Virus record (IMG/VR): IMGVR_UViG_3300033146_001150
Location: 1 to 64,000 of that record
DNA length: 64,000 nt
From: a virus
Reading direction: 5' to 3' (one strand)
In this document: piece after piece, positions 1 through 64,000 of the stretch
How positions within the stretch are numbered: position 1 is the stretch's first letter
How the letters are laid out: each line of letters starts with the position of its first letter
The notes under the pieces: model-generated
What the model was told of the DNA's origin: nothing
The model's database searches: none
The model's input: only the letters and a program-made list of their open reading frames with translations
Translations under genes and position numbers: made by a program

Positions 1-121
1 GAACGGTAGAATCTGCCCCGTCTTGACCATCATCACCTTTTGGACCCTGTGGACCCTGTGGACCCGGAACGGTAGAATCTGCCCCGTCTTGACCATCATC
101 ACCTTTTGGACCCTGTGGACC
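1..121. repeat. 66-bp direct repeat in collagen-like fibre gene
   Basis: Bases 1-55 recur at 67-121 with a period of 66 bp, equal to 22 codons of the collagen-like region. The array probably continues past the left edge. Such repeats can change copy number by slippage and so change fibre length. Confidence 0.8.
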
Positions 122-640
122 AGGATCGCCCTGGTCACCCTTTTCACCTTTAATCGGACCGATATTGTCCCAATTAATAGCACCAGAACCATTACCAGTA
201 GATACTAATCCATCACCAATACGCACTGGTGGGTTATGTGTTAATTCTTCTGTAGTAGATATCCATAAATCACCAGCAACACCAGACATATTAATGATAT
301 TATCATAAGTATCTGAACCTTTTATTTCTACTGAAGTTCCATCTGCACCCGGTGGACCCTGTGGACCCTGTGGACCCGATTGTGGAGAAACCCACTCATA
401 ACCATCTTGTGTACTATTAGTAGCCATAACAAGACCAGAAGTTCCATATCCTAATTTGGTTTCTACTGATTTATCTGCATATGTTTTAATAGCAAACTCT
501 GTTATAAGAGTATGCTCTTGATTACTACCAGATAATGTATAATCATTTGATATATAATTTATTGCTGGTTGTGGTGATGTTGCTGATGTATTAAATGTAC
601 CAATAACAAAACCATTTTTAATTTTAAATTCATTAGCCAT
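1..640 (-). CDS. Collagen-like tail fibre protein, C-terminus cut by window edge
   Basis: The frame is open from the ATG at 640 to the window edge, so the gene is partial (213 residues visible). An AGGAG ribosome site lies just upstream. The N-terminal part (MANEFKIKNGFVIG) looks like the start of phage fibre or baseplate-attached proteins. From about residue 85 it turns into Gly-Pro-Gln and Gly-x-y triplets (GPQGPQGPPG, GEKGDQGDPG), a collagen-like triple-helix repeat common in phage fibres. A 22-residue block (PGPQ...KGDDGQDGADSTV) is repeated at the DNA level. It lies directly downstream of another fibre gene in the same orientation, so a host-recognition role is likely. Inference: long trimeric fibre. 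Confidence 0.8.
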   Translation of the reverse strand, partial: MANEFKIKNGFVIGTFNTSATSPQPAINYISNDYTLSGSNQEHTLITEFAIKTYADKSVETKLGYGTSGLVMATNSTQDGYEWVSPQSGPQGPQGPPGADGTSVEIKGSDTYDNIINMSGVAGDLWISTTEELTHNPPVRIGDGLVSTGNGSGAINWDNIGPIKGEKGDQGDPGPQGPKGDDGQDGADSTVPGPQGPQGPKGDDGQDGADSTV

Positions 641-674
641 AATTCATTCTCCTCATAGCTTATATTGTATTTTC

Positions 675-3600
675 TTAATTAGGACCTATAACATATGCCC
701 CTGTGCCATTAACCCAATTTGTTCCATTGAAATAAATAGGATAACCTAAATCTGTGGAAAAATATCGTACTCCTGTAGCTGCATTGGACGGTCTTCCTGA
801 TGTTGGTCCTGATAATGGTGAAGTTGCTGGATTTGGTGTATATTCCCATTGATGTGATGAACTATTATATACTAACATATCACCATTATTAGGTATACTT
901 CCTGTAATTATAGGATGACCAACAAGACTACCAGCATTCCACACAGCACTTAAATTAGTATGTCCACTATCTTTTATTAATGTTCCTGTAGTATTATCAA
1001 AAAGAGCAATGTTATTAATTACTGATGAACTAGGACCTTTAACATACCCATTATTATAAGATACGACCCAACCTTTAGTGACAGCACTATCATCTGTAGA
1101 AGAATTTATATCTGCGTTAGTTAATTGAGGTAATAATATTTCTTTACCATCATTTTTAACTTGAAATGCATTTAATTTCCCTGAACTATCACCAACACCA
1201 ATTTCAAATATTGTATCAGAATTACCAATATTATATTTACCTATAGCTAATGAATAGTCTCCCTCAGCATGAGTATTATATCCCATACTATGTGACCCGA
1301 CACCATTCGCCTCAGTAGCAAGACCTTCTGAATGTGAATAATCACCATCAGCTATAGTATTTCTTCCCTCAGAATGTGAGTGTGTACCAATAGTGTGTGT
1401 GTTTTCTCCTTCAGCATGAGAATATAACCCATCACTGATAGATTGATACCCCTCTGCATGTGAATAATTCCCGTTAGCCTCTGTTTCACGACCTTCTGCA
1501 TGAGAATCTATACCGTTTGATTTAGTATTACTACCTTCTGCGTGTGATGATACACCACTTGCTTCTGTATGACTACCCTCTGCATGGCTATATTTCCCCT
1601 TAGTTTCTGAATAATTACCCTCAGCATGAGAATAATCAGCACCTATATTAGTAACAGTATATATTCCTTCCGTATGAGAACCCATAGCGTTTGCTACTGT
1701 AGAATCACCTTCAGCATGAGATGCATATGCTTTAGCTTTTGTTTGTGCACCTTCTGTGTGTGAATTATCTCCAGATGCATTTGTAGACTCACCATCAGAA
1801 TGTGAATTATCACCTGTTGCTTCTGTATTAACACCTTCAGCATGAGCATGCTTTCCTGTAGCAACAGAAATATAACCATTTGCAAATGAATAATCTCCTG
1901 ATGCTATAGTAGATAAACCAAATGCTGTAGAATGACTTCCTGTTGCACCATAATTCGTTGATGGTGATGTGTGTGAACTGAAATCTAAAGCACCTTCACC
2001 AATATCACCTTTATTATTTCTATCATCAGTTATTAACCAATAACCATCACCGTTACCTTCATCACCTTTAACTAAATTATTTAATGCAGATGTACCTAGT
2101 TTATCAAGAAGTACCCACTCTTTGGTTGTTAGAATTTTATCTGTCGCCGATGTAACAGTATTGATATCAGATATACTACATTCAGGAGAATACACACCAC
2201 CATCAGACCCAATACGCATAACTACGTTGGTATTGTCTGCAACAATTAATTTATCACCAGTACCACTAGCTTTACCAGACAATAAAATACCACCGAAATC
2301 ATCAGACACGTCATTGATATCACTAATCACTACAGTAGAACCAACTTTGAATCTATTAGATGTTTTTATTGAGTCTGATGCATAAATAGAGCCTTTTGTT
2401 GCTATCGCATCATTATATATATTACCAGAATCATCGGAAATAGAAAGATTTGAATGCCCATTATACCCAAAATACACACCAGTAGGAATAGAAATATTAT
2501 ATTGTTTATAAGCTATTATAGCATTATAATTGGTAGGATCATCGTCAGAAGACACAATCCATGTATTAGCATCAAGCATATATACATAATAACTATTATT
2601 ATTAACCCATTTATTAGAACCGGGGCTTGTCTCTGTATATACTACATTAGCGTTTGGATTATCAGAACCAACAATCTCTATATCACCACTAATAGTAACC
2701 TCAGATTCAACATTAAGCTGACCACCTAAATCAACTCCACCTTGAACTCCGATATCAACTTGATCATACTCCATAGTAGGAAACAATCTAGTATTCCCAC
2801 TTATAGAAACTCCAGAGGTCCAATATCCCGTAGGCACACCAGATAATGCATTTATGAGCGTATCATATTGGATATAATCTGTACCAGATGTCGGTGTATA
2901 TACAACACGACCACGCAAATTTCTATTAATAGATATACGCTCATTAGGTTCATCGAATAACACATACGCTTCTTGCCCAGCACGTCTCATTGTAACACCA
3001 GGATATCCGCCACCATTACCATCAGTAATAGTAACATTAACTCCAGTTGATGTACCAACGACAATATCATCTTCAGTAATACGACCAACATTAGTTACTG
3101 CACTTAAAGGTGGTATAGCTATAGATACATATTCTAATGAATTTTCTGTTGTATTTACAGCAACGAATTTACCAGCACTACCAACTTTATTAATTGGAGT
3201 ATCACTTAATTCGTCAAAAGTACTAGCACCCCTGAACAGTAATTCTACATAAATTTCATCTTTATCATTAAATACACCGGAGTTTGATAAAGGAGACACA
3301 GCAAATTCAGCAATATCACCATTCCAACTCACACCAGCACTAATAACTTTATAATTTGCAAATTGTATACCATTATTAATAAAAATTAAATCCGATTTAA
3401 TTATAGCATTTAACCCATCACTTCGATCTAAACCGTTATTATCATATTTATTAATATATATATGATCAACATTAGTATGAATAATACTATTTGTATTAAA
3501 TTCACCATTAGATATAGTAACAGTAGGTAATCTATAAATATATGGAGCATTAGTATTACTATCTTTTGGTGGGGTAAATACTAAACCATTTTCAGTATTA

Positions 3601-4385
3601 TTAACATTAACAGTATATCCACCATAACCACTATAGGTTATATTATCAGTATCAGTCAAATTCAAATATGATGTTTTATGTGGATTATCTGTAGCGGATA
3701 TATGATTATTTAAATCCGCACTAACATTATATATATTTGTTGTATTATTATCGACAGAAGCACTTAAACTATTAATAGCACTAACTGGAGCATAATTAGT
3801 TAACATAGTATCTATATCTATACTATTATAATAATCAGAAGAATTGAAAATATTACTATATACCCAAACACCAGTAGATCTCATATAAGTACCAGCAGAT
3901 GTTACATCAGTAACACCTATACCAGAAGTACCAGATACAGAAGTCCATTCGTAATCATAATCATTATTACTTTTCTTAGTTAACACTTCACCAGTAGAAC
4001 CACCAGAAGCAACCAAACCGGTCCCATTGTTAGCTAAATCGATTAAGAAATTATAATTAGTATAATCTAAGTGATAGTATTCATCACCAGCACTAGTACC
4101 ACCCTGCAACCCACTTAAATCATTGTGATTGCTAATGTTACTTGTATTATTTATTATATAATCTAATTCAGTTATAGCATTTTGGTATGTAGTAGCTGTT
4201 AAACTTGTCCCAGAATTACTATAGTGTATCACATCTAAATATTCAGTATTTTTTGTTTCACCGTTTGATATATCAACAACAACAAATAAATCATGATCAG
4301 CTATTGGTTGTAATCTACCAAGTTGAGATATTTTTGTTCCTGATATTGGTGGTTGCGTATTATCGCAAGGATCATCACATGACAT
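675..4385 (-). CDS. Large tail fibre / adhesin with YadA-like SHAEG repeats
   Basis: This 1236-residue protein starts at ATG 4385 after TAAGGTTGGT and has a T4-type late promoter box at 4428. The first 800 residues are Thr/Ser/Asn/Gly rich with repeated beta-type segments (for example LSGV, GSAGKFVAVN), typical of fibre shafts. About residues 830-1055 hold some 15 imperfect 14-residue units with the core SHAEG or SHTEG, like the left-handed beta-roll head repeats of YadA and trimeric autotransporter adhesins. The C-terminus (YPIYFNGTNWVNGTGAYV) resembles knob or tip motifs of phage fibres. No intramolecular chaperone domain is obvious. A role in receptor binding is inferred. Confidence 0.8.
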   Translation of the reverse strand: MSCDDPCDNTQPPISGTKISQLGRLQPIADHDLFVVVDISNGETKNTEYLDVIHYSNSGTSLTATTYQNAITELDYIINNTSNISNHNDLSGLQGGTSAGDEYYHLDYTNYNFLIDLANNGTGLVASGGSTGEVLTKKSNNDYDYEWTSVSGTSGIGVTDVTSAGTYMRSTGVWVYSNIFNSSDYYNSIDIDTMLTNYAPVSAINSLSASVDNNTTNIYNVSADLNNHISATDNPHKTSYLNLTDTDNITYSGYGGYTVNVNNTENGLVFTPPKDSNTNAPYIYRLPTVTISNGEFNTNSIIHTNVDHIYINKYDNNGLDRSDGLNAIIKSDLIFINNGIQFANYKVISAGVSWNGDIAEFAVSPLSNSGVFNDKDEIYVELLFRGASTFDELSDTPINKVGSAGKFVAVNTTENSLEYVSIAIPPLSAVTNVGRITEDDIVVGTSTGVNVTITDGNGGGYPGVTMRRAGQEAYVLFDEPNERISINRNLRGRVVYTPTSGTDYIQYDTLINALSGVPTGYWTSGVSISGNTRLFPTMEYDQVDIGVQGGVDLGGQLNVESEVTISGDIEIVGSDNPNANVVYTETSPGSNKWVNNNSYYVYMLDANTWIVSSDDDPTNYNAIIAYKQYNISIPTGVYFGYNGHSNLSISDDSGNIYNDAIATKGSIYASDSIKTSNRFKVGSTVVISDINDVSDDFGGILLSGKASGTGDKLIVADNTNVVMRIGSDGGVYSPECSISDINTVTSATDKILTTKEWVLLDKLGTSALNNLVKGDEGNGDGYWLITDDRNNKGDIGEGALDFSSHTSPSTNYGATGSHSTAFGLSTIASGDYSFANGYISVATGKHAHAEGVNTEATGDNSHSDGESTNASGDNSHTEGAQTKAKAYASHAEGDSTVANAMGSHTEGIYTVTNIGADYSHAEGNYSETKGKYSHAEGSHTEASGVSSHAEGSNTKSNGIDSHAEGRETEANGNYSHAEGYQSISDGLYSHAEGENTHTIGTHSHSEGRNTIADGDYSHSEGLATEANGVGSHSMGYNTHAEGDYSLAIGKYNIGNSDTIFEIGVGDSSGKLNAFQVKNDGKEILLPQLTNADINSSTDDSAVTKGWVVSYNNGYVKGPSSSVINNIALFDNTTGTLIKDSGHTNLSAVWNAGSLVGHPIITGSIPNNGDMLVYNSSSHQWEYTPNPATSPLSGPTSGRPSNAATGVRYFSTDLGYPIYFNGTNWVNGTGAYVIGPN
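1230..1900. repeat. SHAEG-type 42-bp coding repeats
   Basis: About 15 imperfect 42-bp units inside the fibre gene encode x(5)-G-x-x-SHAEG-type 14-residue repeats. They are degenerate at DNA level but regular in protein, which indicates selection on a beta-roll fold. Confidence 0.75.
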
Positions 4386-4427
4386 ATCATACCAACCTTA
4401 TTGTATATTTCTATTAATTTATATAAC

Positions 4428-4435
4428 TATTTATA
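4428..4435 (-). promoter_or_regulatory. T4-type late promoter box
   Basis: TATAAATA on the minus strand, about 43 bases upstream of the fibre gene start at 4385. It matches the T4 late -10 box recognised by gp55-RNA polymerase. A gp55-like gene is present at 13961. Confidence 0.7.
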
Positions 4436-4447
4436 TTAATTATAGTT

Positions 4448-5110
4448 TTACCAGTTACCGAATGGATCATCATTAGGTTTCTCTGTTGGTGCTGGTTTAT
4501 ATACAATATCTGGTTTTTCAATATCAACATCATCACGAATATCAAATATATCTTTAATATTCGTCACTTCAGCTATATCACTAGCCGAAGTATCATTAGT
4601 AAAATCTATATATTCATCTTTCATAGGTTTAACAACAACTTCCCAAACATGCTGAGTAGACTGGAAAAACATCCCAGTATCTTCAGCAACTTCGGTGATT
4701 TCATAAAAATAATTATCAAAATCTGATTTTATTATATCTCCTATTTGTGGTCTCTGATAAGGCACATGATTTGCGTCTTTAGATACTTCAGCAAAGTGCC
4801 GTTTTGATATATAAAGAGTTAATTCATTTATACCCTCAATACCAAATTTAGACCACATCTTATCTTCTTTTTGTAGTGTGTAATACGACATACATTCGAA
4901 ATGACGCTCATATCGTCTATTATTATCTTCCCCGAATATTCTATCATACTTCTTATCATAACTAACGATGTAGTACTCCATACACACACCATACTTATTA
5001 TAAAACTCATTAATTAAAATACTCATGAGGTCACGTTCACTCTGATAGTTATCTCCACCCATATCAAAGAATTTATTCTTACCTGTGCTAAAATGGCTAA
5101 AATTACTCAT
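4448..5110 (-). CDS. 14: Neck protein, gp14-like (copy 1)
   Basis: The start is taken at the ATG at 5110, 4 bases after a strong GGGGG ribosome site, rather than 15 bases upstream. The protein has 220 residues; T4 gp14 has about 256. It shares the gp14 layout: an N-terminal block, EYYIVSYDKKYDRIFGED (T4 has a similar V-x-C-Y-Y-V ... IFGED stretch), WSKFGIEG, then PQIGDIIKSD...YEITEV. gp14 belongs to the head-tail neck. The gene overlaps its close paralogue upstream, and both end with the same sequence (RPNDDPFGNW-like). Two gp14-like genes in tandem are unusual; one may have replaced gp13. Confidence 0.75.
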   Translation of the reverse strand: MSNFSHFSTGKNKFFDMGGDNYQSERDLMSILINEFYNKYGVCMEYYIVSYDKKYDRIFGEDNNRRYERHFECMSYYTLQKEDKMWSKFGIEGINELTLYISKRHFAEVSKDANHVPYQRPQIGDIIKSDFDNYFYEITEVAEDTGMFFQSTQHVWEVVVKPMKDEYIDFTNDTSASDIAEVTNIKDIFDIRDDVDIEKPDIVYKPAPTEKPNDDPFGNW

Positions 5111-5118
5111 AATACCCC

Positions 5119-5850
5119 CTACCAATTACCAAACGGATCATCATTAGGACGTTCAGTTGGATCTGGTTTATATATAACATCAGGTTTCTCTATATCAACA
5201 TCATCACGAACATCAAATAAATCAGAAACTTCATAATATTTTGCAATTGGTGATGCTGACATGGCAGGAGATGTATTAATAGTACTCTCTATTTTATGAG
5301 GTTTAACTATAAGTTCCCAAGAATACTTTTTAGATAGGAAAAACATAGGATCGTCTTCTTTTACTTCAACAATCTCATATAATTTAGAATCAAATATAGT
5401 TTGAATTATATCTCCTATTTGTGGATGATAATCGTTAGTGGTAGCCTTAAAATGTAATTTAGATATAACTACAGAAAAATTATTCATACCCTCAATACCA
5501 AACTTAGACCAAACTTTATCTTCCTTTGGTAGCGGAAAGAATGACATGACTTGCCAATAATCGGTAATCAATCTACCATGATCTTCACCCCAAATTCTAT
5601 CAAACTTAGCGTCGTATGTAGTTTTATAAAAATTCAACTCAACACCAAACATATTATATACTTCCATTTGAAGATGTTGAAATAACTCCCTATCACCCTC
5701 AAATTGATTACTACATATATTACCAAACCGTTTACTTGGTCTAGCATCATAATGTAAGTAATTAAACGCATCACCAGTACATATAACGTGATGACCACTA
5801 GAAGTAGGAGCTTTTAAACTAAATATGCTCGTATTATGTTGAAATATCAT
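5119..5850 (-). CDS. 14: Neck protein, gp14-like (copy 2)
   Basis: This 243-residue protein begins at an ATG after GAGGTGAT. It is clearly homologous to the next gene downstream: VELNFYKTTYDAKFDRIWGEDH, KVWSKFGIEGMN, HPQIGDIIQTIFDSKLYEIVEV, and an identical-style C-terminal tail with DVRDDVDIEKPD and NDDPFGNW. The N-terminal 40 residues differ from copy 1. The family is T4 neck protein gp14, which completes the head and joins it to the tail. Divergence between the two copies suggests an old duplication with split roles, possibly one gp13-like and one gp14-like. That split is inference. Confidence 0.75.
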   Translation of the reverse strand: MIFQHNTSIFSLKAPTSSGHHVICTGDAFNYLHYDARPSKRFGNICSNQFEGDRELFQHLQMEVYNMFGVELNFYKTTYDAKFDRIWGEDHGRLITDYWQVMSFFPLPKEDKVWSKFGIEGMNNFSVVISKLHFKATTNDYHPQIGDIIQTIFDSKLYEIVEVKEDDPMFFLSKKYSWELIVKPHKIESTINTSPAMSASPIAKYYEVSDLFDVRDDVDIEKPDVIYKPDPTERPNDDPFGNW

Positions 5851-5860
5851 ATCACCTCAA

Positions 5861-6340
5861 TTAACGATTACACGAAGTATCTTGCTCTATTGGGTTTGTT
5901 GGTGTATTCTGTTCTGCCCACATCAATCCATTATCATCAATCTTAATTTGAAAGTCAGCACCATCATTAACAGTTTTATCCTCACCAAAATCAAATATAT
6001 AAACCAAGTGATTACTATTAGACTCATTATAAATCACACCATATCTAATAGGACCCAATTGACCACCAGATACAGTAAACCCAGTATTATCTATATCATA
6101 TTTAATATAGATCTGTTTATCCGGGTTTTCTACACTCTTTCCGTATACAGGCATACCACCAGCAGGATAACCATAAATAGGGGCTATTTCATAGGCAGAA
6201 AGATCATTAAACGAATCAGTATATCTTAGATTACACTCATCGAAAGTTCCACTAAGTAAAGCTAACTTCATAGTATCATTAACAAAGTCGGACCGTTTAA
6301 GAGCCTGGTCATACTCAAAAATTTTAGGAATTATATCCAT
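5861..6340 (-). CDS. Structural protein, paralogue of the upstream gene
   Basis: This 159-residue protein has GGAGATAATAT before its ATG. It has no motif I can name with certainty. Its layout is N-terminal LALLSGTF, middle AYEIAPIYGYPAGGMPVYG, then RYGVIYNESN and YIFDFGEDKTVNDGADFQIKID. The same order of blocks is seen in the adjacent upstream gene, and this pattern (tile of beta-strands, DFG...NG-x-F/Y-x-I) is common in small phage virion proteins. Position between neck genes and head-targeted genes suggests a neck, collar or decoration role. Function not recognised. Confidence 0.6.
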   Translation of the reverse strand: MDIIPKIFEYDQALKRSDFVNDTMKLALLSGTFDECNLRYTDSFNDLSAYEIAPIYGYPAGGMPVYGKSVENPDKQIYIKYDIDNTGFTVSGGQLGPIRYGVIYNESNSNHLVYIFDFGEDKTVNDGADFQIKIDDNGLMWAEQNTPTNPIEQDTSCNR

Positions 6341-6355
6341 ATATTATCTCCAATA

Positions 6356-6844
6356 TTATTTAATGTTAAGGAATCCCTCAGACAACTTAATAGTATACAC
6401 ACCATTGTTTGAGGATACCCTCTCACCAAAATCAATAGCATTAATGAGAGTGCCATCATAATTATGGCTACCATCTGGGTTCACAGACCCCTCATCATTT
6501 TTAAAAATAACAGCACCATAAGCATCTATAGTCGATATCTGATAATTTACATCAGCAGCTTTAACTATAGTATGAGTGAATCCATTCACATCAACATTAT
6601 CAACAGTAACACCAAGTAATGGTCTTATTTCATACCCACTATTATTAAGAGACGAACCAGAAGCGTTAATTTCATTATCACTAATATCACTCCATCTCTT
6701 ACTATTACTAAGAGATCCGTTGGTGAAATCCATAAATACTTCTTCATTAACTAACGCTAAATAGAATGTATTGTCTGGGACTTCAAATACGATCTGACCC
6801 TTAGCTACTAAATTTTTTATATCATCAAAAACATAACTACTCAT
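6356..6844 (-). CDS. Structural protein, paralogue of the downstream gene
   Basis: The protein has 162 residues and starts 15 bases upstream of its neighbour's end. Shared blocks with the next gene are FYLALVNEE, YEIRPLLGVTVDNVDVNG, AYGAVIFKND and AIDFGERVSSNNGVYTIKL. The C-terminus ends in GFLNIK. The two genes appear to be an old tandem duplication. No enzymatic motif, membrane segment or signal peptide is visible. By context in a late, minus-strand virion block, a minor structural protein is the best guess. Confidence 0.6.
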   Translation of the reverse strand: MSSYVFDDIKNLVAKGQIVFEVPDNTFYLALVNEEVFMDFTNGSLSNSKRWSDISDNEINASGSSLNNSGYEIRPLLGVTVDNVDVNGFTHTIVKAADVNYQISTIDAYGAVIFKNDEGSVNPDGSHNYDGTLINAIDFGERVSSNNGVYTIKLSEGFLNIK

Positions 6845-6856
6845 TACATTCCCCTT

Positions 6857-7381
6857 TTACATTAACAATGCGTTTGCTCTATCAGACGTATTTGATAAAT
6901 CAAGATCTGATACAGACAACTGCGTTGGTTCTTCTATATTATTATTATTACCATACACCAAAGTAGGCTCTTCATATGAAGTATCTTCAAATAGAGGATC
7001 ATCTAACAATAGACTAGCATGCTCAAAAACACCACTACCTTGTGGTGTTGATGGTGACTCATGTTTAATCGCTTGTGTTGATTGTTTAGTATGAGACTCT
7101 ATCTCATATACATCACCCAATACATACGACACGACCTCATTAATTATAGTATCATTTAAACCAACCAAATTAAGTTTTTCTTTAATTCTATATTCAATAT
7201 CAGAAATACTCGATGATTTAACCTCATGATGAGATTCCTTAATTTGTCTTTTTTTACGTTTAACTTTTTTACTCTTTTTTTTAATAGGTTTAGGTTCTTT
7301 GATAGATTCGATATATTCTTCCTTAATAATCTCATCATCTACACGAACTTCTGACTCATTTAAAAAATCCATAAAACTCAT
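6857..7381 (-). CDS. Head-targeted protein with basic central segment (hypothetical)
   Basis: The 174-residue product starts MSFMDFLNESEVRVDD, which fits the tag seen at the start of many genes in this window (hydrophobic-aromatic M-x-F-x-x-F-L-N-E, then acidic). A very basic stretch around residues 33-50 (KKKSKKVKRKKRQ) is flanked by acidic sequence, and the rest is Ser/Thr/Glu rich and probably disordered. The combination suggests an internal head or scaffold-type protein that can touch DNA. A LNE/S site could be cut by a gp21-type prohead protease. The function is inferred only from the tag and neighbours. Confidence 0.6.
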   Translation of the reverse strand: MSFMDFLNESEVRVDDEIIKEEYIESIKEPKPIKKKSKKVKRKKRQIKESHHEVKSSSISDIEYRIKEKLNLVGLNDTIINEVVSYVLGDVYEIESHTKQSTQAIKHESPSTPQGSGVFEHASLLLDDPLFEDTSYEEPTLVYGNNNNIEEPTQLSVSDLDLSNTSDRANALLM

Positions 7382-7390
7382 ATAACCCTC

Positions 7391-7798
7391 TTATTCGTAA
7401 ATAAATCTATTTGCCTGACTAACTAAAACATCAGAATATGAGTAACTATCAGTTATAGGCTCCTCTTCAACAGGTTCCTCTTCGTCACCGATACCCAATT
7501 CATCACCAAGTTCTTCATCCTCAGCAGAAACAGGCTCCTCTTCAACAGGCTCCTCTTTTGGTCCAAGGTCTTCCGTACCTTCTTCATCAGACATAACACC
7601 CATATCATCTATAATAGTAGAAACACTATCCATAAATCTACTAAAAAAATCTTTAGCTTTAGGTTCATCTGACATTATCAGTTTATTGAATAAATCAGAC
7701 AATTGCTGTTTACTTTCTTTATTATCAAAATCACTATCAGTATTAAAAGCTGATATAGTCTGTAATAGTTCGATAATATTACTATCTGGTTTACCCAT
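7391..7798 (-). CDS. Acidic protein, possible prohead core component
   Basis: This 135-residue, strongly acidic protein has EEPVEEEP repeats in its second half and ends SDVLVSQANRFIYE. That last segment echoes the start of the acidic protein at 42434 (MANRYIWE). The helical N-terminal half (LFNKLIMSDEPKAKDFFSRFMDS) is followed by a disordered acidic half. The composition resembles T4 gp67-type prohead core proteins, but similarity is too weak to assign. It sits between two other small genes in a late-type operon starting at 8215. Confidence 0.5.
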   Translation of the reverse strand: MGKPDSNIIELLQTISAFNTDSDFDNKESKQQLSDLFNKLIMSDEPKAKDFFSRFMDSVSTIIDDMGVMSDEEGTEDLGPKEEPVEEEPVSAEDEELGDELGIGDEEEPVEEEPITDSYSYSDVLVSQANRFIYE

Positions 7799-7801
7799 AT
7801 A

Positions 7802-8215
7802 TTACTTCCTTGAAATTAAGATATTAAACTTATATTTACCTTGAGTATTTTCATCGAGATCAAATTTGAACTTCATACCCTTTGGGATTGACGATTTAAC
7901 TTGTTTTTTAAAATCTTCGATGGCTTCTAAAGATGCTGGATCTTTTTCTTTAGTGACACCAGCAATATTAATACTACCTGTATTCACATTAATCGCTGGA
8001 GCAATAGATTGTATCTGATGATACACCTTTTTTGTTTCTAGTATTTTATTAAGACTAAAATAAATATCATATAGATCTTTATTCTTCATTATATCATCTT
8101 CTTTAGACATAAGATCTTTATACACTGAATCATCATAACCGTCAACGCCAAGAATATCAGATTTAACTTTAGCCTCCGTTAAGATGCCCTCAAATAATTT
8201 ATTATCAAACTCCAT
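7802..8215 (-). CDS. Small late protein with head-targeting-like N-terminus
   Basis: The 137-residue protein begins MEFDNKLFEGILTEAKVKS; ILTE/A fits a prohead-protease-like site. A TATAAATA box lies at 8252, about 37 bases upstream, and the RNA leader has an AGGAG site. The middle is helical (DLMSKEDDIMKNKDLYDIYF) and the end is beta-rich (MKFKFDLDENTQGKYKFNILI). I do not recognise a family. It is the first gene of a likely late operon running left through the neck genes. Confidence 0.55.
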   Translation of the reverse strand: MEFDNKLFEGILTEAKVKSDILGVDGYDDSVYKDLMSKEDDIMKNKDLYDIYFSLNKILETKKVYHQIQSIAPAINVNTGSINIAGVTKEKDPASLEAIEDFKKQVKSSIPKGMKFKFDLDENTQGKYKFNILISRK

Positions 8216-8251
8216 TATATTCTCCTACACTTAAAATATATATTATACACG

Positions 8252-8259
8252 TATTTATA
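8252..8259 (-). promoter_or_regulatory. T4-type late promoter box
   Basis: TATAAATA on the minus strand about 37 bases before the gene starting at 8215. The region 8216-8276 otherwise contains only this leader and the end of uvsW. Confidence 0.7.
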
Positions 8260-8276
8260 TAAATTAAAACTGATCG

Positions 8277-9779
8277 TTATAATTCATCTATTGTTTTATG
8301 CCTATTGATGTAAGGGAACTCCTGCTTATCGTAATATGCCAATCTCTTATAGAAATGACGTATAGCATAATTTGGTAATCGATGACCATATTCATCCACA
8401 TAATGCATATCATCTATTAAATCCCACACAATAACACGACTCTTTGTTTTATGCAAACGCAACCCACGACCAATACTTTGTAATACCTTAATTTTTGATT
8501 TATAAAAAGAAGCAAAAATAACACTATGCAACTTAGGTATATTAATACCAGTAGACATAGTTCCGTATGTTGCTATTAAAATAGCACCGTCGTATTCTTC
8601 CATATTAGTCCTAATAGCTTCTCTCTTTTCAGCAGGAATACCACCATGTATAACAAAAAGAGGTCTATTGGGGAATGTTTCAGTGATATATTCAACCATA
8701 GAATCTAAATGATCTAATTTATGACATAACACTAATACATTATGATCTTCATTGATATTTCCTATGATGTACCGCAATACATTATTACGCTTTGGGTTTT
8801 TTGTTATAACAGAAACCTCATCAGCATATGTTTTCCCAGCAATCTTATCAATCTCATCTTGATTGTGTTTAAGAAACAAATTAACAATTGTTATGTTTGA
8901 TAGAAATCCACGCTCAATTAACGTCTTACTTTCAAGAGAATATATCTTATGACCTAAATATCCATAGATATTAAAAATATCAGCAGTATCTTCGGGTAAT
9001 GTACCAGTGAACCCCAATCTATAAGACGCATTAACACACTTACTAAGGACCGACTGTATACTAGCAGATTTAGCACCATGAGTTTCATCAACCAACACTG
9101 CACCAAAATCACTAAAGAAGTCCGAACCTCGTTTATATATAGATTGCCATGTTGATATTAACACAGGTCTAGTCTTATCATAAAATACACTCTTACCATA
9201 TAACAATGATATATCTGTTGAGGCAGTACCCCAACCATATTTTTTAAAATCATCATACATCTGAGTAACTAAACCTATATTAGGAACCACTAAAAGTATC
9301 TTAGAATCAATATCCTCTAATATAAATCGAATGACTGTATATATCAAAATCGATTTACCACTACCTGTTGCCGACTCAACAACCCCACGTTTATTCCGTA
9401 GTGCAGCATAGACAGCATCTTTTTGGTAATCCCGTAGTGTGATATCAGACATACTAAATAGGACATCATAGAACCCCTCAAGATCTTCTTTAGATATATC
9501 ATTCTTTAACTCAAATTCATTGAAAGTTAGCTGTATTTTATAATTATACTGCTCTAAGAATGGTTTTAAAAACCTAAGAAGACCTATAGGGAGTAAATGA
9601 TCAGATCTATTAAAGAAACTAATCTTACCGTTCCATATACCAGCTTTAAACTTCGGATTATGTCTATAGTCAGCCGCATAACATGTAAAAAACTCAGCCA
9701 ATTCATACGACTGATCTTCACCACAAAAAATCTTGAAGTGAATATTATCAATTATGCTTACTACTATAACATCATTCAT
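8277..9779 (-). CDS. uvsW: UvsW recombination DNA/RNA helicase
   Basis: The 500-residue length matches T4 UvsW (about 500). It unwinds branched DNA and R-loops and ends origin-type replication initiation in T4. Visible superfamily 2 motifs are RDYQ at 116-119, Walker A SATGSGKS at 136-143, the DETH box at 231-234, LGFTGT near 255, STGIN and the motif VI stretch QSIGRGLR near 440. The N-terminal 100 residues correspond to the UvsW DNA-binding domain (KFKAGIWNGKISFFN). It is followed by uvsY and ends about 60 bases before a late gene. The uvsW-uvsY neighbourhood is also found in T4. Confidence 0.92.
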   Translation of the reverse strand: MNDVIVVSIIDNIHFKIFCGEDQSYELAEFFTCYAADYRHNPKFKAGIWNGKISFFNRSDHLLPIGLLRFLKPFLEQYNYKIQLTFNEFELKNDISKEDLEGFYDVLFSMSDITLRDYQKDAVYAALRNKRGVVESATGSGKSILIYTVIRFILEDIDSKILLVVPNIGLVTQMYDDFKKYGWGTASTDISLLYGKSVFYDKTRPVLISTWQSIYKRGSDFFSDFGAVLVDETHGAKSASIQSVLSKCVNASYRLGFTGTLPEDTADIFNIYGYLGHKIYSLESKTLIERGFLSNITIVNLFLKHNQDEIDKIAGKTYADEVSVITKNPKRNNVLRYIIGNINEDHNVLVLCHKLDHLDSMVEYITETFPNRPLFVIHGGIPAEKREAIRTNMEEYDGAILIATYGTMSTGINIPKLHSVIFASFYKSKIKVLQSIGRGLRLHKTKSRVIVWDLIDDMHYVDEYGHRLPNYAIRHFYKRLAYYDKQEFPYINRHKTIDEL

Positions 9780-10208
9780 CTAATACCCTTTTTTGAATTT
9801 ACTAAATTCTATATACTGATTGACCATATAACTCATTTGTTTGAAATTATCTAAAGTCTTCTCGAAAAAATCAACGATAACAACTTGATTATCATATAAC
9901 TCCCGAAGTATACAGTATTCATCATCACCTAAGACATATAATTCAATTTCTTTATTACTATCTAATCTAAAATCACCATGAAATTTATATTTATGATATA
10001 ACTTCTTATATGAAGCCTTCATATCATTATTTATATTTTTTAATATTTTCAACTGTGAGTTATATATATAGTTATATTTTGAATATAGTTTTGGTATAGA
10101 CATCGATATATTTTGAATATTCTCCTTAGTAACAGTAGTATCTTTAACTGCCTGGCGTTTTAATTGTTCAAACTTCTCTTCAGTTAAATACGTATTTTCA
10201 ATAGGCAT
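9780..10208 (-). CDS. uvsY: UvsY recombination mediator
   Basis: The start is placed at the ATG at 10208, which follows GGAGGATCTG. The product has 142 residues, close to T4 UvsY (137). The conserved central part reads LYSKYNYIYNSQLKILKN and is followed by a helical C-terminal part ending YMVNQYIEFSKFKKGY, similar in layout to UvsY. UvsY loads UvsX recombinase onto gp32-covered single-stranded DNA. Both partners, uvsX (20225) and gene 32 (23111), are encoded here on the other strand. Its stop is directly before the uvsW start, which supports the call. Confidence 0.75.
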   Translation of the reverse strand: MPIENTYLTEEKFEQLKRQAVKDTTVTKENIQNISMSIPKLYSKYNYIYNSQLKILKNINNDMKASYKKLYHKYKFHGDFRLDSNKEIELYVLGDDEYCILRELYDNQVVIVDFFEKTLDNFKQMSYMVNQYIEFSKFKKGY

Positions 10209-11973
10209 CAGATCCTCCATCATTGCATAAATTCAACATCTTTTTGCGTAAATATATAGTTCTCATTCGATATAAATAAATATGTATACTAAAATCAACA
10301 ACGCCATCATTCAACACCATCATGTTATTATACATTATAGTATCTATGGGTATGTTGCCTACATTTTCATCAGGTTTGTGCTCTGCAAGAGCATCTTCAT
10401 CTATGAGCAAGCAAGTATACTGTATACCATCTATTCTCTTCCTTATTTTATCTACAACTATACCAGCATCAACCAATACATCAATTATATAACTAACTGT
10501 TAATTTTGACATTATACGCTTTGGTATAAATTTCTTCATAGATGCTATTATGCTTGGTATATGTGATATCTTATATAAATTTCCATCTATATGTTTTGAA
10601 GTAGTAAATTCATTAATTATATAAGACTTGTAGTCAAATACACCATTAAACCGGATAAATTTACGGATAATACCACTAGTCACAGAAGTGGTTATAAAAT
10701 CACGATGAACCCCCATAACCATAGAAGCCACATCAATAATCTCAGTCAATGTAACTTTTCTATAAAACACACCATTAGGTTTAATAGTCTCTAATAGAAA
10801 AGTTCTAGCTGACGTTGAATTATCATAACCATATATTTTATAACTATATCCATAAACATCATCACATAAAATAGTAACAATCTCCCGATATATATCATGT
10901 TTAGCTCTAACTCCAATATCATGTTTAGTTTTATAAAAATAAATAAAATATAATTTATGGTCAAACCCTAATTTAGCTGATATTTTAATTAAAGTATCTA
11001 TACCTAAAGTGTAATTATTTCTAGTATCAATACTATTATATTGGTACATTATGGTTTCGTTTGTATCATTTGGATGGTCGACACTTAACGTATTAAATAA
11101 CAACAACCCATCATCATAACCAAACACAGTATTCAACGAAAATCCTAAAGATATCCAATCTAATCTACTAATTTTAGTAAAGTTATGTTTTTTATTTATA
11201 TTATTTAAAAACACTACTATTTTAGAAGCATAAATATATTTCTCATTATCAGACATAGTATCAAATGCTATATGATACTTCGATTTCTCTAACGAAGATG
11301 GATATACAGCCTTATATTTTTTCTTAGTTGTTTTCTTTGTTTTTGGTGGTGATACAAATAAATCAACATAGGTAGATGGTATATTTTTTATGGAAAAATA
11401 ATCAACAGAATTATTATTATATACCTCAAATCTATCATAATTTAACGTACCACTCTCTCTACTAGGAAATATAAGTCTAGCAGCATCACGTACTTGATAA
11501 TCGCAATATATATTCTCATTTTTTAATTCAGAAAATATATAACTGTAAGTTCTTCTTAAATCTTTAATTGATGTTACAGGCTCTTTTAATATCATTGCAA
11601 CATGAAAACAATCCACTTCATCCGGTATATGTGATTTAGACGTATATAAAAACCAATTATACTTATCAGCAAACTGAGAATTAATAAACTCAGTAATAGT
11701 AGAATCTGAATGATCGCCTTTATTATCAAAATCCAATATGATAGCTGATGCTGAAATAAACGTATCTTCAGATCGTACATTATCTGTATATCTATAAAAA
11801 CTATGGACATTAGTCATAACTAACTCTGTTAGTCTATTAATACCACTTTCTGTTGATATATCGATTTTCTCCGTATAATCATACGTAGTTACATTAGGAT
11901 AATAATTATTATATCTATTGTTGAACTCTTTAACTGAAACATCTATTGTCTTACTAATCACAGAATCATTCAC
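10198..11973 (-). CDS. Probable archaeo-eukaryotic-type primase (AEP) with PriCT-like domain
   Basis: The 591-residue protein starts at ATG after AGAGGTGTGA. Around residues 75-80 is the hydrophobic-D-x-D block ILDFDNKGDHSD. It is followed by FLYTSKSHIPDE, CFHVAMILKEP near 125, and CDYQVRDAARLIFPS near 160. This order of motifs is that of AEP/PrimPol primases of plasmids and phages. Residues about 265-330 (WISLGFSLNTVFGYDDGLLLFNTLS) resemble a PriCT-2 module. The C-terminal 250 residues are unassigned. The phage also encodes a DnaG-type gp61, so this would be a second primase, read in the opposite direction from a promoter at 12026. Confidence 0.55.
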   Translation of the reverse strand: MNDSVISKTIDVSVKEFNNRYNNYYPNVTTYDYTEKIDISTESGINRLTELVMTNVHSFYRYTDNVRSEDTFISASAIILDFDNKGDHSDSTITEFINSQFADKYNWFLYTSKSHIPDEVDCFHVAMILKEPVTSIKDLRRTYSYIFSELKNENIYCDYQVRDAARLIFPSRESGTLNYDRFEVYNNNSVDYFSIKNIPSTYVDLFVSPPKTKKTTKKKYKAVYPSSLEKSKYHIAFDTMSDNEKYIYASKIVVFLNNINKKHNFTKISRLDWISLGFSLNTVFGYDDGLLLFNTLSVDHPNDTNETIMYQYNSIDTRNNYTLGIDTLIKISAKLGFDHKLYFIYFYKTKHDIGVRAKHDIYREIVTILCDDVYGYSYKIYGYDNSTSARTFLLETIKPNGVFYRKVTLTEIIDVASMVMGVHRDFITTSVTSGIIRKFIRFNGVFDYKSYIINEFTTSKHIDGNLYKISHIPSIIASMKKFIPKRIMSKLTVSYIIDVLVDAGIVVDKIRKRIDGIQYTCLLIDEDALAEHKPDENVGNIPIDTIMYNNMMVLNDGVVDFSIHIYLYRMRTIYLRKKMLNLCNDGGSDAY

Positions 11974-11997
11974 ACCTCTCTATAAACATACACCATA

Positions 11998-12026
11998 ATA
12001 ATATACTAAAACTACAATTTTGTCAA
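11998..12026 (-). promoter_or_regulatory. Early sigma70-like promoter for the leftward primase-uvsY-uvsW unit
   Basis: On the minus strand TTGACA, 17 bases, TATTAT, reading towards the gene starting at 11973. Spacing and boxes match the other early promoters in this window. Confidence 0.75.
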
Positions 12027-12077
12027 CTTATTTTTTATACTTATATAAAATTCTTATACAAAAACCCCAAAACCCCA

Positions 12078-12105
12078 TTGACTTTATAATAAATTATAGT
12101 ATACT
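12078..12105 (+). promoter_or_regulatory. Early promoter for the rightward recombination-replication unit
   Basis: TTGACT, 16 bases, TATACT, reading towards gene 46 at 12185. With the minus-strand promoter at 11998-12026 it makes 11974-12184 a divergent control region. Two CCCC-A tracts lie just before the -35 box, and a CACAC-GAAG-GTGTG hairpin sits in the leader at about 12155. Confidence 0.7.
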
Positions 12106-12184
12106 TAATATAGTATTATAGTATATTCTTAAAGTGGAACGGGATTCTAATGCACACGAAGGTGTGGGAAGGGCTTAAACAGTA

Positions 12185-13951
12185 ATGAAAGTAATATTCG
12201 AGAAGGTTATATTAAAAAACCTACTTTCTTTCGGAAATAAAGAAACTACAATAGTTTTTGATGAAGGATTAACTCTTATGACTGGACCTAATGGTTCAGG
12301 GAAATCATCATCTTTATTAGATGCTATATCATTTGCGATATATGACAAGCCATACCGTAAAATAAATAAAGCAGATCTCATCAATAGAACTAATAAAAAA
12401 AATATGATGGTTGATTTATATTTTTCTATTAATGATATACCATATCAGATTAAACGAGGTATGAAAAATAAAGATGTTGATTTGGAATTTTATATTGATG
12501 GTAAAAAACAGCAATTATTATCATCTAAAGCATTAACACAAGATGAACTTATTAATAAAATTGGGATCGATTATAAATTATTTAAACAGATAATTTCATT
12601 ATCAATCAACCACAATAAATCATTTTTAACTTTATCTGCTAGTGAAAAGAGAGATTTATTAGAGAAGTTTTTTAATGTTGATGTGTTAGCTACAATGGCT
12701 AAAGAAGCGAAACAAGAGTTGAAAACTTTAAATGTTAAATTAGAAATAAGTTCTAATAATATTTCAACCTTAGCTAAATTTTTATCAGAAGAAAAGCTAC
12801 GTATTAAAAAATTAACTAAATCAAAGAAAAGTTTTGATACCGATAAAACTGCTATTATTTCTGATCTTGAAGATAAGTTGATTACCGCTGAGGGTGAATT
12901 ATCTGATTTAGCATCATCTGGGAAAAAATTACAAAAACAATCAGCAGCATTTGCTGTGGTGGATATTAATGACATACGAACACGAAAACAGGAATTACTT
13001 ACTGAACAAGCAGTTTTGGAATCTACAAAAACCTCAGCTGAGAAAACTATAACATATCTAAATAGTAACGATATATGTCCAATGTGTAAATCTGAATTGA
13101 ATGACGATCATAAGAAATCTGAGTTGAGTGTTCAAAATAATATAGTATCTACTTGTACTAGTGATATACTATCTATAGAAAATAAATTAATATTGATTGA
13201 AGATGAGTTATCTTCAGCGGTAGAAGATTCTTCAAAATTATCTGATTTAAAATTTTCTATTAGAGAATTGAAAAATAAGTATAAGATCAAAGAAGTTGAA
13301 ATTACGAATTTGAAAAAAATGATATCTGATAAAAGAGATGAGACCTTTGTTATTGATATAGACGAGATGAAAGATCATTATAAAGAGAAATTTAATGAGC
13401 ATAAATCGGCTGTGATTGAGCATGAGTCTATATCATCATTAATATCAAAATATAATATAATGAAAGATATGCTGTCTGATTCTGGTATTAAATCTTATAT
13501 ATTTGATCAGTTAATACCAATACTCAATAAGAATATTAATGATTATTTAACTACGTTTGATTTACCAATATATATAGAATTTGATAATAAAATGAATGAT
13601 AGTATTAAAACTATTAAGGATTTTAAACAATCAGTCTCTTATTACAGTTTTAGTGAAGGTGAAAAGAAAAAAATAGATATGTCTATTTTATTATCATTCA
13701 TTGATGTTACTAAGAAAATAGCCAATTGGAATTGTAATTTGTTAATTATTGATGAATTATTAGATAGTTCTATTGACGATGATGGGTTGGAGCATTTATT
13801 ACAAAGTTTACATACTATGTTTGAAGGGTCTCCAGATTTAGGAGTATACATCATATCACATAGAGTTAAAGCCGAATATAAGAATTATTTTAATAACACA
13901 ATACAAGTCGGAATAAACCCCAATGGGTTTTCTGAATTAATATTTAAATAG
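12185..13951 (+). CDS. 46: Recombination nuclease ATPase subunit gp46 (SbcC/Rad50-like)
   Basis: This 588-residue SMC-like ATPase is close to T4 gp46 (560). It pairs with gp47 in the nuclease that resects DNA ends for recombination-dependent replication. Visible are Walker A GPNGSGKSS at 34-42, Q-loop region near 130, two coiled-coil arms, the zinc hook CPMC near residue 298, the signature FSEGEKKKIDMS near 488, and Walker B LLIIDELLDSS near 518 with a D-loop following. It is first in a plus-strand operon and is followed by 55-like and 47 genes, the same neighbourhood as in T4. Confidence 0.95.
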   Translation: MKVIFEKVILKNLLSFGNKETTIVFDEGLTLMTGPNGSGKSSSLLDAISFAIYDKPYRKINKADLINRTNKKNMMVDLYFSINDIPYQIKRGMKNKDVDLEFYIDGKKQQLLSSKALTQDELINKIGIDYKLFKQIISLSINHNKSFLTLSASEKRDLLEKFFNVDVLATMAKEAKQELKTLNVKLEISSNNISTLAKFLSEEKLRIKKLTKSKKSFDTDKTAIISDLEDKLITAEGELSDLASSGKKLQKQSAAFAVVDINDIRTRKQELLTEQAVLESTKTSAEKTITYLNSNDICPMCKSELNDDHKKSELSVQNNIVSTCTSDILSIENKLILIEDELSSAVEDSSKLSDLKFSIRELKNKYKIKEVEITNLKKMISDKRDETFVIDIDEMKDHYKEKFNEHKSAVIEHESISSLISKYNIMKDMLSDSGIKSYIFDQLIPILNKNINDYLTTFDLPIYIEFDNKMNDSIKTIKDFKQSVSYYSFSEGEKKKIDMSILLSFIDVTKKIANWNCNLLIIDELLDSSIDDDGLEHLLQSLHTMFEGSPDLGVYIISHRVKAEYKNYFNNTIQVGINPNGFSELIFK

Positions 13952-13960
13952 GGGAGCCTT

Positions 13961-14341
13961 ATGAGCATGTACATAGACAAGAAAAAATTTCATAATCTAT
14001 TAAAGGAATATGATAAGACAGGATCAAAAAAAGCGTATGAAGAAATCGGAAAGTATTTTATCATGATCGCTGAGAATTTTTTAAATAAACCTAGTTATAT
14101 AAACTACTCTAAAGATTGGAAGGATGGTATGATATCAGAATCATTGTATGATATGGTCAGATATATACATAACTATGATATTGAGAAAGTTGAACGTATT
14201 GAGCGTGAAACAGGAGAATTACCTAACCCATTTGCGTATTTCTCGCAATATGCTTTTAATGGAACATCTAGGTTTTTAGGTGTGCGTAGTAAAGATAAAG
14301 AAGTATTAGTTAGATTATCATTTATCGAGAATATGGAATAA
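13961..14341 (+). CDS. 55: gp55-like sigma factor for late transcription
   Basis: The 126-residue product is shorter than T4 gp55 (185). It matches in the core: IAENFLNKPSYINYSKDWKDGMISE (T4 has a similar LIAEGL...YTQSWKQEMI block), IHNYDIEKV, then NPFAYFSQYAFNGTSRFL, equivalent to the T4 NPHAYITQACFNAFVQRI helix. This is the region 2-like part that recognises TATAAATA. The C-terminal clamp-binding tail of T4 gp55 seems shortened. It lies between 46 and 47 with only 9 and 1 bases of spacing. TATAAATA boxes before virion-type genes here support the role. Confidence 0.8.
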   Translation: MSMYIDKKKFHNLLKEYDKTGSKKAYEEIGKYFIMIAENFLNKPSYINYSKDWKDGMISESLYDMVRYIHNYDIEKVERIERETGELPNPFAYFSQYAFNGTSRFLGVRSKDKEVLVRLSFIENME

Positions 14342-14342
14342 T

Positions 14343-15401
14343 ATGAGCAATAAAGTTGGAATAATTTCAGATATACATTTTGGTGTCAATAAGAATTCAG
14401 AGATGTTTTTACTGAGTGGGCTAAAGTTCTTTAAAGATCAATTTGTCCCATATTTAAAAGAAAATGGCATTTCAACCGTTCTCGTTTTAGGTGATATATT
14501 TGATAATAGAAATACTATCAATGTTAGAATCAGCGACGAAGTGTATATGTTTTTCAGTGAAGTGTTAAAAGATTTTAATGTTACTATACTTATAGGGAAC
14601 CATGATATATATTATAAATCAACTACTGAAGTACACTCTTTAAAAGCATTAAATCATTTAACTAATGTTACTGTGATTAATGATATTATGATTTATGATG
14701 TATGTGGAGTTGACTGTTTATTTTGTCCCTGGGTTGTTGATTATGAAGATGAACTATTTTTAGATATGATGAAAAATACCGATGTTGATTTATTATTTGG
14801 TCATTTTGATATAGTTGGTTTTGCTTTAAATGCCACAACCACTAGTGTTGATGGAGTATCTCCTAGCTTATTTTCTAATTTTAGTAAAGTGTTTAGTGGT
14901 CATTATCATACACCAAGTTCTAAAATCGTCAATGGTACTGAGATTGTATATATCGGTAGCCCATATCAGATGAATCGTAATGATATTAATGAAGATAAAG
15001 GATTTATAATTCTTGATGTTGAAACTATGGAATATGAGAGAATTACTAACACCGAATCAGTTAAATTCGTGAAGGTGTATTATCCTGATATGCCAACTAA
15101 GGATGAAATTGAAGGTAATATAGTAGATATACATATAAACATTAATAAAAACCAATTATCAAATAATGACATAGATTCTTTTATATCTACTATTGATGCT
15201 ATGGGTCCTGTTGAGAAATCAAGACCAATAATGAATGTAGTATCTGATGATGTTGACATACGAGATGTTCTCGATGGTGGTGTTTATGATATACCAGACC
15301 TATTGGAATTATATATAAATGAGAATGAAACCATACCTGAAGATGAAAAATCTGAAATATTATTATTAACAATGTCTATGTACGACCGCATAAACAATTA
15401 G
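14343..15401 (+). CDS. 47: Recombination nuclease subunit gp47 (SbcD/Mre11-like)
   Basis: The 352-residue protein compares well with T4 gp47 (339). It is a metal-dependent phosphoesterase acting with gp46. Metallophosphatase motifs are in order: SDIHFG at 9-14, LGDIFDNR near 49, GNHDIYY near 85, FGHFD near 155 and SGHYHTP near 184. The C-terminal 110 residues form the capping and partner-binding part. The start ATG overlaps the stop of the 55-like gene by one base, which shows translational coupling. Confidence 0.95.
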   Translation: MSNKVGIISDIHFGVNKNSEMFLLSGLKFFKDQFVPYLKENGISTVLVLGDIFDNRNTINVRISDEVYMFFSEVLKDFNVTILIGNHDIYYKSTTEVHSLKALNHLTNVTVINDIMIYDVCGVDCLFCPWVVDYEDELFLDMMKNTDVDLLFGHFDIVGFALNATTTSVDGVSPSLFSNFSKVFSGHYHTPSSKIVNGTEIVYIGSPYQMNRNDINEDKGFIILDVETMEYERITNTESVKFVKVYYPDMPTKDEIEGNIVDIHININKNQLSNNDIDSFISTIDAMGPVEKSRPIMNVVSDDVDIRDVLDGGVYDIPDLLELYINENETIPEDEKSEILLLTMSMYDRINN

Positions 15402-15410
15402 GAGAAATTA

Positions 15411-16607
15411 ATGAATACATTACCGACCTCAGACCTTGATAGCTTTAAACAACAATTAGGTGCACCGAATACTAAATTTTCAGATGTAGCATCAACTCCA
15501 CCACCAAAACCAATTCCAGAAAAAAAGAATATTGTATTAGCTTATAATAGTGATTATACTGGATGTGGTCATATACGCACCATTTTTCCGTTAAGTTATA
15601 TGAATTCTATTTTTGGTAAACGTGGAGATTTACAAATTTTAGTATCTCCATTTATGATATTTCAACCAGATGTTCTACGTAGAACTAGAACTATATTGTT
15701 TCAACGCACTATGGGTGGAAATACTACAGAAATTATACAATATTATAAGAAATTGCAAAAAGAGTACGGATTTAAGATGGTGTATGATATTGACGATTTC
15801 ATTTGGAAGGGTGATGCTGAAGGTGAATGTATCCCGGATTATAACTTTGGGTCTAATAATATAACTGAAGCAGTGCGAAAAAGTTCTATTGATAATATGC
15901 TTCTAATGGATACTGTTTGTGTTACTTCACCTTTCTTAAAGGATTATATAGCTAAATTAGGTATTGATCGACAAAAAATTGAAATTGTTCAAAATACTCT
16001 ACCTCAATTCTTTTGGGGTACAGAGCAAAAAGCTCCAATCACCGAGAAGATCAAAAAACCAAAAATATTATGGTCTGCTAGTCCAACTCACTGGGATAAT
16101 GAAAACAAATTATATGGTGATATGGATAATGCATGGCGTGAGTGGATTATTGAATCTGTTAATGCTGATAAAATTGATTTCGTTCAAATGGGAGGATTGC
16201 CTTGGTTCTTTGAAGAGATTAAAGATAAAATTACTATATTAGATTGGGTCCCTTCGTATCATTATCATTTGGCTGTTAAAGGGGTTGGTGCTGATTTTGG
16301 TATATCTCCATTAGTACCTAACTATTTTAATTACTCTAAGAGTCCTATTAAATATCAAGAGTATTGTGTTGCTGGTATTGTTGGTATCGGTACTGTATTT
16401 TCTAATGGTAATATGTCTCCATATGATGATGCTAAAGTTGTAGTTAAAGATACCGTAACTAAAGAAGAAATAACTAAACTAATTGATTCTTTATGTGAAC
16501 CTGACACTTATAATAAAATAATCCAAGATCAGTATAAACAAGTAATAGATGAGGATTGGATTACTGAAAGTGCTGGATATATTAATAAAATGACAAGTAT
16601 ATTATAA
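15411..16607 (+). CDS. Glycosyltransferase-like protein (GT-B type)
   Basis: The 398-residue protein follows AGGAGAAATTA. The N-terminal 35 residues are Pro-rich and probably disordered. Then come NIVLAYNSDYTGCGHIRTIFP, KMVYDIDDFIW near 140, a helix-rich linker, VCVTSPFLKDYI near 175, ILWSASPTHWDN near 225 and a C-terminal GISPLVPNYFNYSKSPIKYQEY near 300. The last block is the donor-binding region typical of GT-B glycosyltransferases (family 4-like). T4 carries its DNA alpha-glucosyltransferase near gene 47, so position hints at DNA or virion glycosylation. The substrate is unknown. Confidence 0.7.
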   Translation: MNTLPTSDLDSFKQQLGAPNTKFSDVASTPPPKPIPEKKNIVLAYNSDYTGCGHIRTIFPLSYMNSIFGKRGDLQILVSPFMIFQPDVLRRTRTILFQRTMGGNTTEIIQYYKKLQKEYGFKMVYDIDDFIWKGDAEGECIPDYNFGSNNITEAVRKSSIDNMLLMDTVCVTSPFLKDYIAKLGIDRQKIEIVQNTLPQFFWGTEQKAPITEKIKKPKILWSASPTHWDNENKLYGDMDNAWREWIIESVNADKIDFVQMGGLPWFFEEIKDKITILDWVPSYHYHLAVKGVGADFGISPLVPNYFNYSKSPIKYQEYCVAGIVGIGTVFSNGNMSPYDDAKVVVKDTVTKEEITKLIDSLCEPDTYNKIIQDQYKQVIDEDWITESAGYINKMTSIL

Positions 16608-16613
16608 AATCAC

Positions 16614-16642
16614 TTGACATAATCATAAACATGGTGTATATT
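16614..16642 (+). promoter_or_regulatory. Early promoter before the DHH gene and DNA polymerase
   Basis: TTGACA, 17 bases, TATATT, ending 40 bases before the ATG at 16682. It lies in the only gap of the 46-to-uvsX stretch, so it gives the replication genes their own start. Confidence 0.8.
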
Positions 16643-16681
16643 TATTTAAGTATATGCCATGTTTTTTATTTAGGAGTATAA

Positions 16682-17566
16682 ATGAAGGTTCACCCAGAAG
16701 CAAAAGTGTTATCAATATCTCATAACGATTTAGATGGTGTTGGTGCTCAAATAGTACTAGGTGCTATTTTTAAAAATATACAATATATCAATGTATCATA
16801 TAAAGAAATTGATGATGCCTTAGTGAATTTAGATGAAACTAAGTATGATTTTATATTTGTTACTGATATTTCACCATCAGTTAAAGAGTTATTATATAGA
16901 TTTGATAATCTGATGTTGATCGATCACCACCAAAACTTAGAGAACGACCCCTCACATAACATCCATATCAATCATAAGTATTCTGGTACTTATTTGACTT
17001 GGAAATATTTAATTCATAAGTATGGAGACTCTGTTCTAGGTAGATATGAGAAGTTGGTGACGCTAATAAATGATTATGATATGTGGATTTTAAAGTATAA
17101 AGCTAGTAAAGCATTAAACGATCTATATACAAATTATCATGCTGATAAGTTTAGACGAAGATTTCGTAGTGGTAAACTTAAATTAAAAGAATCTGAAAAA
17201 GAGTATCTACAGCGTATAGAAGATTCGTTTAATAAGAAATATAATGAACTAGAGATATTTGATTTTGATAATATAAATGCCTGTTATTTTTTATCAGATA
17301 GTCTTGTTAATGAGTTATCTCATAAACTTCTTCATGATAAAGGTTATGATTTTGTGTTTTTCAACACTATGTATTCGTATAAATTATCAATTCGCCATAA
17401 GATTCCAGATTTTAATATGGGTGCTATTCTTAAAGAATTAGGTTGGGGTGGTGGACATAAACAAGCTTGTGGTATTGATGGGTCTACTGCTGAGGAGTTA
17501 AATGATAATTTAAATAAAATAGAAGAATTATTATACGATAAATTACCTGAAATACGAAAGAACTGA
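16682..17566 (+). CDS. DHH/DHHA1 family phosphoesterase
   Basis: The 294-residue protein has the DHH family motifs: HNDLDGVGAQ near residue 14, FVTDIS near 59, the DHH triad in LIDHHQNLEN near 80, LINDYDMW near 138 and the DHHA1 glycine motif GWGGGHKQACG near 258. Members cleave oligoribonucleotides, cyclic dinucleotides or single-stranded DNA (NrnA, RecJ types). It lies directly before DNA polymerase (1-base gap) under the 16614 promoter, so nucleic-acid turnover during replication or removal of signalling nucleotides are both plausible. Substrate cannot be read from sequence. Confidence 0.8.
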   Translation: MKVHPEAKVLSISHNDLDGVGAQIVLGAIFKNIQYINVSYKEIDDALVNLDETKYDFIFVTDISPSVKELLYRFDNLMLIDHHQNLENDPSHNIHINHKYSGTYLTWKYLIHKYGDSVLGRYEKLVTLINDYDMWILKYKASKALNDLYTNYHADKFRRRFRSGKLKLKESEKEYLQRIEDSFNKKYNELEIFDFDNINACYFLSDSLVNELSHKLLHDKGYDFVFFNTMYSYKLSIRHKIPDFNMGAILKELGWGGGHKQACGIDGSTAEELNDNLNKIEELLYDKLPEIRKN

Positions 17567-17567
17567 A

Positions 17568-20210
17568 ATGAACGGATTCAAAAATATACACTACGATAAC
17601 TCTCATAATAGAATATATTTATGGGAGAATGGTGAAGATGGTAAGACTAATAGATTTAAAGATACTCCTGAAATTGAATATTATGTCACTGATAAATCAA
17701 ACACGTCTAAGATTAAAGATATATGGGGGAATTCTGTAGTAAAAAAGACTGCTAAAAATACATATACTTTACGAAAAACATTAGAATCTGATGACATCGT
17801 TACATGTGAAGCAAAACTTCAACAAGATATGAAATTTCTTCAAAAGAGATATGGTGATAAAGATTTAACATATGATATGGATGATTTTCAGATATGTACT
17901 ATAGATATTGAATTAGCAGTTGGTGACAAACCTAAACCATTCGCTGAGATGGTAGAGGATTGTGATACTCCTATTAATCTAATAACGGTACATTTTTCTA
18001 AAGATGATAGTGTTCATACATTTGGTACAACAGAATATACTGGAAATTCTGATACAGTAGGAACTTATCATTATATACCAGATGAATCTATGATGCTCAC
18101 TAAATTCATTAAGATGTTTAGACGTAAAAAAGTAGATATCATCACTGGTTGGAATAGTAGATTCTTTGATATTAGATATATTGTAGATAGATGTCGTATG
18201 TTAGATGTTACCGTATCATTGTCTCCGCTAAATAAAGAGATAGAATCTAAGATGCGTGATAACTTTGGTGGTACTATTAAATATTATAAGATTCCTGGTG
18301 TAGCTCAGTTAGATAGCCAAGAGTTATATAAAAAATTTACATTTATTAAAGAGGTTAATTATAAATTAAATTATATCGGTAATAAGGTTACAGGTGAAGG
18401 TAAATTAGATCTGGATGGATCGGTAACTCAAATTTATAAGACTAATTGGAATCAATTTGTTGAGTATAACATACAAGACGTAATGCTCGTTAAAAAGATA
18501 AATGATACTAAAAAGTTTATTGATTTGACTGTTAATATATGCTATCAGTCATTAATACCTTTTGAAAGTATTTTTTCATCAATTCCTGTTATTACTGGTT
18601 ATATTGTTAGATACCTACATAAGTTTGGGTTAGTTATGCCCGACTCTAAAGGTGGTGAGAAAGAATCTTATCCAGGTGCTTATGTTAAATCTATGCGAGG
18701 TATGTATAAATACTTAGTTTCGTATGACTTTGAAAGTCTATACCCTACTATTATGCGTATGTTTAATATCAGCCCAGAAACATTAGTATTTAACCCTACT
18801 GAAGAACAGTTACGTACTATGGATTTGATAAAAACTCCAGCATCTACTATGTATGAATGTGAGACTCCTAAAGGTGAGTTTAAAGTTTCTGGTATATATT
18901 ATGATAAATCTAAAAGAGGAATTCTTCCTCAAATTGTAGAGACTATCTTTAATGAACGTAAATACTTTAAACAGAAGATGAAGATTGCTAAAGGTATTAG
19001 TAAAGGATTCACTCAGGAACATATAGCAAAAGACACTCATATGTCTATTGAATTGGTTAATAAGTTATATGATGAAGTTATGGAAGAGGGTTTTGATGCT
19101 GATTATTATGACTCTCAACAGCACATCAGAAAAATTTTGATCAACTCAATATATGGGGTTCTTGGTAATAGACACTTCGCATTTTATAATATCAAGAATG
19201 CTATGGCTATTACTATTGCTGGTCGTGATGTTATTCAATATGTAACGGATAGCGTTAATGATTATTTCATTAACTATTGGCATAAACACGCTCACAGATA
19301 TCTTCCTGAATTAAAAGGGGTTGATATTAAACCTATGAGTAAGGATTCTGTTCCTGTTGTTGATACTGATTCTAACTATATATGTTTAGATGAATTATTA
19401 TCTAATATGAACATTACATTTGAAACCAATGAAGAATATAGATTATGGGTTGATAGATTTGATCAATTGTTCTTAACTCCATTCTTTAAGAAGATTTTAG
19501 CTATATATGCTAAAAAATATAATGCTGATAATCTTCATAACTTTAAAAGGGAAAAGATTATTATTCGTAAGTTAGTGTCACAGAAAAAACGATATGCTGA
19601 TATTGTGATTGAAAATGAAGGTGATGTGTATGAAACTCCTAAATTGTCAATTACAGGTCTTGATATTGTTAAGTCGTCAACTCCTATGTTTTGTCGTACT
19701 AATCTTAAAGATGCATTATATTATATGATGATGACTTCTGACAGAGACAAAACCACGGATATACTTCGTGATATATATGAAGAATTTAAGGCATCTGATA
19801 TTGAGCAAATTTCATCTCCTCGTAGAGTGAATAACTACACTAAGTATGCAGAATCATTAGATTATTATGAAACTAATGGTGTGTTTATTAAAAAAGGAAC
19901 ACCTCAGCATGTAAAATCTTCTATATACTATAACCATGTAGTTAATATTAAAAAGATAAAAGGTCAATCTTTTATTGAAAATGGTAATGACATAAAATAT
20001 ATTTATGTTAATCCCGATAATATAGTTAGGTCACCGACCATAGCATTTTCCGGGAAATACCCAGAGGAGTTTAAGAGTATATTTAATATTGATTATAATG
20101 CTCAATGGAATAAAACTTTTCTTAATACCATGAATGATTTTTTCGACATTATGGGTTGGGGTAAGGTGACATTAGAAAAAAATAATTTAGATGATTTTAT
20201 AACATTTTAA
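17568..20210 (+). CDS. 43: Family B DNA polymerase gp43
   Basis: At 880 residues this is near T4 gp43 (898). Exonuclease motifs are DIELA near 112, WNSRFFDIRYI near 198 and YNIQDVMLVKK near 302. Polymerase motif A is SYDFESLYPTI near 384. Motif B is KILINSIYGVLGN near 523. Motif C is VDTDSNY near 597, where T4 has GDTDS; the two catalytic aspartates are kept. The C-terminus ends in NNLDDFITF, which could be the clamp-binding peptide. It is followed after 14 bases by uvsX. It acts with gp45, gp44/62, gp41, gp61 and gp32, all encoded in this window. Confidence 0.96.
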   Translation: MNGFKNIHYDNSHNRIYLWENGEDGKTNRFKDTPEIEYYVTDKSNTSKIKDIWGNSVVKKTAKNTYTLRKTLESDDIVTCEAKLQQDMKFLQKRYGDKDLTYDMDDFQICTIDIELAVGDKPKPFAEMVEDCDTPINLITVHFSKDDSVHTFGTTEYTGNSDTVGTYHYIPDESMMLTKFIKMFRRKKVDIITGWNSRFFDIRYIVDRCRMLDVTVSLSPLNKEIESKMRDNFGGTIKYYKIPGVAQLDSQELYKKFTFIKEVNYKLNYIGNKVTGEGKLDLDGSVTQIYKTNWNQFVEYNIQDVMLVKKINDTKKFIDLTVNICYQSLIPFESIFSSIPVITGYIVRYLHKFGLVMPDSKGGEKESYPGAYVKSMRGMYKYLVSYDFESLYPTIMRMFNISPETLVFNPTEEQLRTMDLIKTPASTMYECETPKGEFKVSGIYYDKSKRGILPQIVETIFNERKYFKQKMKIAKGISKGFTQEHIAKDTHMSIELVNKLYDEVMEEGFDADYYDSQQHIRKILINSIYGVLGNRHFAFYNIKNAMAITIAGRDVIQYVTDSVNDYFINYWHKHAHRYLPELKGVDIKPMSKDSVPVVDTDSNYICLDELLSNMNITFETNEEYRLWVDRFDQLFLTPFFKKILAIYAKKYNADNLHNFKREKIIIRKLVSQKKRYADIVIENEGDVYETPKLSITGLDIVKSSTPMFCRTNLKDALYYMMMTSDRDKTTDILRDIYEEFKASDIEQISSPRRVNNYTKYAESLDYYETNGVFIKKGTPQHVKSSIYYNHVVNIKKIKGQSFIENGNDIKYIYVNPDNIVRSPTIAFSGKYPEEFKSIFNIDYNAQWNKTFLNTMNDFFDIMGWGKVTLEKNNLDDFITF

Positions 20211-20224
20211 GGTAAGGGACCATT

Positions 20225-21289
20225 ATGAGTAAACAAAATATCTATGATATGATATTAAAAGACAAGGGGGAGAAGGGGAGAAAACCTCTTCTCGACTCTC
20301 TATATGATTTTGACAATGATGCTGTTGAATTCCTAACAACAAATTCAATCGCACTCAATTTATTGTTTAGTGGTAAAGTTCGTGGTGGGATTCCTATGGG
20401 TCATATGAGTATGATTTCAGCACCATCCCAGTTGGGTAAATCTATTATAGGTGCTAATATCATCAAGAATGCTCAAAAAAAGGATATGAATGTTGTTGTT
20501 ATTGATACTGAACGGGCATTTAAAAAGTCTTTAGCTAAGGCTCTAAATATTGACACGTCACCTGATAAACTCCAAGTGTTTCGTACAAGTGATATGTTCC
20601 GTATAGAAGAGATTATAGCTTCTATCACTGATAAAATCCCTGAGAGTGAACGTAAAAATACTTTATTTGTTCTTGATAGTTGGGGTACGTTAGTTACTAC
20701 TAGAACAAAAACTAATGCGTTAAAAGGTAATGATGTTATGGATATGAGCGAACCTAAGATGAAAAACAGATTGGCTAATATCATTCTAAATAGCGGAGCT
20801 ACATTTTTTATTGTTAATCATGTATATGATAACACTGGTGGTTTTGGTGATCCATTAAATATACCAGGAGGTCGTAAGGTCACTTTTAATTGTGAAACTG
20901 TTGTTCTTGGTATGAGTAGAGCTAAAGATAATAAGAATGCCGATAAAGAAGTTATGGGTCATTTTATCACAGCTAAAACATTTAAATCTAGATTTTCTAA
21001 AGGAGAATCTAAATTGACATACCGACTTAAATATTCTGGTGGACTAGATCCATTTTATGGTATATTGCCTGATGCTATAGATGCTGGTGTAGTTATACGA
21101 GAGGGTCAAAAATATAGAGCTAAAAATGGAACAAAAAAATGGTTCGAGAAAGATTTATATTGTGTTGATTTTTGGCGAGATGTATTTAGTGATGATGTAT
21201 TTAGTGATTATTTATCTAATAAATATCAATTCACTGAAGAAGCGGCATCTGTCACCGAAGATGAATTTTTATCTACAATTTTTGATTAA
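20225..21289 (+). CDS. uvsX: UvsX RecA-like recombinase
   Basis: The 354-residue protein (T4 UvsX is about 390) forms the strand-exchange filament. The Walker A region reads SAPSQLGKS at 65-73 instead of the usual GPxxxGKT/S; T4 UvsX is also non-standard here. Walker B is LFVLDSWG near 155. The DNA-binding loop area holds MSEPKMKNRLANIILNSG, and IVNHVYDNTGGFGDPLNIPGG follows near 200. The C-terminus is acidic (TEEAASVTEDEFLSTIFD), as expected for gp32 and UvsY exchange. It sits between polymerase and helicase genes with short gaps. Confidence 0.93.
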   Translation: MSKQNIYDMILKDKGEKGRKPLLDSLYDFDNDAVEFLTTNSIALNLLFSGKVRGGIPMGHMSMISAPSQLGKSIIGANIIKNAQKKDMNVVVIDTERAFKKSLAKALNIDTSPDKLQVFRTSDMFRIEEIIASITDKIPESERKNTLFVLDSWGTLVTTRTKTNALKGNDVMDMSEPKMKNRLANIILNSGATFFIVNHVYDNTGGFGDPLNIPGGRKVTFNCETVVLGMSRAKDNKNADKEVMGHFITAKTFKSRFSKGESKLTYRLKYSGGLDPFYGILPDAIDAGVVIREGQKYRAKNGTKKWFEKDLYCVDFWRDVFSDDVFSDYLSNKYQFTEEAASVTEDEFLSTIFD

Positions 21290-21299
21290 TGAGGAATGA

Positions 21300-22670
21300 A
21301 TGTCTGATTTTGATACTAATATTGAAAATTCAATAATAAAGTATTTATATCTTAATAAAACAGTACGGGATAAAGTGGTCCCGTACTTTAACTTCTCTAT
21401 ATTTGAGTTAGTGGAAAATATAGAAATTATGAAGTATATTAAGAAGTTTATGGAAAAATATGGGAAGTTTCCAACACCAAAAGAAACTAAAATGACTATA
21501 CAGAACCCTGAGTTGTATGAACACCTTAAAAGGTGTATTAATATAGACAACGATGGTATATCTGATGAAATCATGTTAGAGGAAATTGAAACATATATAA
21601 AAGAAAAATGTGTCATTGATGTTATTGTTGATACTATGACTAAGGTACAAGATGGGGATATAGAAGCCGCCAATGCTTCTCCTGATCTTATGAGGGAGGC
21701 ATTAGCTTTTTCATTCGATGACCGGGTTGGTATTGATATATTTTCACATGAGGATGAGGATTCAATTTTTAATTTTCTCCACAATAGAGAATATGTTCTA
21801 TCTTCAGGTCTTAAAGATTTTGATGCATTAATTGGTGGTGGGTTCCATGAAAAGTCATTAACTTTATTTATGGCAGAAACCAATATGGGTAAATCTCTTA
21901 TTATGACTGCATTGGCATCTAATAACATACTACAAGGTAAGAATGTATTATATGTGACGTATGAGATGTCTGAGTATAAAATAACAGAGAGAGTACTCGC
22001 TAATATCTTTGATGTTGATTGTTCTAATTTAGATAAAATAACTAAAAAAGACTTTTCTCGTAGATTTGATAAGGCACGTAACCAAGTGCAAGGTAAATTT
22101 ATTGTTAAAGAGTATGCCACTAAAGGTGGTAATGTTAATAATTTACGTTCTCTTTCTAAAGAACTTAAATTAAAAAAGAAATTTACTCCTGATATAATTT
22201 ATATTGATTATCTGGGAATCATGGCATCTGCTACGTCTAATCGAACGGATAATACTTATACTGAAATTAAACGTATTACTGAAGAAGTTCGTGGTCTTGC
22301 TGTTGAATTAGGTATTCCTATAGTATCTGCTATACAGACAAATAGGGATGGGTTTGGTAATGATAGTTTATCTCTCTCTAATGCGTCAGATTCTATCGGT
22401 ACTGTGTATACTGCTGATTTAGTTATAGCAGTAACTCAATCAGAATCATTACGTGAAGATGGTAAATATCTATGGACTCTACAAAAGAATAGATATGGTG
22501 AAAATCAAACTAGTTTACCAATAAGAGTAAATTATCCTAAAATGCGATTATCTAATGATAGTGATGATGACGATAGAAGTGTAAAAACAAATAATAATAA
22601 CACCATTAAAACTACCAACAATGACGGTGGGTTTAATGATAAAAGAAAAGTTGGGGTATCATTTGAGTGA
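21300..22670 (+). CDS. 41: Replicative helicase gp41 (DnaB family)
   Basis: The 456-residue protein compares with T4 gp41 (475). It unwinds the lagging-strand template and works with gp61. The N-terminal domain of about 150 residues is followed by Walker A AETNMGKS near 192, VTYEMSEYKITER near 217, Walker B DIIYIDYLGIM near 298, and motif H4 PIVSAIQTNRDGF near 340. The C-terminal 50 residues are Asp/Asn rich and likely flexible. The ribosome site GAGGAATGA overlaps the start. The next gene starts inside its stop region. Confidence 0.93.
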   Translation: MSDFDTNIENSIIKYLYLNKTVRDKVVPYFNFSIFELVENIEIMKYIKKFMEKYGKFPTPKETKMTIQNPELYEHLKRCINIDNDGISDEIMLEEIETYIKEKCVIDVIVDTMTKVQDGDIEAANASPDLMREALAFSFDDRVGIDIFSHEDEDSIFNFLHNREYVLSSGLKDFDALIGGGFHEKSLTLFMAETNMGKSLIMTALASNNILQGKNVLYVTYEMSEYKITERVLANIFDVDCSNLDKITKKDFSRRFDKARNQVQGKFIVKEYATKGGNVNNLRSLSKELKLKKKFTPDIIYIDYLGIMASATSNRTDNTYTEIKRITEEVRGLAVELGIPIVSAIQTNRDGFGNDSLSLSNASDSIGTVYTADLVIAVTQSESLREDGKYLWTLQKNRYGENQTSLPIRVNYPKMRLSNDSDDDDRSVKTNNNNTIKTTNNDGGFNDKRKVGVSFE

Positions 22671-23046
22671 TATAGATGTTATATTAGCAAAAGAATACGA
22701 CTCATTTAAGAAAAATGAAGAAATTGTAGCAAAAAGTATTGACAATTCTGATTTTTTTGGTATAATGGAAGAGTACGGATTCCCGTATAGTAGAATTAGT
22801 CGAATAGTTGATGGTGGGGTTTATTCATTTGACGAGCAACAAGAGTTCAACTTAACTTTGCAATCTATACATAAAGATCGTGGTATATCCATTATCGATT
22901 GTATAGTATTTATTGAAGATAGTATCGTGTTAACTAAAATTATGAGAGTGCTAGACGGAGACACTAAATATATGTTAAAGATTGCTTTAGGCGAAAAATT
23001 CAATATTAATGTACCTAAAAGTAATATATATGATATTATTAGTTGA
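22663..23046 (+). CDS. Small replication-cluster protein between 41 and 32 (hypothetical)
   Basis: I take the TTG at 22663, overlapping the stop of gene 41 and preceded by GGGG. Upstream ATGs at 22621 or 22636 in the same frame are possible. The product is about 127 residues, helical and slightly acidic, with EYDSFKKNEEIV near the start and VLTKIMRVLDGDTKYMLKI near the end. T4 has genes 33 (late co-activator) and 59 (helicase loader) in the equivalent place before gene 32. Weak resemblance in size and helical pattern to gp33 is not enough to assign it. TTG starts occur at other genes in this phage. Confidence 0.6.
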   Translation: MSDIDVILAKEYDSFKKNEEIVAKSIDNSDFFGIMEEYGFPYSRISRIVDGGVYSFDEQQEFNLTLQSIHKDRGISIIDCIVFIEDSIVLTKIMRVLDGDTKYMLKIALGEKFNINVPKSNIYDIIS

Positions 23047-23071
23047 CATTGGCTATTACATAATATATATT
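23043..23071 (+). promoter_or_regulatory. Early promoter for gene 32
   Basis: TTGACA, 17 bases, TATATT, 40 bases before the gp32 ATG. A private promoter plus a terminator after the gene fits the high level of single-stranded DNA-binding protein needed. Confidence 0.82.
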
Positions 23072-23110
23072 AATACAGATTAAGAATTATTTATTTATTA
23101 GGAGTTTTGT

Positions 23111-23986
23111 ATGACAGCAAAAAAATCTAAGTTTAAAAGAAATTGGTCAGCGGTGAATGATCGTATCCTTAGCAGAAACAAGAAGTTTAAAGACGATGAT
23201 CGTATTTATAAAATTAAATATGATACTTCTACGCACACATCAAAGGTTGTTATGCGTTTCCTCCCACCAATTAGTGAAGATGCTATGCCATATTCTCAGC
23301 AAGATAAGCACTTCTTCCAAGATACTGGTGGTTGGTTTATTGAGCCTTGTCCTACTACAATTGGTGGTAATTGTCCTGTATGCGATCATCTTAGAAAAGC
23401 TGACCTATATAATGTAGACAATCCTCTATATTTCGATAGAAAGAAGCAGGTAATTTTCTACACTAATGTTCTTATCATTGATGATTCAGTTACACCATCT
23501 AATAATGGTAAAGTGTTTATCTATAAGTTTGGTAAGAAAATTATGGATAAAATTGAAGATAGTATTGATGATGGTCTTGAGGCTTGGGATGTGTATGAGG
23601 GTGTAAACTTCACTATGTCTGCTAAAAAGAAAAATGCAAGTGCTATGGGTAGTTATGATGCATCTCGTTTTTCAGATAAACCAACTTCTCTAGAAGAATA
23701 TGGTGATATTGATGATATTATGGCTATGCGACATAACATTGAAGATTTCGAAAATGAAGATAACTATAAGTCGTATGATGAACTTAAAGAGCGTTATCTT
23801 AAAGTTATTGGTGAAACTGATGGGGCTTCTGATGAAGCACCTAAACGCACTCGTGTTACTGAAGAGTCTCAGCAGGAATCAGTAGAGGATGTTAAACCTG
23901 AACCAACATCAACCATTGGCGATATGAATATGTTTGATGACGATGATGACGATGACGATGACTTTTTTGGTGCATTGGCTGATTAG
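23111..23986 (+). CDS. 32: Single-stranded DNA-binding protein gp32
   Basis: The 291-residue length matches T4 gp32 (301). The basic N-terminus (KFKRNWSAVNDRILSRN) is the cooperativity (LAST-like) region. The OB-fold core carries the zinc-type cluster CPTTIGGNCPVCDH near residues 79-92. The C-terminus is a run of about nine aspartates followed by FFGALAD, the acidic partner-binding tail. It coats DNA for gp43, UvsX/UvsY and gp41. It has its own early promoter upstream and a strong hairpin terminator downstream, so it is expressed as a single unit with read-through to gene 61. Confidence 0.95.
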   Translation: MTAKKSKFKRNWSAVNDRILSRNKKFKDDDRIYKIKYDTSTHTSKVVMRFLPPISEDAMPYSQQDKHFFQDTGGWFIEPCPTTIGGNCPVCDHLRKADLYNVDNPLYFDRKKQVIFYTNVLIIDDSVTPSNNGKVFIYKFGKKIMDKIEDSIDDGLEAWDVYEGVNFTMSAKKKNASAMGSYDASRFSDKPTSLEEYGDIDDIMAMRHNIEDFENEDNYKSYDELKERYLKVIGETDGASDEAPKRTRVTEESQQESVEDVKPEPTSTIGDMNMFDDDDDDDDDFFGALAD

Positions 23987-24024
23987 TAGCTGATTAATAG
24001 CTAATGGTAAGTGTGGTAACGATG

Positions 24025-24056
24025 GGGGTGTGTTTAATAGCACACCCCTTGATTTT
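24025..24056 (+). terminator. Terminator after gene 32
   Basis: GGGGTGTG, 8-base loop, CACACCCC, followed by TTGATTTT. It lies in the 83-base gap between genes 32 and 61. Confidence 0.75.
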
Positions 24057-24069
24057 ATAGGGAGATTGA

Positions 24070-25050
24070 ATGGCTTTTGAAGTTAATGAATTTATATTAG
24101 AAAAACATATTAAGATTGTTCTTAATTCATATTTTACTGATGTGTATGAGACTCATGATTCTTTTAATTTTAGATGTGCTATATGCGGTGATTCTAAAAA
24201 AGATAAATTCAAAAAACGAGGATATATCCTCAAATCGAAAACTCCGTGGGTTTATTATTGTCATAACTGCAACACTTCTATGTCTGCTATGAAATGGATC
24301 AAAGAGTACTATCCAAGTAATTATAGATCATATATAAAAGAAGTTATGATAAATAAACCTAAATCTGATAATAATACATATAAAAATATAAAAACTAGTA
24401 AAACTTTTGAGGATTATGATGAACGTGTAGATGTTCAGCATTTTAAATCTATATTAAAATTTCCCGATGCCGTAGAGTTTTGTGAAAATAGAAGAATCCC
24501 TAAAGAAGTTTATTCTAAATGGAAATATTGTGTTGATGGTAAATATGTTGGAAGAATAATCATAACCTTTTTAAACAAAGAAGGTAAACCTTATTATTAT
24601 CAGGGACGATCATTCAATAATAACAGTGGTATGAAGTATTTATCTAGGAAAGGTGATCATTGTTCTATATATAATTATTATAATGTTGATCCAGATAAAC
24701 CTGTTGTTATTTTAGAAGGACCTATTGATTCTATTTTTGTTGAAAACAGCATAGCAGTTACTGGTCTAAAATTGAAGAGCGATGATCTTGATATATTTAA
24801 TGATAAATACTTTATGCTAGATAATGATGCTAGTGGATGGAGACAGTCTATAAAACGATTAAAACGTGGTGATTATGTCTTTAATTGGTCTAAATTCCTA
24901 TCAAACTATCATTTTACATCAAAAATTAAAGATGTTAATGATTTCATACTAGCCCAAGACCAAATAACACATCTAACATGGGATATGATAGAACCATATT
25001 TCACAAAAAATATAAATGATAAGATATACTTTATAGGAGATAAATTATGA
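24070..25050 (+). CDS. 61: DNA primase gp61 (DnaG/TOPRIM type)
   Basis: The 326-residue protein (T4 gp61 is 342) makes RNA primers with the gp41 helicase. An N-terminal zinc-binding domain has CAICGDSKKDKF near 35 and CHNCNTSMSA near 64, four cysteines in CxxC pairs. The TOPRIM fold shows VVILEGPIDSIFV near 213 and YFMLDNDASGW near 250, with the Glu and Asp-x-Asp acidic residues. The C-terminus ends KDVNDFILA...IGDKL. The stop overlaps the next gene's start by 4 bases. Confidence 0.9.
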   Translation: MAFEVNEFILEKHIKIVLNSYFTDVYETHDSFNFRCAICGDSKKDKFKKRGYILKSKTPWVYYCHNCNTSMSAMKWIKEYYPSNYRSYIKEVMINKPKSDNNTYKNIKTSKTFEDYDERVDVQHFKSILKFPDAVEFCENRRIPKEVYSKWKYCVDGKYVGRIIITFLNKEGKPYYYQGRSFNNNSGMKYLSRKGDHCSIYNYYNVDPDKPVVILEGPIDSIFVENSIAVTGLKLKSDDLDIFNDKYFMLDNDASGWRQSIKRLKRGDYVFNWSKFLSNYHFTSKIKDVNDFILAQDQITHLTWDMIEPYFTKNINDKIYFIGDKL

Positions 25051-25736
25051 TAATTGTTGGAATTGACTACAGTATGTCGTCGCCGGGATTAGTAAAATGT
25101 GAACTTGATGATAATTTGGATATAATTAGATCTGATTATGCTGGATACAGCTCTGTATTAAAAACATCTAAGTTAGATTCAAATATAACACATTTCAAAA
25201 AAGAAATGTTTAATAATAATTTAGATAGATTTTTGAAGTTATCTCAACTGTCAATAGACTTTATTAATAGTTGGGGTACTCCTGATTATGTTGCTATTGA
25301 AGATTATGCTATGGGATCTAATTCTGGTATGAATTTCACTATAGGTGAAGCTACTATGGCTATGAAGACTTTAGTATATAATAGCGGTTCGAAATTTAGA
25401 TTATATTCGCCTTCTGCTATTAAAAAATTTGCCACTGGTAAAGGTAATGCTAAAAAATTTGATATGAAAGATGCTTATGATAAATTAGACCACCAATCAG
25501 TTGGTTATTTTGATTTAAGCCACCTACCGGAGAATAAAAACCCAAGTGAAGATATTATAGATGCTTATTGGATAATGACCTTACTTAAAACAGAATTGAA
25601 GATTCGTGCTGGGTTAATATCATTAAAAGATTTAAATTTAAAACAAATAGAGGTGTTTAATTCAGTAACTAAAGGCAATCCAGAAAATTTATTAACACGA
25701 GACTTCTTGACAAAGGAACATGATGAATTTAAATGA
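25047..25736 (+). CDS. RuvC-like Holliday junction resolvase
   Basis: The 229-residue protein has an RNase H-like fold with the acidic residues spread as in RuvC: GIDYSMSSPG at 5-14, VAIEDYAMGSNSG near 79 and SEDIIDAYWIMTLL near 170. A central YSPSAIKKFATGKGNAKK block resembles the RuvC DNA-contact region. T4 uses endonuclease VII (gp49) to resolve branched DNA before packaging; other phages use a RuvC-like enzyme, so this may be the functional replacement. It overlaps gene 61 upstream and rnh downstream. Confidence 0.8.
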   Translation: MIIVGIDYSMSSPGLVKCELDDNLDIIRSDYAGYSSVLKTSKLDSNITHFKKEMFNNNLDRFLKLSQLSIDFINSWGTPDYVAIEDYAMGSNSGMNFTIGEATMAMKTLVYNSGSKFRLYSPSAIKKFATGKGNAKKFDMKDAYDKLDHQSVGYFDLSHLPENKNPSEDIIDAYWIMTLLKTELKIRAGLISLKDLNLKQIEVFNSVTKGNPENLLTRDFLTKEHDEFK

Positions 25737-26640
25737 TATTATGCAATTCACTGAACCTACTAAGACTTCAGGTAGAGTATTATTAATAGATGCTCATAAT
25801 ATAGCATATATGATGATATATGCTGGTGATATCAATGATTTTGAGGCATGGAAGAGTAATTTCTTATATAAAATATTTGTTACTATACGAGAATTATCTC
25901 CTGAGAAAGTTGTTATTGCATTTGACTCTAAAAATTGTTGGAGATATTCTTTATATAAGGAGTATAAAGCTAATAGAGTAAAACAACATGGTAAATATGT
26001 ATTAGATAAAAAAGGATTTAATAGTGCTATTGATGATATGGTTGGAGATTTAAAAGCTATATTCCCTTGTATTCATACTTTACGTGTTGATAGAACTGAA
26101 GGTGACGATATTATTGCTATATTAGCCACTCATGTGTTTAATAAAGAAAGCGAAGACGTTATTATAGTATCTCGTGATTCTGATTTAAATCAATTGATAT
26201 CATTACCTAATGTGTCTCAGTACAACCCACATAGCAAATCTATTGTTAATGTTCTTAATCCTAAAATGGAGTTAGAAGTTAAAATTATTAATGGGGATAG
26301 TGGTGATAATATTAAAGGCATTAAGAGGGGTGTTGGTATTAAGAAATCATCTGATATTGTTAAGAATAGTTCAATTGATGAGTTCATCGAGTCTCACGAC
26401 ACTCAATTAGAGCGAGACACTATACAAGAAGCCTATAACCTAAATAGAACTCTTATTGATTTATCATTTATACCTAACTCATTAAAGGATGATATTATCC
26501 TTGCTTATGAAGAGGTTCCAGTTACTAAATATAAAGGTAAAACTGTTATGAAATATTTTACCTCTAATAAGATGAAGCGTTTATATAGATCATGGAGTCG
26601 TATATCAAAAACTTTAGATAAGTTGGTTGTTGATGAGTAA
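25723..26640 (+). CDS. rnh: 5'-3' exonuclease / RNase H (FEN-1-like)
   Basis: I choose the ATG at 25723 because AAGGA lies 5 bases upstream; an ATG at 25720 is too close. The product has 305 residues, the same as T4 RNase H. Visible acidic metal-binding blocks are LLIDAHNIAYMM near 17, VIAFDSKNCWR near 62, DRTEGDDIIAILATH near 118 and IIVSRDSDLNQLI near 142. A helix-hairpin-helix-like GDNIKGIKRGVGIKK follows near 195. It removes Okazaki primers and works with gp32. It overlaps both neighbours. Confidence 0.92.
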   Translation: MNLNDIMQFTEPTKTSGRVLLIDAHNIAYMMIYAGDINDFEAWKSNFLYKIFVTIRELSPEKVVIAFDSKNCWRYSLYKEYKANRVKQHGKYVLDKKGFNSAIDDMVGDLKAIFPCIHTLRVDRTEGDDIIAILATHVFNKESEDVIIVSRDSDLNQLISLPNVSQYNPHSKSIVNVLNPKMELEVKIINGDSGDNIKGIKRGVGIKKSSDIVKNSSIDEFIESHDTQLERDTIQEAYNLNRTLIDLSFIPNSLKDDIILAYEEVPVTKYKGKTVMKYFTSNKMKRLYRSWSRISKTLDKLVVDE

Positions 26641-27094
26641 ATATGAATCTAAAAAGGGATATTATAAATTAATATTCCCTAGTAAGTATACTGCTAAAAC
26701 TAATAATAATGGTGAAATTCTATATAGATCGTCATGGGAGCAAAGAGTATTTTATTATATGGATAATAATAAAAATGTGATAGAATGGTCTAATGAAGCG
26801 TTAACTATACCTTATTTATATAAACTTGATGGTAAGATACATAGATATTATCCTGATATTGTATGTAAAGTGTCAAGTAATGAAGGAGTTAAGAATTTTA
26901 TATTAGAGATTAAACCATATAAGCAAACTGTACCCCCAAATAAACCAAAAAACCGTAGTTTATCCCGTAAAGCTAAATACGATAGAGAAATGGCAGTATA
27001 TATTAAAAACACCTGTAAATGGGAAGCTGCTACTGAATTTTGTAAGAAAAATGGGTATGAATTCAAAATTATAACTGAAAATGAAATATTTTAA
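26633..27094 (+). CDS. 4: Head completion protein gp4 (TnsA-like endonuclease fold)
   Basis: The 153-residue product corresponds to T4 gp4 (150). Matching blocks are YRSSWEQRVFYYMD (T4 YRSNWEKFFFEWLD), IEWSNEALTIPY, RYYPDIVCKV, FILEIKPYKQTVPPNKP and CKWEAATEFCKKNGYEFKIIT. The E-x(n)-D-x(n)-E-x-K pattern is the nuclease signature seen in TnsA-like enzymes. In T4 it acts at head completion after packaging. The ATG at 26633 overlaps the rnh stop, so it is translated from the replication operon although its role is in assembly. Confidence 0.88.
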   Translation: MSKYESKKGYYKLIFPSKYTAKTNNNGEILYRSSWEQRVFYYMDNNKNVIEWSNEALTIPYLYKLDGKIHRYYPDIVCKVSSNEGVKNFILEIKPYKQTVPPNKPKNRSLSRKAKYDREMAVYIKNTCKWEAATEFCKKNGYEFKIITENEIF

Positions 27095-27108
27095 AAAAAG
27101 GTGTGTAT

Positions 27109-28467
27109 ATGAAGTGTAATGTTATAGCAATCACTCCACCACAAACAGAAAAAGAGTTGCTTACGGCGACACCAGAGCTATTAGCTAGTTCATTAGCTAA
27201 ATATTCAAGATCCACTGATGGTATTGAAAGTATATTAGGTTCTATTGATTGGGAGAATCAAGACGCTTCAATAGAACGTATATTTAAGTTTATTGATTAT
27301 GGACATGCTAGTATTGGTGGTATGACTGGTGGAATTGCGGTAGCATTAGATGACTGTTCTATGTTTTTAGCATATAAAATATTTGAATTATCTAATTTAG
27401 TTGATGGGCAAGAGTCTAGTACTCGATATATTAAAATGGATTCGTCGTCATTACCTAATCCCGAAGATATAGGAATCCCCAAAGAACATAAAGATGAGTG
27501 GTTGTTTATGATGGATCGGGCATTTTCATTATATAACAAAAAATATGAAGAATTGTCACAAGCTATTAAGGACGACCCATCATTAATTAAATATCCTGAT
27601 AATGCCAGTGAAAAGGTTAAAATTAGATTACAAAAGAACTATGCCTTAGATAGAGCTAGATATTTAATTCCGTTTGCAACTAAAACATCAGCAGCTTATA
27701 TTATGACTGCTCGTGTTTGGGCTAATGTGATTAAAGAGTTAGCATCGTTACCTATTAAAGAATGTAATGATGCTGCTAATATTATCCGAGATGAAGTTAG
27801 TCTTGTAGCCCCAAAACTAATGAAACATTCATACCCAGATGAAGCGTCATTATTTCATCAAAATAGAGCAGCATCATTTCCGGTTCCTATTATTCAACAT
27901 GTCCCTATTCAAACTGGATCATTAGAAGATAAAGTATGGGTGTCTGTTGATGATGATTTTTCACCATTTTTTAGTAATGAAGATGATTCTAATTTCGATT
28001 ATAAAGAAAATCGTTATAGTGAGGTTGGATCTACTATAAAAAGAACTGCGGTTAGATTTGCTATTAATAATATTGCTATTGCTGAATTACGGGACCTAAA
28101 CAGACACCGTACAGGGTATAAATTCACTGATTTAAAACCTGTAGGGTTCTATCTACCACAAGAACTTAGAAATGACCCAGAAGTATTAGATTTTGTTGAT
28201 AAATGGGGAGTTTTTCTACAAGAAATGACTCATTATCCAACAGCATATAATAATGTAACTTATATGTATTCATACCTATTAGGAACTCAGGTATCATTTG
28301 AACAATCAACTCATTTAGATAAATTGATTTATGAGATTGAACTTAGGACTGGTATGGGTGCACATTTTAGATATGCGGAACATTTAAGCGAAATCGCTAA
28401 GGTTTTAGGGTACATTAGACCGCAGTATGAACAGTTTATTAATATTGGAACAGCAGAACCAGAATAA
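27109..28467 (+). CDS. thyX: ThyX-like flavin-dependent thymidylate synthase, double-domain
   Basis: The ATG at 27109 follows AAAGGTGTGT. The 452-residue protein is about twice a normal ThyX. The first half has DYGHASIGGMTGG and GQESSTRYIKM, like the GHxSxxEH and SxRY parts. The second half has AIAELRDLNRHRTGYKF, containing the RHR core, followed by VGFYLPQEL. The full RHRxxSxNxxSxRY motif is split or degenerate. ThyX makes dTMP from dUMP with FAD and methylenetetrahydrofolate. Because key positions differ, a changed reaction on dUMP or dCMP is possible. It follows gene 4 by 14 bases. Confidence 0.7.
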   Translation: MKCNVIAITPPQTEKELLTATPELLASSLAKYSRSTDGIESILGSIDWENQDASIERIFKFIDYGHASIGGMTGGIAVALDDCSMFLAYKIFELSNLVDGQESSTRYIKMDSSSLPNPEDIGIPKEHKDEWLFMMDRAFSLYNKKYEELSQAIKDDPSLIKYPDNASEKVKIRLQKNYALDRARYLIPFATKTSAAYIMTARVWANVIKELASLPIKECNDAANIIRDEVSLVAPKLMKHSYPDEASLFHQNRAASFPVPIIQHVPIQTGSLEDKVWVSVDDDFSPFFSNEDDSNFDYKENRYSEVGSTIKRTAVRFAINNIAIAELRDLNRHRTGYKFTDLKPVGFYLPQELRNDPEVLDFVDKWGVFLQEMTHYPTAYNNVTYMYSYLLGTQVSFEQSTHLDKLIYEIELRTGMGAHFRYAEHLSEIAKVLGYIRPQYEQFINIGTAEPE

Positions 28468-28470
28468 TGC

Positions 28471-28499
28471 TTGACATTTAACATAATATGATATATACT
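28471..28499 (+). promoter_or_regulatory. Early promoter for the sliding clamp unit
   Basis: TTGACA, 17 bases, TATACT, ending 32 bases before the gp45 ATG at 28531, which also has AAGGAG. Confidence 0.82.
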
Positions 28500-28530
28500 A
28501 TAGGTAAATATTATTTAATAAGGAGAATTG

Positions 28531-29226
28531 ATGGGACAGAGTATCAATTACAAAAGAGAGTTGTTTGACTTAATCAATGATTTAACATCAATTAGTCCAT
28601 CGATAGGATTTGAATGTGATGAGACTAGTGTTATCGTTAGAAAATGTGATGAGGAACGAACTATTCCATACATACTAACAGCCCCTATCGACTATTTCGG
28701 TATTACTGAAACTATAGCTTTTTATAATTATCCGAACTTTTATAGTTTTATGGATATGATTAAGGATGCTAAATTAACATATAACGGTAATGTATTGAAT
28801 ATTGATGGGGCTACGACAAAAATCAATTACACTCTATCTGATGAAGGATCAATCATTAATGGACCATCTAGTATTGCTTTTAATGATGCTGATTATACTT
28901 TTGTATTATCTCGTGATGAATTGGATGAAATTGTTAAGATGAAGAATTTAGTTAAAGCTAAGAGATGTATCATTACCTGTGATGATGATGTTGTCAAACT
29001 AAAGATGTATACTGACGAAACTAGTCATTCAGTTGTAAAAGAATTTGTTGGGGATAATGTGTCTGATATTGAAGATGTTATTAAATTTGAAGTGTCTGCT
29101 GATAGATTTAGTCATCTACCACCAAAACGAGATTACACAGTTCATATTAAGAAAGAGAAATTTATGAAATTCTCTCTTATGCATGATGAAATTAATTTGG
29201 ATATTTATTCAGGGAGTATTGACTAA
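28531..29226 (+). CDS. 45: Sliding clamp gp45
   Basis: The 231-residue protein equals T4 gp45 (228) in size and in position before 44 and 62. Similarity is in fold pattern rather than strong motifs: alternating strands and helices in two repeats, with LTAPIDYFGITETIAFYNYPNFYSFM in the first and FEVSADRFSHLPPKRDYTVHI in the last third. It is a trimeric ring for gp43 and, in T4, the mobile activator of late transcription through gp55 and gp33. A private early promoter and AAGGAG site drive it. The next gene overlaps its stop. Confidence 0.8.
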   Translation: MGQSINYKRELFDLINDLTSISPSIGFECDETSVIVRKCDEERTIPYILTAPIDYFGITETIAFYNYPNFYSFMDMIKDAKLTYNGNVLNIDGATTKINYTLSDEGSIINGPSSIAFNDADYTFVLSRDELDEIVKMKNLVKAKRCIITCDDDVVKLKMYTDETSHSVVKEFVGDNVSDIEDVIKFEVSADRFSHLPPKRDYTVHIKKEKFMKFSLMHDEINLDIYSGSID

Positions 29227-29573
29227 TGAGTGAGAATAATTTAAAAGTATCAATGGATTATGATGCCCCATCAGCTCCACATGAACAAGAAGAGATAACT
29301 CCGTTTGGGGTTATCTCTGCTATGGCAGCTAAAATAGGACAGCATGTACATGAACCGAATTCATCTTGTAAAAAATGTCAAGGTCGTGGTTATATTGGGA
29401 GAGATCATACAACTAAAGCACCAATACCATGTATGTGTATTTATGATAGTTATGATAAGCAGCAAAATATGAAGATTTCTGATCAATTACGACCTTTAAG
29501 TCGTTCTGAACGTCGTAAACAGAAGCGTGCGTATGATAAAATGATAAAATCAGCCAAAAAGAAAGAATTGTAA
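29226..29573 (+). CDS. Small zinc-finger protein between clamp and clamp loader (hypothetical)
   Basis: The 115-residue protein has a DnaJ-like cysteine pair CKKCQGRGYIG near 49 and PCMC near 67, enough to bind one zinc. The C-terminus is basic and helical (SRSERRKQKRAYDKMIKSAKKK). In T4 a small RNA polymerase-binding protein gene (rpbA) lies near 45, but no sequence match is evident. The start overlaps the gp45 stop and the end is directly followed by gene 44, so it is co-translated with the clamp genes. Confidence 0.65.
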   Translation: MSENNLKVSMDYDAPSAPHEQEEITPFGVISAMAAKIGQHVHEPNSSCKKCQGRGYIGRDHTTKAPIPCMCIYDSYDKQQNMKISDQLRPLSRSERRKQKRAYDKMIKSAKKKEL

Positions 29574-30545
29574 ATGATTACTTTTGTTGATGAAGAGAAC
29601 CAAAAAAAGCCTAAGAAAACTAAAGTTTTAGTTGAAAAATACAGACCTAACACATTAAAAGGTGTTATTCTGCCTAATAAGTATAAGAAATACTTTAAAG
29701 ATATAGTAGCATCGGGAGAAATCCCTAATATGCTACTATATTCTACTGGACCTGGTGTTGGTAAAACAACTATAGCAAAAGCACTTGCTAATGATTGTAA
29801 TTACCAACATATGTTTATTAATATTTCATTACGTGGTGGTATTGATACTTTACGGGACAAAATTGAAAAATTTGCATCAGCTAAATCATTTGATGGTAGA
29901 AAAAAAGTAGTTATATTAGATGAGTTTGATGGTTCCACTCCAAACTTACAGGCGGCTTTGCGTGGTGCGGTAGAGGAATTTTATGATAGATGTACGTTTA
30001 TTTTAACTGCAAATTATATGAATAAGATTATTGACCCATTAAAATCCCGTTTTGAGTGTATAGATTTCAATATGCTTGAAACTAAGTCTAAACAAGAGCT
30101 ATTACCTCAAATACAAAAGAGATTGAAAACTATTATCAGACTTGAAGAAATTGAGTCTGAGGATGGTGTTATCGATAAAATAGCGGAAACGTTTTATCCT
30201 GATATTAGAACTATGATTAATCTTATAGCATCGTATTCTAAGCAGTATGATGTGTTAACTAATGGTATATTCACTCATCAAGATATTGATGATTCTCTAT
30301 CTGATATGATTATAGATAGAAAATTGACTAAAGCTCGTCAGTTTATTATTGATAATAATTATAAGTATGAGGAACTTTATACTTATTTATTTGATGTGTT
30401 AGTTCCGAAGTTAGATAATACAGTTCAGGGTGCTGTTATAGTGTCTATTGAGCATTATATGAATAACTCTATGAATAGTATGAACCCAGAAATTACATTC
30501 ACTGCGTGTTTAATTTCTATAATCGAAGATGTATATGGAGGTTAA
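29574..30545 (+). CDS. 44: Clamp loader large subunit gp44 (AAA+)
   Basis: The 323-residue AAA+ protein is T4 gp44-sized (319). It has VEKYRPNTLKGVILP at the N-terminus, Walker A GPGVGKTT near 58, Walker B VVILDEFDG near 113, sensor 1 FILTANYMNKI near 142 and the arginine finger region KSRFECIDF near 155. With gp62 it opens and loads the gp45 ring using ATP. Genes 45, 44 and 62 keep T4 order here but with two extra genes inserted. Confidence 0.95.
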   Translation: MITFVDEENQKKPKKTKVLVEKYRPNTLKGVILPNKYKKYFKDIVASGEIPNMLLYSTGPGVGKTTIAKALANDCNYQHMFINISLRGGIDTLRDKIEKFASAKSFDGRKKVVILDEFDGSTPNLQAALRGAVEEFYDRCTFILTANYMNKIIDPLKSRFECIDFNMLETKSKQELLPQIQKRLKTIIRLEEIESEDGVIDKIAETFYPDIRTMINLIASYSKQYDVLTNGIFTHQDIDDSLSDMIIDRKLTKARQFIIDNNYKYEELYTYLFDVLVPKLDNTVQGAVIVSIEHYMNNSMNSMNPEITFTACLISIIEDVYGG

Positions 30546-30546
30546 T

Positions 30547-31272
30547 ATGGAATTTTTATTTATTGTTCCTAATAATGATGAATCTGCATTCAATTCACAT
30601 TTAAATAAATCACTACCAACTATTAATGGTAAATTTAAGTGTGCTGTGATAACAGATAAAGACAGTTCAGTCGAAGTTAAGTCTATTTCCGATAAATATA
30701 ATAGTTCTATTGATGTTATCCATAACAATGATTTAAATAGTTCTGAATTGGTATTAATTTTTGCTAAAGAAGACACGGATATACTTGATGTTAATATCAT
30801 TAAAAAACTTGATATTGTCTTTGATAATAATAGGAATATTGGGGTTGTTGGTGTTTCGGGGGTAAAAACGCTTAATAAAGACGTTAATATGTATGATGAT
30901 AGCAATGCATATGTGGGTCATATGGGTATATCTGACAATAGACCTGATAGATTGAATGGTAATGGTTATTTTGAAGATATTATTGGCGTAAATGATGCAT
31001 TATTTGCGGTTCGTGGTTCGTTATTTAATGATCAAGATTTTATATTTAAATCTGGTTTAGATGAAGGGTTTGGTATTGATATAGCAATAAAATCTTCTAA
31101 ATTAGGATATGATGTTGTTGTATGTGATATTTTTGTAGTATCTATTGATGGTGGCGATGTATCATTTGATAATATCAACAATATAGTTAATTCTATTGAT
31201 GATGTAGACTTCCCGGTGGTATGTGGTAGCACTAATACAAATGATACTCACATAGTAGAAGTAGATCTATAA
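30547..31272 (+). CDS. Glycosyltransferase-like protein (GT-A/GT2 type)
   Basis: The ATG at 30547 follows GGAGGTTAAT and lies just after the gene 44 stop. The product has 241 residues. The Rossmann-like N-terminus (EFLFIVPNNDE) is followed by LVLIFAKEDTDIL near 75 and GVVGVSGVKTL near 100. The late block is DEGFGIDIAIKSSKLGYDVVVCD near 180. This last region matches the FDexFhfYDiDlslrakkaGykv pattern of GT2-like phage and capsule transferases, although some acidic positions differ. The insertion between 44 and 62 is odd. Its target is unknown. Confidence 0.6.
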   Translation: MEFLFIVPNNDESAFNSHLNKSLPTINGKFKCAVITDKDSSVEVKSISDKYNSSIDVIHNNDLNSSELVLIFAKEDTDILDVNIIKKLDIVFDNNRNIGVVGVSGVKTLNKDVNMYDDSNAYVGHMGISDNRPDRLNGNGYFEDIIGVNDALFAVRGSLFNDQDFIFKSGLDEGFGIDIAIKSSKLGYDVVVCDIFVVSIDGGDVSFDNINNIVNSIDDVDFPVVCGSTNTNDTHIVEVDL

Positions 31273-31670
31273 TGAAAATATTTGATATATTAGATGCTTT
31301 AACTATAAATAAAAGTGATTTAGATTTTAATGATGCTGAAGTTAAGAAGATTTATAATCAATTTCTAGTGAATAAGTTTTTATCTATGTCTGAGTTCTTA
31401 GTACCTTATGTTGAACAAGCATCCGTTATGATAATGAGTGATGAAATGCATTTTATATATTTACGGTCTATATTACCTAAACGTAAATTTTATTATAAGT
31501 TCATCAAACCGTCTAATAAAATTAATGAAGATAATAAATATTATATATCTGATTATTTTGAAATAGGCACTCGTGACATTGATGGGTTTGCTGATACTAT
31601 AGATGATTCTGAAGTAGATTATATTTTATCTAAGTATATGTATGGAACAAACAACCAGATAACATTGTAG
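31272..31670 (+). CDS. 62: Clamp loader small subunit gp62
   Basis: The 132-residue protein is shorter than T4 gp62 (187). The diagnostic block is IMSDEMHFIYLRSILPKRKFYYKFIK near 54-79, aligned with T4 [23 protein letters not shown]. Upstream, NQFLVNKFLSMSEFLVPYVEQ corresponds to the helices before it. It bridges gp44 subunits in the loader. Start and upstream stop overlap by one base. The missing C-terminal part of T4 gp62 is notable but the protein ends cleanly. Confidence 0.78.
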   Translation: MKIFDILDALTINKSDLDFNDAEVKKIYNQFLVNKFLSMSEFLVPYVEQASVMIMSDEMHFIYLRSILPKRKFYYKFIKPSNKINEDNKYYISDYFEIGTRDIDGFADTIDDSEVDYILSKYMYGTNNQITL

Positions 31671-31676
31671 GTAAAA

Positions 31677-32162
31677 ATGAAGTATACACCACCGATTAAT
31701 GAAAATGGAAAACCATATCACGTACCCGTAGTTGCTAAGAATAAAGATGTTTTAATTGGATATTTAAGCGGAGTGATTTCATCTAAAGATATTATAAATG
31801 AATTATTTTTAATGAAAGATATTGATACTTCTCTAAATCCAATAGATTATGTGTTAGATTCAAGCCGATTTAATGATATTCTAGAAAATGATAAAAAGGC
31901 TTCTGATATGACTCAAGATGAATTAACAGAATATATGGTTAATTTAGTGACTGGAGTTTTTGATAACATTGAATCGGATTCAACAGAGAATGGTATATTA
32001 GAGCAATCTGTATTGACCATTGAATGTAAATGTGGATATGGTTATTATTCATGGGATAAATTATCAGATATACCAGATGACAATTTTGTGTGTTCTCAAT
32101 GTGGAAGAGTTTTAATTGATTATACTAATGAGTATGATTTTAATATAGAATATGAAGAATAG
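31677..32162 (+). CDS. Zinc-ribbon protein (hypothetical)
   Basis: The 161-residue protein is mostly helical and acidic in its first 110 residues, then carries a zinc ribbon with CKCGYGYYSW and CSQCGRVLID near 118-145. In T4 the translational repressor regA follows gene 62, but this protein does not resemble RegA. The next small gene also encodes a zinc ribbon, so the pair may be related in use. No closer assignment is possible. Confidence 0.6.
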   Translation: MKYTPPINENGKPYHVPVVAKNKDVLIGYLSGVISSKDIINELFLMKDIDTSLNPIDYVLDSSRFNDILENDKKASDMTQDELTEYMVNLVTGVFDNIESDSTENGILEQSVLTIECKCGYGYYSWDKLSDIPDDNFVCSQCGRVLIDYTNEYDFNIEYEE

Positions 32163-32170
32163 AGGAAATT

Positions 32171-32350
32171 ATGATTATTAAAAAAACTATTAAGTGTGTT
32201 CATTGTGAGAATGAACTTGTTGTAGACTCGCTCAACGAGAGTGTTGTTACTTGTACGTGTGGTGTAGTATCCATTAATAGTGGTACTATCGTTGAAGGTA
32301 CTATTGGTGTTGACTGGGTTGATGTTACTCCAAAACTATTGAATGAGTAA
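32171..32350 (+). CDS. 59-residue zinc-ribbon protein
   Basis: ATG at 32171 follows AGAGGAAATT. The product starts MIIKKTIKCVHCENELVV and has a second cysteine pair TCTCGV, giving a CxxC...CxC cluster. It ends with a short beta-rich tail (GVDWVDVTPKLLNE). It is packed 8 bases after the previous gene and 2 bases before the dNMP kinase. Small stand-alone zinc ribbons are common in T4-like phages but the role is unknown. Confidence 0.65.
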   Translation: MIIKKTIKCVHCENELVVDSLNESVVTCTCGVVSINSGTIVEGTIGVDWVDVTPKLLNE

Positions 32351-32352
32351 GT

Positions 32353-33084
32353 ATGAATAATAAATTTATTATATTAATAAGTGGGAAAATTGATTCTGGA
32401 AAGAATCAATTTTCTGATTATCTATTAGATAATTTTAGAACTAAAGGCTATACTACGAAACAGGATTTATTAGCTAAAGATTTAAAGGATAGAAGTTCTA
32501 TTGATTTCAATCCTTTATCAAAGTCTATTGATAAATTGGTAAATGATGTTAAGATCCTATTAGGTGTATATTTCGATCCAAAAGAACATGGCACTGCCTT
32601 ATATCCTATATATAATGCATTAGATAATATTAAATTTACTTCTGATAATTTTCATGAGAATAAAACTGATATTACTAGATCATTACTACAATTGTATGGT
32701 ACTGATATTTTTAGAAATCGAGTTGATGATAAATATTGGATTAAGTTGTTATGTGATAGAATAAATTCATATGATTCTGATGTAGTTACTGTAACTGATA
32801 TTAGATTTCCTAATGAAATTTATGATATGTATGAATTGATTGAAGGTCGTACTATTATTTCTATACGGATAGATCGTGATATTGATAGATCTACCATAGC
32901 CAATACTCATATTTCAGAAACATCATTAGATAATTTCAATCAATTTACGTATAAATATAAAAATAATGGAACTCTACAAGAATTAATGGATTATTCTAAA
33001 TTTATAGTTGATGATTTATTATCTGAACCGGATGAAATACCTGAATGGAATTCTCATATTAGGTTGACATCCCGTATGCTGTGA
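32353..33084 (+). CDS. 1: Deoxynucleoside monophosphate kinase (gp1-like)
   Basis: The 243-residue length matches T4 gp1 (241). The P-loop is ISGKIDSGKNQFS at 9-21. Substrate-side blocks are RSLLQLYGTDIFRNRVDDKYW near 117 and VVTVTDIRFPNEIYDM near 152, with the conserved TDIRFPNE seen in phage dNMP kinases. It phosphorylates dTMP, dGMP or modified dCMP to feed polymerase. With ThyX-like, dUTPase and ribonucleotide reductase it completes a nucleotide supply set. Confidence 0.85.
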   Translation: MNNKFIILISGKIDSGKNQFSDYLLDNFRTKGYTTKQDLLAKDLKDRSSIDFNPLSKSIDKLVNDVKILLGVYFDPKEHGTALYPIYNALDNIKFTSDNFHENKTDITRSLLQLYGTDIFRNRVDDKYWIKLLCDRINSYDSDVVTVTDIRFPNEIYDMYELIEGRTIISIRIDRDIDRSTIANTHISETSLDNFNQFTYKYKNNGTLQELMDYSKFIVDDLLSEPDEIPEWNSHIRLTSRML

Positions 33085-33092
33085 TATATATT
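33064..33092 (+). promoter_or_regulatory. Early promoter inside the end of the dNMP kinase gene
   Basis: TTGACA, 17 bases, TATATT. It overlaps the stop of gene 1 and sits before the next two genes, so the transcript starts near 33099. This rules out the GTG at 33081 as a start for the following gene on this transcript. Confidence 0.78.
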
Positions 33093-33128
33093 AATAGGGA
33101 ACTATTAATTTTAACCATAGGTGATTTA

Positions 33129-33578
33129 TTGAATATTAATGATATTATGGTTTTTTCTGGAAGTGATATACCTCCACCAAAAAAAACTAAAAAGAAAAGA
33201 AAAAATAAAAAAGATGATACTCCTGCTGTAAAATATAAAGTTAATGCTGATTTTTTACTAAAGTATTTTAAATTAAAACGTAAACTGAAAAAAGACGACT
33301 ATATAGTATTTTCTTCAAAAAAAACTATATTGGGTACTAAAATAAAAAGTAATGATAAAGTTATTGAGGTAATTATGGTTAACGCTCATGAAGCTGCATC
33401 AGTTAAATTTATTAGCGTTACTTGTCGGTTTGTTGTTGAGCGTGAATTAAAAGAGACTTCAAAAATATATATGTCGTTGGATGATTCTAGGAGAGTTCCT
33501 CTAATTGTTGAGCGTAAGTATATGGAAGATGACTCTTTTTATGAACATAGAATGAATATAATTGAACAATTTTTATAA
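33129..33578 (+). CDS. Basic protein of unknown function
   Basis: I choose TTG at 33129 because AGGTGA lies 6 bases upstream and the promoter at 33064-33092 excludes earlier starts. ATG at 33147 is the alternative. The product is about 149 residues. It has a Pro-Pro-Pro-Lys stretch followed by a dense basic block KKTKKKRKNKKDD, then a folded-looking part with ADFLLKYFKLKRKLKKDDYIVF and VERKYMEDDSFYEHRMNI. No family is recognised. Nucleic-acid binding is possible from charge. Confidence 0.6.
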   Translation: MNINDIMVFSGSDIPPPKKTKKKRKNKKDDTPAVKYKVNADFLLKYFKLKRKLKKDDYIVFSSKKTILGTKIKSNDKVIEVIMVNAHEAASVKFISVTCRFVVERELKETSKIYMSLDDSRRVPLIVERKYMEDDSFYEHRMNIIEQFL

Positions 33579-33587
33579 GGATTATTT

Positions 33588-34148
33588 ATGACTAATATGA
33601 TATTTGATGTTGATACTCAACATCGAACAGTAAAAGACTATAGGGGTAAAGGAGATAATATTGTTTCTATCTTACAAGGAGCAATAGATAAAAACGTAGT
33701 AGTGTCTGGATCATTAATATATGACGGTGACCTTGACGTTTATGAAGATAAATTACCTGATACGATAGTATCACCAAAAGAACATTTTTATGTAGTACCA
33801 AATAATAACTATGGGATTGATATTCCATTAGCATCAGACTGTACTCAAGTATACTTTGAGAAAGAATCATCTGATATATGGTCTACTGAATCAGGACAGC
33901 CTAATAATTTAGCAACATACGTTAGATCTAATAATATCAATTCAGTGTATGTTATTGGGTATAATGAGGACTCTAGTATAGAACATACACTAAAAGGGTT
34001 CATTAATCTTGGGTGTAGCGTAAATATCGTTACAGATGCAATTATAGGGTTAGAAGATGATGCCGCTCCTATATATGAGATGGTAAATTCTAGTGAATAT
34101 ATGCAGTTTACTACAACAGATGAAGTAAAAAATAATTTATATAAATAG
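33588..34148 (+). CDS. Isochorismatase/nicotinamidase-fold protein, catalytic Cys not seen
   Basis: The 186-residue protein begins with MIFDVDTQHRTVKDY, matching the vvIDmQ strand with the catalytic aspartate of cysteine hydrolases. Near 120-150, VYVIGYNEDSSIEHTLKGFINLGCSVNIVTDAIIGL aligns with the GxxTDxCVxxTAxxAxxxGYxVxVVxDA motif. The position of the active-site Cys is occupied by Ser in DSSIEHT. Nicotinamidases feed NAD salvage. Here the enzyme may be inactive or changed. It has AAGGATTATTT before ATG and is the last gene before the RNA region. Confidence 0.65.
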   Translation: MTNMIFDVDTQHRTVKDYRGKGDNIVSILQGAIDKNVVVSGSLIYDGDLDVYEDKLPDTIVSPKEHFYVVPNNNYGIDIPLASDCTQVYFEKESSDIWSTESGQPNNLATYVRSNNINSVYVIGYNEDSSIEHTLKGFINLGCSVNIVTDAIIGLEDDAAPIYEMVNSSEYMQFTTTDEVKNNLYK

Positions 34149-34151
34149 ATT

Positions 34152-34337
34152 TATATAGTGGTTTCTTTTAACTTAAAATCAAGGTTAATTTTTGTTTCTA
34201 CCCACTATATATCTAAAAAGATATAAAAAATCCATAACTATTCCCCGTCGAATAGTTGCAGACTATGGCTATCGGTGTTAGCCAACAGCACGTCATTCCA
34301 ATTTAAGTGCTGATCTACTGCTTTTTTATATCTTTTT
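34152..34337 (+). ncRNA. Structured RNA candidate with alternative folds
   Basis: A 217-base gap between genes holds two linked structures. Hairpin 1 pairs TATATAGTGG (34152-34161) with CCACTATATA (34202-34211). A second domain is closed by a perfect 16-bp stem (34215-34230 with 34322-34337). It contains hairpins AACTATTC/GAATAGTT (34236-34257), GCTA/TAGC (34268-34282) and CAGCAC/GTGCTG (34286-34312). The 3' arm of hairpin 1 (TATATCT) can instead pair with AGATATA of the closing stem. This is typical of a switch or attenuator leader for the gene at 34366, or a stand-alone RNA. It matches no RNA family that I can name. Confidence 0.6.
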
Positions 34338-34365
34338 TACGTTTAACACAAATGGAGAACAGTTT

Positions 34366-34677
34366 ATGAGTACACAAATTGATGAGTTTTTAAATTATGT
34401 CGCTGATGAAAATGATCAAGATCTTTTATATCCAACTGATTTAAAAGAAGCTATTATTGGTACTATGGAATTTTTTGATGGGTCCAACGGACAAATTCAA
34501 CGATTAGTATTAGATAAAACTAAATGTATTGAAATTTTAATGCGAGATGATATTGAATCCGGTGTTGATGAAGAACAAGCATATAGTGATGCATTAGAAC
34601 ATTTTTATTATAATGTTATAGGATCTTATATTGATGGGGTTCCTGCTTACGTTACATTAATAGATGATCAAATTTAG
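34366..34677 (+). CDS. Small conserved-type phage protein (hypothetical)
   Basis: The 103-residue protein follows a GGAGAAC site. It has the layout of a widespread small phage family whose function is unknown: MEFFDGSNGQIQRLVLDKTKCIEILM in the middle, then EEQAYSDALEHFYYNVIGSYIDGVPAYV. It is acidic and helical, without membrane segments. It lies directly behind the structured RNA at 34152-34337, which could control it. Confidence 0.65.
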   Translation: MSTQIDEFLNYVADENDQDLLYPTDLKEAIIGTMEFFDGSNGQIQRLVLDKTKCIEILMRDDIESGVDEEQAYSDALEHFYYNVIGSYIDGVPAYVTLIDDQI

Positions 34678-34684
34678 AAAAATA

Positions 34685-34692
34685 TATAAATA
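34685..34692 (+). promoter_or_regulatory. T4-type late promoter box for a very short unit
   Basis: TATAAATA followed 30 bases later by the 27-codon ORF at 34722 and then a terminator at 34840. The whole late unit is only about 150 bases. Confidence 0.6.
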
Positions 34693-34721
34693 CTCTAAAT
34701 GATAAAAATAAGGAACATAAA

Positions 34722-34805
34722 ATGACTGTTTTACATCTTAATAATCAATACCCATGTATGTTTAATTCGAGCGATAGTACGCCCGAACAAATACCTATAT
34801 ATTGA
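34722..34805 (+). CDS. 27-residue peptide ORF
   Basis: ATG follows AAGGAACATAA. The peptide starts MTVLHLNNQYPCMF and ends EQIPIY. It is framed by its own TATAAATA box upstream and a strong terminator downstream, which argues that the small transcript is real. Whether the peptide or the RNA is the product is unknown. Confidence 0.4.
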   Translation: MTVLHLNNQYPCMFNSSDSTPEQIPIY

Positions 34806-34839
34806 CTGTTAAGATAATCATACGAGTTGCATCGAAATT

Positions 34840-34868
34840 AAACCTTAACAGAAATGTTAAGGTTTTTT
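34840..34868 (+). terminator. Rho-independent terminator before the tRNA cluster
   Basis: AAACCTTAAC, 6-base loop, GTTAAGGTTT, running into seven Ts. Confidence 0.85.
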
Positions 34869-34879
34869 TATAATAAAGG

Positions 34880-34908
34880 TTGACATCGTATAATACTTAA
34901 TATATATT
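34880..34908 (+). promoter_or_regulatory. Early promoter for the first tRNA block
   Basis: TTGACA, 17 bases, TATATT, with the first tRNA beginning 9 bases after the -10 box. Confidence 0.85.
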
Positions 34909-34916
34909 ATACACGA

Positions 34917-34991
34917 AGCAGTAGTTAGCGTGCTAGGTGGATAGATGGTTCTATCATGAAAAACACCAGGGTTCAATTCCCTCTACTGCTA
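34917..34991 (+). tRNA. tRNA-like gene, possible CAU anticodon, atypical D-arm
   Basis: The acceptor stem AGCAGTA/TACTGCT is perfect, and the T-arm AGGG-TTCAATT-CCCT is near-normal. The best anticodon arm is GTTCT-ATCATGA-AAAAC (anticodon CAU, one mismatch), which leaves a D region about 5 bases too long. CCA is not encoded. It may be an altered tRNA-Met/Ile2 or a decaying gene. Confidence 0.5.
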
Positions 34992-35008
34992 TTAATAATA
35001 TATGTCGC

Positions 35009-35091
35009 TGGTAGGTGGTAGATTGGCAATACAACCGGCTGTTAACCGGTGGGGAAACCCTATGCAGGTTCGAATCCTGTCTTACCAGCCA
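35009..35091 (+). tRNA. tRNA with GUU (Asn) anticodon and a class II variable arm
   Basis: Acceptor TGGTAGG/CTTACCA, discriminator G, CCA encoded. The anticodon arm is ACCGG-CTGTTAA-CCGGT, so GUU (Asn). The variable region is 13 bases with a GGG-GAAA-CCC stem, as in class II tRNAs (Ser, Leu, Tyr), not in normal tRNA-Asn. T-arm GCAGG-TTCGAAT-CCTGT. Confidence 0.8.
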
Positions 35092-35102
35092 CATATATTT
35101 AT

Positions 35103-35178
35103 AGGCGATTAGTTCAGTCGGTAGAACATCAGATTTTGATTCTGAGGGTCGGAGGTTCAAGTCCTTCATCGCCTACCA
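35103..35178 (+). tRNA. tRNA-Gln (UUG)
   Basis: Acceptor AGGCGAT/ATCGCCT, anticodon loop TTTTGAT in stem TCAGA/TCTGA, T-arm GGAGG-TTCAAGT-CCTTC, CCA encoded. Confidence 0.92.
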
Positions 35179-35182
35179 TTAC

Positions 35183-35270
35183 GGAAGATTAGTGTAATTG
35201 GTAACACAGCACCCTGCTAAGGTGTAGCCCCGTGAGGGGCTTGGAGATTCGAGTTCTTCATCTTCCGCCA
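35183..35270 (+). tRNA. tRNA-Ser (GCU)
   Basis: Acceptor GGAAGAT/ATCTTCC, G73, CCA encoded. Anticodon loop CTGCTAA. A long variable arm GCCCC-GTGA-GGGGC marks it as class II serine. Confidence 0.93.
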
Positions 35271-35289
35271 TTTATTTTTATTAAATGTA

Positions 35290-35318
35290 TTGACTTTTAA
35301 TAAAACATAATGTATATT
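35290..35318 (+). promoter_or_regulatory. Early promoter before tRNA-Ser(UGA)
   Basis: TTGACT, 17 bases, TATATT. A CTAGTG/CACTAG hairpin at 35334-35358 lies between it and the tRNA. Confidence 0.75.
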
Positions 35319-35362
35319 ATAATTAAGAGTTTTACTAGTGGAACTTAATCCTCACTAGATAC

Positions 35363-35445
35363 GGAAGGTTGGACAATGGTTGTTAAGCAGTCTTGAAAAC
35401 TGTCGCCCGTAAGGGTTGTAGGTTCGAATCCTACACCTTCCGCCA
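35363..35445 (+). tRNA. tRNA-Ser (UGA)
   Basis: Acceptor GGAAGGT/ACCTTCC, G73, CCA encoded. Anticodon arm GCAGT-CTTGAAA-ACTGT. Class II variable arm with CCC-GTAA-GGG. Confidence 0.92.
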
Positions 35446-35484
35446 TTTTATTGTCAATAATAGTTATGATACTAAAAAATAAAT

Positions 35485-35559
35485 CGGTGATTGGGGTATT
35501 GGATGCCCGCTACATTTGGGATGTAGTTTAAGCAAGTTCGATTCTTGCATCACCGACCA
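35485..35559 (+). tRNA. tRNA-Pro (UGG)
   Basis: Acceptor CGGTGAT/ATCACCG, A73, CCA encoded. Anticodon arm CTACA-TTTGGGA-TGTAG. D-arm GGG/CCC. T-arm GCAAG-TTCGATT-CTTGC. Confidence 0.92.
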
Positions 35560-35567
35560 AGTTATAT

Positions 35568-35676
35568 GGGGTACTCGCTCAACCAAGTGGTATGGTTGGG
35601 TCTACGAGCCTAGGTAGTTACCGTAGACCGCTTTATGATGAAGCTGAGTCGGTTCAAATCCGATGGGTCCCCACCA
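35568..35676 (+). tRNA. Degenerate or interrupted tRNA-like gene
   Basis: The 3' part is tRNA-like: T-arm GTCGG-TTCAAAT-CCGAT and an encoded CCA. The 5' GGGG pairs with CCCC but the rest of the acceptor has mismatches. A D-like arm CAACC/GGTTG is good. The middle stem GGTCTAC/GTAGACC closes a 17-base loop instead of 7, and GCTT/AAGC could be a class II variable arm. No anticodon can be assigned. It may be a pseudogene or carry a small insertion in the anticodon loop. Confidence 0.4.
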
Positions 35677-36013
35677 ACACATAGGAGTTAAGCAACTCCT
35701 TCTAATTAAAATGCTACGGTCAGCGTTAAATTGTTGTTATTGTGGACATAAACAATTTAAGAGAACTTTGGATGCACAATCATCTTTTGTTCGAAACCTG
35801 ATTATGAGTGGTAAGTTCGGTAGGTTTTCGGTTCGATTCCGTGAATTTTGAGACACCTCCTGGCTGTGGGCTGGGAAAGGTTACTCAAAGAATGATATTG
35901 GTAATACTCGCTGAACGAGTCGGTTCGAATCCGATATTTGTATGTGTGTAGCGGATGTAATGGCACAGCTCGTAAGAGTAACATGGTTCGATTCCCTGCT
36001 GTTATGCATATAT

Positions 36014-36091
36014 GTCGTGATCTTCCAGTCAAACGGAAGTCTGTCAATAAAAGGCACGGTGTAGGGAGCAATGGCTCCCCTTCACGGCACA
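36014..36091 (+). ncRNA. tRNA-like element D
   Basis: A 7-bp acceptor-like stem GTCGTGA/TCACGGC encloses hairpins CTTCC/GGAAG and GGGAGC-AATG-GCTCCC. Size is that of a tRNA, but the T-loop sequence TTCRANY is absent. Its 3' half (AGGGAGCA...AATGGCTC...CGGCACA) resembles element F at 36231. Confidence 0.4.
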
Positions 36092-36230
36092 ATATATGGT
36101 GAATGAGTTTTAGTCTTTAGATTGACAGTATTCACTATTAGGACGTGGTAATTCACTCCAATTCCGAGATTGAGAAATCAATTTTCGCAGTAGTTTGGGA
36201 TATCTACTATAAAAAAATCCCTAATTAAAA

Positions 36231-36331
36231 GCGGCTTTGGTGCAAGAGAACACGGGTATGGTGATGATTGTAGCTGAGACCATACCACCCACTACAAGGG
36301 GAGCAGAGAGAATGGCTCTGCAAGTCGCACA
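36231..36331 (+). ncRNA. tRNA-like element F
   Basis: Acceptor-like stem GCGGCTT/AAGTCGC (7 bp, one G-U) encloses GGTATGG/CCATACC and, directly stacked on the acceptor, GCAGAG-AGAATGG-CTCTGC in the place of a T-arm. The canonical T-loop is absent. Confidence 0.4.
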
Positions 36332-36367
36332 TTATATTGTATTGATTATTTTAATTTAAGGGTTTTT

Positions 36368-36841
36368 ATGAAAAAGATTGTTTTATTGTTAGTGTTTTTA
36401 GTTTCTATGGTAATGTCTGAGCAAATGACAACAGATGATATGTATAATTGGATTATACAAGTTCAAGGAGATTCTACTGAAATCACAACAACCGATTCGA
36501 TGTATACATTTTTATTTTACACAAAGTGGAGATCGAACTTCTCTATCAGGGAAATGGACCAAGGAACAGTATATCCTGATTATTCTAGTATGGATTGGAC
36601 ATTTAATATTGATAAGAAAATTGGATATGTTCTTGATATTACAGAGAATGTCACCTCATTTTATAAAATAGAAGATTTGAATTGGTATGAGTCTGATGGT
36701 AAAAATAGTATGGTTATTTCAATGAAACTCACCTCTAATGTTGGTAATACATACCACGCTATTATCAACCATGCGAATAAATCGTTAATATTGGTTGGTG
36801 AGATGGACCATGTTGTTATTCGAAGATATTATTTTAAATAA
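36368..36841 (+). CDS. Secreted or periplasmic protein with signal peptide (hypothetical)
   Basis: The 157-residue protein begins MKKIVLLLVFLVSMVMSEQ, a clear Sec signal peptide with a likely cut after residue 17. The mature part is soluble and beta-rich (FTKWRSNF-like, MDWTFNIDKKIGYVLDI, VGEMDHVVIRRYYFK), without cysteines. AAGGG precedes the ATG. It lies alone between tRNA blocks, a typical place for accessory genes. An envelope role such as superinfection exclusion is possible but is inference only. Confidence 0.7.
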   Translation: MKKIVLLLVFLVSMVMSEQMTTDDMYNWIIQVQGDSTEITTTDSMYTFLFYTKWRSNFSIREMDQGTVYPDYSSMDWTFNIDKKIGYVLDITENVTSFYKIEDLNWYESDGKNSMVISMKLTSNVGNTYHAIINHANKSLILVGEMDHVVIRRYYFK

Positions 36842-36854
36842 CTAATAGTAACAA

Positions 36855-36929
36855 CCATCCTTAGCCAATTGGGAAGGCAGCGGTCTGCAAAACCGCTATG
36901 ACTCAGTTCGATTCTGAGAGGGTGGTCCA
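36855..36929 (+). tRNA. tRNA-Cys (GCA)
   Basis: Acceptor CCATCCT/AGGGTGG, U73 as usual for Cys, CCA encoded. Anticodon arm GCGGT-CTGCAAA-ACCGC. T-arm CTCAG-TTCGATT-CTGAG. Confidence 0.93.
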
Positions 36930-36939
36930 AAAATTATAT

Positions 36940-37014
36940 GCAGCGGTCGTCTAATGGTTAGGACTCATGGTTTTCATCCATGCAATCGGGTTTCGACTAC
37001 CCGTCGCTGTACCA
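36940..37014 (+). tRNA. tRNA-Glu (UUC)
   Basis: Acceptor GCAGCGG/TCGCTGT with end wobbles, A73, CCA encoded. Anticodon arm CATGG-TTTTCAT-CCATG. T-arm CGGGT-TTCGACT-ACCCG. Confidence 0.9.
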
Positions 37015-37022
37015 CATTTAAT

Positions 37023-37099
37023 GGACCGGTAGCACAATTGGTTAGTGCACCAGCCTGTCACGCTGGTGGTTGAGGGTTCGAGTCCCTTCCGGTTCGCCA
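37023..37099 (+). tRNA. tRNA-Asp (GUC)
   Basis: Acceptor GGACCGG/CCGGTTC, G73, CCA encoded. Anticodon arm CCAGC-CTGTCAC-GCTGG. Confidence 0.95.
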
Positions 37100-37176
37100 T
37101 TTCATCTTAGATGATATCGTCTTGTCCGTCAGTACGAGCGATATAAAATAAATAAGAACACTGACAACAGTTAAGT

Positions 37177-37253
37177 GCTACTTTAGCTCAGTTGGTAGAG
37201 CATCGGACTGAAAATCCGAGTGTTCCCTGGTTCAATCCCAGGAGGTAGCACCA
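37177..37253 (+). tRNA. tRNA-Phe (GAA)
   Basis: Acceptor GCTACTT/AGGTAGC, A73, CCA encoded. Anticodon arm TCGGA-CTGAAAA-TCCGA. The 77 bases before it (37100-37176) hold only an imperfect 11-bp hairpin at 37114-37144. Confidence 0.94.
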
Positions 37254-37260
37254 ACTTTAT

Positions 37261-37337
37261 GCCATCTTAGCTCAATTGGTTAGAGCAACGGTCCTGTAAA
37301 CCGTAGGTTGTGAGTTCGACTCTCACAGATGGCTCCA
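37261..37337 (+). tRNA. tRNA-Thr (UGU) with C33
   Basis: Acceptor GCCATCT/AGATGGC, U73, CCA encoded. The anticodon arm is ACGGT-CCTGTAA-ACCGT: anticodon UGU but position 33 is C instead of the almost universal U. D-arm AGCTC/GAGC and the overall sequence resemble bacterial tRNA-Thr(UGU). Confidence 0.82.
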
Positions 37338-37342
37338 TTTAT

Positions 37343-37419
37343 AGGGAATTAGTTCAGTTGGTTAGAACATCCGAATCATAATCGGAAGGTCGCTGGTTCG
37401 AGTCCAGTATTCCCAACCA
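37343..37419 (+). tRNA. tRNA-Ile2-like (CAU anticodon, for AUA)
   Basis: Anticodon arm TCCGA-ATCATAA-TCGGA, CCA encoded. The stretch TCATAATCG...GGTCGCTGGTTC is very close to bacterial tRNA-Ile2, whose C34 is changed to lysidine by TilS. D-stem U11:A24 argues against an initiator, although position 1:72 is an A-A mismatch. An AUA-reading tRNA suits the AT-rich codons of this phage. Confidence 0.72.
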
Positions 37420-37442
37420 CACAAATTAAATCATTAAAGTCC

Positions 37443-37471
37443 TTGACATTTTAAATGACTTATTATATATT
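37443..37471 (+). promoter_or_regulatory. Early promoter for the gene at 37512
   Basis: TTGACA, 17 bases, TATATT, 40 bases before the ATG. Confidence 0.8.
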
Positions 37472-37511
37472 ATATCATAGAAACAACTAACATATTAAAA
37501 GGATGTGTATA

Positions 37512-38003
37512 ATGAAGAAGATTTCAGTAGTAGCTACAGTTGTAGCATTAGTATCAATTACGATTGGTGTTATTATTTACAATCAAACTCAAACATTTAC
37601 TAATTTAAACATACAAGACAATCTTGGTGCATTAGCGTTTGGGTTTAATGATGAGGATATCATCGATGTTGATGTTAAAGTAGAAACTAATAGACGTACC
37701 GTTCGTATGACTATGGGCAATCCTCCAAAAAAAGCGATTATTGTTGAAATGAGTCACGAAACAGCAGAGCTAGTATTTAATAAATATAAAGATAGCAAAG
37801 AAGCATCTACTACATATAACTCTGTTGTTGTATATGACGTGTCTAATTCAGACACCACTCTTATTGGTACGGATTCAAAATTTAGATCTTTTGGTGTTAA
37901 TGGGTTTTATTTCTTTATTAGTGATAATATTAAATCTGAATTTGGGTGTATGCTTGCTTTATCCGAAGACTGTCGTGATGAAGTTCGGAGAAAAATTAAC
38001 TAA
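37512..38003 (+). CDS. Membrane-anchored protein (hypothetical)
   Basis: I choose ATG at 37512, which follows AAAAGGATGTGTATA. The 163-residue protein starts MKKISVVATVVALVSITIGVIIY, a signal anchor or uncleaved signal peptide. The rest is likely periplasmic, with a beta-rich part (VDVKVETNRRTVRMTM) and two cysteines near the end (FGCMLALSEDCRDE) that could form a disulphide. It has its own early promoter. It is followed by another membrane protein gene. An early effect on the host envelope is a reasonable inference. Confidence 0.7.
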   Translation: MKKISVVATVVALVSITIGVIIYNQTQTFTNLNIQDNLGALAFGFNDEDIIDVDVKVETNRRTVRMTMGNPPKKAIIVEMSHETAELVFNKYKDSKEASTTYNSVVVYDVSNSDTTLIGTDSKFRSFGVNGFYFFISDNIKSEFGCMLALSEDCRDEVRRKIN

Positions 38004-38073
38004 CGTTGATAATACATATATACTATCGGGTGGTCATATGACCATCTGTAATATATTTAAAATGAGGTGAATA

Positions 38074-38424
38074 TTGGAAAACTTATTTACATTTAAAGGT
38101 AGAACCACTAGACCTATGTACTGGATATCTCAACTATTGTATGGAACAGTATATGCTCTGATGATGATCGGTCTCCGTGAAGGTAATGATGCTATGACTT
38201 ATATTGGAATTATTGGAGTTGCTATTGGGTTTGTTCCTGCTGTTGGCATACAAGTCCGTAGATTTCATGATTTAAATAAATCTGGGGCATTAGTATTAAT
38301 AAACTTGATACCTTATGTTGGGGGTTGGATTACCCTAATAATGTTGGGATTTATGGGACCAGTGAATACATTAGATAATACTAATACTTATGGTGTAGAT
38401 CCTCGTAGTAGTGTATCAGAATAA
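38074..38424 (+). CDS. DUF805 family inner-membrane protein
   Basis: The gene starts with TTG at 38074, six bases after GAGGTGAA. The 116-residue product shows the DUF805 pattern: LFTFKGRTTRPMYW at the N-terminus, three or four membrane segments, VRRFHDLNKSGALVLINLIP in the middle and NTNTYGVDPRSS at the end. DUF805 (YhaH-like) proteins are common in bacteria and rare in phages, which suggests capture from a host. A perfect palindrome TGGTCATATGACCA lies in the gap before it (38031-38044). Confidence 0.82.
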   Translation: MENLFTFKGRTTRPMYWISQLLYGTVYALMMIGLREGNDAMTYIGIIGVAIGFVPAVGIQVRRFHDLNKSGALVLINLIPYVGGWITLIMLGFMGPVNTLDNTNTYGVDPRSSVSE

Positions 38425-38485
38425 TTGATATAAATCGTGAGTTTATAGGTAGTGAATCGATTGATAAATATAAGTTAAAACCTAA

Positions 38486-38511
38486 GCCAGTGAGATTCTG
38501 GCATTTTATTA
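38486..38511 (+). terminator. Possible terminator after the DUF805 gene
   Basis: GCCAG, 7-base loop, CTGGC followed by ATTTTATT. The stem is short, so strength is moderate. Confidence 0.45.
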
Positions 38512-38521
38512 AATAAAGTGC

Positions 38522-38550
38522 TTGACATATATAGCGACTTGGTATATATT
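38522..38550 (+). promoter_or_regulatory. Early promoter for the gene at 38578
   Basis: TTGACA, 17 bases, TATATT. Confidence 0.82.
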
Positions 38551-38577
38551 ATATGTATGTTTAACAATGAGGTTTAT

Positions 38578-38778
38578 ATGAGTAGAAATTCAAATTATAA
38601 AGTACCAACAGTGATTATTAACGGAAATGAAACTACATATAAAAATTTAGTATTTGCTGAGAGAGCATATAGAAAAAATTTATATGAAAATGAGCATGAT
38701 CCAAATTATAAAATAATCATGGTATATAATAATTTTATTTATTATGCTAATTATGAAACTGACGAATTTAAAAAATAA
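38578..38778 (+). CDS. 66-residue hypothetical protein
   Basis: ATG at 38578 follows GAGGTTTAT; earlier in-frame ATGs at 38518 or 38554 overlap the promoter. The product is tyrosine and asparagine rich (KVPTVIINGNETTYKNLVFAE, IIMVYNNFIYYANYE). No membrane segment or known motif is seen. It sits just before tRNA-Arg, under an early promoter that may also serve that tRNA. Confidence 0.6.
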   Translation: MSRNSNYKVPTVIINGNETTYKNLVFAERAYRKNLYENEHDPNYKIIMVYNNFIYYANYETDEFKK

Positions 38779-38785
38779 TTAAAAT

Positions 38786-38863
38786 GCACCAGTAGTTCAG
38801 TAGGATTAGAACGGGGCACTTCTAATGCTCAGGTCGGGGGTTCGAATCCTCCCTGGTGTACCA
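38786..38863 (+). tRNA. tRNA-Arg (UCU)
   Basis: Acceptor GCACCAG/CTGGTGT, A73, CCA encoded. Anticodon arm GGGCA-CTTCTAA-TGCTC. T-arm GGGGG-TTCGAAT-CCTCC. Reads AGA, a codon favoured in AT-rich phages. Confidence 0.93.
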
Positions 38864-38894
38864 TTTACTTTAATAAACTTTAAACGAAAGAATA

Positions 38895-39086
38895 ATGATA
38901 ATGAAATTAATTGAAATTGAAACAGACTATTATATTAATTCTGAACATATATTAGGGATTAAAATCCTCAATAATGGTCCATGTGTTAAATTCTATATGT
39001 CTAATAGCACCACTGTAGTTAAGTGTTATACCACTGAGAAGGAGCTTCAGGACATGATATCACGTTTAGGTATGGAGACTGTATGA
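38895..39086 (+). CDS. 63-residue hypothetical protein
   Basis: The start may be ATG 38895 or 38901; the ribosome site is weak (AAACGAAAG). The product has a compact alpha/beta look: MKLIEIETDYYINSEHILGI, VKFYMSNSTTVVKCYTT, then a helix EKELQDMISRLG. The stop overlaps the next start by 4 bases. No function recognised. Confidence 0.5.
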   Translation: MIMKLIEIETDYYINSEHILGIKILNNGPCVKFYMSNSTTVVKCYTTEKELQDMISRLGMETV

Positions 39087-39292
39087 CTAAAATCGTTATC
39101 CATGATAAGGCGTGTATAAAATGTATATACTTTGATATGGATGATTCAATTGAGGGTAGAGGTCTTTGTAAAAAGACTCCTCCTCAAATGAATAGCTATA
39201 ACGGTGGAGGTGAATGGGCAAGAGTGAAGTATAATGATTGGTGTTATGGTCATGGCTTTAATCCCTTATGGGAAAAACGAATAAAGAAGTAA
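39083..39292 (+). CDS. 69-residue Cys-rich protein
   Basis: The protein has cysteines at CIKCIYF near 11-14, RGLCKKTPP near 32 and NDWCYGH near 56, a pattern often seen in small phage or prophage proteins thought to bind zinc or iron. The GGGEWARVKYNDWCYGH segment is typical of that group. It overlaps the upstream ORF by 4 bases. Function unknown. Confidence 0.6.
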   Translation: MTKIVIHDKACIKCIYFDMDDSIEGRGLCKKTPPQMNSYNGGGEWARVKYNDWCYGHGFNPLWEKRIKK

Positions 39293-39296
39293 CTAT

Positions 39297-39533
39297 ATGT
39301 CTATACTTAGTTGTGATGTATGTTTCCATATAGGAAATTCTTCTGAATTTTCATCTATAAGTGAAATGACGTATTATCATATATGTATAAAGTTTGGGTC
39401 TAAATATGTTGATAAATTATTAGAAACTGATACTAGATATATATGCATGGATTGTATTAATACGTTGAAAAAAATGAATGATGCTAATTATTATCATATA
39501 ATTAATCATCCAAATAAAAATAAAAAAGTTTAA
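39297..39533 (+). CDS. 78-residue zinc-finger-like protein
   Basis: Two CxxC pairs, SCDVCFHIG at the start and YICMDCINTL near 55, could hold one zinc with a helical insert between. The end is basic (NHPNKNKKV). It follows the previous gene by 4 bases and is the last of this small cluster before a new early promoter. Confidence 0.55.
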   Translation: MSILSCDVCFHIGNSSEFSSISEMTYYHICIKFGSKYVDKLLETDTRYICMDCINTLKKMNDANYYHIINHPNKNKKV

Positions 39534-39540
39534 AAAAAGG

Positions 39541-39569
39541 TTGACATTATAGTATTTTTGATATATACT
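39541..39569 (+). promoter_or_regulatory. Early promoter for the gene at 39611
   Basis: TTGACA, 17 bases, TATACT. A second TTGACA at 39604 lies in the leader and has no -10 box. Confidence 0.82.
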
Positions 39570-39610
39570 ATAGTCATATATAAATTGAAAGTCTAAAAAG
39601 GACGGTTGAC

Positions 39611-40234
39611 ATGGAAATGACTCTTACGAGAGCACTCAATGAAGTTAAACTCATTGAAAAGAAGATTATGAAGTATACGAATACAGACCTAACATGGGTG
39701 TCTATTAGTAAGAATGGTAAAATTGGTCCTCGTGCCATTGACGCTGCTAAACTTGAAAGTACAGTTAAAGAAAACAAATCGAGTTTTATGGATCTCGTTA
39801 CCCGTAGAAATGTTATTAAACGTCGGATTCTTGACGCAAATAACAGTACAAGTCTTACCGTTGATGGTATTTCATATACAATTGCTGAGGCTATCGATCT
39901 CAAATCATTTATTGAAACTGAGAAATTAGTATATAGAACTATTATTGCTCAAATTAGAAGTACTGATGGGCTATTTGCTGATAAACAAGATGATCTTAAT
40001 GATCTTGTAGAACGTACTATTTCCAATGCTCTTCAGGGTGATGGGAAAAAAGACCCAACTCTTGTTTCTGGTATTGAGAAGTCAGTTCGTGATAATAATA
40101 AAATTGTACTTGAAGACCCTTGCAATATTCGTGAGTGGGCAACAAGTAAACTTGAATCTGTAGATGTATTTCTTAATGAGATTGATTTCAGTCTTAGTGA
40201 GATTAATGCAACTACTAAAATTTCAGTAGATTAA
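39611..40234 (+). CDS. Helical protein of unknown function
   Basis: The 207-residue protein follows AAAAGGACGGTTGAC. It is mainly helical, with an N-terminal coiled-coil-like part (MTLTRALNEVKLIEKKIMK), a middle LVTRRNVIKRRILDANNST and TVDGISYTIAEAIDLKSF, and a charged C-terminus. Codon use looks richer in C-ending codons than its neighbours, suggesting high expression or another origin. It ends 6 bases before the structured RNA at 40241, which is probably on the same transcript. Confidence 0.65.
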   Translation: MEMTLTRALNEVKLIEKKIMKYTNTDLTWVSISKNGKIGPRAIDAAKLESTVKENKSSFMDLVTRRNVIKRRILDANNSTSLTVDGISYTIAEAIDLKSFIETEKLVYRTIIAQIRSTDGLFADKQDDLNDLVERTISNALQGDGKKDPTLVSGIEKSVRDNNKIVLEDPCNIREWATSKLESVDVFLNEIDFSLSEINATTKISVD

Positions 40235-40240
40235 TATATA

Positions 40241-40550
40241 AGTGATTGGTTGTATTGGTAGCGAAAAACTATTAATACAATCCGCCAAGCATTGCGATAA
40301 ATGCTTACAATCTAATGAGGAAAATACTATTAGGAAATGCTGATACCATTACCAAAGATATAGTGAAACTAAAGCTAATAAGCTTAAAGTTTAAACTTAA
40401 AAGATTAAATGATAAACTATAATGTTCTAAACATTTAACGTTTAAATGATAAAATTGTCTGAAATCTCTGAGTTAGTTTTTCAGGTTTTAGAATTGTTTA
40501 ACCTATAGTTTTGTACAGAGCTGCTATTTAGTACAGCCAATCACTTTTTT
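40241..40550 (+). ncRNA. About 305-nt structured RNA candidate closed by a 9-bp stem
   Basis: The ends AGTGATTGG (40241-40249) and CCAATCACT (40537-40545) pair perfectly and are followed at once by a T-run, as in a self-contained RNA with its own end. Inside are a 12-bp hairpin TTGTATTGGTAG/CTATTAATACAA (two G-U), AAGCATT/AATGCTT, CTAAT/ATTAG and others. No protein frame fits. It lies just before tRNA-Met. Size and terminal helix resemble RNase P RNA, and GAGGAAA and ACAGA occur, but the P4 pairing is not there, so I do not assign it. Confidence 0.6.
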
Positions 40551-40558
40551 ATATACAT

Positions 40559-40635
40559 GAGCTGTTAACTTAGTTGGTTAAAGTACCTTTCTCATAAAAA
40601 GGAGACCCAGGGTTCAAGTCCCTGACAGCTCACCA
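40559..40635 (+). tRNA. tRNA-Met (CAU), elongator type
   Basis: Acceptor GAGCTGT/ACAGCTC, A73, CCA encoded. Anticodon arm CCTTT-CTCATAA-AAAGG. Paired 1:72 argues against an initiator. Confidence 0.88.
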
Positions 40636-40657
40636 ATACAATATAATGATACTAAGC

Positions 40658-40730
40658 CCGTGAGTAGTTCAATCGGTTAGAGCACTAGCCTGTGACGCTA
40701 GAAATTTGGATTCGAGTTCCAACTTGCGGA
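40658..40730 (+). tRNA. tRNA-His (GUG), no encoded CCA
   Basis: Acceptor CCGTGAG/CTTGCGG, A73. Anticodon arm CTAGC-CTGTGAC-GCTAG. CCA is not encoded. Flanks ACTAAG (40651-40656) and CTTAGT (40731-40736) pair perfectly and extend the acceptor helix in the precursor. The usual G-1:C73 of tRNA-His is not present. Confidence 0.82.
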
Positions 40731-40797
40731 CTTAGTATTATTTTAATAATTTAAATTTTAACGAGGGTGTGGTGGAATAGGTAGACACTCAAGACTT

Positions 40798-41521
40798 TGA
40801 GATATTTAATGTATGAAAACTGTGTAATATATGGTCCATATACTAGTGATGATGGTAGATTACGTATTTATGTTTCTGGTGATACTATAAATACTACAAT
40901 ATCTTATCCTAAGTATATTATGGAATGTTATATTAATAGGTATTTATTGCCTAATGAAATTGTACACCATATTGATGGTGATGTTTCAAATAATGATATA
41001 TCTAATTTAATTGTACTAGATCGGTCAGAGCATGCTAAATTGCATGCTAACCGATTAATTGAGCAAGAATTTGTATGTCCTTATTGTAATACATCATTTA
41101 TTCTTGTAGGTACTAAATTGAAAAATGCTATAGCGAACAGCAAACGTGGTAAACGTGGACCGTTCTGTTGTAGAAGCTGTGCTGGTAAATATGGAAGATC
41201 TATTCAATTGGGACTTATCTCCCCTATAGATGAAACTATAATTACCCCAACATACATTAATACCATTGAGCGGCTATAATGAAAATTATAGTTAGAATCG
41301 GATGAATTCAGGGAACCCTTATCAGATTATACTGATGGCAATCCTGAGCGAAGCCTTACACGATACTTGTAAGGAACGTGCAGAGACTAGATGGTTTAGC
41401 AGGCGTGCTATGTAATACATCATTAGCGTCCGACATCTAAACAGATTAAGCTGTAGATGATGATATAGTCCAGACCACAAATATACATATTAAGTATAGC
41501 TACGAAAGTAGTAGTGGTATG
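40798..41521 (+). mobile_element. Group I intron with internal HNH endonuclease gene
   Basis: The intron follows U34 of tRNA-Leu and ends in G (41521), as group I introns do. The catalytic core is seen in order: Q-type GGCAATCCTGAGCGAAGCC (41339-41355 region), R-type GTGCAGAGACTAGATGG (41379-41395) and S-type GATATAGTCCAGACC (41462-41476). These form P4, P6, P7 and the G-binding site. The ORF at 40809-41279 is placed upstream of the core, in a peripheral loop near P1 or P2. Boundaries are set by the exon fold and may move by a base. Confidence 0.88.
40809..41279 (+). CDS. HNH homing endonuclease inside the tRNA-Leu intron
   Basis: The 156-residue protein starts at ATG 40809, 11 bases inside the intron; a TTG at 40797 overlaps the splice site and is less likely. 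The HNH motif is VHHIDGDVSNNDISNLIVLD near 52-71 with EHAKLHA following, close to I-HmuI-type and other phage intron enzymes. The C-terminus has a zinc site, CPYC near 88 and CCRSCAGKYG near 121. It should cut intronless tRNA-Leu alleles and spread the intron. No clear ribosome site is seen. Confidence 0.88.
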   Translation: MYENCVIYGPYTSDDGRLRIYVSGDTINTTISYPKYIMECYINRYLLPNEIVHHIDGDVSNNDISNLIVLDRSEHAKLHANRLIEQEFVCPYCNTSFILVGTKLKNAIANSKRGKRGPFCCRSCAGKYGRSIQLGLISPIDETIITPTYINTIERL

Positions 41522-41597
41522 AAAATCTTGTGGGCGTAAGCTCGTGCGGGTTCAAGTCCCGCCACCCTTACCATTTCAACAAAAAAAGAGGAAAAAT

Positions 41598-41825
41598 ATG
41601 ATTAAAGAACCAAGCAAAGAAGAAGTAAAAACCATAGCAAAGGACCTTGGGATTAAAGTAACACAATCGGTTGTCACTGAGGAGTCTGTTGTTGTCCGTC
41701 GCCATAAAACAAAACAGCAATTAATCATTGCGATCCAAAATTCAGAAGGAAATAGTCCGTGTTATAAAGCTATTACTGGATGTGGACAAACTGACTGCTG
41801 TTGGTTTTCGTCTTGTCAAAAATAG
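41598..41825 (+). CDS. Small protein with Cys cluster (hypothetical)
   Basis: ATG at 41598 follows GAGGAAAAAT; an earlier in-frame start at 41544 would overlap tRNA-Leu. The 75-residue product has a helical basic first half (PSKEEVKTIAKDLGIKV, RRHKTKQQLIIAIQNSE) reminiscent of a SAP-like or HeH fold. It ends in a cluster CYKAITGCGQTDCCWFSSC. Zinc binding and nucleic-acid contact are plausible. Flanked by tRNA-Leu and tRNA-fMet. Confidence 0.6.
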   Translation: MIKEPSKEEVKTIAKDLGIKVTQSVVTEESVVVRRHKTKQQLIIAIQNSEGNSPCYKAITGCGQTDCCWFSSCQK

Positions 41826-41856
41826 ACATTAGAAATTTATATAAGTATTAATGTAT

Positions 41857-41930
41857 AGCGGGATGTAGTAAGGGTAGCTTGTCAGTCTCATAAGCTGACG
41901 TTGGGGGTTCGAATCCCTCTCCCGCAACCA
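41857..41930 (+). tRNA. Initiator tRNA-fMet (CAU)
   Basis: The 1:72 pair is mismatched (A-A), D-stem A11:U24 is present, and the 3' end CCCGCAACCA equals that of bacterial tRNA-fMet. Anticodon arm TCAGT-CTCATAA-GCTGA. These are the known initiator marks. The three G-C pairs of the anticodon stem are not kept. Confidence 0.8.
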
Positions 41931-41961
41931 CCGTTCATATAATAACCTAGTGGGGGTTAAT

Positions 41962-42327
41962 TTGAGTAAAAAGAATCATGTATTAACTGAAGAAGAGCGT
42001 GTCAATTGGCTACAATCGTCTGCTGATATTTTAAAAACTATCTTTTTAGTTGATAATGACGGAGAAAAAGAAATGGGTATAGTTTCAGATCTTATTGAAG
42101 TATCTGATGATACCTTTGTATTTTATGCATCTACTGATTTTGAGTCAGACCGAGCAATTGAGTATATTGTTAAAGTTACTGAAGCTACTCGTAGTCATGA
42201 AGAGGATGATGCAGTAGCTGAAGCTGAAGCTAAACAATCTAATATCATAAGCAATCCTAATACTGGGATTATCACTGACCCTAATGTTGGTAAAATTATT
42301 GGTATTAATGGTGAAGTTTTATCATAG
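41962..42327 (+). CDS. Hypothetical acidic protein
   Basis: TTG at 41962 follows GTGGGGGTTAA and gives a protein starting MSKKNHVLTEEERVNWLQSS, 121 residues. A GTG start 12 bases upstream is less likely. The middle is beta-rich (DLIEVSDDTFVFYASTDFES), then come an Ala/Glu helix and a repeated NPNTGIITDPNVGKIIGING tail. No known domain. It is followed by a strong terminator. Confidence 0.6.
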   Translation: MSKKNHVLTEEERVNWLQSSADILKTIFLVDNDGEKEMGIVSDLIEVSDDTFVFYASTDFESDRAIEYIVKVTEATRSHEEDDAVAEAEAKQSNIISNPNTGIITDPNVGKIIGINGEVLS

Positions 42328-42351
42328 TGTAATTATATTACATATACACGT

Positions 42352-42386
42352 AAACCCCATACATAGTAATATGTATGGGGTTTTTT
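42352..42386 (+). terminator. Terminator between the tRNA region and the head-protein genes
   Basis: CCCCATACATA, GTAA loop, TATGTATGGGG, then six Ts, with AAA on the 5' side. Directly followed by a late promoter box. Confidence 0.9.
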
Positions 42387-42392
42387 ATTATA

Positions 42393-42400
42393 TATAAATA
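42393..42400 (+). promoter_or_regulatory. T4-type late promoter box
   Basis: TATAAATA, 34 bases before the ATG at 42434 of a head-targeted protein gene. Confidence 0.78.
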
Positions 42401-42433
42401 CTAACAGTTAAACATTTAAAGATTGGAATTAGT

Positions 42434-42823
42434 ATGAGTTTACTTGCAGAAATGGCAAATAGATATATTTGGGAAGGTGATGATTCTGAAGTAGAAGAAG
42501 CACCAGAAGTAGAAGAAGAAACCCCAGAATATGAGCCTGAAGTTGTTGATGGTGAAGAAGCACCAGAAGTAGAAGAAGAAGTTGATGGTGGTCAGTCTAT
42601 AGTAGATACCCTCATGAGCGTAGCCTCTGAATATGAAAAAACAATCCATAGTATGCTTAAATATGCAGCCAACACGGATGATGATGAAAATGTATTTGAT
42701 GATGCGTTGCGTTATTATGAGGATAATATTCTTAATGCCGATGAATCTGAAGAGGCTGAAGAGGCTGAAGAGGCTGAAGAGGCTGAAGATGATATTGAGT
42801 ATGAAGACGAAGAATTAGAATAA
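42434..42823 (+). CDS. Acidic head-targeted protein (prohead core-like)
   Basis: The 129-residue protein is extremely acidic, with two copies of EEAPEVEEE and a C-terminal run of EEA repeats. The N-terminus MSLLAEMANRYIWEGDDS fits the tag family, with a possible cut after IWE. A helical part near 55-80 (SIVDTLMSVASEYEKTIHSML) is the only ordered region. T4 gp67, an acidic prohead core protein cut by the gp21 protease, has the same character. The end of the protein at 7391 (QANRFIYE) resembles the start of this one. Confidence 0.6.
   Translation: MSLLAEMANRYIWEGDDSEVEEAPEVEEETPEYEPEVVDGEEAPEVEEEVDGGQSIVDTLMSVASEYEKTIHSMLKYAANTDDDENVFDDALRYYEDNILNADESEEAEEAEEAEEAEDDIEYEDEELE
42748..42790. repeat. 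9-bp tandem repeat coding Glu-Glu-Ala
   Basis: GAGGCTGAA repeats about four and a half times. It is prone to length change by slippage without a frame shift. Confidence 0.85.
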
Positions 42824-42840
42824 TACTAAACGGAGGTATT

Positions 42841-44223
42841 ATGAAGTATTCAGATTATTTTTATGAAGCTGATAGCGATAATAGCAAGAAAGCTCTAGGA
42901 TTTATTCCCCACCCATCTACCGTAGGTAAAACATCAACAGGTCCTAATATGTGGCAAAAGGATGATTTCCTAATCAATAGATGGGTTAAAAAGGGTCTAT
43001 TTAGTTTAGCACATATGCTTGATGGTAAACCAAAACCACCAAAAATCAAAAAGGTTAAAGTTAAGGTTAGTGATTTTGATTTCTACCCAATAACTAGAGT
43101 TGGATTTGATCGTATGGGGTCTTTATTATCTAAAGATTTATTAAACCCTACAAAAGAAAAACTTCATGTAGTTAAAATGAATACCGTTGATTTTGATAAA
43201 CCATCAGCAGTTTCTGCTCGTACTAATGATCCTGAGATATTATCTGCTGATATGTATACTTTAAATAATAAAGGTCGCATTATAGTAATATCCAATCTAT
43301 ATAAAGATGATAAGGGAAAACATAAATTAGAATATATGATTGGTGTTGATAAAAAAGGGAGAGATTATTTCCTTTCTATATTAGGTAAATCATTTAAGTC
43401 TTGGCTTGCTTCTAATTTTCAAGACCCTAGTAAAAATCCAACAATGAGTGATGATGATGAAAGATCACCACAAGAACAAGCTATTGATAATGCTACTGGT
43501 GGTGATTATGAAGATTATATTGACGATGAACCGGAAGAGGAAGAATCTACCGAAGAGGAACCCGAAGAGGAAAAGGTTCCAGAAGAGGAACCCGAAGAGG
43601 AAAAGGTTCCAGAAGAGGAACCCGAAGAACCAAAGAAATCTAAACCTAAAAAAGAATTACCTGTAAAGAATAGTTTTGGTGGTTTTGGTTATATTATATC
43701 TGATTCTCATGATCTGTATAATAACGTGGTGTCTAATGTGGTTGATAAAGAGTCGAAATATGATCGTATAGTGTTGGTTAAACCGGAAACTCGTAAAAAT
43801 ATGACTGGTTTTAAAATTATATTTGCACCTAAAGATGAAAACGCTGATAATGCAAAATATAATAGAACTATGTATATATTCAAGAGTAAAACTAAAAAAA
43901 ATAAAGATGATTATTCAGCTCTTGTATTTAGAGGTAAAGATAGTTTTAAAGATGCCATGTCTTTATTCTTTAAAAAGATGTTGTCTGGTCCTAAATCTAT
44001 AGAACAATTAGCTCATAAGATTAAATGGCATCAACAGTCTCCTATCAATATAGATGATCCCGCCGTGTATGCTAGTTGGGATTCTACAGAAGTCCCTTCT
44101 AAAGATGTGGCATTTTCTAAGAAGATATTAGATGCTGCTAAAAATGAAAATATTGAATATGTATATTCTTCATTTAGTGATGATCTGAGGATGAATGAAC
44201 TTTATAATATAATTATAAAGTAA
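42841..44223 (+). CDS. Head-targeted protein with acidic linker repeats
   Basis: The 460-residue protein starts MKYSDYFYEADSDNSKK, a tag-type N-terminus with YFYE/A. Residues about 60-195 form one folded part (DFDFYPITRVGFDRMGSLL, DYFLSILGKSFKSWLASNFQD). An acidic linker with PEEEPEEEKV repeats (about 230-265) follows. A second folded part about 280-460 repeats elements of the first (GFKIIFAPKD, KDAMSLFFKKML). The gene at 44267 has a similar [14 protein letters not shown] block. No enzymatic motif is seen. It follows an AACGGAGGT site in a late operon. Confidence 0.6.
   Translation: MKYSDYFYEADSDNSKKALGFIPHPSTVGKTSTGPNMWQKDDFLINRWVKKGLFSLAHMLDGKPKPPKIKKVKVKVSDFDFYPITRVGFDRMGSLLSKDLLNPTKEKLHVVKMNTVDFDKPSAVSARTNDPEILSADMYTLNNKGRIIVISNLYKDDKGKHKLEYMIGVDKKGRDYFLSILGKSFKSWLASNFQDPSKNPTMSDDDERSPQEQAIDNATGGDYEDYIDDEPEEEESTEEEPEEEKVPEEEPEEEKVPEEEPEEPKKSKPKKELPVKNSFGGFGYIISDSHDLYNNVVSNVVDKESKYDRIVLVKPETRKNMTGFKIIFAPKDENADNAKYNRTMYIFKSKTKKNKDDYSALVFRGKDSFKDAMSLFFKKMLSGPKSIEQLAHKIKWHQQSPINIDDPAVYASWDSTEVPSKDVAFSKKILDAAKNENIEYVYSSFSDDLRMNELYNIIIK
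43541..43626. repeat. 27-30-bp coding repeat in acidic linker
   Basis: CCCGAAGAGGAAAAGGTTCC recurs in tandem, two full copies and a part, coding EEPEEEKVP. Confidence 0.8.
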
Positions 44224-44228
44224 ATATA

Positions 44229-44236
44229 TATAAATA
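44229..44236 (+). promoter_or_regulatory. T4-type late promoter box
   Basis: TATAAATA, 31 bases before the ATG at 44267. Confidence 0.75.
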
Positions 44237-44266
44237 ATTAAATAGATATAACAAAATGGAGATACT

Positions 44267-45877
44267 ATGAATTTTAGAGATTATTACGAAGTATCATCAA
44301 TAACAGAACAATATTTTAATAACGACGAAGAGTTATTAGATGAAAATGTATTTGGTGACATAGCAAAAGGTGCTATGAAGATAATAGGGGCTGATTTAAA
44401 AAATATAGCTAAACGTAATAGACGAAAAGTTATTAAAATAAATAATATTAATAAATATTTTAAACAAGCTACTGAAATATCACAAAAAGGATATTCGAGT
44501 TTAGACGCAGCTCTTCGTGCTAGTGAAGCTATGTGGGACAGTAAATCTAAAAATAAAAGTTGGGTTGATAAATATGTAATGAAGCGGGGTATGGTTTTTG
44601 TTAAAAACTCAAAAGAGGCATTTATACCAACTAAAGGTGATGTTGATGCTCAAAAAGAGAAGTTAGATAGAATGTTCAGTGCCTATGATTTAAGTGATGA
44701 TTTTAAGATTAATGATATTACTATATACGAATTAACTAACGGGGGGCAAATATCATTAATGAGTATAACTGATCCTTATACTGGTAATGATGATTTAGTA
44801 ATGAATAACCCAAATAAACCAACAAGAGCATTAAAAGCACCTCAAGGGGAACAAATATTTTTTATAGCTCAACGTAATGCTAATGATTGGTTTCAAGATA
44901 ACTTAGGAATGTCATATAAACGTTGGTTAAGTGTTGAGGGTGCATTATCTCCTGCTGCATACGCAAAATATGTGCAGAAAATGCAACATACTATTAATTC
45001 TAGTGGTGATGTATCAGCTAAACCTGGCGAAAAAATAAAAAATTATGTTAGAACAGCTAAAGGTAATATTATAGACACTGTTATGGATTCAATAAACTCT
45101 ACTTATGGTAGTGGTGTTACTGAACAGGGAGGAACTCCTGATGGGCAGACTGTATATGATATAAATTCAGGTGATTTATCAGGTAATATAGCATTTATAT
45201 CTACACCAGATGGTGATGGTAAAATTATAGTATCTCCTAATTTATTACAAGATATGGCTAAAAAGGGAGTAGATTCTCTTAAAAAATATAAAGCTGTTTA
45301 TGGTGCTCCAGCTAAACCTAAACCTGCTCCAGCTAAACCTAAACCTGCTCCAGCCCCTGCTAAGAAGACTGAACCGGTTAAGAAGACTAAACCGGTTTTT
45401 GAACCGGTTAAGCCGGTTAAGAAGACTGAACCGGTTAAGAAGACTGAACCGGTTTTTGAACCGGTTAAGCCGGTTAAGAAGGCTCCAGCTAAGAAGACTG
45501 AACCAGCTAAAAAAGCTCCAGCTAAGAAGACTCCAGCTAAGAAGGCTCCAGCTAAGAAGACTGAACCAGCTAAGAAGACTGAACCAGCTAAAAAAGCTCC
45601 AGCTAAGAAGGCTCCAGCTAAGAAGACTGAACCAGCTAAGAAGACTAAACCAGCTAAAAAAGCTCCAGCTAAGAAGACTCCAGCTAAGAAGACTCCAGCT
45701 AAGAAGACTCCAGCTAAGAAGACTCCAGCTAAGAAGACTCCAGCTAAGAAGACTGAACCAGCTAAAAAAGCTCCAGCTAAGAAGGCTCCAGCTAAGAAGG
45801 CTCCGGCTAAGAAGGCTCCAGCTAAGAAGACTACAAAAAAAGAATCAACTAATACTACCGGAAAACTTTTAATATAA
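44267..45877 (+). CDS. Head-targeted protein with histone-H1-like Lys/Ala/Pro tail
   Basis: The 536-residue protein begins [17 protein letters not shown] (tag-type, ITE/Q). The N-terminal 340 residues include helices at 30-110, then a folded part with [18 protein letters not shown] and [18 protein letters not shown]. From about residue 350 to the end the chain is a repeat of PAKK, TPAKK and TEPAKK units with over 50 lysines, like the tails of histone H1 or bacterial AlgP/HctB proteins. Such tails bind and compact DNA. With its own late promoter this looks like an internal head protein that contacts packaged DNA. Confidence 0.7.
45298..45837. repeat. 15-18-bp tandem coding repeats of the PAKK tail
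   Basis: AAGAAGACTCCAGCT and near variants repeat about 30 times over 540 bases. This gives the Lys/Ala/Pro tail and also long open frames in other phases that are not genes. Confidence 0.9.
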
Positions 45878-45888
45878 CGAGGATGTAT

Positions 45889-46152
45889 ATGGATTTTAAA
45901 AAATTAGATAATTTAATGGAAGAATTTGTTTTATGTGAAGATGAAGAAAATAGCGTAATCAAAATATTCTTTTCTGATTTAGACCTAGACGCTCGTAAAA
46001 GAGTATTAGAAGCTATCGATGGGACTAGTGATATGTTTGATGTGTTTAGCGATGATATAGTTAGAAATAAACTAGAAGATGAACTATCAACCAAACCGTT
46101 ATTAATGACAACTGCACTTGAGCTAATGAGTAAGTTAAATATCGAAGTGTGA
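45889..46152 (+). CDS. Small acidic late protein (hypothetical)
   Basis: ATG at 45889 follows GAGGATGTAT. The 87-residue product begins [21 protein letters not shown], weakly like the tag family. It continues [20 protein letters not shown], a block seen in small phage proteins of unknown role. It is the last gene of the late unit starting at 44229 and is closed by a strong terminator. Confidence 0.6.
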
Positions 46153-46174
46153 TTTATATCATATATGAACAAAT

Positions 46175-46206
46175 AAAAAAGAATGTAGGAAACTACATTC
46201 TTTTTT
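46175..46206 (+). terminator. Strong terminator
   Basis: AAAAAAGAATGTAG, GAAA loop, CTACATTCTTTTTT. The symmetric A and T runs make it able to act in both directions. Confidence 0.93.
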
Positions 46207-46207
46207 A

Positions 46208-46236
46208 TTGACTAAATTGGAAAATTGATATATACT
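46208..46236 (+). promoter_or_regulatory. Early promoter for the gene at 46268
   Basis: TTGACT, 17 bases, TATACT, two bases after the terminator. Confidence 0.82.
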
Positions 46237-46267
46237 ATTAATACATAATAACATTATAGGAGATTTT

Positions 46268-46531
46268 ATGAACGTATGGCACATTACAACCATTATATTA
46301 TTAATTCTGCAAATTATTCTCATTATTAGTTTATATACAGCAGTATCGTATTTTAAAGAACTTTTGGTTCGCTTTGTCGATATCAACCAAAAGAACTTTA
46401 GTACTCATAAACAATTAATGACTAAACTAAGTGATAATTTAGAACACTCAAAGAAAATATCATCTACGGTTAGTTCTTTGAAGAGATTATCTAACACATT
46501 AACCAAACAAATATCAAAAACTAATAAATAA
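46268..46531 (+). CDS. Small membrane protein with one transmembrane helix
   Basis: The 87-residue protein has TTIILLILQIILIISLY near 6-22 as a single membrane helix. It is followed by a soluble basic helical tail with coiled-coil potential (FSTHKQLMTKLSDNLEH, SSLKRLSNTLTKQ). A TAGGAG site and an early promoter precede it. The layout resembles small phage membrane proteins such as spanin-like or exclusion proteins, but no assignment can be made. Confidence 0.65.
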   Translation: MNVWHITTIILLILQIILIISLYTAVSYFKELLVRFVDINQKNFSTHKQLMTKLSDNLEHSKKISSTVSSLKRLSNTLTKQISKTNK

Positions 46532-46541
46532 GGAGTATCAT

Positions 46542-46802
46542 ATGCCATTTTTTAATTATAAGTGTTCAGAATGTGAGTTTATGGATGAATTTATGGTTGG
46601 TGGGTGTAAAGGGTCACCTGAACCTACAACATGCCCAGAATGCTCCGCTACAGACACTATGGAGAAGCAATTTAGTATGGGTGGGATATCAGGTGAAGTT
46701 GTTGGTGGGTATGAATATGAGTATGGTAAAAAATCATGGCATAAAAATGCTTCAAGTATTCATAAAGCTGCTATTCTTGCTGGAGATTGTGATCCATATT
46801 AA
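46542..46802 (+). CDS. FmdB-type zinc-ribbon protein
   Basis: The 86-residue protein begins MPFFNYKCSECEFMDEFMV and has a second pair CPECSATDTMEKQFS, the layout of FmdB-family zinc ribbons (MPxYxYxCxxCG...CPxCG). The C-terminal half (EYEYGKKSWHKNASSIHKAA) is unlike bacterial FmdB. Related small ribbons occur in many phages. It follows AAGGAGTATCAT and ends 3 bases before a hairpin. Confidence 0.75.
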   Translation: MPFFNYKCSECEFMDEFMVGGCKGSPEPTTCPECSATDTMEKQFSMGGISGEVVGGYEYEYGKKSWHKNASSIHKAAILAGDCDPY

Positions 46803-46906
46803 ACGAGCACCCACAATCAAGGAGGTGCTCGTAAGTAAGACGTGGGAATATACTTTAGATATTTCAATAACGTTGCACCTCCAGGAACAGTTATGGACCG
46901 TCTTAC
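46803..46906 (+). promoter_or_regulatory. Structured leader with competing hairpins and a sequestered Shine-Dalgarno
   Basis: Hairpin 1 is ACGAGCACC/GGTGCTCGT (46803-46832) and covers a perfect AAGGAGGTG (46819-46827). GGAGGTGC (46821-46828) can instead pair with GCACCTCC (46875-46882). A further stem GTAAGACG/CGTCTTAC (46835-46842 with 46899-46906) encloses the latter. The folds exclude each other, as in an attenuator or switch. The next gene starts 40 bases downstream with its own AAGGAG. Confidence 0.5.
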
Positions 46907-46945
46907 ATGATTATTTATATATTTTATTTTTTAAAAGGAGTCCTA

Positions 46946-47332
46946 ATGGACAGAATTGAATTTATTGAAGAGCTACAAGCTAAAATCGAAGCACAAACTA
47001 AAGTTCGGGATGAACTACTATCATCTAAAACAACAGCCTATAATAATAGTATATATCGTTTGAAGGATGAACTAGCATCAATTGAACTCGAAAGTGAACC
47101 ACAATCACTTACGATCAACACCGCATACACAACGTCATCTTTTGGGTTGTATACAACACAAACTAAACAACTAGAATCAAATTCTACTCGTACAATTATT
47201 GAACTAGGACATGAATTGGTTGAACTTGAAAAAGAATGTGATAATTTAGAGAATGATATTGCTAAATATAATAATAAATCTATCGTAGATCATATCCCAG
47301 ATCTAAAGGACTTGGTAAATGGAAAAAAGTGA
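46946..47332 (+). CDS. Coiled-coil protein (hypothetical)
   Basis: ATG at 46946 follows AAAAGGAGTCCTA; the longer frame to 46907 lacks a ribosome site. The 128-residue product is mostly coiled coil: FIEELQAKIEAQTKVRDELL, a short SLTINTAYTTSSFGLYTT loop, then ELGHELVELEKECDNLENDIAKY. The end overlaps the next ORF. No family recognised. Confidence 0.65.
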   Translation: MDRIEFIEELQAKIEAQTKVRDELLSSKTTAYNNSIYRLKDELASIELESEPQSLTINTAYTTSSFGLYTTQTKQLESNSTRTIIELGHELVELEKECDNLENDIAKYNNKSIVDHIPDLKDLVNGKK

Positions 47333-47483
47333 TTTTGATGAAGCTGTTATGTTGGATACAAAAGAACCTATGATTATTGATAATGAATGGTCATTAAAAT
47401 GTGATGAATGTGGTAATACTATTATCCATAAAGATACATGTAGTAAAAAAGAAAAAGAAGAAGGTGTTGTTGATGAATACTAA
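47319..47483 (+). CDS. 54-residue zinc-binding-type protein
   Basis: ATG at 47319 overlaps the previous stop and the stop overlaps the dUTPase start, so it is translationally coupled on both sides. The product starts MEKSDFDEAVML, has LKCDECGNTIIHKDTC in the middle and a charged end. Three cysteines and a histidine could hold one zinc. Too short for standard lists but well packed in the operon. Confidence 0.6.
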   Translation: MEKSDFDEAVMLDTKEPMIIDNEWSLKCDECGNTIIHKDTCSKKEKEEGVVDEY

Positions 47484-47937
47484 TTTGTTTGTATATTTTA
47501 AAAAATTACACGAAGATGCTATTTTACCAGAATATGCTACTCCTGGTTCTGCTGGTATGGATTGTGTTACTGTTACTGATGGTGTAGATAAAGGTGAGTA
47601 TATCCAATATAAATTAGGATTTTCTGTTAAAATTCCTGAAGGTTATGTTGGGTATTTATTTCCTAGAAGTTCTATTAGCACAACTGATCTATCGTTGAGT
47701 AATTCGGTTGGGGTTATTGATAGTGATTATAGAGGAGAAGTTCAGGCAAGATTTTTTGCTAAAAATTTTAGCCCGTTATCTAAAACTCTAGATGCCAGGA
47801 CGAAATACAAGTATCATAAAGGTGATAGAGTGTGTCAATTGATTATCATGCCTATACCTAGAGTTGCATCTCAATGGGTTGATGAATTAGATGATACCGT
47901 AAGAGGTGATGGTGGTCATGGGAGTACCGGGCGATGA
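47473..47937 (+). CDS. dut: dUTPase
   Basis: ATG at 47473 gives 154 residues, normal for trimeric dUTPases. All five motifs are visible: PGSAGMDC near 23, PRSSIS near 66, GVIDSDYRGE near 82, KGDRVCQLI near 116 and the P-loop-like GDGGHGSTGR at the end. It turns dUTP into dUMP, lowering uracil in DNA and feeding the ThyX-like enzyme. It is framed by tiny overlapping ORFs. Confidence 0.93.
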   Translation: MNTNLFVYFKKLHEDAILPEYATPGSAGMDCVTVTDGVDKGEYIQYKLGFSVKIPEGYVGYLFPRSSISTTDLSLSNSVGVIDSDYRGEVQARFFAKNFSPLSKTLDARTKYKYHKGDRVCQLIIMPIPRVASQWVDELDDTVRGDGGHGSTGR

Positions 47938-48092
47938 TAGAAATTCTAGTTGTAATTTTATTAATTATACTATTAATAAAATTTATAAACACATTTTTTA
48001 TACTTATAGGGATTGGGTTATTATTTTATGGGTTAATTATACCAGGACTCATATGTTTAATATTGGGATTCATACTCCCTAAGAAATTATAA
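47934..48092 (+). CDS. 52-residue membrane peptide
   Basis: ATG overlaps the dUTPase stop (ATGA). The product is almost wholly hydrophobic with two membrane helices (VVILLIILLIKFI and LLFYGLIIPGLICLILGF) and ends in PKKL. It may be a small holin-like or membrane-modifying protein, but no family can be named. Confidence 0.55.
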   Translation: MIEILVVILLIILLIKFINTFFILIGIGLLFYGLIIPGLICLILGFILPKKL

Positions 48093-48098
48093 AACTTA

Positions 48099-48106
48099 TA
48101 TAAATA
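48099..48106 (+). promoter_or_regulatory. TATAAATA box upstream of ribonucleotide reductase
   Basis: A perfect late-type box lies 73 bases before the reductase ATG, with a hairpin between them. A late promoter for a nucleotide-synthesis gene would be unusual. Confidence 0.5.
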
Positions 48107-48122
48107 ACCATACCCCTTCAAA

Positions 48123-48150
48123 GAGGCTGATTCTTGTCAGCCTCATTTAT
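48123..48150 (+). terminator. Hairpin, likely terminator, before ribonucleotide reductase
   Basis: GAGGCTGA, 6-base loop, TCAGCCTC, then ATTTATTT. It ends the small-gene operon or forms part of the reductase leader. Confidence 0.6.
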
Positions 48151-48179
48151 TTAAACATTTACCGATAGGAATTTAATCT

Positions 48180-50204
48180 ATGAATAGTAAACAATTTATA
48201 TCTGATATTATCGTATATTCGAAGTATGCTAAATATGATCAGGATTTAAAAAGACGAGAAAACTGGTCAGAAATCATTATGAGAAATGCGGATATGCACG
48301 CTAGACGATATCCTGAACTTGCAGATGAAATCTACTATGTATATGCTAAATACGTAATCCCTAAAAAAGTATTTCCGTCTATGCGTAGTCTTCAATTTGC
48401 TGGAAAAGCGATTGAAGTAACTCCAAACAGAATCTTCAATTGTGCATTTTCAGCGGCAGACCACCCAGCAATCTTTTCAGAAACTATGTTTAATTTATTA
48501 GGTGGTTGCGGTGTAGGGTACTCTGTACAAAAACATCATGTTGAACAGCTCCCTGAAGTTAAAAAACAAAAAAATAAAAGAATTAAACGATATTTAATTC
48601 CAGATTCTATTGAAGGATGGTCTGAGGCTATTAAAGTGCTCATGAAATCGTATTTCAAAGGATCATCTAAGGTTATGTTTGATTATTCTGATATTAGACC
48701 TAAAGGTACTGAATTGGTAACTGCTGGTGGTAAAGCACCTGGACCCGCACCTCTTAAAGAATGTATTGATATTATCACTGAAAAATTAGATAGATTGATT
48801 GAAGATGGTGACGGATCTCATAAATTATTACCAATTGAAGTGCATGATATCCTATGTGTTATATCTGATGCCGTTCTTGCTGGTGGTATTCGTAGATCTG
48901 CATTAATATCTTTATTTTCGCTCGATGATGAGTTAATGTTAACGGCTAAAGGTAATTTTAAATTTAAATCTACTGTAGCTCCGAAAATTAATGGTGATAA
49001 TGTTATTCTTGAAGGGTCATATAAAGGAGTTCGTAAAGAGGTATATATCACAAAAAACCAATACGATAACTATAAGGAAACAGGAACATTGCCTTGGTAC
49101 TTCTTTGAAGAACAACGTGGTCGTGCAAATAATTCTGTGGTATTAGAATATGATAAAGTCACACGGGAAGATTTTGATAGAATTTGGAAAATTGTAGAGA
49201 ATTCAGGGGCGGGTGAGCCTGGTGTGTATTGGACTCATGATAGAGATCTTGGGACAAATCCATGTGCTGAAATTTCAATAAAATCTAAAGGATATTGTAA
49301 TCTTACAGAAGTTATAGCTGATGGCATTGACACTCAAGAAGAATATAACAATAGAGCACGAGCAGCATCGTTTTTGGGTACTTTACAGGCAGGTTATACC
49401 AACTTCCATTATCTAAGACCTGAGTGGCAAGATAACGCCGAGGATGAAGCCTTATTAGGCGTTTCTATGACAGGTATCGCTTCTGGTGATGTGTTAAAAC
49501 TTGATATGGTTGAAGCAGGAAAAGCTGCCGCAGATGAAAATGAACGTGTGGCTAAATTAATTGGTACTAATAAAGCTAAACGAGTAACTACTGTTAAGCC
49601 TAGTGGAACAGCATCTCTTGTTGCTGGAACTAGTTCTGGTATTCATGCTTGGCACGCACCATATTATGTGAGACGTATCCGTATCAATAAAGATGAAGCA
49701 CTGTATTCATATTTAAGTGATAAACTTCCTACTTCATGGTTAGAAGATGATATGTTCAGTCCTGATACAACAGCAGTCCTTGCAGTTCCTGTAAAAGCCC
49801 CTGATGGTGCTATCTTTAGAGATGAATCATCTGTTGATCTTATGGAGCGTGTTAAAAAAGTTCATGATGAATGGATTGCTAATGAATATACACATAGAGA
49901 AGGTTTAAACACCCACAATGTGTCTGTTACTGTATCAATAGCTGATGATGATTGGGGTAGTGTAGGTGATTGGATGTGGGAAAATCGACATTCATATCAT
50001 GGTATTTCAGTGTTACCGTTGAATACAGGAACATATATGCAAATGCCATTCACTGATTCTACAAAAGAAGAATATGATAGATTAATTGCTGAAGTAGCAA
50101 ATCTTAATATTAATCTCGATGATGTTATTGAGGAACACGATAATACGGATTTAAGCGGTGAATTGGCATGTTCTGGTGGATCATGTGAAATTTCAACAAT
50201 CTAA
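48180..50204 (+). CDS. nrdJ: Class II (adenosylcobalamin-dependent) ribonucleotide reductase
   Basis: The 674-residue protein resembles monomeric ribonucleoside-triphosphate reductases (Lactobacillus RTPR type). Visible are NCAFSA near 86 (substrate-side cysteine), GGCGVGYSVQ near 109, NPCAEIS near 360 and YCNLTEV near 371 (active-site cysteines and glutamate), VKPSGTASLVAGTSSGIH near 480 and a C-terminal CSGGSC pair at 664-669 for re-reduction. It needs B12 from the host. No class I nrdA/nrdB is present in the window. The stop overlaps the next small ORF. Confidence 0.93.
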   Translation: MNSKQFISDIIVYSKYAKYDQDLKRRENWSEIIMRNADMHARRYPELADEIYYVYAKYVIPKKVFPSMRSLQFAGKAIEVTPNRIFNCAFSAADHPAIFSETMFNLLGGCGVGYSVQKHHVEQLPEVKKQKNKRIKRYLIPDSIEGWSEAIKVLMKSYFKGSSKVMFDYSDIRPKGTELVTAGGKAPGPAPLKECIDIITEKLDRLIEDGDGSHKLLPIEVHDILCVISDAVLAGGIRRSALISLFSLDDELMLTAKGNFKFKSTVAPKINGDNVILEGSYKGVRKEVYITKNQYDNYKETGTLPWYFFEEQRGRANNSVVLEYDKVTREDFDRIWKIVENSGAGEPGVYWTHDRDLGTNPCAEISIKSKGYCNLTEVIADGIDTQEEYNNRARAASFLGTLQAGYTNFHYLRPEWQDNAEDEALLGVSMTGIASGDVLKLDMVEAGKAAADENERVAKLIGTNKAKRVTTVKPSGTASLVAGTSSGIHAWHAPYYVRRIRINKDEALYSYLSDKLPTSWLEDDMFSPDTTAVLAVPVKAPDGAIFRDESSVDLMERVKKVHDEWIANEYTHREGLNTHNVSVTVSIADDDWGSVGDWMWENRHSYHGISVLPLNTGTYMQMPFTDSTKEEYDRLIAEVANLNINLDDVIEEHDNTDLSGELACSGGSCEISTI

Positions 50205-50320
50205 TGAATGAGCAAGAATGTGGTAAATATTACCACACCACTGGAAAAGTACCACCACTCAATTTATTAAATTGGGTGAGTGTGTATAATATCATAGTTG
50301 CTGCTGGATTTAGTAAATAA
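50204..50320 (+). CDS. 38-residue ORF coupled to nrdJ
   Basis: ATG overlaps the nrdJ stop (TAATG). The peptide starts MNEQECGKYYHTTGKVPPLN and ends directly at the terminator. Overlap and position favour a real gene, but there is no known motif. Confidence 0.4.
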   Translation: MNEQECGKYYHTTGKVPPLNLLNWVSVYNIIVAAGFSK

Positions 50321-50355
50321 AAAACCCCCGATTGTAATAAATCGGGGGTTTTAAT
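50321..50355. terminator. Bidirectional terminator between convergent units
   Basis: AAAACCCCCGATT, 6-base loop, AATCGGGGGTTTT. It serves nrdJ from the left and the gene ending at 50366 from the right. Confidence 0.93.
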
Positions 50356-50365
50356 ATTTATTAAG

Positions 50366-52261
50366 TTATTCAGCTCTTAAAATTTTTCGCACCGGACGAG
50401 GATCTTTTCGTGGAAGCTCAGTCTCCTCATAGTCTTCATCATATTTAACATCAGCATCAGGGTATCTGTCCTTAACAACGTCATACACTTCTTTAGTTGA
50501 TAAAATTAATGGATATGGTAATTCATCTAAATCGAATAAATCTAATAATTGAGTTACGTATTCAGCTGACTCTTCATCTTCTAAGTTATTATAATTAGTA
50601 GATAATATAGAATTGCTTAATTCTCTTAATGGGATTTCTGTTTCATTTTGTTTATTGTCGTATATAAATTTTAGATCTTCAATATTGCCCATCATTAATG
50701 CTTCAATTATATCATACTTATTAAACACTCCATCATCATCATCAATATCATTCTCTTTTTTATATGCACTAATCAATAAGTCGCTTACCTCATCATTATT
50801 ATATCTATTAGATCTTTTTACATAATGTTTAGGTATTGATAAGTCATGCTTATCCATATAATCAAAAACAATGTTAACTATCTCAGTATTTTTACTATCT
50901 ATAGCTTCTTGAAGCAAATCAAGGTTTATGTTATATATATCGCTGTAAAAATCAGTAGATAATAACATACTTAATATTTCTGGATTTTTTACTCTCATTG
51001 CTGAGTATATAGGATCATCATCATCTGGCATAATTCCAATATCTAATGCCATTTTCAATAAATCAGGATTATTGGTTTTATTAATTAAATAATCCAATTC
51101 GTGTCCTGATGTTGTTGGGTTATTTTCTAACGCTTTACGTATCCATTCTTCATTACCAGTAACTGTTACTTTATTTAAAGGTATATTCTTCCAATTAGCT
51201 CCCCAATCTATCACATTCTCTATCATATTAGGATGTCCTCCTATGAAAGCATGAGCCAACGTCAAATCATCCATTTTAACTGTTTTAAATTTAGATAAGA
51301 ATTTTATAATATCTTCTTTATTATATCGAACTGCGTTATTTAATGCTGATGAGTGGGGGACATATCCATCATCAATCATTTCTTTCATACCCTCAATATC
51401 ATCATCAATTATATGTGATATAAATTTCTTTTCAACTTTAAACTTATCACGCTCATCATCTAAGTTATCTATTTCTGGTTGTATGTTATTTAATATAGAC
51501 TCTAACGGTATATCGTATTTTTTTAGATACTCATCATACTCATCGTTCCATCCAAACCCATTATTCCCTTTATAGTTATCTAAATTATCCATTGCTCGTA
51601 TTTCATTTATATATACTGTGCCTGGATTATTTTCACTTTCAGTAACACGTATAGCAGTCTTATGGAATTTATCATCTTTATCTAAGTTATTATTTATGAT
51701 ATATATCATCAACCCTTTACGGTCTAATACATAAACACAGAACATGTGTTGAGCATCATAATCAACTCCTTTTGATGTATTAGCTGCTGTACACCATCGA
51801 GATCCTTGACCTTGCTTTACTGATGCTGATTTTGTCTGAGGTACTCCAACAATTATAGAACCATCTTCAGATTCCCATAATATATTAACTCGTTCTGATG
51901 ATGGTGTATTATCTTCATCATCATTGGATTTTATTGATTTTTGAGTTGTTTGTATGTCAGAAACCCATCTCTCCGGGTCTTTTTTGTATGTATTTATTGG
52001 TTCTAAATTATTATTAGACCGACCTACATTAGAATCATATATATCAACCAATTCTCCTATATTATTAATAGTAGAAAAATAGTCCCAATTTCTAGCAATC
52101 CATCCCATATATTTATACAATGATGGTGATGGTAATGACTGTTTCAATTCAGTGAATGCATCCATATCAAATGAAGTTTTCCCTGACTGGGCTAATTGTT
52201 TAGCTTCTTTTTGAGATTCATTCATTGACAATGATTCTTGTAAATACGATAATATAGACAT
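50366..52261 (-). CDS. Head-targeted protein with WCT domain and ankyrin-like repeats
   Basis: The 631-residue protein begins MSILSYLQESLSMNESQKE (tag-type, two possible cut sites LQE/S and MNE/S). Residues about 110-220 hold the WCT domain: VGVPQTKSASVKQGQGSRWCTAAN, then MFCVYVLDRKGLMIYIINN. From about 290 to 530 are ankyrin-like repeats of 30-35 residues (SALNNAVRYNKEDIIKFLSK, LAHAFIGGHPNMIENVIDWG). A late box lies at 52287 and an AGGAG site precedes the ATG. I infer a packaged protein with a partner-binding repeat domain. Confidence 0.65.
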   Translation of the reverse strand: MSILSYLQESLSMNESQKEAKQLAQSGKTSFDMDAFTELKQSLPSPSLYKYMGWIARNWDYFSTINNIGELVDIYDSNVGRSNNNLEPINTYKKDPERWVSDIQTTQKSIKSNDDEDNTPSSERVNILWESEDGSIIVGVPQTKSASVKQGQGSRWCTAANTSKGVDYDAQHMFCVYVLDRKGLMIYIINNNLDKDDKFHKTAIRVTESENNPGTVYINEIRAMDNLDNYKGNNGFGWNDEYDEYLKKYDIPLESILNNIQPEIDNLDDERDKFKVEKKFISHIIDDDIEGMKEMIDDGYVPHSSALNNAVRYNKEDIIKFLSKFKTVKMDDLTLAHAFIGGHPNMIENVIDWGANWKNIPLNKVTVTGNEEWIRKALENNPTTSGHELDYLINKTNNPDLLKMALDIGIMPDDDDPIYSAMRVKNPEILSMLLSTDFYSDIYNINLDLLQEAIDSKNTEIVNIVFDYMDKHDLSIPKHYVKRSNRYNNDEVSDLLISAYKKENDIDDDDGVFNKYDIIEALMMGNIEDLKFIYDNKQNETEIPLRELSNSILSTNYNNLEDEESAEYVTQLLDLFDLDELPYPLILSTKEVYDVVKDRYPDADVKYDEDYEETELPRKDPRPVRKILRAE

Positions 52262-52286
52262 ATAAAGGTCTCCTCTTATTTCTATG

Positions 52287-52294
52287 TATTTATA
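52287..52294 (-). promoter_or_regulatory. T4-type late promoter box
   Basis: TATAAATA on the minus strand, 26 bases before the start at 52261. Confidence 0.75.
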
Positions 52295-52338
52295 TTAACT
52301 GCATAATATAAATTTATTATGCAGTTAATATGAAATTA

Positions 52339-52680
52339 TTAAGATGCATATGCACCGTCAACATCCCCCCAAGATAACATCTTAGACATTAACTCTTGTC
52401 TCTGTTTTTTATCTTTTGCTTTTAGCAATTCTCGCTGAATTTTTCTATTATGTTTTTGGATTTTTCGCCGTTGGTTCCAATATTCATGATCATCACCTTC
52501 TTTTTTCTTACGATGGTTTGATATAACTTTATTGGTTTTATCTACGGCAAAATCTTTAACACCTTTAGCAGCATCTTTAACACTATCAACTGCAATATCT
52601 TTAATATCATCAACGATGCCTTCATCTACTACATCATTATCAGAATCTTCATATAACTGTATATAATCTAACATATCCAT
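52339..52680 (-). CDS. Small head-targeted protein with basic helical body
   Basis: ATG at 52680 follows ATGAGGTATAGT and gives 113 residues; 52692 is less likely. The start MDMLDYIQLYEDSDNDVVDEG is nearly the same as in the next gene (MDFLEYLNLYEDSNLDT). Then comes IVDDIKDIAVDSVKDAAKGVKDFAV, an amphipathic helix, and a strongly basic helix-rich end (HRKKKEGDDHEYWNQRRKIQ). It has the size and charge of T4 internal proteins IPI-IPIII. Confidence 0.6.
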   Translation of the reverse strand: MDMLDYIQLYEDSDNDVVDEGIVDDIKDIAVDSVKDAAKGVKDFAVDKTNKVISNHRKKKEGDDHEYWNQRRKIQKHNRKIQRELLKAKDKKQRQELMSKMLSWGDVDGAYAS

Positions 52681-52695
52681 ACTATACCTCATTTA

Positions 52696-52989
52696 TTATT
52701 CTAGTCCGAATCCATAAGCTAAATTCTTTTTTCGTTCTCGGTTAGCTTCAAAGTCACGCATTGCTTGTTTTTTATCAGCCTTTTTTCTTTTAGCCATTTC
52801 TCTATCAGCATCTTTAATATTACGATTGACTTGTCTTTTCCTTTTTATTTCTTTTATTTCTTCTGGAGTTTTCTTTTTGAAAACATCTTTAACATCATCA
52901 ATGATTCCCTCATCAACTTCGTCTTCATCTAACTCTTCAGTATCAAGGTTAGAATCCTCATATAAATTTAAATACTCTAAAAAATCCAT
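52696..52989 (-). CDS. Small head-targeted protein, paralogue of the next gene
   Basis: The 97-residue protein starts MDFLEYLNLYEDSNLDTEEL and continues DEGIIDDVKDVFKKKTPEEIKEI, then a Lys/Arg-rich helix (KRKRQVNRNIKDADREMAKRKKADKKQ). It is a paralogue of the downstream gene in its first 40 residues. It follows AAGGAGATTAAT. A likely cut after the tag would release a small basic helical peptide, as for T4 internal proteins. Confidence 0.6.
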   Translation of the reverse strand: MDFLEYLNLYEDSNLDTEELDEDEVDEGIIDDVKDVFKKKTPEEIKEIKRKRQVNRNIKDADREMAKRKKADKKQAMRDFEANRERKKNLAYGFGLE

Positions 52990-52999
52990 ATTAATCTCC

Positions 53000-54781
53000 T
53001 TATATATACATTCTATTTTCGAATTTTATTGTTTGTTGTGGAGCCTCACTATTATTCTCCTTATAAAATCGTTCGACACTACGCAATTTACCTTCTAAAT
53101 CTGGGAGATATGTATATATATTATCAAAAAAGTCTAATATATCATCAACAGACATTTCAGTATCACCATACGCCATCATATACCATTTAACAACCTCAGA
53201 TATTAATTTTTTCGTTGCGTCCACTAATTTTAGCTTATCATGTCTAGATATGTCTTTTATTCCGTGCTTAGTTAATCTGTCTATGGTATGGCGAAGATAT
53301 AAAATAGGTCCTACTGATTTTAATGTTTTATATTTTTCAGCATAGTCTACGCCATTCGACTCTTTATATTCCATAAACTTAGACTGTGCATCAGCCACAG
53401 CTTCCTCCACACCTTCCATACAATCAACGTCTTCATCAGCACAATTTTCAGATACTAGTTCTTTTATTTTATTTAACGACATATCACCTGTTTTGTTATA
53501 TGTATATAATACATATGCCTTCATCAGATAAGGATCAGGATTCCCATCAGATTGAAATACTTCATCTAATATTTCCCATTCATCTAATGTATTCTCAATA
53601 GATCCTAAATCTTCAGTAAATACAACCCCTGGGTTATCTAATATATAATCAGCTAATCGTTCAAATGAAACGTCACTACTATCTAATAATTCAAAATATT
53701 CACCAACATCAGAAACTATATCAGCCTTTATTAAGTCGGCTATAGCATAAGAATCAATACTACCTTCAACCCATTCTTGTACATAATCTATAGCGTCCCC
53801 GCCATCACGTAGAGGATCGGTATGATATATAATATCATCAGCATCAATACCATCTATATCATCAGCAAGGTTATATATTTCACTCACAACATCAAAATGT
53901 AAATTATCATCTATATCATCAGCAGTCCATTCGCTATCATATATCAATTCTGCAACTTCATCGGTCAGTATCTCTTTTCCTCTATCTGATATATAAAGCA
54001 TACCATCTAAAATTTCACCTAATCTAGCGAACGCTTCGTCTCTAACAGCGTCTGGATTATCTTCTTCTGGAAATCCTTTTTCTTCAATCCAATCCAGTAA
54101 TCCAGTACCAGCAAACTCTTCTCTAGGATCAAAAAATTCATTTTCGCAGTTTTTATTTTCAACTGTATGATCTTTACCTTGTTCCCAAAACATTTGCCAT
54201 TTTTTTCTGGTCTTTTTATCATAAATGATATATAAATCTCCGTTAGCGTACATATCGTTATTAAAATAACATACGTTATCGTCTTGATGACCAGTACACC
54301 AAGCACACCCAGACGCATAATACTGAGATGCTTGCATTGTTTTAGGTACTACGACAATATACTCATTGTCGTTATATACAACTTCAGAATTTTTTTCTGC
54401 TAATTTCTTTCGGGCTTTTTCTTTATCTTTTTTAGATAAGAGTAATCCATCTTTTTCTGCATTATCCATAACTTCTATGAATGTTAATAAATCTAATTTA
54501 TTAATGTCTCGGTGTTCTGGTTTTAAATTAGTTTTTAGTCTATCGTATGTTTTTAATAAATTTGATAGTTTTGGTATATCCACAACGTCTAGAGTTTCTT
54601 TATTTTTAATAAGCCAATCTACATAGTTTCCTACTTTATCTAATCCGTTTGATGTTGGGTCTAACTCAACTATAGAATTGAATAAATTCCTATCAAGTTT
54701 ACCATCATAAAATTTATTAAATTTATCATCAGCCGTGATCTCATTGATCATACCTTCTTGTATATACTGAAATATGCTCAT
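53000..54781 (-). CDS. WCT-family head-targeted protein (paralogue 1)
   Basis: The 593-residue protein starts MSIFQYIQEGMINEITADDK (tag, then INE). Residues about 12-220 are shared with three genes at 58608-63135: FNKFYDGKLDRNLF, DPTSNGLDKVGNYVDWL, a basic helix LLSKKDKEKARKKLAEKNSEV, then IVVVPKTMQASQYYASGCAWCTGHQ, GDLYIIYDKKTRKKWQMFWE. The C-terminal 370 residues differ from the paralogues and are acidic and helical. The WCT part resembles a small-ligand or enzyme core but I cannot name it. It is in an operon behind the late box at 55121. Confidence 0.65.
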   Translation of the reverse strand: MSIFQYIQEGMINEITADDKFNKFYDGKLDRNLFNSIVELDPTSNGLDKVGNYVDWLIKNKETLDVVDIPKLSNLLKTYDRLKTNLKPEHRDINKLDLLTFIEVMDNAEKDGLLLSKKDKEKARKKLAEKNSEVVYNDNEYIVVVPKTMQASQYYASGCAWCTGHQDDNVCYFNNDMYANGDLYIIYDKKTRKKWQMFWEQGKDHTVENKNCENEFFDPREEFAGTGLLDWIEEKGFPEEDNPDAVRDEAFARLGEILDGMLYISDRGKEILTDEVAELIYDSEWTADDIDDNLHFDVVSEIYNLADDIDGIDADDIIYHTDPLRDGGDAIDYVQEWVEGSIDSYAIADLIKADIVSDVGEYFELLDSSDVSFERLADYILDNPGVVFTEDLGSIENTLDEWEILDEVFQSDGNPDPYLMKAYVLYTYNKTGDMSLNKIKELVSENCADEDVDCMEGVEEAVADAQSKFMEYKESNGVDYAEKYKTLKSVGPILYLRHTIDRLTKHGIKDISRHDKLKLVDATKKLISEVVKWYMMAYGDTEMSVDDILDFFDNIYTYLPDLEGKLRSVERFYKENNSEAPQQTIKFENRMYI

Positions 54782-54790
54782 TAGTACTTC

Positions 54791-55096
54791 CTATTTAAAA
54801 TTATACCGCTCATCTACATTAACCCCAGCCTCTTCTTCCATTTTACGAAGCCTAGTATAATAATCTGGGATTTCTGATAAATGATCTAATGCTATTTTTT
54901 TAGATATATCTTTATCTGATGTATGCTCCATCTCAACAATAACGCCCATAGATAATTGTTCTGGATCAGCGTCATCTTCAGTGAAATGATTTTCTATTGA
55001 TTTACCAGCATTCATTATGAGATTAATATTTAATTCATCTATATTAGAATCATCATTTGTCTCAATATACCCATCAATTTCATTTATTATTGACAT
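54791..55096 (-). CDS. Small acidic late protein with tag-like start
   Basis: ATG at 55096 follows GGGAGTGTAT; the longer start at 55108 is not preceded by a ribosome site. The 101-residue product starts MSIINEIDGYIETNDDSN and is acidic and helical with KIALDHLSEIPDYYTRLRKMEEE near the end. It resembles small phage proteins of the baseplate or head group that carry LDHLxEdPxYYxxL, of unknown role. First gene of a minus-strand late operon. Confidence 0.6.
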   Translation of the reverse strand: MSIINEIDGYIETNDDSNIDELNINLIMNAGKSIENHFTEDDADPEQLSMGVIVEMEHTSDKDISKKIALDHLSEIPDYYTRLRKMEEEAGVNVDERYNFK

Positions 55097-55120
55097 ATAC
55101 ACTCCCATGATTTATATTAC

Positions 55121-55128
55121 TATTTATA
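55121..55128 (-). promoter_or_regulatory. T4-type late promoter box (minus strand)
   Basis: TATAAATA on the minus strand, 25 bases before 55096. It overlaps a plus-strand box at 55127-55134, so late transcription diverges from one short palindromic site. Confidence 0.75.
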
Positions 55129-55134
55129 TAAATA
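55127..55134 (+). promoter_or_regulatory. T4-type late promoter box (plus strand)
   Basis: TATAAATA on the plus strand, 28 bases before the TTG start at 55162. Back-to-back with the minus-strand box at 55121. Confidence 0.75.
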
Positions 55135-55161
55135 ATCATAATTAACTAAAGGAGTTGATTT

Positions 55162-55602
55162 TTGAATTATAAAGAACATTCTATAGGTGGTATAATAATA
55201 TCTATTATGATATTTCTATCGCTATTAATATACACTCGTAATATAACAACCGCATTGTCATGTTCTGGGGTGTCATACATAATGGCATTATATCCTGATA
55301 TGGATATATCGTCAATATCAAAACGCATAATAACTATTGGCACTCTTATCATTATAGGATATTTAGTGTATATTGGTGGGATATATCAACAATCTATTTT
55401 AATTTTATCCGGATTAATAATAATACCAAATATATTTAAACATAGAGGTGTGGTTCATACATTAAAATTCGGTGTATTAGTATCGTATCTCATTTATATT
55501 GTATTATCCAATTATATAGATATATATTATGGGTATGTTGTTGGTGCTGGGGTTGTTGGTTATATGACTCACTTAATGTTAGACGACCATATAAGAATAT
55601 AG
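55162..55602 (+). CDS. YdjM/DUF457-like integral membrane protein
   Basis: The TTG start at 55162 follows AAAGGAGTTGATTT. The 146-residue protein has four or five membrane helices and the scattered His/Asp motifs of the membrane-bound metal-dependent hydrolase family: EHSIGG at the start, ALYPDMDISS near 48, KHRGVVHTL near 93 and GYMTHLMLDDH near 132. Bacterial members change the inner membrane; the substrate is unknown. In a late phage unit it may help lysis or membrane remodelling. That role is inference. Confidence 0.72.
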   Translation: MNYKEHSIGGIIISIMIFLSLLIYTRNITTALSCSGVSYIMALYPDMDISSISKRIITIGTLIIIGYLVYIGGIYQQSILILSGLIIIPNIFKHRGVVHTLKFGVLVSYLIYIVLSNYIDIYYGYVVGAGVVGYMTHLMLDDHIRI

Positions 55603-55609
55603 AGGTTAT

Positions 55610-55873
55610 ATGAAAAAGAGAAAAAGATTTAATAAAACTACAGGTAAACGATATGCCTTACAGACTATACCACACCGAGTAACTAAACAAACTAAAAAAC
55701 AAATACTTGATAGTAAAAATTTAGACTCTATTAGTGATGAATTGAATAATAGAATGAAGGATATGTTAATAGCAGCTAATGGGGTTAATGGTTTAGATAC
55801 ATTTATGGTGAACCAATTAAATAGATTACAATCTAAAATAGACAAACAGATCGCTAAACTAAAAGATAAATAA
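55610..55873 (+). CDS. Small basic late protein (hypothetical)
   Basis: The 87-residue protein follows AGAGGTTAT. A basic N-terminus (MKKRKRFNKTTGKRYALQTIPHR) is followed by a helical part ending in a coiled-coil-like NQLNRLQSKIDKQIAKLKDK. No known motif. It is in a late unit with a membrane protein and a tagged protein, so a virion or lysis role is possible. Confidence 0.55.
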   Translation: MKKRKRFNKTTGKRYALQTIPHRVTKQTKKQILDSKNLDSISDELNNRMKDMLIAANGVNGLDTFMVNQLNRLQSKIDKQIAKLKDK

Positions 55874-55877
55874 TATA

Positions 55878-55885
55878 TATAAATA
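55878..55885 (+). promoter_or_regulatory. T4-type late promoter box
   Basis: TATAAATA, 31 bases before the ATG at 55916. Confidence 0.75.
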
Positions 55886-55915
55886 ATACTATATTATAAA
55901 CAGAATGGAGAAAGT

Positions 55916-56338
55916 ATGTCTTTTTCAGATTACATAATCATTGAACAGCTATTATCCGAATTGGATGACATTTTGGTTAATGGTAGAATATTATTCGAAT
56001 CTCAAAATGATTTTGCGTTTAGTGATAAAGTTGATGCTATAGGTAGCCCTACAGTAAAAGCTATATTTAAATCTTTAGGTGCGGCTGCTATGTATGGTGG
56101 TAAAAAAGCTAATCAGCTTGGTAAATTAATAACACCAACCGGAATATCTGAATTAAAGTCGGCTTTAGCTGATGGATTCTTTAATAGTAGTGAAATTAAA
56201 TATATCACTAGAAAATTAAAAGACCCTACCCGATATAAAGGATATTCTGGATTTGAGCAATTTATTACAGATCTAAAAGAAGATAATCCAAAATTATTAG
56301 ATAATTTAAAAAGATTAGCACTAACAATTGTAGCATAA
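55916..56338 (+). CDS. Head-targeted protein with helical body (hypothetical)
   Basis: The 140-residue protein starts MSFSDYIIIEQLLSELDDILVNG, a tag-type start with LSE/L. After about residue 35 it is Ala/Gly/Lys rich and helical (ALGAAAMYGGKKANQLGK-like), with a conserved-looking end FEQFITDLKEDNPKLLDNL. It has its own late box and an AATGGAGAAAGT ribosome site. It is the last gene of the plus-strand block and is closed by a terminator. Confidence 0.6.
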   Translation: MSFSDYIIIEQLLSELDDILVNGRILFESQNDFAFSDKVDAIGSPTVKAIFKSLGAAAMYGGKKANQLGKLITPTGISELKSALADGFFNSSEIKYITRKLKDPTRYKGYSGFEQFITDLKEDNPKLLDNLKRLALTIVA

Positions 56339-56340
56339 AT

Positions 56341-56372
56341 AAAAAACTCATATTGAAAAATATGAGTTTTTT
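56341..56372. terminator. Bidirectional terminator between convergent late genes
   Basis: AAAAAACTCATA, 8-base loop, TATGAGTTTTTT. It ends the gene at 55916 and the minus-strand gene ending at 56386. Confidence 0.92.
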
Positions 56373-56385
56373 ATTTATTATGATA

Positions 56386-58017
56386 TTAATCTATTATATC
56401 ATATATATCATCATTAGAATATCCTATTATTCGTAAGAATTTCTTTAATTTATCATCACGAGGAATATCAATATCATCATATGAATCTATAATATCACGC
56501 ATTTCTCCAGTAGATATATCACCGAATATATCATACGCAGACCAATTATCATTTAAATCGTCCCCATCTTCATTCGTTGGTTCGCTTGTAACATAATCTA
56601 CCAATGATGGTAATTGCATATCAGCGGTTAATATATCTATTCCGTTATTTGAAATTTTAGTTCCTATATATTCTGGTACATCTGTAATTATACCAGCATC
56701 AACTAATTTATTGATATCATATATACCAGCATCGTCGTTATATACAAATTCTTGTAGAAGTTCCATTGGTGGTGTTTTTTCTTGTTTAGGATCAACAGGA
56801 GCGAATTCTTCAAGGAAATCTTCCATAGTGAATCCAGACTCTAATAGGAATTGTTCTAAATCAAATCCAATATCTTCCGCAGCATCAAACATAGATACTA
56901 TATGATCTATCGCATTTCCTGAAAATAATCTATTAACAAAAACTGTTCCTTTTTCTGGATTATTTTCATCATACATATCCCATATCTCTTCACTATATAC
57001 TTCTTTAAGTTTTTCATCAAATCCAAGACGAACCATCGATTTTCCTAATATATCAGAAAATTCATCAGCATCATATAATGATACTGGGAATGATCGATCC
57101 TTATAATAATCATCAATCATACGAATGTCATCATCAGAAGTAAATACAGTCACATATTTTGATAAATAAGAACTAACAACATCAACTAATTCAGGAATAT
57201 CTTTTCCGTAAATATCAGTAGATACATATAATCCTTTTTCATAATCATCTTGTTCCTCTACGGGAATAACAAGAGTTCGGGCATATGCATTCTTTAGAAT
57301 ATCGCCTTTATTGGCACTACTGTTAACTACATATGCAATTAATAAATGCCCAACTTCATTATTTAAATATTCTCTATTACACCCATTGACTGCATTTTTA
57401 CAAGACTTCCATTGTTGCTTTGTACTCATACCAGCAACATCATATGGATGTCTACTTAATATAACAGGAGCTTCTATTGGAGCTGTTGTAGTTCTATCTA
57501 ATAACGTCAAAAATAATTTAGAATTATCATCTAATGTTTTAGCCGCATCAGGAGATAGTGTCTTCTTTACAGCTTTAATTAAAGTTTTTAATTTATATTT
57601 ATCTTTACTTGGATCGTAGGCATTATTAAGTTTCTTTTTAATTAAATCGTAATCGTCTGATTCTTCATTAATTTTAACATCCACAAATGTTAAATCACCA
57701 TCTTTATCTGGATTTAATGATATTCTAATATCTGATGGGTTAAACATTGCTCCTGGTTTAGGACCAGAAGCTAAAGCTTCGTTCATATTAGTGAACCATT
57801 CATTAAATTTATCAATATTTTGATCGAATGTTGATCCTACTTTAACAGTTCCTATCGGTATCCGTTGTTTACCTTTAAATATCTCATCATATTTGTCTGA
57901 TATTTCTTTCGGGAGAGTTAACGCATTTTCTTTTCCCTTTTTTGTATATTGTTTAGCTAAAGTGAGTGGTAACCCCTCACTCAACAACATTTCATTTAAA
58001 TACTTTATTACACTCAA
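56386..58017 (-). CDS. Head-targeted protein with WKSC-type domain
   Basis: The gene starts with TTG at 58017, after AGGAGGATCTC, and has a late box at 58042. The 543-residue protein begins MSVIKYLNEMLLSEGLPLT (tag, LSE/G). Around 185-260, VILSRHPYDVAGMSTKQQWKSC and HLLIAYVVN...ARTLVIPVEE resemble a domain of phage and mobile-element proteins with a WxSC core. It is analogous to WCT in the neighbouring genes. The C-terminal 250 residues are acidic and helical, with short repeats on VDYVTSE-like and IYDINKLVDAG blocks. Function unknown. Confidence 0.62.
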   Translation of the reverse strand: MSVIKYLNEMLLSEGLPLTLAKQYTKKGKENALTLPKEISDKYDEIFKGKQRIPIGTVKVGSTFDQNIDKFNEWFTNMNEALASGPKPGAMFNPSDIRISLNPDKDGDLTFVDVKINEESDDYDLIKKKLNNAYDPSKDKYKLKTLIKAVKKTLSPDAAKTLDDNSKLFLTLLDRTTTAPIEAPVILSRHPYDVAGMSTKQQWKSCKNAVNGCNREYLNNEVGHLLIAYVVNSSANKGDILKNAYARTLVIPVEEQDDYEKGLYVSTDIYGKDIPELVDVVSSYLSKYVTVFTSDDDIRMIDDYYKDRSFPVSLYDADEFSDILGKSMVRLGFDEKLKEVYSEEIWDMYDENNPEKGTVFVNRLFSGNAIDHIVSMFDAAEDIGFDLEQFLLESGFTMEDFLEEFAPVDPKQEKTPPMELLQEFVYNDDAGIYDINKLVDAGIITDVPEYIGTKISNNGIDILTADMQLPSLVDYVTSEPTNEDGDDLNDNWSAYDIFGDISTGEMRDIIDSYDDIDIPRDDKLKKFLRIIGYSNDDIYDIID

Positions 58018-58041
58018 GAGATCCTCCTATGTTATATAGTA

Positions 58042-58049
58042 TATTTATA
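58042..58049 (-). promoter_or_regulatory. T4-type late promoter box
   Basis: TATAAATA on the minus strand, 25 bases before the TTG start at 58017. Confidence 0.75.
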
Positions 58050-58060
58050 TAAATGATGAA

Positions 58061-58086
58061 TTGCACCTTTAGGTGCAAAGTTTTTT
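58061..58086 (+). terminator. Hairpin with T-run, plus-strand orientation
   Basis: TTGCACC, TTTA, GGTGCAA, AG, then six Ts. It is oriented against the flanking minus-strand genes, so it may stop antisense transcripts. Confidence 0.45.
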
Positions 58087-58209
58087 CGGGATTTTTTTGA
58101 GCGAAGCCCCCACTACCCCCCACTACCCCCAAAAGATCGTCATTTGGCTATATTTTGATACGCTAAAGCGAATATGTGGGGGATTATGTATGTTATGCTA
58201 ATAATGGGT

Positions 58210-58611
58210 CTATATATATCGTATTAACTGATTGAAAAACGCAGGGCTACCGATGATGGCTTTTTGTACTATAGGATTGTTAGTTCCTTCGCCATCTAAA
58301 AGCTCTTTCATCCCCAACGGATAATCCATAATTATAGTGTCTCCGTCTATATCACCATTAACTGTGCCGTTACCCTCATTTGGTTGTAATATAATAGTCA
58401 TATCCCTATCTTGGTCTGTGTTAGAAGCATCACTTAAATTGAACGTTGCTCTATACACACCATAATCATTGGGGTCGTCTATAAATGGGTTTGCTGTTTG
58501 ATTGTCAACTAAGGATGTTATATACTCTCGTATTTCATTAGCCATCGCCATTGTTTCCTCAGAAGCCCCTTCAGAAACTAATGATTCATTAATATATTGT
58601 ATTATACTCAT
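58210..58611 (-). CDS. Small head-targeted protein (hypothetical)
   Basis: ATG at 58611 follows GGAGGATATACT and overlaps the stop of the upstream gene; the longer start at 58629 is rejected. The 133-residue product begins MSIIQYINESLVSEGASEE (tag, VSE/G). Then come a helix ETMAMANEIREYITSLVD and a beta-rich part (VYRATFNLSDASNTDQDRDMTIIL, GTVNGDIDGDTIIMDYP). The last gene of the operon from 63135. No function recognised. Confidence 0.6.
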   Translation of the reverse strand: MSIIQYINESLVSEGASEETMAMANEIREYITSLVDNQTANPFIDDPNDYGVYRATFNLSDASNTDQDRDMTIILQPNEGNGTVNGDIDGDTIIMDYPLGMKELLDGEGTNNPIVQKAIIGSPAFFNQLIRYI

Positions 58612-60143
58612 AGTATATCCTCCAGCCATTCTTCATAAGTAGCTTTTAGTTGTTGTTCATATTTTTTGAATCTATTAAATTCTTCTTCACTGATACCTGA
58701 TTCAAGATGTTTATATAAATCATCATGAGCCATCCCAGATAGTCTAGCTGCGATATACACACCATCCAGTGTATTGTCGCCAGTGAAATCATTATCGATT
58801 GCAGTATTGTATACATCCACCCAATCAGTATCTTTAAATTTAGATGCTAAATATGCCACATCATCAGGTGTGATATCAGCACTATGATTTATATAGTTCA
58901 AGAGTGCCATATAAAGATCTGCATAATCAGACGATCCGTCAAAAAATGAATTAATCTCAATATCATCGCCCCGTAATAACAGTTCAATGGTATCTTCTAA
59001 AGTATATCCTTCATCAATAATTGATTCTAATTGATGATAATCAATATCATATACCATTGATGGTATAATATCTTGTTCTATAATATCACTTCCATATACT
59101 TTTTGTGATTGAGAGAATAAGTATTCTAAATCTTCAATTTGATCTGAAAAGAATGCAGGGAATATAACTTCCCAATCACTAATCCCTACATTTTTAGCAA
59201 AGGTAAATGCCTCAATTAATGGTATTGGGTTAAATTCAATATCACCTATATGGTTTGTTACAATACTAATATTATCTGCTGAGTAGTCGGTTTCGTCATT
59301 TAAAAATGTATGAAATTCATTTGTCTGTAATGCAACTGGTAATTCTATATGATTTTCAAGCTCATGTATAGCTTCTTCATATGCAATAAAATTATCTTCT
59401 TCATTATCGTCATAAGTATCACCATGATCTTCCGGAAATCCTTTTTCATTAATCCAATTTAATAAGGCAGTTCCTTCAAACTCTTCTCTTGGTTCAAACT
59501 CCATATTCTTACAATCTTTATATTCTCCGGTATCTTTACCCTGCTCCCAGAACATCTGCCATTTCTGTCTAGTCTTTTTATCATATATGATGTAGATGTC
59601 TCCGTTGACATACAGATCATTATTAAAATAGCATGCGTCATCGTTCTGATGTCCAGTACACCAAGCACACCCAGCAGCATAGTATTGGGACGCTTGCATT
59701 GTTTTAGGTACTACCACTATATGAGTGTCGTCATTATAAACAACTTCAGAATTCTCTTCAGCTAACTTTTTTCTAGCTCTCTCTTTATCCTTTTTAGACA
59801 ACAACACTCCATTTTTTTCAGCATCGTTCATTATAGATATAAATTTAGGTATATCCATTTTATTAATATCTCTATTATCAGGATCTAATTTTGTTTTTTG
59901 TTTATCAAATATTGATAACATTTTACTAAATTTATCAGGATCTATTACATCTAAGCTATCTTTATTTTTCAATAACCAGTCAACATAGTTTCCTACTTTA
60001 GAATCTCCATTTGACGTAGGATCTAAGTTTAATGCCAAATCAAATATATCACGATCAATCTTACCATCATAAAATTGATTGAATTTATCATCTGCGGTTA
60101 TTTCATTAAGTAATGCTTCTTTTAAATATTGTAATACGCTCAT
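58608..60143 (-). CDS. WCT-family head-targeted protein (paralogue 2)
   Basis: The 511-residue protein starts MSVLQYLKEALLNEITADDK. The first 225 residues are nearly the same as in the next gene upstream, with the DPTSNGDSKVGNYVDWLL, LLSKKDKERARKKLAEENSEV, VVVPKTMQASQYYAAGCAWCTGHQ and KWQMFWEQGKDTGEYKDC blocks. The rest (about 285 residues) differs and is acidic and helical. The tag plus a LLNE/I site suggests cleavage after head entry. It ends overlapping the small gene at 58611. Confidence 0.65.
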   Translation of the reverse strand: MSVLQYLKEALLNEITADDKFNQFYDGKIDRDIFDLALNLDPTSNGDSKVGNYVDWLLKNKDSLDVIDPDKFSKMLSIFDKQKTKLDPDNRDINKMDIPKFISIMNDAEKNGVLLSKKDKERARKKLAEENSEVVYNDDTHIVVVPKTMQASQYYAAGCAWCTGHQNDDACYFNNDLYVNGDIYIIYDKKTRQKWQMFWEQGKDTGEYKDCKNMEFEPREEFEGTALLNWINEKGFPEDHGDTYDDNEEDNFIAYEEAIHELENHIELPVALQTNEFHTFLNDETDYSADNISIVTNHIGDIEFNPIPLIEAFTFAKNVGISDWEVIFPAFFSDQIEDLEYLFSQSQKVYGSDIIEQDIIPSMVYDIDYHQLESIIDEGYTLEDTIELLLRGDDIEINSFFDGSSDYADLYMALLNYINHSADITPDDVAYLASKFKDTDWVDVYNTAIDNDFTGDNTLDGVYIAARLSGMAHDDLYKHLESGISEEEFNRFKKYEQQLKATYEEWLEDIL

Positions 60144-60144
60144 A

Positions 60145-61659
60145 CTAATAAGCCTTTCCTAGAAATCTATCTTCATAAGAGTCTATATCATTTATATTAA
60201 ATCCTTTAGAATTTTTCAATTCATCAATCAAATCTTCTTTAGATTTTCCAATAGTTCTACCAAATTGATATAACATGCTTATATCTTCAGGATCAACTAA
60301 ATTATTAGCTATTAACACCATCCACATATGAGCTAGATTGATATTTGATAAATATGTTATAGCATCTTCAAGTTCATCTTCAGATAATACACCATCATTA
60401 ATAAATTCAATAAGAGCTAAATACAAATCAGCATTATGCAATTCCCCACCAGTAAGGAAATTTTCAACATCATCATTATTATAATTTAGTAGCATAGTTA
60501 TTATGTCCTGAAGTCTAAATCCTATATCATATATAGCATTTATCACATTAGAATCAACATACTCTAATAATTCTGGTATCAACGTATTCAGCATATCAGT
60601 ATAGTATTCTACGTTTGCGGTTTCATTAAAGAAATGTTCTAATTTAGTTATATCATTAGAAAAGAATTCGGGAAATACAGATTGCCATGCCTCTGCTGGT
60701 GCTTTAATATCTTTCATAAATTGAAATAAATCAATTAATGTACCTCGGTCATATTTAACGAATCCTATATTGCTGATGTCTGGGTGATAATTCTGAGCCG
60801 AATGATTAGTATTATCTCCGAAAAATTCAAAGAACTGATCCGTTCTCAATATACGAGGAAGTTCAATGGATTCCATAAAGTCATCAAGAGCTTGTTCATA
60901 ATTCTCGTGTTGATCTTCTTCAGCTGCATAGGTATCGCCATGTTCTTCCGGAAATCCTTGCTCATTAATCCAATTTAATAAATCCGTATCCTTAAACTCT
61001 TCTCTTGGCTCAAACTCTATATTCTTACAATCTTTATATTCACCAACATCTTTACCCTGTTCCCAAAACAGCTGCCATTTATTTCTTGTTTTTTTGTCGT
61101 ATATAATGTAGATGTCTCCGTTGACATACATATCATTATCAAAATAACATACATTATCATCCTGGTGTCCTGTGCACCACGCACACCCAGCCGCATAGTA
61201 TTGGGACGCTTGCATCGTTTTAGGGACCACAACTATGTGTTTATCATCATTATAAACAACCTCAGAGTTCTCCTCAGCTAATTTCTTTCTAGCTCTCTCT
61301 TTATCTTTCTTAGATAAAAGAATTCCATCCTTCTCGGCTTTATTCATAACTGATATGAATTTAGGTATATCCATTTTATTAATATCTCTATTATCAGGAT
61401 CTAATTTTGTTTTCTGCTTATCGAAAATAGATAGCATCTTACTGAATTTATCAGAATCAATTATATCTAAACTATCTTTATTTTTCAATAACCAATCAAC
61501 ATAATTACCTACTTTGTAATTACCATTAGACGTTGGATCAAGTTCGAGTGCTTGATCGAATATTTCACGATCAAGCTTACCATCATAGAATTTATTATAT
61601 TTATCATCAGCAGTAATCTCATTAATTAATACCTCTTTTAAATACTGTAATACACTCAT
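60145..61659 (-). CDS. WCT-family head-targeted protein (paralogue 3)
   Basis: The 504-residue protein starts MSVLQYLKEVLINEITADDK and is the closest relative of the gene at 58608 over residues 1-260. Shared features include AAGCAWCTGHQDDNVCYFDND, GDIYIIYDKKTRNKWQLF and FPEEHGDTYAAEE. The C-terminal half is again different (FFNETANVEYYTDMLNTLIPEL, YLSNINLAHMWMVLIANN). Pattern: constant N-terminal module, variable C-terminal module. One base separates it from the downstream gene. Confidence 0.65.
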   Translation of the reverse strand: MSVLQYLKEVLINEITADDKYNKFYDGKLDREIFDQALELDPTSNGNYKVGNYVDWLLKNKDSLDIIDSDKFSKMLSIFDKQKTKLDPDNRDINKMDIPKFISVMNKAEKDGILLSKKDKERARKKLAEENSEVVYNDDKHIVVVPKTMQASQYYAAGCAWCTGHQDDNVCYFDNDMYVNGDIYIIYDKKTRNKWQLFWEQGKDVGEYKDCKNIEFEPREEFKDTDLLNWINEQGFPEEHGDTYAAEEDQHENYEQALDDFMESIELPRILRTDQFFEFFGDNTNHSAQNYHPDISNIGFVKYDRGTLIDLFQFMKDIKAPAEAWQSVFPEFFSNDITKLEHFFNETANVEYYTDMLNTLIPELLEYVDSNVINAIYDIGFRLQDIITMLLNYNNDDVENFLTGGELHNADLYLALIEFINDGVLSEDELEDAITYLSNINLAHMWMVLIANNLVDPEDISMLYQFGRTIGKSKEDLIDELKNSKGFNINDIDSYEDRFLGKAY

Positions 61660-61668
61660 AGAGTCCCC

Positions 61669-63135
61669 TTAAATATCAGACATTCTTAATTGAGGATTCT
61701 CATCTCTAGTTTCTGAATCATCATTTTTTATTTTTATTTTCTGTAGATCATCTTCTAATCCATTTAAGAATTCTTCTATATCATCTCCAGGAACTCCACG
61801 TAAATTAGTGATTTTAGATAAAAGATCACCAAATGCATAGATAATATCATCTATACTATCATCGATATCGTTACTATGTGCAGTATACCATGCTCGTATG
61901 ACATCAGCACCTTCGTCAGCGTCTCCATATTTATGTTCTGTGCTGTATATGGTATCTAATATATCATGTATTGTTGAGTCTGCATCAAATAAACGGGGCT
62001 GATCTGCTAAAAAGTCTGGATTGTTATCTAACACTTCAGATAAATCCACATCATACCCAGCAACTGATATTGCTGATGTTATAACTGAAGGGTTTTCTAT
62101 GTCAATTAAATGATTACTTTTCATTTCATCTAATATGCCTTCAGCTGAATCTAATATCGTAGAGGCTTCTTCATTTAAAAAGCGTGCCGCAGTATCATTA
62201 TACTCTTCAGTTATTCGTTCAACTTCATCGTTATAGTCTTCATCGCCTTCACTAACTTCGAGGTGTTGTTCTAAATAATCTTCCAATTCTCCATAATAAT
62301 CAATGAACATTTCAAGTTTATAATTAAGATGGTCTCGTAATTCAGCAGCTACCTGATTTTGTAACGCATCATTGCCACCAAAATGATCTTTATGGTATTC
62401 AGCAACATTACTCATAATAGCATCTAATCCAGCTTCTTCAGGAAATTCATTTTCATCAATCCATTTTAATAAATCAGTCCCGGCAAATACTTTCCATGGA
62501 TCGAATGGGGAATTGTTGAATGTTTTATATTCAGGACTTCTCCCAGCACCATTAGGTTTAAACATTTGCCACATTTCTTTTGTTTTATTATTTCTGATTA
62601 TGTATAAATCTCCATTTTCACCATAATGATCAAACATACATCTATCATCTTGATATGCAGTACACCAAGCAGAACCCTTCCCCATAAATTGAGAAGCCTC
62701 TTTTGTTTTTGGTGATATTACAATGAAATCATCATCTTTATATACTATTTCAGATTCTTTAAATGCTTTTTGTTCTCTAGCTTTTGCTCTATCTTTTTTA
62801 GATAGTAATACGCCAGATTCTTCGGCATCTTTCATTACTGATACAAATTTCTTATAATCCATCTTATTGATATCTCTATCAGCTGGATCTAATTTAGTTT
62901 TTAATCTATGGAAAGTTTGTAGTAATGATGTAGTGTCGTCATTAATAGCATCGGGATTCAATAATAACCAGTCTACATAGTCACCAACCTTATTATCTCC
63001 TTTTGATGTTGGATCAGTATCAACCGCCTTATCAAAAGTATCTCTATCAATTTTTCCATCATAGAATTTATTAAATTTTTCGTCTGCTGTTATCTCGTTA
63101 AGCAGAGCTTCCTGTAGATATTGGATAATGCTCAT
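61669..63135 (-). CDS. WCT-family head-targeted protein (paralogue 4)
   Basis: The 488-residue protein starts MSIIQYLQEALLNEITADEK, with a late box at 63169 and CGGAGTATAT before the ATG. The N-terminal module is more diverged than in paralogues 2 and 3: VISPKTKEASQFMGKGSAWCTAYQDD, GDLYIIRNNKTKEMWQMFK. WCT is kept but the CAWCTGH cysteine and histidine are not. The C-terminal part is very acidic (EVSEGDEDYNDEVERITEEY). First gene of the operon running to 58210. Confidence 0.65.
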   Translation of the reverse strand: MSIIQYLQEALLNEITADEKFNKFYDGKIDRDTFDKAVDTDPTSKGDNKVGDYVDWLLLNPDAINDDTTSLLQTFHRLKTKLDPADRDINKMDYKKFVSVMKDAEESGVLLSKKDRAKAREQKAFKESEIVYKDDDFIVISPKTKEASQFMGKGSAWCTAYQDDRCMFDHYGENGDLYIIRNNKTKEMWQMFKPNGAGRSPEYKTFNNSPFDPWKVFAGTDLLKWIDENEFPEEAGLDAIMSNVAEYHKDHFGGNDALQNQVAAELRDHLNYKLEMFIDYYGELEDYLEQHLEVSEGDEDYNDEVERITEEYNDTAARFLNEEASTILDSAEGILDEMKSNHLIDIENPSVITSAISVAGYDVDLSEVLDNNPDFLADQPRLFDADSTIHDILDTIYSTEHKYGDADEGADVIRAWYTAHSNDIDDSIDDIIYAFGDLLSKITNLRGVPGDDIEEFLNGLEDDLQKIKIKNDDSETRDENPQLRMSDI

Positions 63136-63168
63136 ATATACTCCGTTATTATTTTAATGTTATAGTGA

Positions 63169-63176
63169 TATTTATA
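63169..63176 (-). promoter_or_regulatory. T4-type late promoter box
   Basis: TATAAATA on the minus strand, 34 bases before the start at 63135. It heads the operon of three WCT-family genes and 58611. Confidence 0.75.
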
Positions 63177-63178
63177 TA

Positions 63179-64000
63179 TTATTCATCATTTTGTTTTCGA
63201 ACAACGGGTCTTTTTGGGGGACGATTTGCCATTGGTATACCATATTTATTAGCCAAATCTATATATTTCTGTCCTGGTAATAAATCCGTCCTATGAGTAA
63301 AATTGCTATCTTCATCTCCTAAAAATTTAAATGCGTATTCAATCCCATTTGGAATATTAGTATATTTTTTATATATCACTGGATCTACAACACGACCTTC
63401 GTCATCTGAAATAGTAGCACCAGAATCTCTAATAAGTTTTATAATTTCAGGATTTCCAGATTTAATAGCAAGATATATTGTGCTCAGTGCAGGAATTCGT
63501 GTATTTTTTGGTTCAGCACCAGCATCGACATATTTTTTTACTAAATCAACATCCTTCGCTCGTATAGCCTCATGTAAGGATGGATATCCTGGTACGATTC
63601 CCAATTCATCGGCTAAATCAGTAAACGGAGTACCTTCTATGTATTTTTGATTATCTTCAGCGTGTTTATATGTGTATGGGGTCTGTTCCACACCATCTAT
63701 ATTGTATACATATTTAATAATTTCAGGATCTCTAGTCTCAAATGCAGACTTCATGACATAACCAATATTATCTTTATTTAACATTGCTCCACCTTCAACC
63801 GCCCGTTTAATCACATCAAGATCCTCTGTAATTTGGATTACATCTGATAAATTAACATTTTCATATGAAAGAGTTGGTAAGTCTTTAATAATATTATATA
63901 TTGGATAACTCCATGATCTTAGAAGTATTTTCATAGTAGAGTCATTTGGTTTTACGGTTTTATAATTATCTAAGAAATATTCAACTAAGTCTGTACTTCT
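63179..64000 (-). CDS. Ankyrin-repeat protein, 5' end cut by window edge
   Basis: The frame stays open from the window edge, with 22 codons upstream of the ATG at 63934 (reading STDLVEYFLDNYKTVKPNDS). The true start is therefore outside, and 273 residues are visible. Repeats of about 33 residues are seen: AVEGGAMLNKDNIGYVMKSA, SLHEAIRAKDVDLVKKYVDAG and TIYLAIKSGNPEIIKLIRDSG, which fit the ankyrin consensus. The C-terminus is basic (RPPKRPVVRKQND). The missing part may hold a tag and WCT domain as in the ankyrin-like protein at 50366. Confidence 0.75.
   Translation of the reverse strand, partial: RSTDLVEYFLDNYKTVKPNDSTMKILLRSWSYPIYNIIKDLPTLSYENVNLSDVIQITEDLDVIKRAVEGGAMLNKDNIGYVMKSAFETRDPEIIKYVYNIDGVEQTPYTYKHAEDNQKYIEGTPFTDLADELGIVPGYPSLHEAIRAKDVDLVKKYVDAGAEPKNTRIPALSTIYLAIKSGNPEIIKLIRDSGATISDDEGRVVDPVIYKKYTNIPNGIEYAFKFLGDEDSNFTHRTDLLPGQKYIDLANKYGIPMANRPPKRPVVRKQNDE

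What the first reader, a model, noticed from the sequence alone, without database searches (positions are those of the whole stretch)
40763..41573. Group I intron with HNH gene in a phage tRNA-Leu(UAA), at the cyanobacterial insertion site
The joined exons make a good tRNA-Leu(UAA). The insertion lies between U34 and A35, as in the ancient cyanobacterial and plastid tRNA-Leu intron. Q, R and S core elements of a group I intron are readable and the intron ends in G. An HNH homing endonuclease ORF is included, unlike most cyanobacterial copies. Phage tRNA introns are rare, and this gives a vehicle for moving the intron between lineages.
Basis: partly seen in the sequence, partly recalled or inferred. 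Interest (0 to 1): 0.8.

Follow-up and report, generated by a model that had tools for sequence, protein, structure and literature searches.

The report
Self-splicing intron in phage tRNA-Leu
A virus of bacteria carries a gene for the transfer RNA that reads the leucine codon UUA, and that gene is interrupted by a mobile self-splicing RNA; the interruption sits exactly where cyanobacteria and chloroplasts carry one, but this copy is of a phage type, and dozens of similar copies lie unrecognised in other phage tRNA genes.

Summary
Exons 40763-40797 and 41522-41573 join into an 87-nt tRNA-Leu(UAA) ending in CCA. The 724-nt insert between U34 and A35 holds a group I core (Rfam 92 bits, E 2.7e-22; 97% of helix cells paired across 24 relatives, 20 of 35 pairs changed on both sides) and an HNH gene in its P1 loop.

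The site is the cyanobacterial one. The ribozyme, however, has P7.1/P7.2 hairpins like phage (IA2-type) introns, and its nearest relatives are phage introns. Plastid trnL introns have a compact core and do not join it, although the tree test cannot exclude that.

It is not rare. One 17-nt motif in IMG/VR recovers 44 split tRNAs (about 8% background): Leu(UAA), Arg(UCU), Lys(UUU), Ile(UAU) and UCA, nearly all cut after U34, with at least two ribozyme architectures. Some carry PD-(D/E)XK genes, others HNH genes. Cultured phage Atu_ph07 has an unannotated copy. Bases beside the guide GAG pair with the anticodon.

Best reading: a phage-type homing intron that independently reached the cyanobacterial site. 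Splicing and homing are inferred, not shown. Published prior: "enigmatic" introns in Lak phage tRNAs.

The parts
40763..40797 (+). 5' exon of tRNA-Leu(UAA), positions 1-34
   Evidence: ARAGORN intron mode; acceptor, D and anticodon stems pair with the 3' exon
40798..41521 (+). group I intron, 724 nt, between U34 and A35; ends in G
   Evidence: boundary set by U at -1 and terminal G
41522..41573 (+). 3' exon of tRNA-Leu(UAA), including long variable arm, A73 and CCA
40809..41279 (+). HNH homing endonuclease ORF (156 aa from ATG; in-frame TTG at 40797 gives 160 aa), HNH_3 domain plus C-terminal Cys4 motif
   Evidence: AF2 model pLDDT 82.7 whose best PDB match is I-HmuI
40806..40815 (+). 5' arm of a 10-bp stem that closes the P1 loop around the ORF; contains the ATG at 40809
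   Evidence: perfect inverted repeat; present in the minimum-energy fold; 10-bp repeats do occur by chance here, so tentative
41251..41260 (+). 3' arm of that stem
41266..41270 (+). internal guide: UU (P10, pairs with A35-A36) and GAG (P1, pairs with C32-U33-U34)
   Evidence: sequence; same UUGAG/UUUGAG in other tRNA-Leu introns and plastid trnL
41274..41291 (+). P2 hairpin CUAUAAU-GAAA-AUUAUAG (ORF stop codon lies in its 5' strand)
   Evidence: sequence
41292..41471 (+). catalytic core P3 (41299-41304/41427-41432), P4-P6, P7 (41385-41389/41466-41470), P8 (41434-41438/41455-41459)
   Evidence: Rfam alignment; covariation
41390..41421 (+). P7.1 (41390-41393/41418-41421) and P7.2 (41397-41401/41406-41410), the IA-type insertion between P7 and P3
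   Evidence: P7.1: 4 of 4 pairs with double changes, 95.8% paired; P7.2 read by eye
41474..41518 (+). P9 region, ACCAC/GUGGU outer stem with hairpins
   Evidence: sequence; the 3'-end motif GATATAGTCCAGACCAC is shared with the other phage tRNA introns

Best explanation
This is a phage-lineage (IA2-type) self-splicing group I intron with its own HNH homing endonuclease, lodged in the anticodon loop of the phage's only detected leucine tRNA. Splicing: the guide GAG (41268-41270) pairs with C32-U33-U34 to form P1, GTP attacks after U34, then U34 attacks after the terminal G. The exons join into a tRNA-Leu(UAA) that reads UUA, which makes up 55% of the leucine codons in this genome. The exons can keep the anticodon-stem pairing throughout. 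Mobility: the HNH protein is made from the unspliced transcript, cuts intronless tRNA-Leu(UAA) genes in co-infecting phages within the conserved anticodon arm, and break repair copies the intron in. The cyanobacterial site is shared because a CUU-reading guide and a conserved anticodon arm favour it, not because of common descent. Shown by sequence: exons, core, guide, HNH domain, relatives at the same site in other phages. Inferred: splicing, GTP use, DNA cleavage, homing.
For: Rfam E 2.7e-22. Covariation in P3-P8 including P7.1. The joined exons make a complete tRNA. There is no other Leu tRNA in the record, and TTA is 773 of 1400 Leu codons. In the core tree the window joins tRNA-Leu introns L155 and L243 inside the P7.1/P7.2 phage set. 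A homologous HNH (phmmer 1.6e-41) lies in the P1 loop at the same site in another phage, L213. The base 5' of the guide GAG pairs with position 35 in 26 of 28 tRNA introns with an identified guide, across five anticodons, and in four of these the second base mostly pairs with position 36. Intronless tRNA-Leu(UAA) genes with the same anticodon arm occur in 30 viral contigs. Zero of 399 Pseudomonadota genomes hold the 3' motif.
Against: No RNA data. No close relative of this phage with an empty site was found; the best intronless tRNA matches score 69 of 87. Branch support for the window+L155+L243 group is moderate (83/77). The AU test does not reject window + plastid (p 0.21), probably because of the long plastid branch. 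Only plastid trnL introns, not cyanobacterial ones, were available as IC3 comparators. The HNH target was not tested.
Confidence: 0.85

Rival explanations
1. The intron descends from, or gave rise to, the cyanobacterial/plastid tRNA-Leu intron, carried by phage transfer.
For: Same gene, same phosphodiester bond, same UUGAG guide. The DNA polymerase of the phage is slightly nearest to cyanophages (32%). The AU test does not reject a sister relation (p 0.21).
Against: P7.1/P7.2 present here and absent in plastid trnL. Nearest rows are phage introns up to 77% identical, the plastid branch is 1.39 changes per column long, and the wider window clade + plastid is near rejection (p 0.054). All Leu introns as one clade is rejected (p 1.2e-5). 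The shared guide is dictated by the CUU|AA target.
Confidence: 0.07
2. A degenerate intron that no longer splices, so that the tRNA-Leu gene is dead and the HNH gene is the only active part.
For: P1 has only 3 exon pairs. The HNH ORF overlaps the guide and P2, so coding could constrain the ribozyme.
Against: All catalytic helices are intact. Exon stems and CCA are intact. UUA is the dominant Leu codon. A three-pair CUU:GAG P1 is the same arrangement as in plastid trnL.
Confidence: 0.06
3. The HNH gene is a freestanding invader of the intron that homes by itself, and the intron is immobile.
For: Short ORF-less copies are the majority at this and other tRNA sites. Phage TH47 has a related HNH ORF directly downstream of an ORF-less intron in its tRNA-CAU.
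Against: A homologous HNH sits in the same P1 loop at the same site in L213. The ORF end is fused to the guide sequence in both (peptide IER = AUUGAGCGG).
Confidence: 0.1

Closest known systems
[quoted passage not shown]
   Same: Same tRNA, same insertion point U34^A35, same 3-bp CUU:GAG P1 and UU P10 bases, anticodon stem kept paired
   Different: This one has P7.1/P7.2 (IA2-type), groups with phage introns, and carries an HNH gene in P1
Phage IA2-type introns in protein genes (Vibrio terminase, Staphylococcus tail-tube introns)
   Same: Core sequence and P7.1/P7.2 architecture; BLASTN hits to the core; HNH or other nuclease cargo is common
   Different: Host gene is a tRNA, and the guide is matched to an anticodon loop
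tRNA-CAU introns of Klebsiella phage Muenster and Escherichia phage TH47 (unannotated, seen here)
   Same: 77-79% identical core, in a phage tRNA cluster; TH47 has a related HNH ORF next to it
   Different: Inserted after position 36 and without an internal ORF
Introns in Lak megaphage tRNAs (Devoto et al. 2019, PMC6784885)
   Same: Introns in phage tRNA genes
   Different: Described as enigmatic; the main text does not call them group I; named there in tRNA-Thr(TGT) and tRNA-Tyr(GTA)
I-SspI in the cyanobacterial tRNA-fMet intron (PD-(D/E)XK homing endonuclease; from general knowledge)
   Same: tRNA anticodon-loop group I intron with nuclease; phage UCA and Arg(UCU) introns here carry the PDDEXK_5 family
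   Different: The window intron carries an HNH nuclease instead

Membership tests
Group I intron | Conserved core P3-P8 with P7 guanosine site | tested here: met
   Rfam 92 bits, E 2.7e-22; covariation in the main helices
Group I intron | P1 with U-G at the 5' splice site and terminal G | tested here: met
   U40797-G41268 in P1; intron ends G41521
Group I intron | GTP-dependent self-splicing | not testable with these tools
   needs RNA
Phage IA2-type subgroup | P7.1 and P7.2 between P7 and P3 | tested here: met
   P7.1 95.8% paired, all 4 pairs with double changes over 24 introns; P7.2 stem read by eye
Phage IA2-type subgroup | Groups with phage introns in a core tree | tested here: met
   window with L155 and L243, support 83/77; highest identity 77% to L081, an intron in a phage tRNA
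Cyanobacterial/plastid tRNA-Leu IC3 intron | Insertion between U34 and A35 of tRNA-Leu(UAA) | tested here: met
Cyanobacterial/plastid tRNA-Leu IC3 intron | Compact core without P7.1/P7.2 | tested here: not met
   37 nt with two hairpins separate P7 and P3 here; only about 3 nt in plastid trnL L247/L248
Cyanobacterial/plastid tRNA-Leu IC3 intron | Common descent in a core tree | tested here: inconclusive
   not grouped in the best tree, but the sister relation is not rejected (p 0.21); no cyanobacterial sequence could be fetched
HNH homing endonuclease (HNH_3) | HNH domain with catalytic H, N, H | tested here: met
   Pfam PF13392 33.3 bits against cut-off 24.8; invariant H54, N66, H75; best fold match I-HmuI at E 0.04
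HNH homing endonuclease (HNH_3) | Cuts the intronless allele at the insertion site | not testable with these tools
   needs protein

The most novel reading that the evidence does not exclude
Phages harbour a large, mostly unannotated guild of tRNA group I introns whose guides read the wobble base and neighbouring anticodon bases. They have repeatedly invaded U34 anticodon loops (Leu, Arg, Lys, Ile, UGA-reading) with several ribozyme lineages and exchangeable HNH or PD-(D/E)XK nucleases, and they are a standing reservoir from which cellular tRNA introns can be drawn.
Probability: 0.35. Interest if true: 0.8.

Novelty: new variant of a known kind. Interest (0 to 1): 0.62.

Why it matters
A 2014 review states that all phage introns then known lay in protein-coding genes despite the many phage tRNA genes (PMC3984707). 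A 2019 paper reported introns in Lak phage tRNAs, called them enigmatic, and does not name them group I in its main text (PMC6784885). Here a covarying group I core, an HNH gene and a complete tRNA are shown together, with dozens of relatives in phage tRNAs. Standard tRNA finders miss such genes, so phage tRNA repertoires are undercounted. The same phosphodiester bond holds phage introns of at least two architectures and the plastid intron, which makes site convergence and the role of phages in tRNA-intron history testable. A cultured phage (Atu_ph07) offers a bench system.

Tried and rejected
Megablast of window 1-25000 against phages: no match. PDB sequence searches with the HNH and a PDDEXK protein: none. 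NCBIfam for the HNH: none. Rejected: tRNA-Phe(GAA), ARAGORN's label, caused by a one-base boundary ambiguity and excluded by the terminal-G rule and the long variable arm. Rejected: archaeal-type bulge-helix-bulge intron (size and ribozyme core). The P1-loop stem alone is not significant, since other 10-bp repeats occur in the same AT-rich stretch. The split-tRNA search has a background of about 8% (18 of 220 shuffled, 16 of 220 cross-isotype), so a few of the 44 may be false (L223 for example). An earlier automatic boundary for the window itself (tRNA-Ser) was one of two alternatives and was discarded in favour of the Leu one.

Full report
WHAT IS THERE. The window is positions 1-64000 of a 68,594-base virus record with a T4-like replication module. 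Its DNA polymerase is at best about 32% identical to any listed phage in the collection, and 57-61% identical to five IMG/VR contigs. The host is unknown. Fifteen intact tRNAs lie between 35009 and 41930. Between tRNA-His (40658-40731) and tRNA-Met (41857-41930) ARAGORN in intron mode finds a sixteenth, 40763-41573, with a 724-nt intron. By the group I rule the 5' exon ends in U34 and the intron in G41521. The product is an 87-nt tRNA-Leu(UAA) with A73 and encoded CCA. No other leucine tRNA is in the record, and TTA is 773 of 1400 leucine codons.

THE RIBOZYME. Rfam Intron_gpI matches 41248-41494 with 92 bits, E 2.7e-22. I aligned the core with 23 relatives and tested a structure written down for P3, P4, P5, P6, P6a, P7, P7.1 and P8. 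97.1% of cells pair, 20 of 35 pairs have double changes, and sliding the partners by 1-3 columns drops pairing to 28-38%. P7.1 (GAUG/CAUC, GGUG/CACC and others) covaries in all four pairs. P7.1 and P7.2 between P7 and P3 are the mark of IA-type introns (general knowledge), and IA2 is the subgroup traditionally associated with phages (PMC11878797). The plastid trnL introns recovered here (L247, L248) have only about 3 nt at that place.

THE GUIDE. GAG at 41268-41270 pairs with C32-U33-U34, and UU at 41266-41267 can pair with A35-A36 (P10). The anticodon stem can stay paired, as is required for the Anabaena intron (Zaug 1993, title cited in PMC3984707). The other tRNA-Leu introns cut at U34, phage and plastid, have UUGAG or UUUGAG. 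In introns of other tRNAs the bases before GAG change with the anticodon: AA for Lys(UUU), GU for Ile(UAU), UG in most UCA introns, G before GAG for Arg(UCU). The first base pairs with position 35 in 26 of 28 introns with an identified guide. Near relatives are not independent, but five anticodon classes agree.

THE GENE. The HNH ORF runs from ATG 40809 to 41279 inside the P1 loop. A perfect 10-bp inverted repeat (40806-40815/41251-41260) closes that loop and contains the ATG, which suggests, without proof, that folding hides the start codon. The last codons AUU GAG CGG (Ile-Glu-Arg) are the guide itself. Pfam HNH_3 is above its cut-off, the catalytic H, N and H are invariant among relatives, a C-terminal Cys4 motif follows, and the AF2 model (pLDDT 82.7) matches I-HmuI best, weakly. 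In L213, from another phage, the same site carries a 704-nt intron with a homologous HNH in the same loop (phmmer 1.6e-41; the peptide IER is shared).

IT IS ONE OF MANY. Scanning IMG/VR for the 3'-end motif GATATAGTCCAGACCAC gives 79 stretches. A joined-exon test of them split tRNAs (the window included as L001), about 35 distinct: Leu(UAA), Arg(UCU), Lys(UUU), Ile(UAU) and UCA, nearly all cut after U34 and a few after U33. Controls give 7-9% false calls. Of sixteen such loci scanned with Rfam, nine exceed the group I cut-off (L155, L243, L171, L175, L176, L178, L235, L213, L195) and L168 reaches 53.1 bits in a separate scan; the other six fall below it. Introns in UCA tRNAs (L208, L227) and one in an Arg tRNA (L206) carry the PDDEXK_5 nuclease family. 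Among deposited phages, Agrobacterium phage Atu_ph07 and a 735-kb uncultured phage have tRNA-Leu(UAA) introns, and Klebsiella and Escherichia jumbo phages have tRNA-CAU introns after position 36. None of these split tRNAs is annotated in the records. The motif was absent from 399 Pseudomonadota genomes.

ORIGIN. In a core tree the window joins tRNA-Leu introns L155 and L243 (83/77) within the P7.1/P7.2 phage set, while compact tRNA-Leu introns and plastid trnL fall elsewhere. All Leu introns as one clade is rejected (p 1.2e-5), phage Leu introns alone as one clade is rejected (p 1.2e-7), and compact Leu plus plastid is rejected (p 0.003). Window plus plastid is not rejected (p 0.21), so for this one pair I rely on architecture. 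The site was therefore reached more than once.

HOW IT WORKS. Shown by sequence: exons, core, guide, HNH domain, conserved target. Inferred: splicing gives the tRNA that reads UUA, and the HNH protein spreads the intron to intronless tRNA-Leu(UAA) genes, whose anticodon arm is nearly identical in 30 viral contigs.

NOVELTY. In the papers that could be read, a 2014 review says that all phage introns then known were in protein genes (PMC3984707). Devoto 2019 reports introns in Lak phage tRNAs as unprecedented and enigmatic, without calling them group I in the main text (PMC6784885). A 2026 survey repeats this for jumbo phages (PMC13037316). I class this as a new variant of a known kind. Subscription literature and supplements could not be checked.

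Noticed in passing
L005 1438-1730 (Klebsiella phage Muenster) and L006 1422-1727 (Escherichia phage TH47): Unannotated tRNA-CAU genes split after position 36 by ORF-less group I introns of 104 and 100 Rfam bits; in TH47 an HNH ORF resembling the window's lies directly downstream (L006 1746-2450).
   Followed up: partly
L288 1499-1860 (Agrobacterium phage Atu_ph07, MF403008): A cultured jumbo phage has an intron-bearing tRNA-Leu(UAA); the record annotates a hypothetical protein over its 3' part instead.
   Followed up: yes
L208, L218, L227, L234: tRNAs with anticodon UCA (predicted to read UGA) carry introns after U34; L208 and L227 encode PD-(D/E)XK (PDDEXK_5) nucleases in the P1 loop, in L208 behind an AAGGAG sequence.
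   Followed up: partly
L151, L154, L158: tRNA-Thr(UGU) genes with introns of about 240 nt after position 36 and the same group I core motif; the enigmatic tRNA-Thr introns of Lak phages may be of this kind.
   Followed up: no
L168 intron (reverse-strand positions 5306-5595): An insert in the intron of a tRNA-Leu looks tRNA-like (7-bp acceptor-like stem, TTCGATC loop) but neither ARAGORN nor Rfam calls that insert a tRNA.
   Followed up: partly
window 53000-54781, 58608-60143, 60145-61659, 61669-63135 (- strand): Four long ORFs of unknown function share a similar start (MS(I/V)..QY(I/L)..NEITAD(D/E)KFNxFYDGK), so they look like paralogues.
   Followed up: no
L247, L248: Plastid-like trnL introns in MAGs labelled Lactobacillus and Clostridia, probably chloroplast contamination.
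   Followed up: no

Follow-up and report, generated by a model that had tools for sequence, protein, structure and literature searches.

Fifteen proteins of a T4-like phage fragment share an N-terminal tag resembling the T4 capsid-targeting sequence, suggesting an expanded head cargo

Why should proteins with different bodies, encoded in a single fragment of a phage genome, begin with the same short peptide? The question was raised by a 64,000-nucleotide stretch of viral DNA (the window; positions 1 to 64,000 of IMG/VR record IMGVR_UViG_3300033146_001150), in which a sequence-only reading had described a large family of late proteins with a tag like that of T4 internal head proteins. The source record comprises 68,594 bp and 76 genes, as called with a simple gene caller, and looks like a fragment. 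Its gene order and family matches were T4-like and included a UvsW helicase, UvsY, UvsX, a gp46/47-type nuclease, a family-B DNA polymerase, a gp55-like late sigma factor (13961..14341, + strand; phrog_234, E 9.6e-19) and two gp14-like neck genes. Judged by these predicted replication, late-sigma and neck genes, the phage is T4-like. Its nearest long relative, a 211,777-bp contig (G001), was collinear with the record at approximately 25–45% protein identity (39% for DNA polymerase).

A strict tag motif was defined as ^M-x(1,2)-[LIVMFY]-xx-[YF]-[LIVMFY]-x-E (h, below, denotes the hydrophobic class), while a loose version omitted the final x-E. The strict motif occurred at 11 of the 76 gene starts. 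Shuffling the N-termini gave an expectation of 0.13 and never more than 2 in 2000 rounds, and internal positions gave one of 0.22. The loose motif occurred at 15 starts, versus 1.7 expected upon shuffling. This search of protein starts, which the sequence-only reading had proposed, bore out the claim of a common N-terminal pattern. The accompanying claim of a second L/I-x-E was likewise confirmed: among the 15 tagged proteins, 13 had an L/I/V/M-x-E at residues 11–20, whereas shuffling would give 4.2; of the 61 untagged proteins, 10 had one. With the rest of the record included, 13 of the tagged genes begin within the window and two beyond position 64000. Two members had also been placed at the left of the window, at 7381 and 8215. 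The former has an exact tag; the latter starts with MEFDNKLFEGILTEAK, which fails the motif, and this open reading frame was removed from the family. As the tag adjoins the start codon, a translation-start or leader signal conserved at the DNA level could also be envisaged. However, the same residues were encoded by different codons, with an entropy across the tags of 1.04 bits at third positions versus 0.47 bits at second positions. The conserved unit is therefore the peptide and not the DNA, which largely refutes a DNA-level signal and makes it extremely improbable.

In the T4 internal protein IPIII (MKTYQEFIAE), residues 4 and 7 are important in targeting and residues 8 and 10 in cutting, and the gp21 protease cleaves after L/I-x-E (PMC9026906). 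The window tag, h3-x-x-[YF]6-[L/I]7-x8-E9, shows the IPIII spacing shifted towards the N-terminus by one residue. It contains the cleavage site, and its docking residues are three apart, as in T4 (h3/[YF]6 versus Y4/F7). All 15 tagged proteins carry h3 and [YF]6 at the docking positions, and 14 have L/I-x-E in their first 15 residues, the exception being the product of 42841, with F-Y-E. The tag is short and falls within the first 10–19 residues, as is the case for T4 capsid-targeting sequences. Further likenesses to IPI, IPII and IPIII are the 10-residue N-terminal tag with hydrophobic or aromatic docking residues and an L/I-x-E gp21 site, predicted late expression, and the presence of one tag on different bodies. 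The two systems differ in the start of the tag (MS[IVF]xxYLxE versus MKTYQEFIAE) and in the cargo: whereas the T4 internal proteins are basic, most of the approximately 15 predicted tagged proteins of the window phage are acidic (pI 4–5), and they are multidomain and reach 1062 aa.

A weighted profile was built from the 15 window tags only and scored on other genomes without adjustment. Among 69 scored CDS in a 50-kb stretch of T4, the six highest-ranking proteins were gp2, trna.3, IPIII, IPII, gp21 and gp24, five of which belong to a ten-protein head set of the analyst's choosing (hypergeometric p=1.3e-4). IPI ranked 28 of 69, and gp22, gp67 and gp68 also scored low. The best T4 score belonged to gp2 (MAIFQIINES; L112 16062-16886). 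In G001, the best four scores were those of small tagged proteins from the structural/late region (143901, 143604, 92095 and 142894), with three proteins encoded near the head genes (80045, 84780 and 99138) lower on the list. Other T4-like viral contigs, 0.84 Mb in all, yielded five more high-scoring starts, for example MKSFSSFIQEA and MLKFTQFITES, and the tag type is therefore not confined to the window phage.

A docking peptide for a different site, such as a membrane, the tail or baseplate, or a replication or assembly site, might likewise be short, amphipathic and late, as this tag is, and in T4 the N-terminal part docks independently of cleavage (PMC9026906). This possibility is considered unlikely: the tag lacks signal-peptide character, L/I-x-E is built into it and repeated, and the T4 proteins retrieved with the profile were mostly head or core proteins.

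The bodies behind the tag fell into nine families. Four proteins (all on the − strand), encoded at 53000..54781 (MSIFQYIQEGMINE, 593 aa), 58608..60143 (MSVLQYLKEALLNE, 511 aa), 60145..61659 (MSVLQYLKEVLINE, 504 aa) and 61669..63135 (MSIIQYLQEALLNE, 488 aa; TATAAATA 41 nt upstream), have approximately 240 N-terminal residues in common, including a W-C-T-[AG] core. The same WCTA region was found in three further products, encoded at 50366..52261 (−, MSILSYLQESLSMNE, 631 aa; TATAAATA 33 nt upstream), at 63179-64942 of the record (−, MSVLAYITESLYKN, 587 aa; its C-terminal part, 63179..64000, lies in the window) and at 65025-68213 of the record, entirely beyond the window (1062 aa), which brings the total to seven. 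Their C-termini are variable and in part, as in the products of 50366 and 63179, resemble ankyrin repeats. Since the Pfam ankyrin model scored 27.2 bits for 50366 (curated cut-off, 27.3) and 25.1 bits for 63179, and an AlphaFold2 model of an ankyrin-type protein (pLDDT 59) was too poor to decide the fold, these ends are termed ankyrin-like only; in the 1062-aa protein the Pfam ankyrin model found no match.

Two small − strand proteins resemble each other (52339..52680, MDMLDYIQLYED, 113 aa; 52696..52989, MDFLEYLNLYED, 97 aa; both with the loose motif). The other tagged proteins are encoded at 6857..7381 (−, MSFMDFLNESEV, 174 aa, strict motif, near gp14-like and uvsW genes), 42841..44223 (+, MKYSDYFYEA, 460 aa, strict motif, F instead of L/I at P3), 44267..45877 (+, 536 aa, pI 9.9, loose motif, TATAAATA 38 nt upstream), 55916..56338 (+, MSFSDYIIIEQLLSE, 140 aa, loose motif, TATAAATA 38 nt upstream), 56386..58017 (−, MSVIKYLNEMLLSE, TTG start, 543 aa, TATAAATA 32 nt upstream) and 58210..58611 (−, MSIIQYINESLVSE, 133 aa, strict motif). 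The body of the 42841 product is unique, and a homologue search of phage records found none. The 44267 product, whose Lys/Pro/Ala-rich C-terminus matched the histone H1-like HC2 family (6.4e-10), is plausibly a DNA-binding head protein; this histone-like tail gave the sole informative match in the defence and NCBIfam libraries. Its final ~150 residues consist of Lys/Pro/Ala repeats resembling Hc2. The sequence-only reading, which counted at least 13 tagged proteins with unrelated bodies, was thus correct with respect to the diversity of bodies and overstated their independence, as seven share the WCTA region and 52339 and 52696 are alike.

This kinship would be expected if the tag were merely the inherited N-terminus of one duplicated gene family, without a targeting role: the WCTA domain links 7 of the 15 tagged proteins, and 52339 and 52696 are paralogues. 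However, the further body families have the tag alone in common, and the window-tag profile retrieved T4 internal-head proteins. Moreover, the HPYDVAGMST domain of the 56386 product is common to proteins of jumbo phages that begin differently, without a tag, which fits addition of the tag. Inheritance without targeting is therefore regarded as quite improbable. That the tag of 56386 is a clean N-terminal add-on was also considered and set aside, as the alignment was too gapped at the N-terminus; only the absence of the tag from the homologues stands.

Predicted promoters place the tagged genes among the late genes. An exact TATAAATA box was present within 70 nt of 7 of 15 tagged genes versus 5 of 61 untagged genes (p=0.0013). 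The remaining tagged genes lie downstream in same-strand runs whose first gene bears the box, namely 7802 to 6857; 42434 to 42841; 54791 through 53000 and 52696 to 52339; and 61669 through 60145 and 58608 to 58210. The statement that most members stand under TATAAATA boxes was accordingly accurate for seven genes with a box of their own, and applies to the others only through the first gene of their unit. The gp55-like factor is the likely reader of these predicted late promoters. The boxes and the gp55-like gene are in agreement with the late expression of T4 cargo that bears a capsid-targeting sequence.

Processing of the tag would involve a gp21-type protease. No Peptidase_S77 match was obtained in the 68,594-bp record, as expected from its missing head module; none of the gp20-gp24 head genes is present in this fragment. 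G001 did yield a Peptidase_S77 match (E 6e-30), which PHROGs call a head maturation protease and which is adjoined by scaffold and major head protein genes. When aligned to T4 gp21, this protease retained the equivalents of His85 and Ser140. In addition, the N-terminus of G001 gp23 reads AFGSLNE|A, as compared with AFGSFLTE|A in T4, and therefore has an L-x-E|A site at nearly the same place.

Relatives of the WCTA proteins were sought in other phages. At E<=1e-3, single-protein and alignment scans of viral_contigs and INPHARED returned none, and the WCTA profile matched nothing in six T4-like contigs, G001 among them; the WCTA cargo is therefore not common to the nearest relative. Distant homologues were found by tblastn (E<=10) in CcrBL9, PA5oct, MIJ3-type phages and Salicola phage SCTP-2, and an alignment search (A7) located 18 WCTA loci in viral contigs. 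An AlphaFold2 model of the WCTA region (pLDDT 78) matched proteins of PA5oct, CcrBL9 and uncultured phages in BFVD, as well as ankyrin-type proteins of metagenomic Marseillevirus bins. Neither fold nor sequence comparison of the domain with the PDB gave anything usable, and literature searches found no description of it.

The PA5oct homologue EST35_0205 (E 4e-7) is annotated as a structural protein detected by ESI-MS/MS, and its start, MKLFEVFTLYED, is close to the start of 52696, MDFLEYLNLYED. A nearby PA5oct virion protein, EST35_0202, begins with MKSFRDYYDAS, close to the start of 44267. SCTP-2 has a cluster of five WCTA paralogues with starts of the form MK[VI]xHITQYLFES. Like the tagged WCTA proteins, EST35_0205 and the SCTP-2 proteins consist of an N-terminal leader, a conserved region, the WCTA domain and a C-terminus, although their full-length similarity to the window proteins is low. 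Among WCTA N-termini of other viruses, 8 of 17 contained h..hh.E within 25 residues, versus 1.8 in shuffled sequences, four of the eight being SCTP-2 paralogues. On PA5oct as a whole, the window-tag profile did not separate MS-detected from other proteins (p=0.92), and the top-scoring protein was MS-detected. A looser motif occurred in 9 of 65 virion proteins versus 6 of 350 others (p=8e-5), an enrichment that is suggestive only, as the motif was framed after those N-termini had been read. Several MS-detected PA5oct proteins (L106-L111) start with M[KR][IL]x[DE]h..., a pattern also seen post hoc and possibly a PA5oct-specific leader.

Taken together, the tag probably represents a T4-type capsid-targeting sequence, and the tagged proteins an expanded repertoire of head cargo processed by a gp21-type protease. 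This interpretation of the gene data is well supported, not proven. In its favour are the T4 register, the L/I-x-E sites, the recovery of T4 head proteins, the late promoters with the gp55-like factor, the gp21-type protease and gp23 site of G001, and the virion-detected WCTA homologue of PA5oct. Against it count the profile result on PA5oct, the rank of IPI, the acidic cargo and the F-Y-E of 42841. The original reading was supported in part; the bodies are unrelated only to some extent, and 8215 falls outside the family. By its predicted components, the system amounts to an expanded form of the T4 internal-protein system. The resemblance of the tag to a T4 head-targeting signal makes it probable that an unusually large load of protein is packed alongside the DNA of this phage. 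In giant phages of the phiKZ/SPN3US type, many different ejection proteins are likewise reported to be packed with the DNA and processed by a prohead protease (PMC10052503, PMC7411985). The window phage differs from these in having T4-like genes for replication, the late sigma factor and the neck.

In the proposed scheme, h3-x-x-[YF]6 would, late in infection, dock each tagged protein on the prohead core as it grows. Cleavage by a gp21-type protease of the prohead would follow after E9, and in many cases also after the second L-x-E at about residue 14, so that the mature protein would lie free in the head by the time DNA enters; for the window phage, both packaging and cleavage are inferred. 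The cargo would be broad, with nine body families that include the basic histone-like protein, and seven large members would combine the tag, a constant WCTA module and a variable, in some cases ankyrin-like, C-terminus. The variable ends of the WCTA sub-family may have a role in the host; ejection of the cargo into the cell and an effect of these ends on host targets are speculative. More tentatively, and less likely than not, tag and WCTA domain could form a cassette of general use for head loading and delivery, in which C-terminal effectors, some ankyrin-like, are exchangeable; other large phages such as SCTP-2 and PA5oct would use it with a variant leader. If the capsid-targeting interpretation is correct, a nine-residue tag allows head cargo to be read straight from phage sequence and provides a list of candidate injected proteins for phages that have never been grown. 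The WCTA family would then move from 'hypothetical protein' to probable virion cargo, and a T4-like head would be shown to accommodate a greater variety of proteins, and bigger ones, than make up the T4 internal-protein set.

Two very acidic proteins are encoded beside tagged genes. The product of 7391..7798 (−; pI 4.1) has no N-terminal tag and ends in SQANRFIYE; sequence and pI make it a possible prohead-core protein. Its neighbour 6857 lies downstream in the TATAAATA unit that starts at 7802. The product of 42434..42823 (+; TATAAATA 41 nt upstream), with a displaced tag-like MSLLAEMANRYIWE, is another possible core protein. ANRFIYE at the end of the former, ANRYIWE near the start of the latter and AANRFI at the end of G001 gp22 (L095 16830-17666) are perhaps a common core-binding motif. 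Elsewhere in the fragment, the two gp14-like neck genes lie side by side (4448-5850), and G001 also has two, which flank its head genes. A 1236-aa protein with many SHAEG-type repeats resembling trimeric adhesin heads (675-4385) is a likely tail fibre. A ribonucleotide reductase and a ThyX-like protein, the latter assigned by eye, are encoded at 48180-50204 and 27103-28467, and the fragment carries 15 tRNAs.
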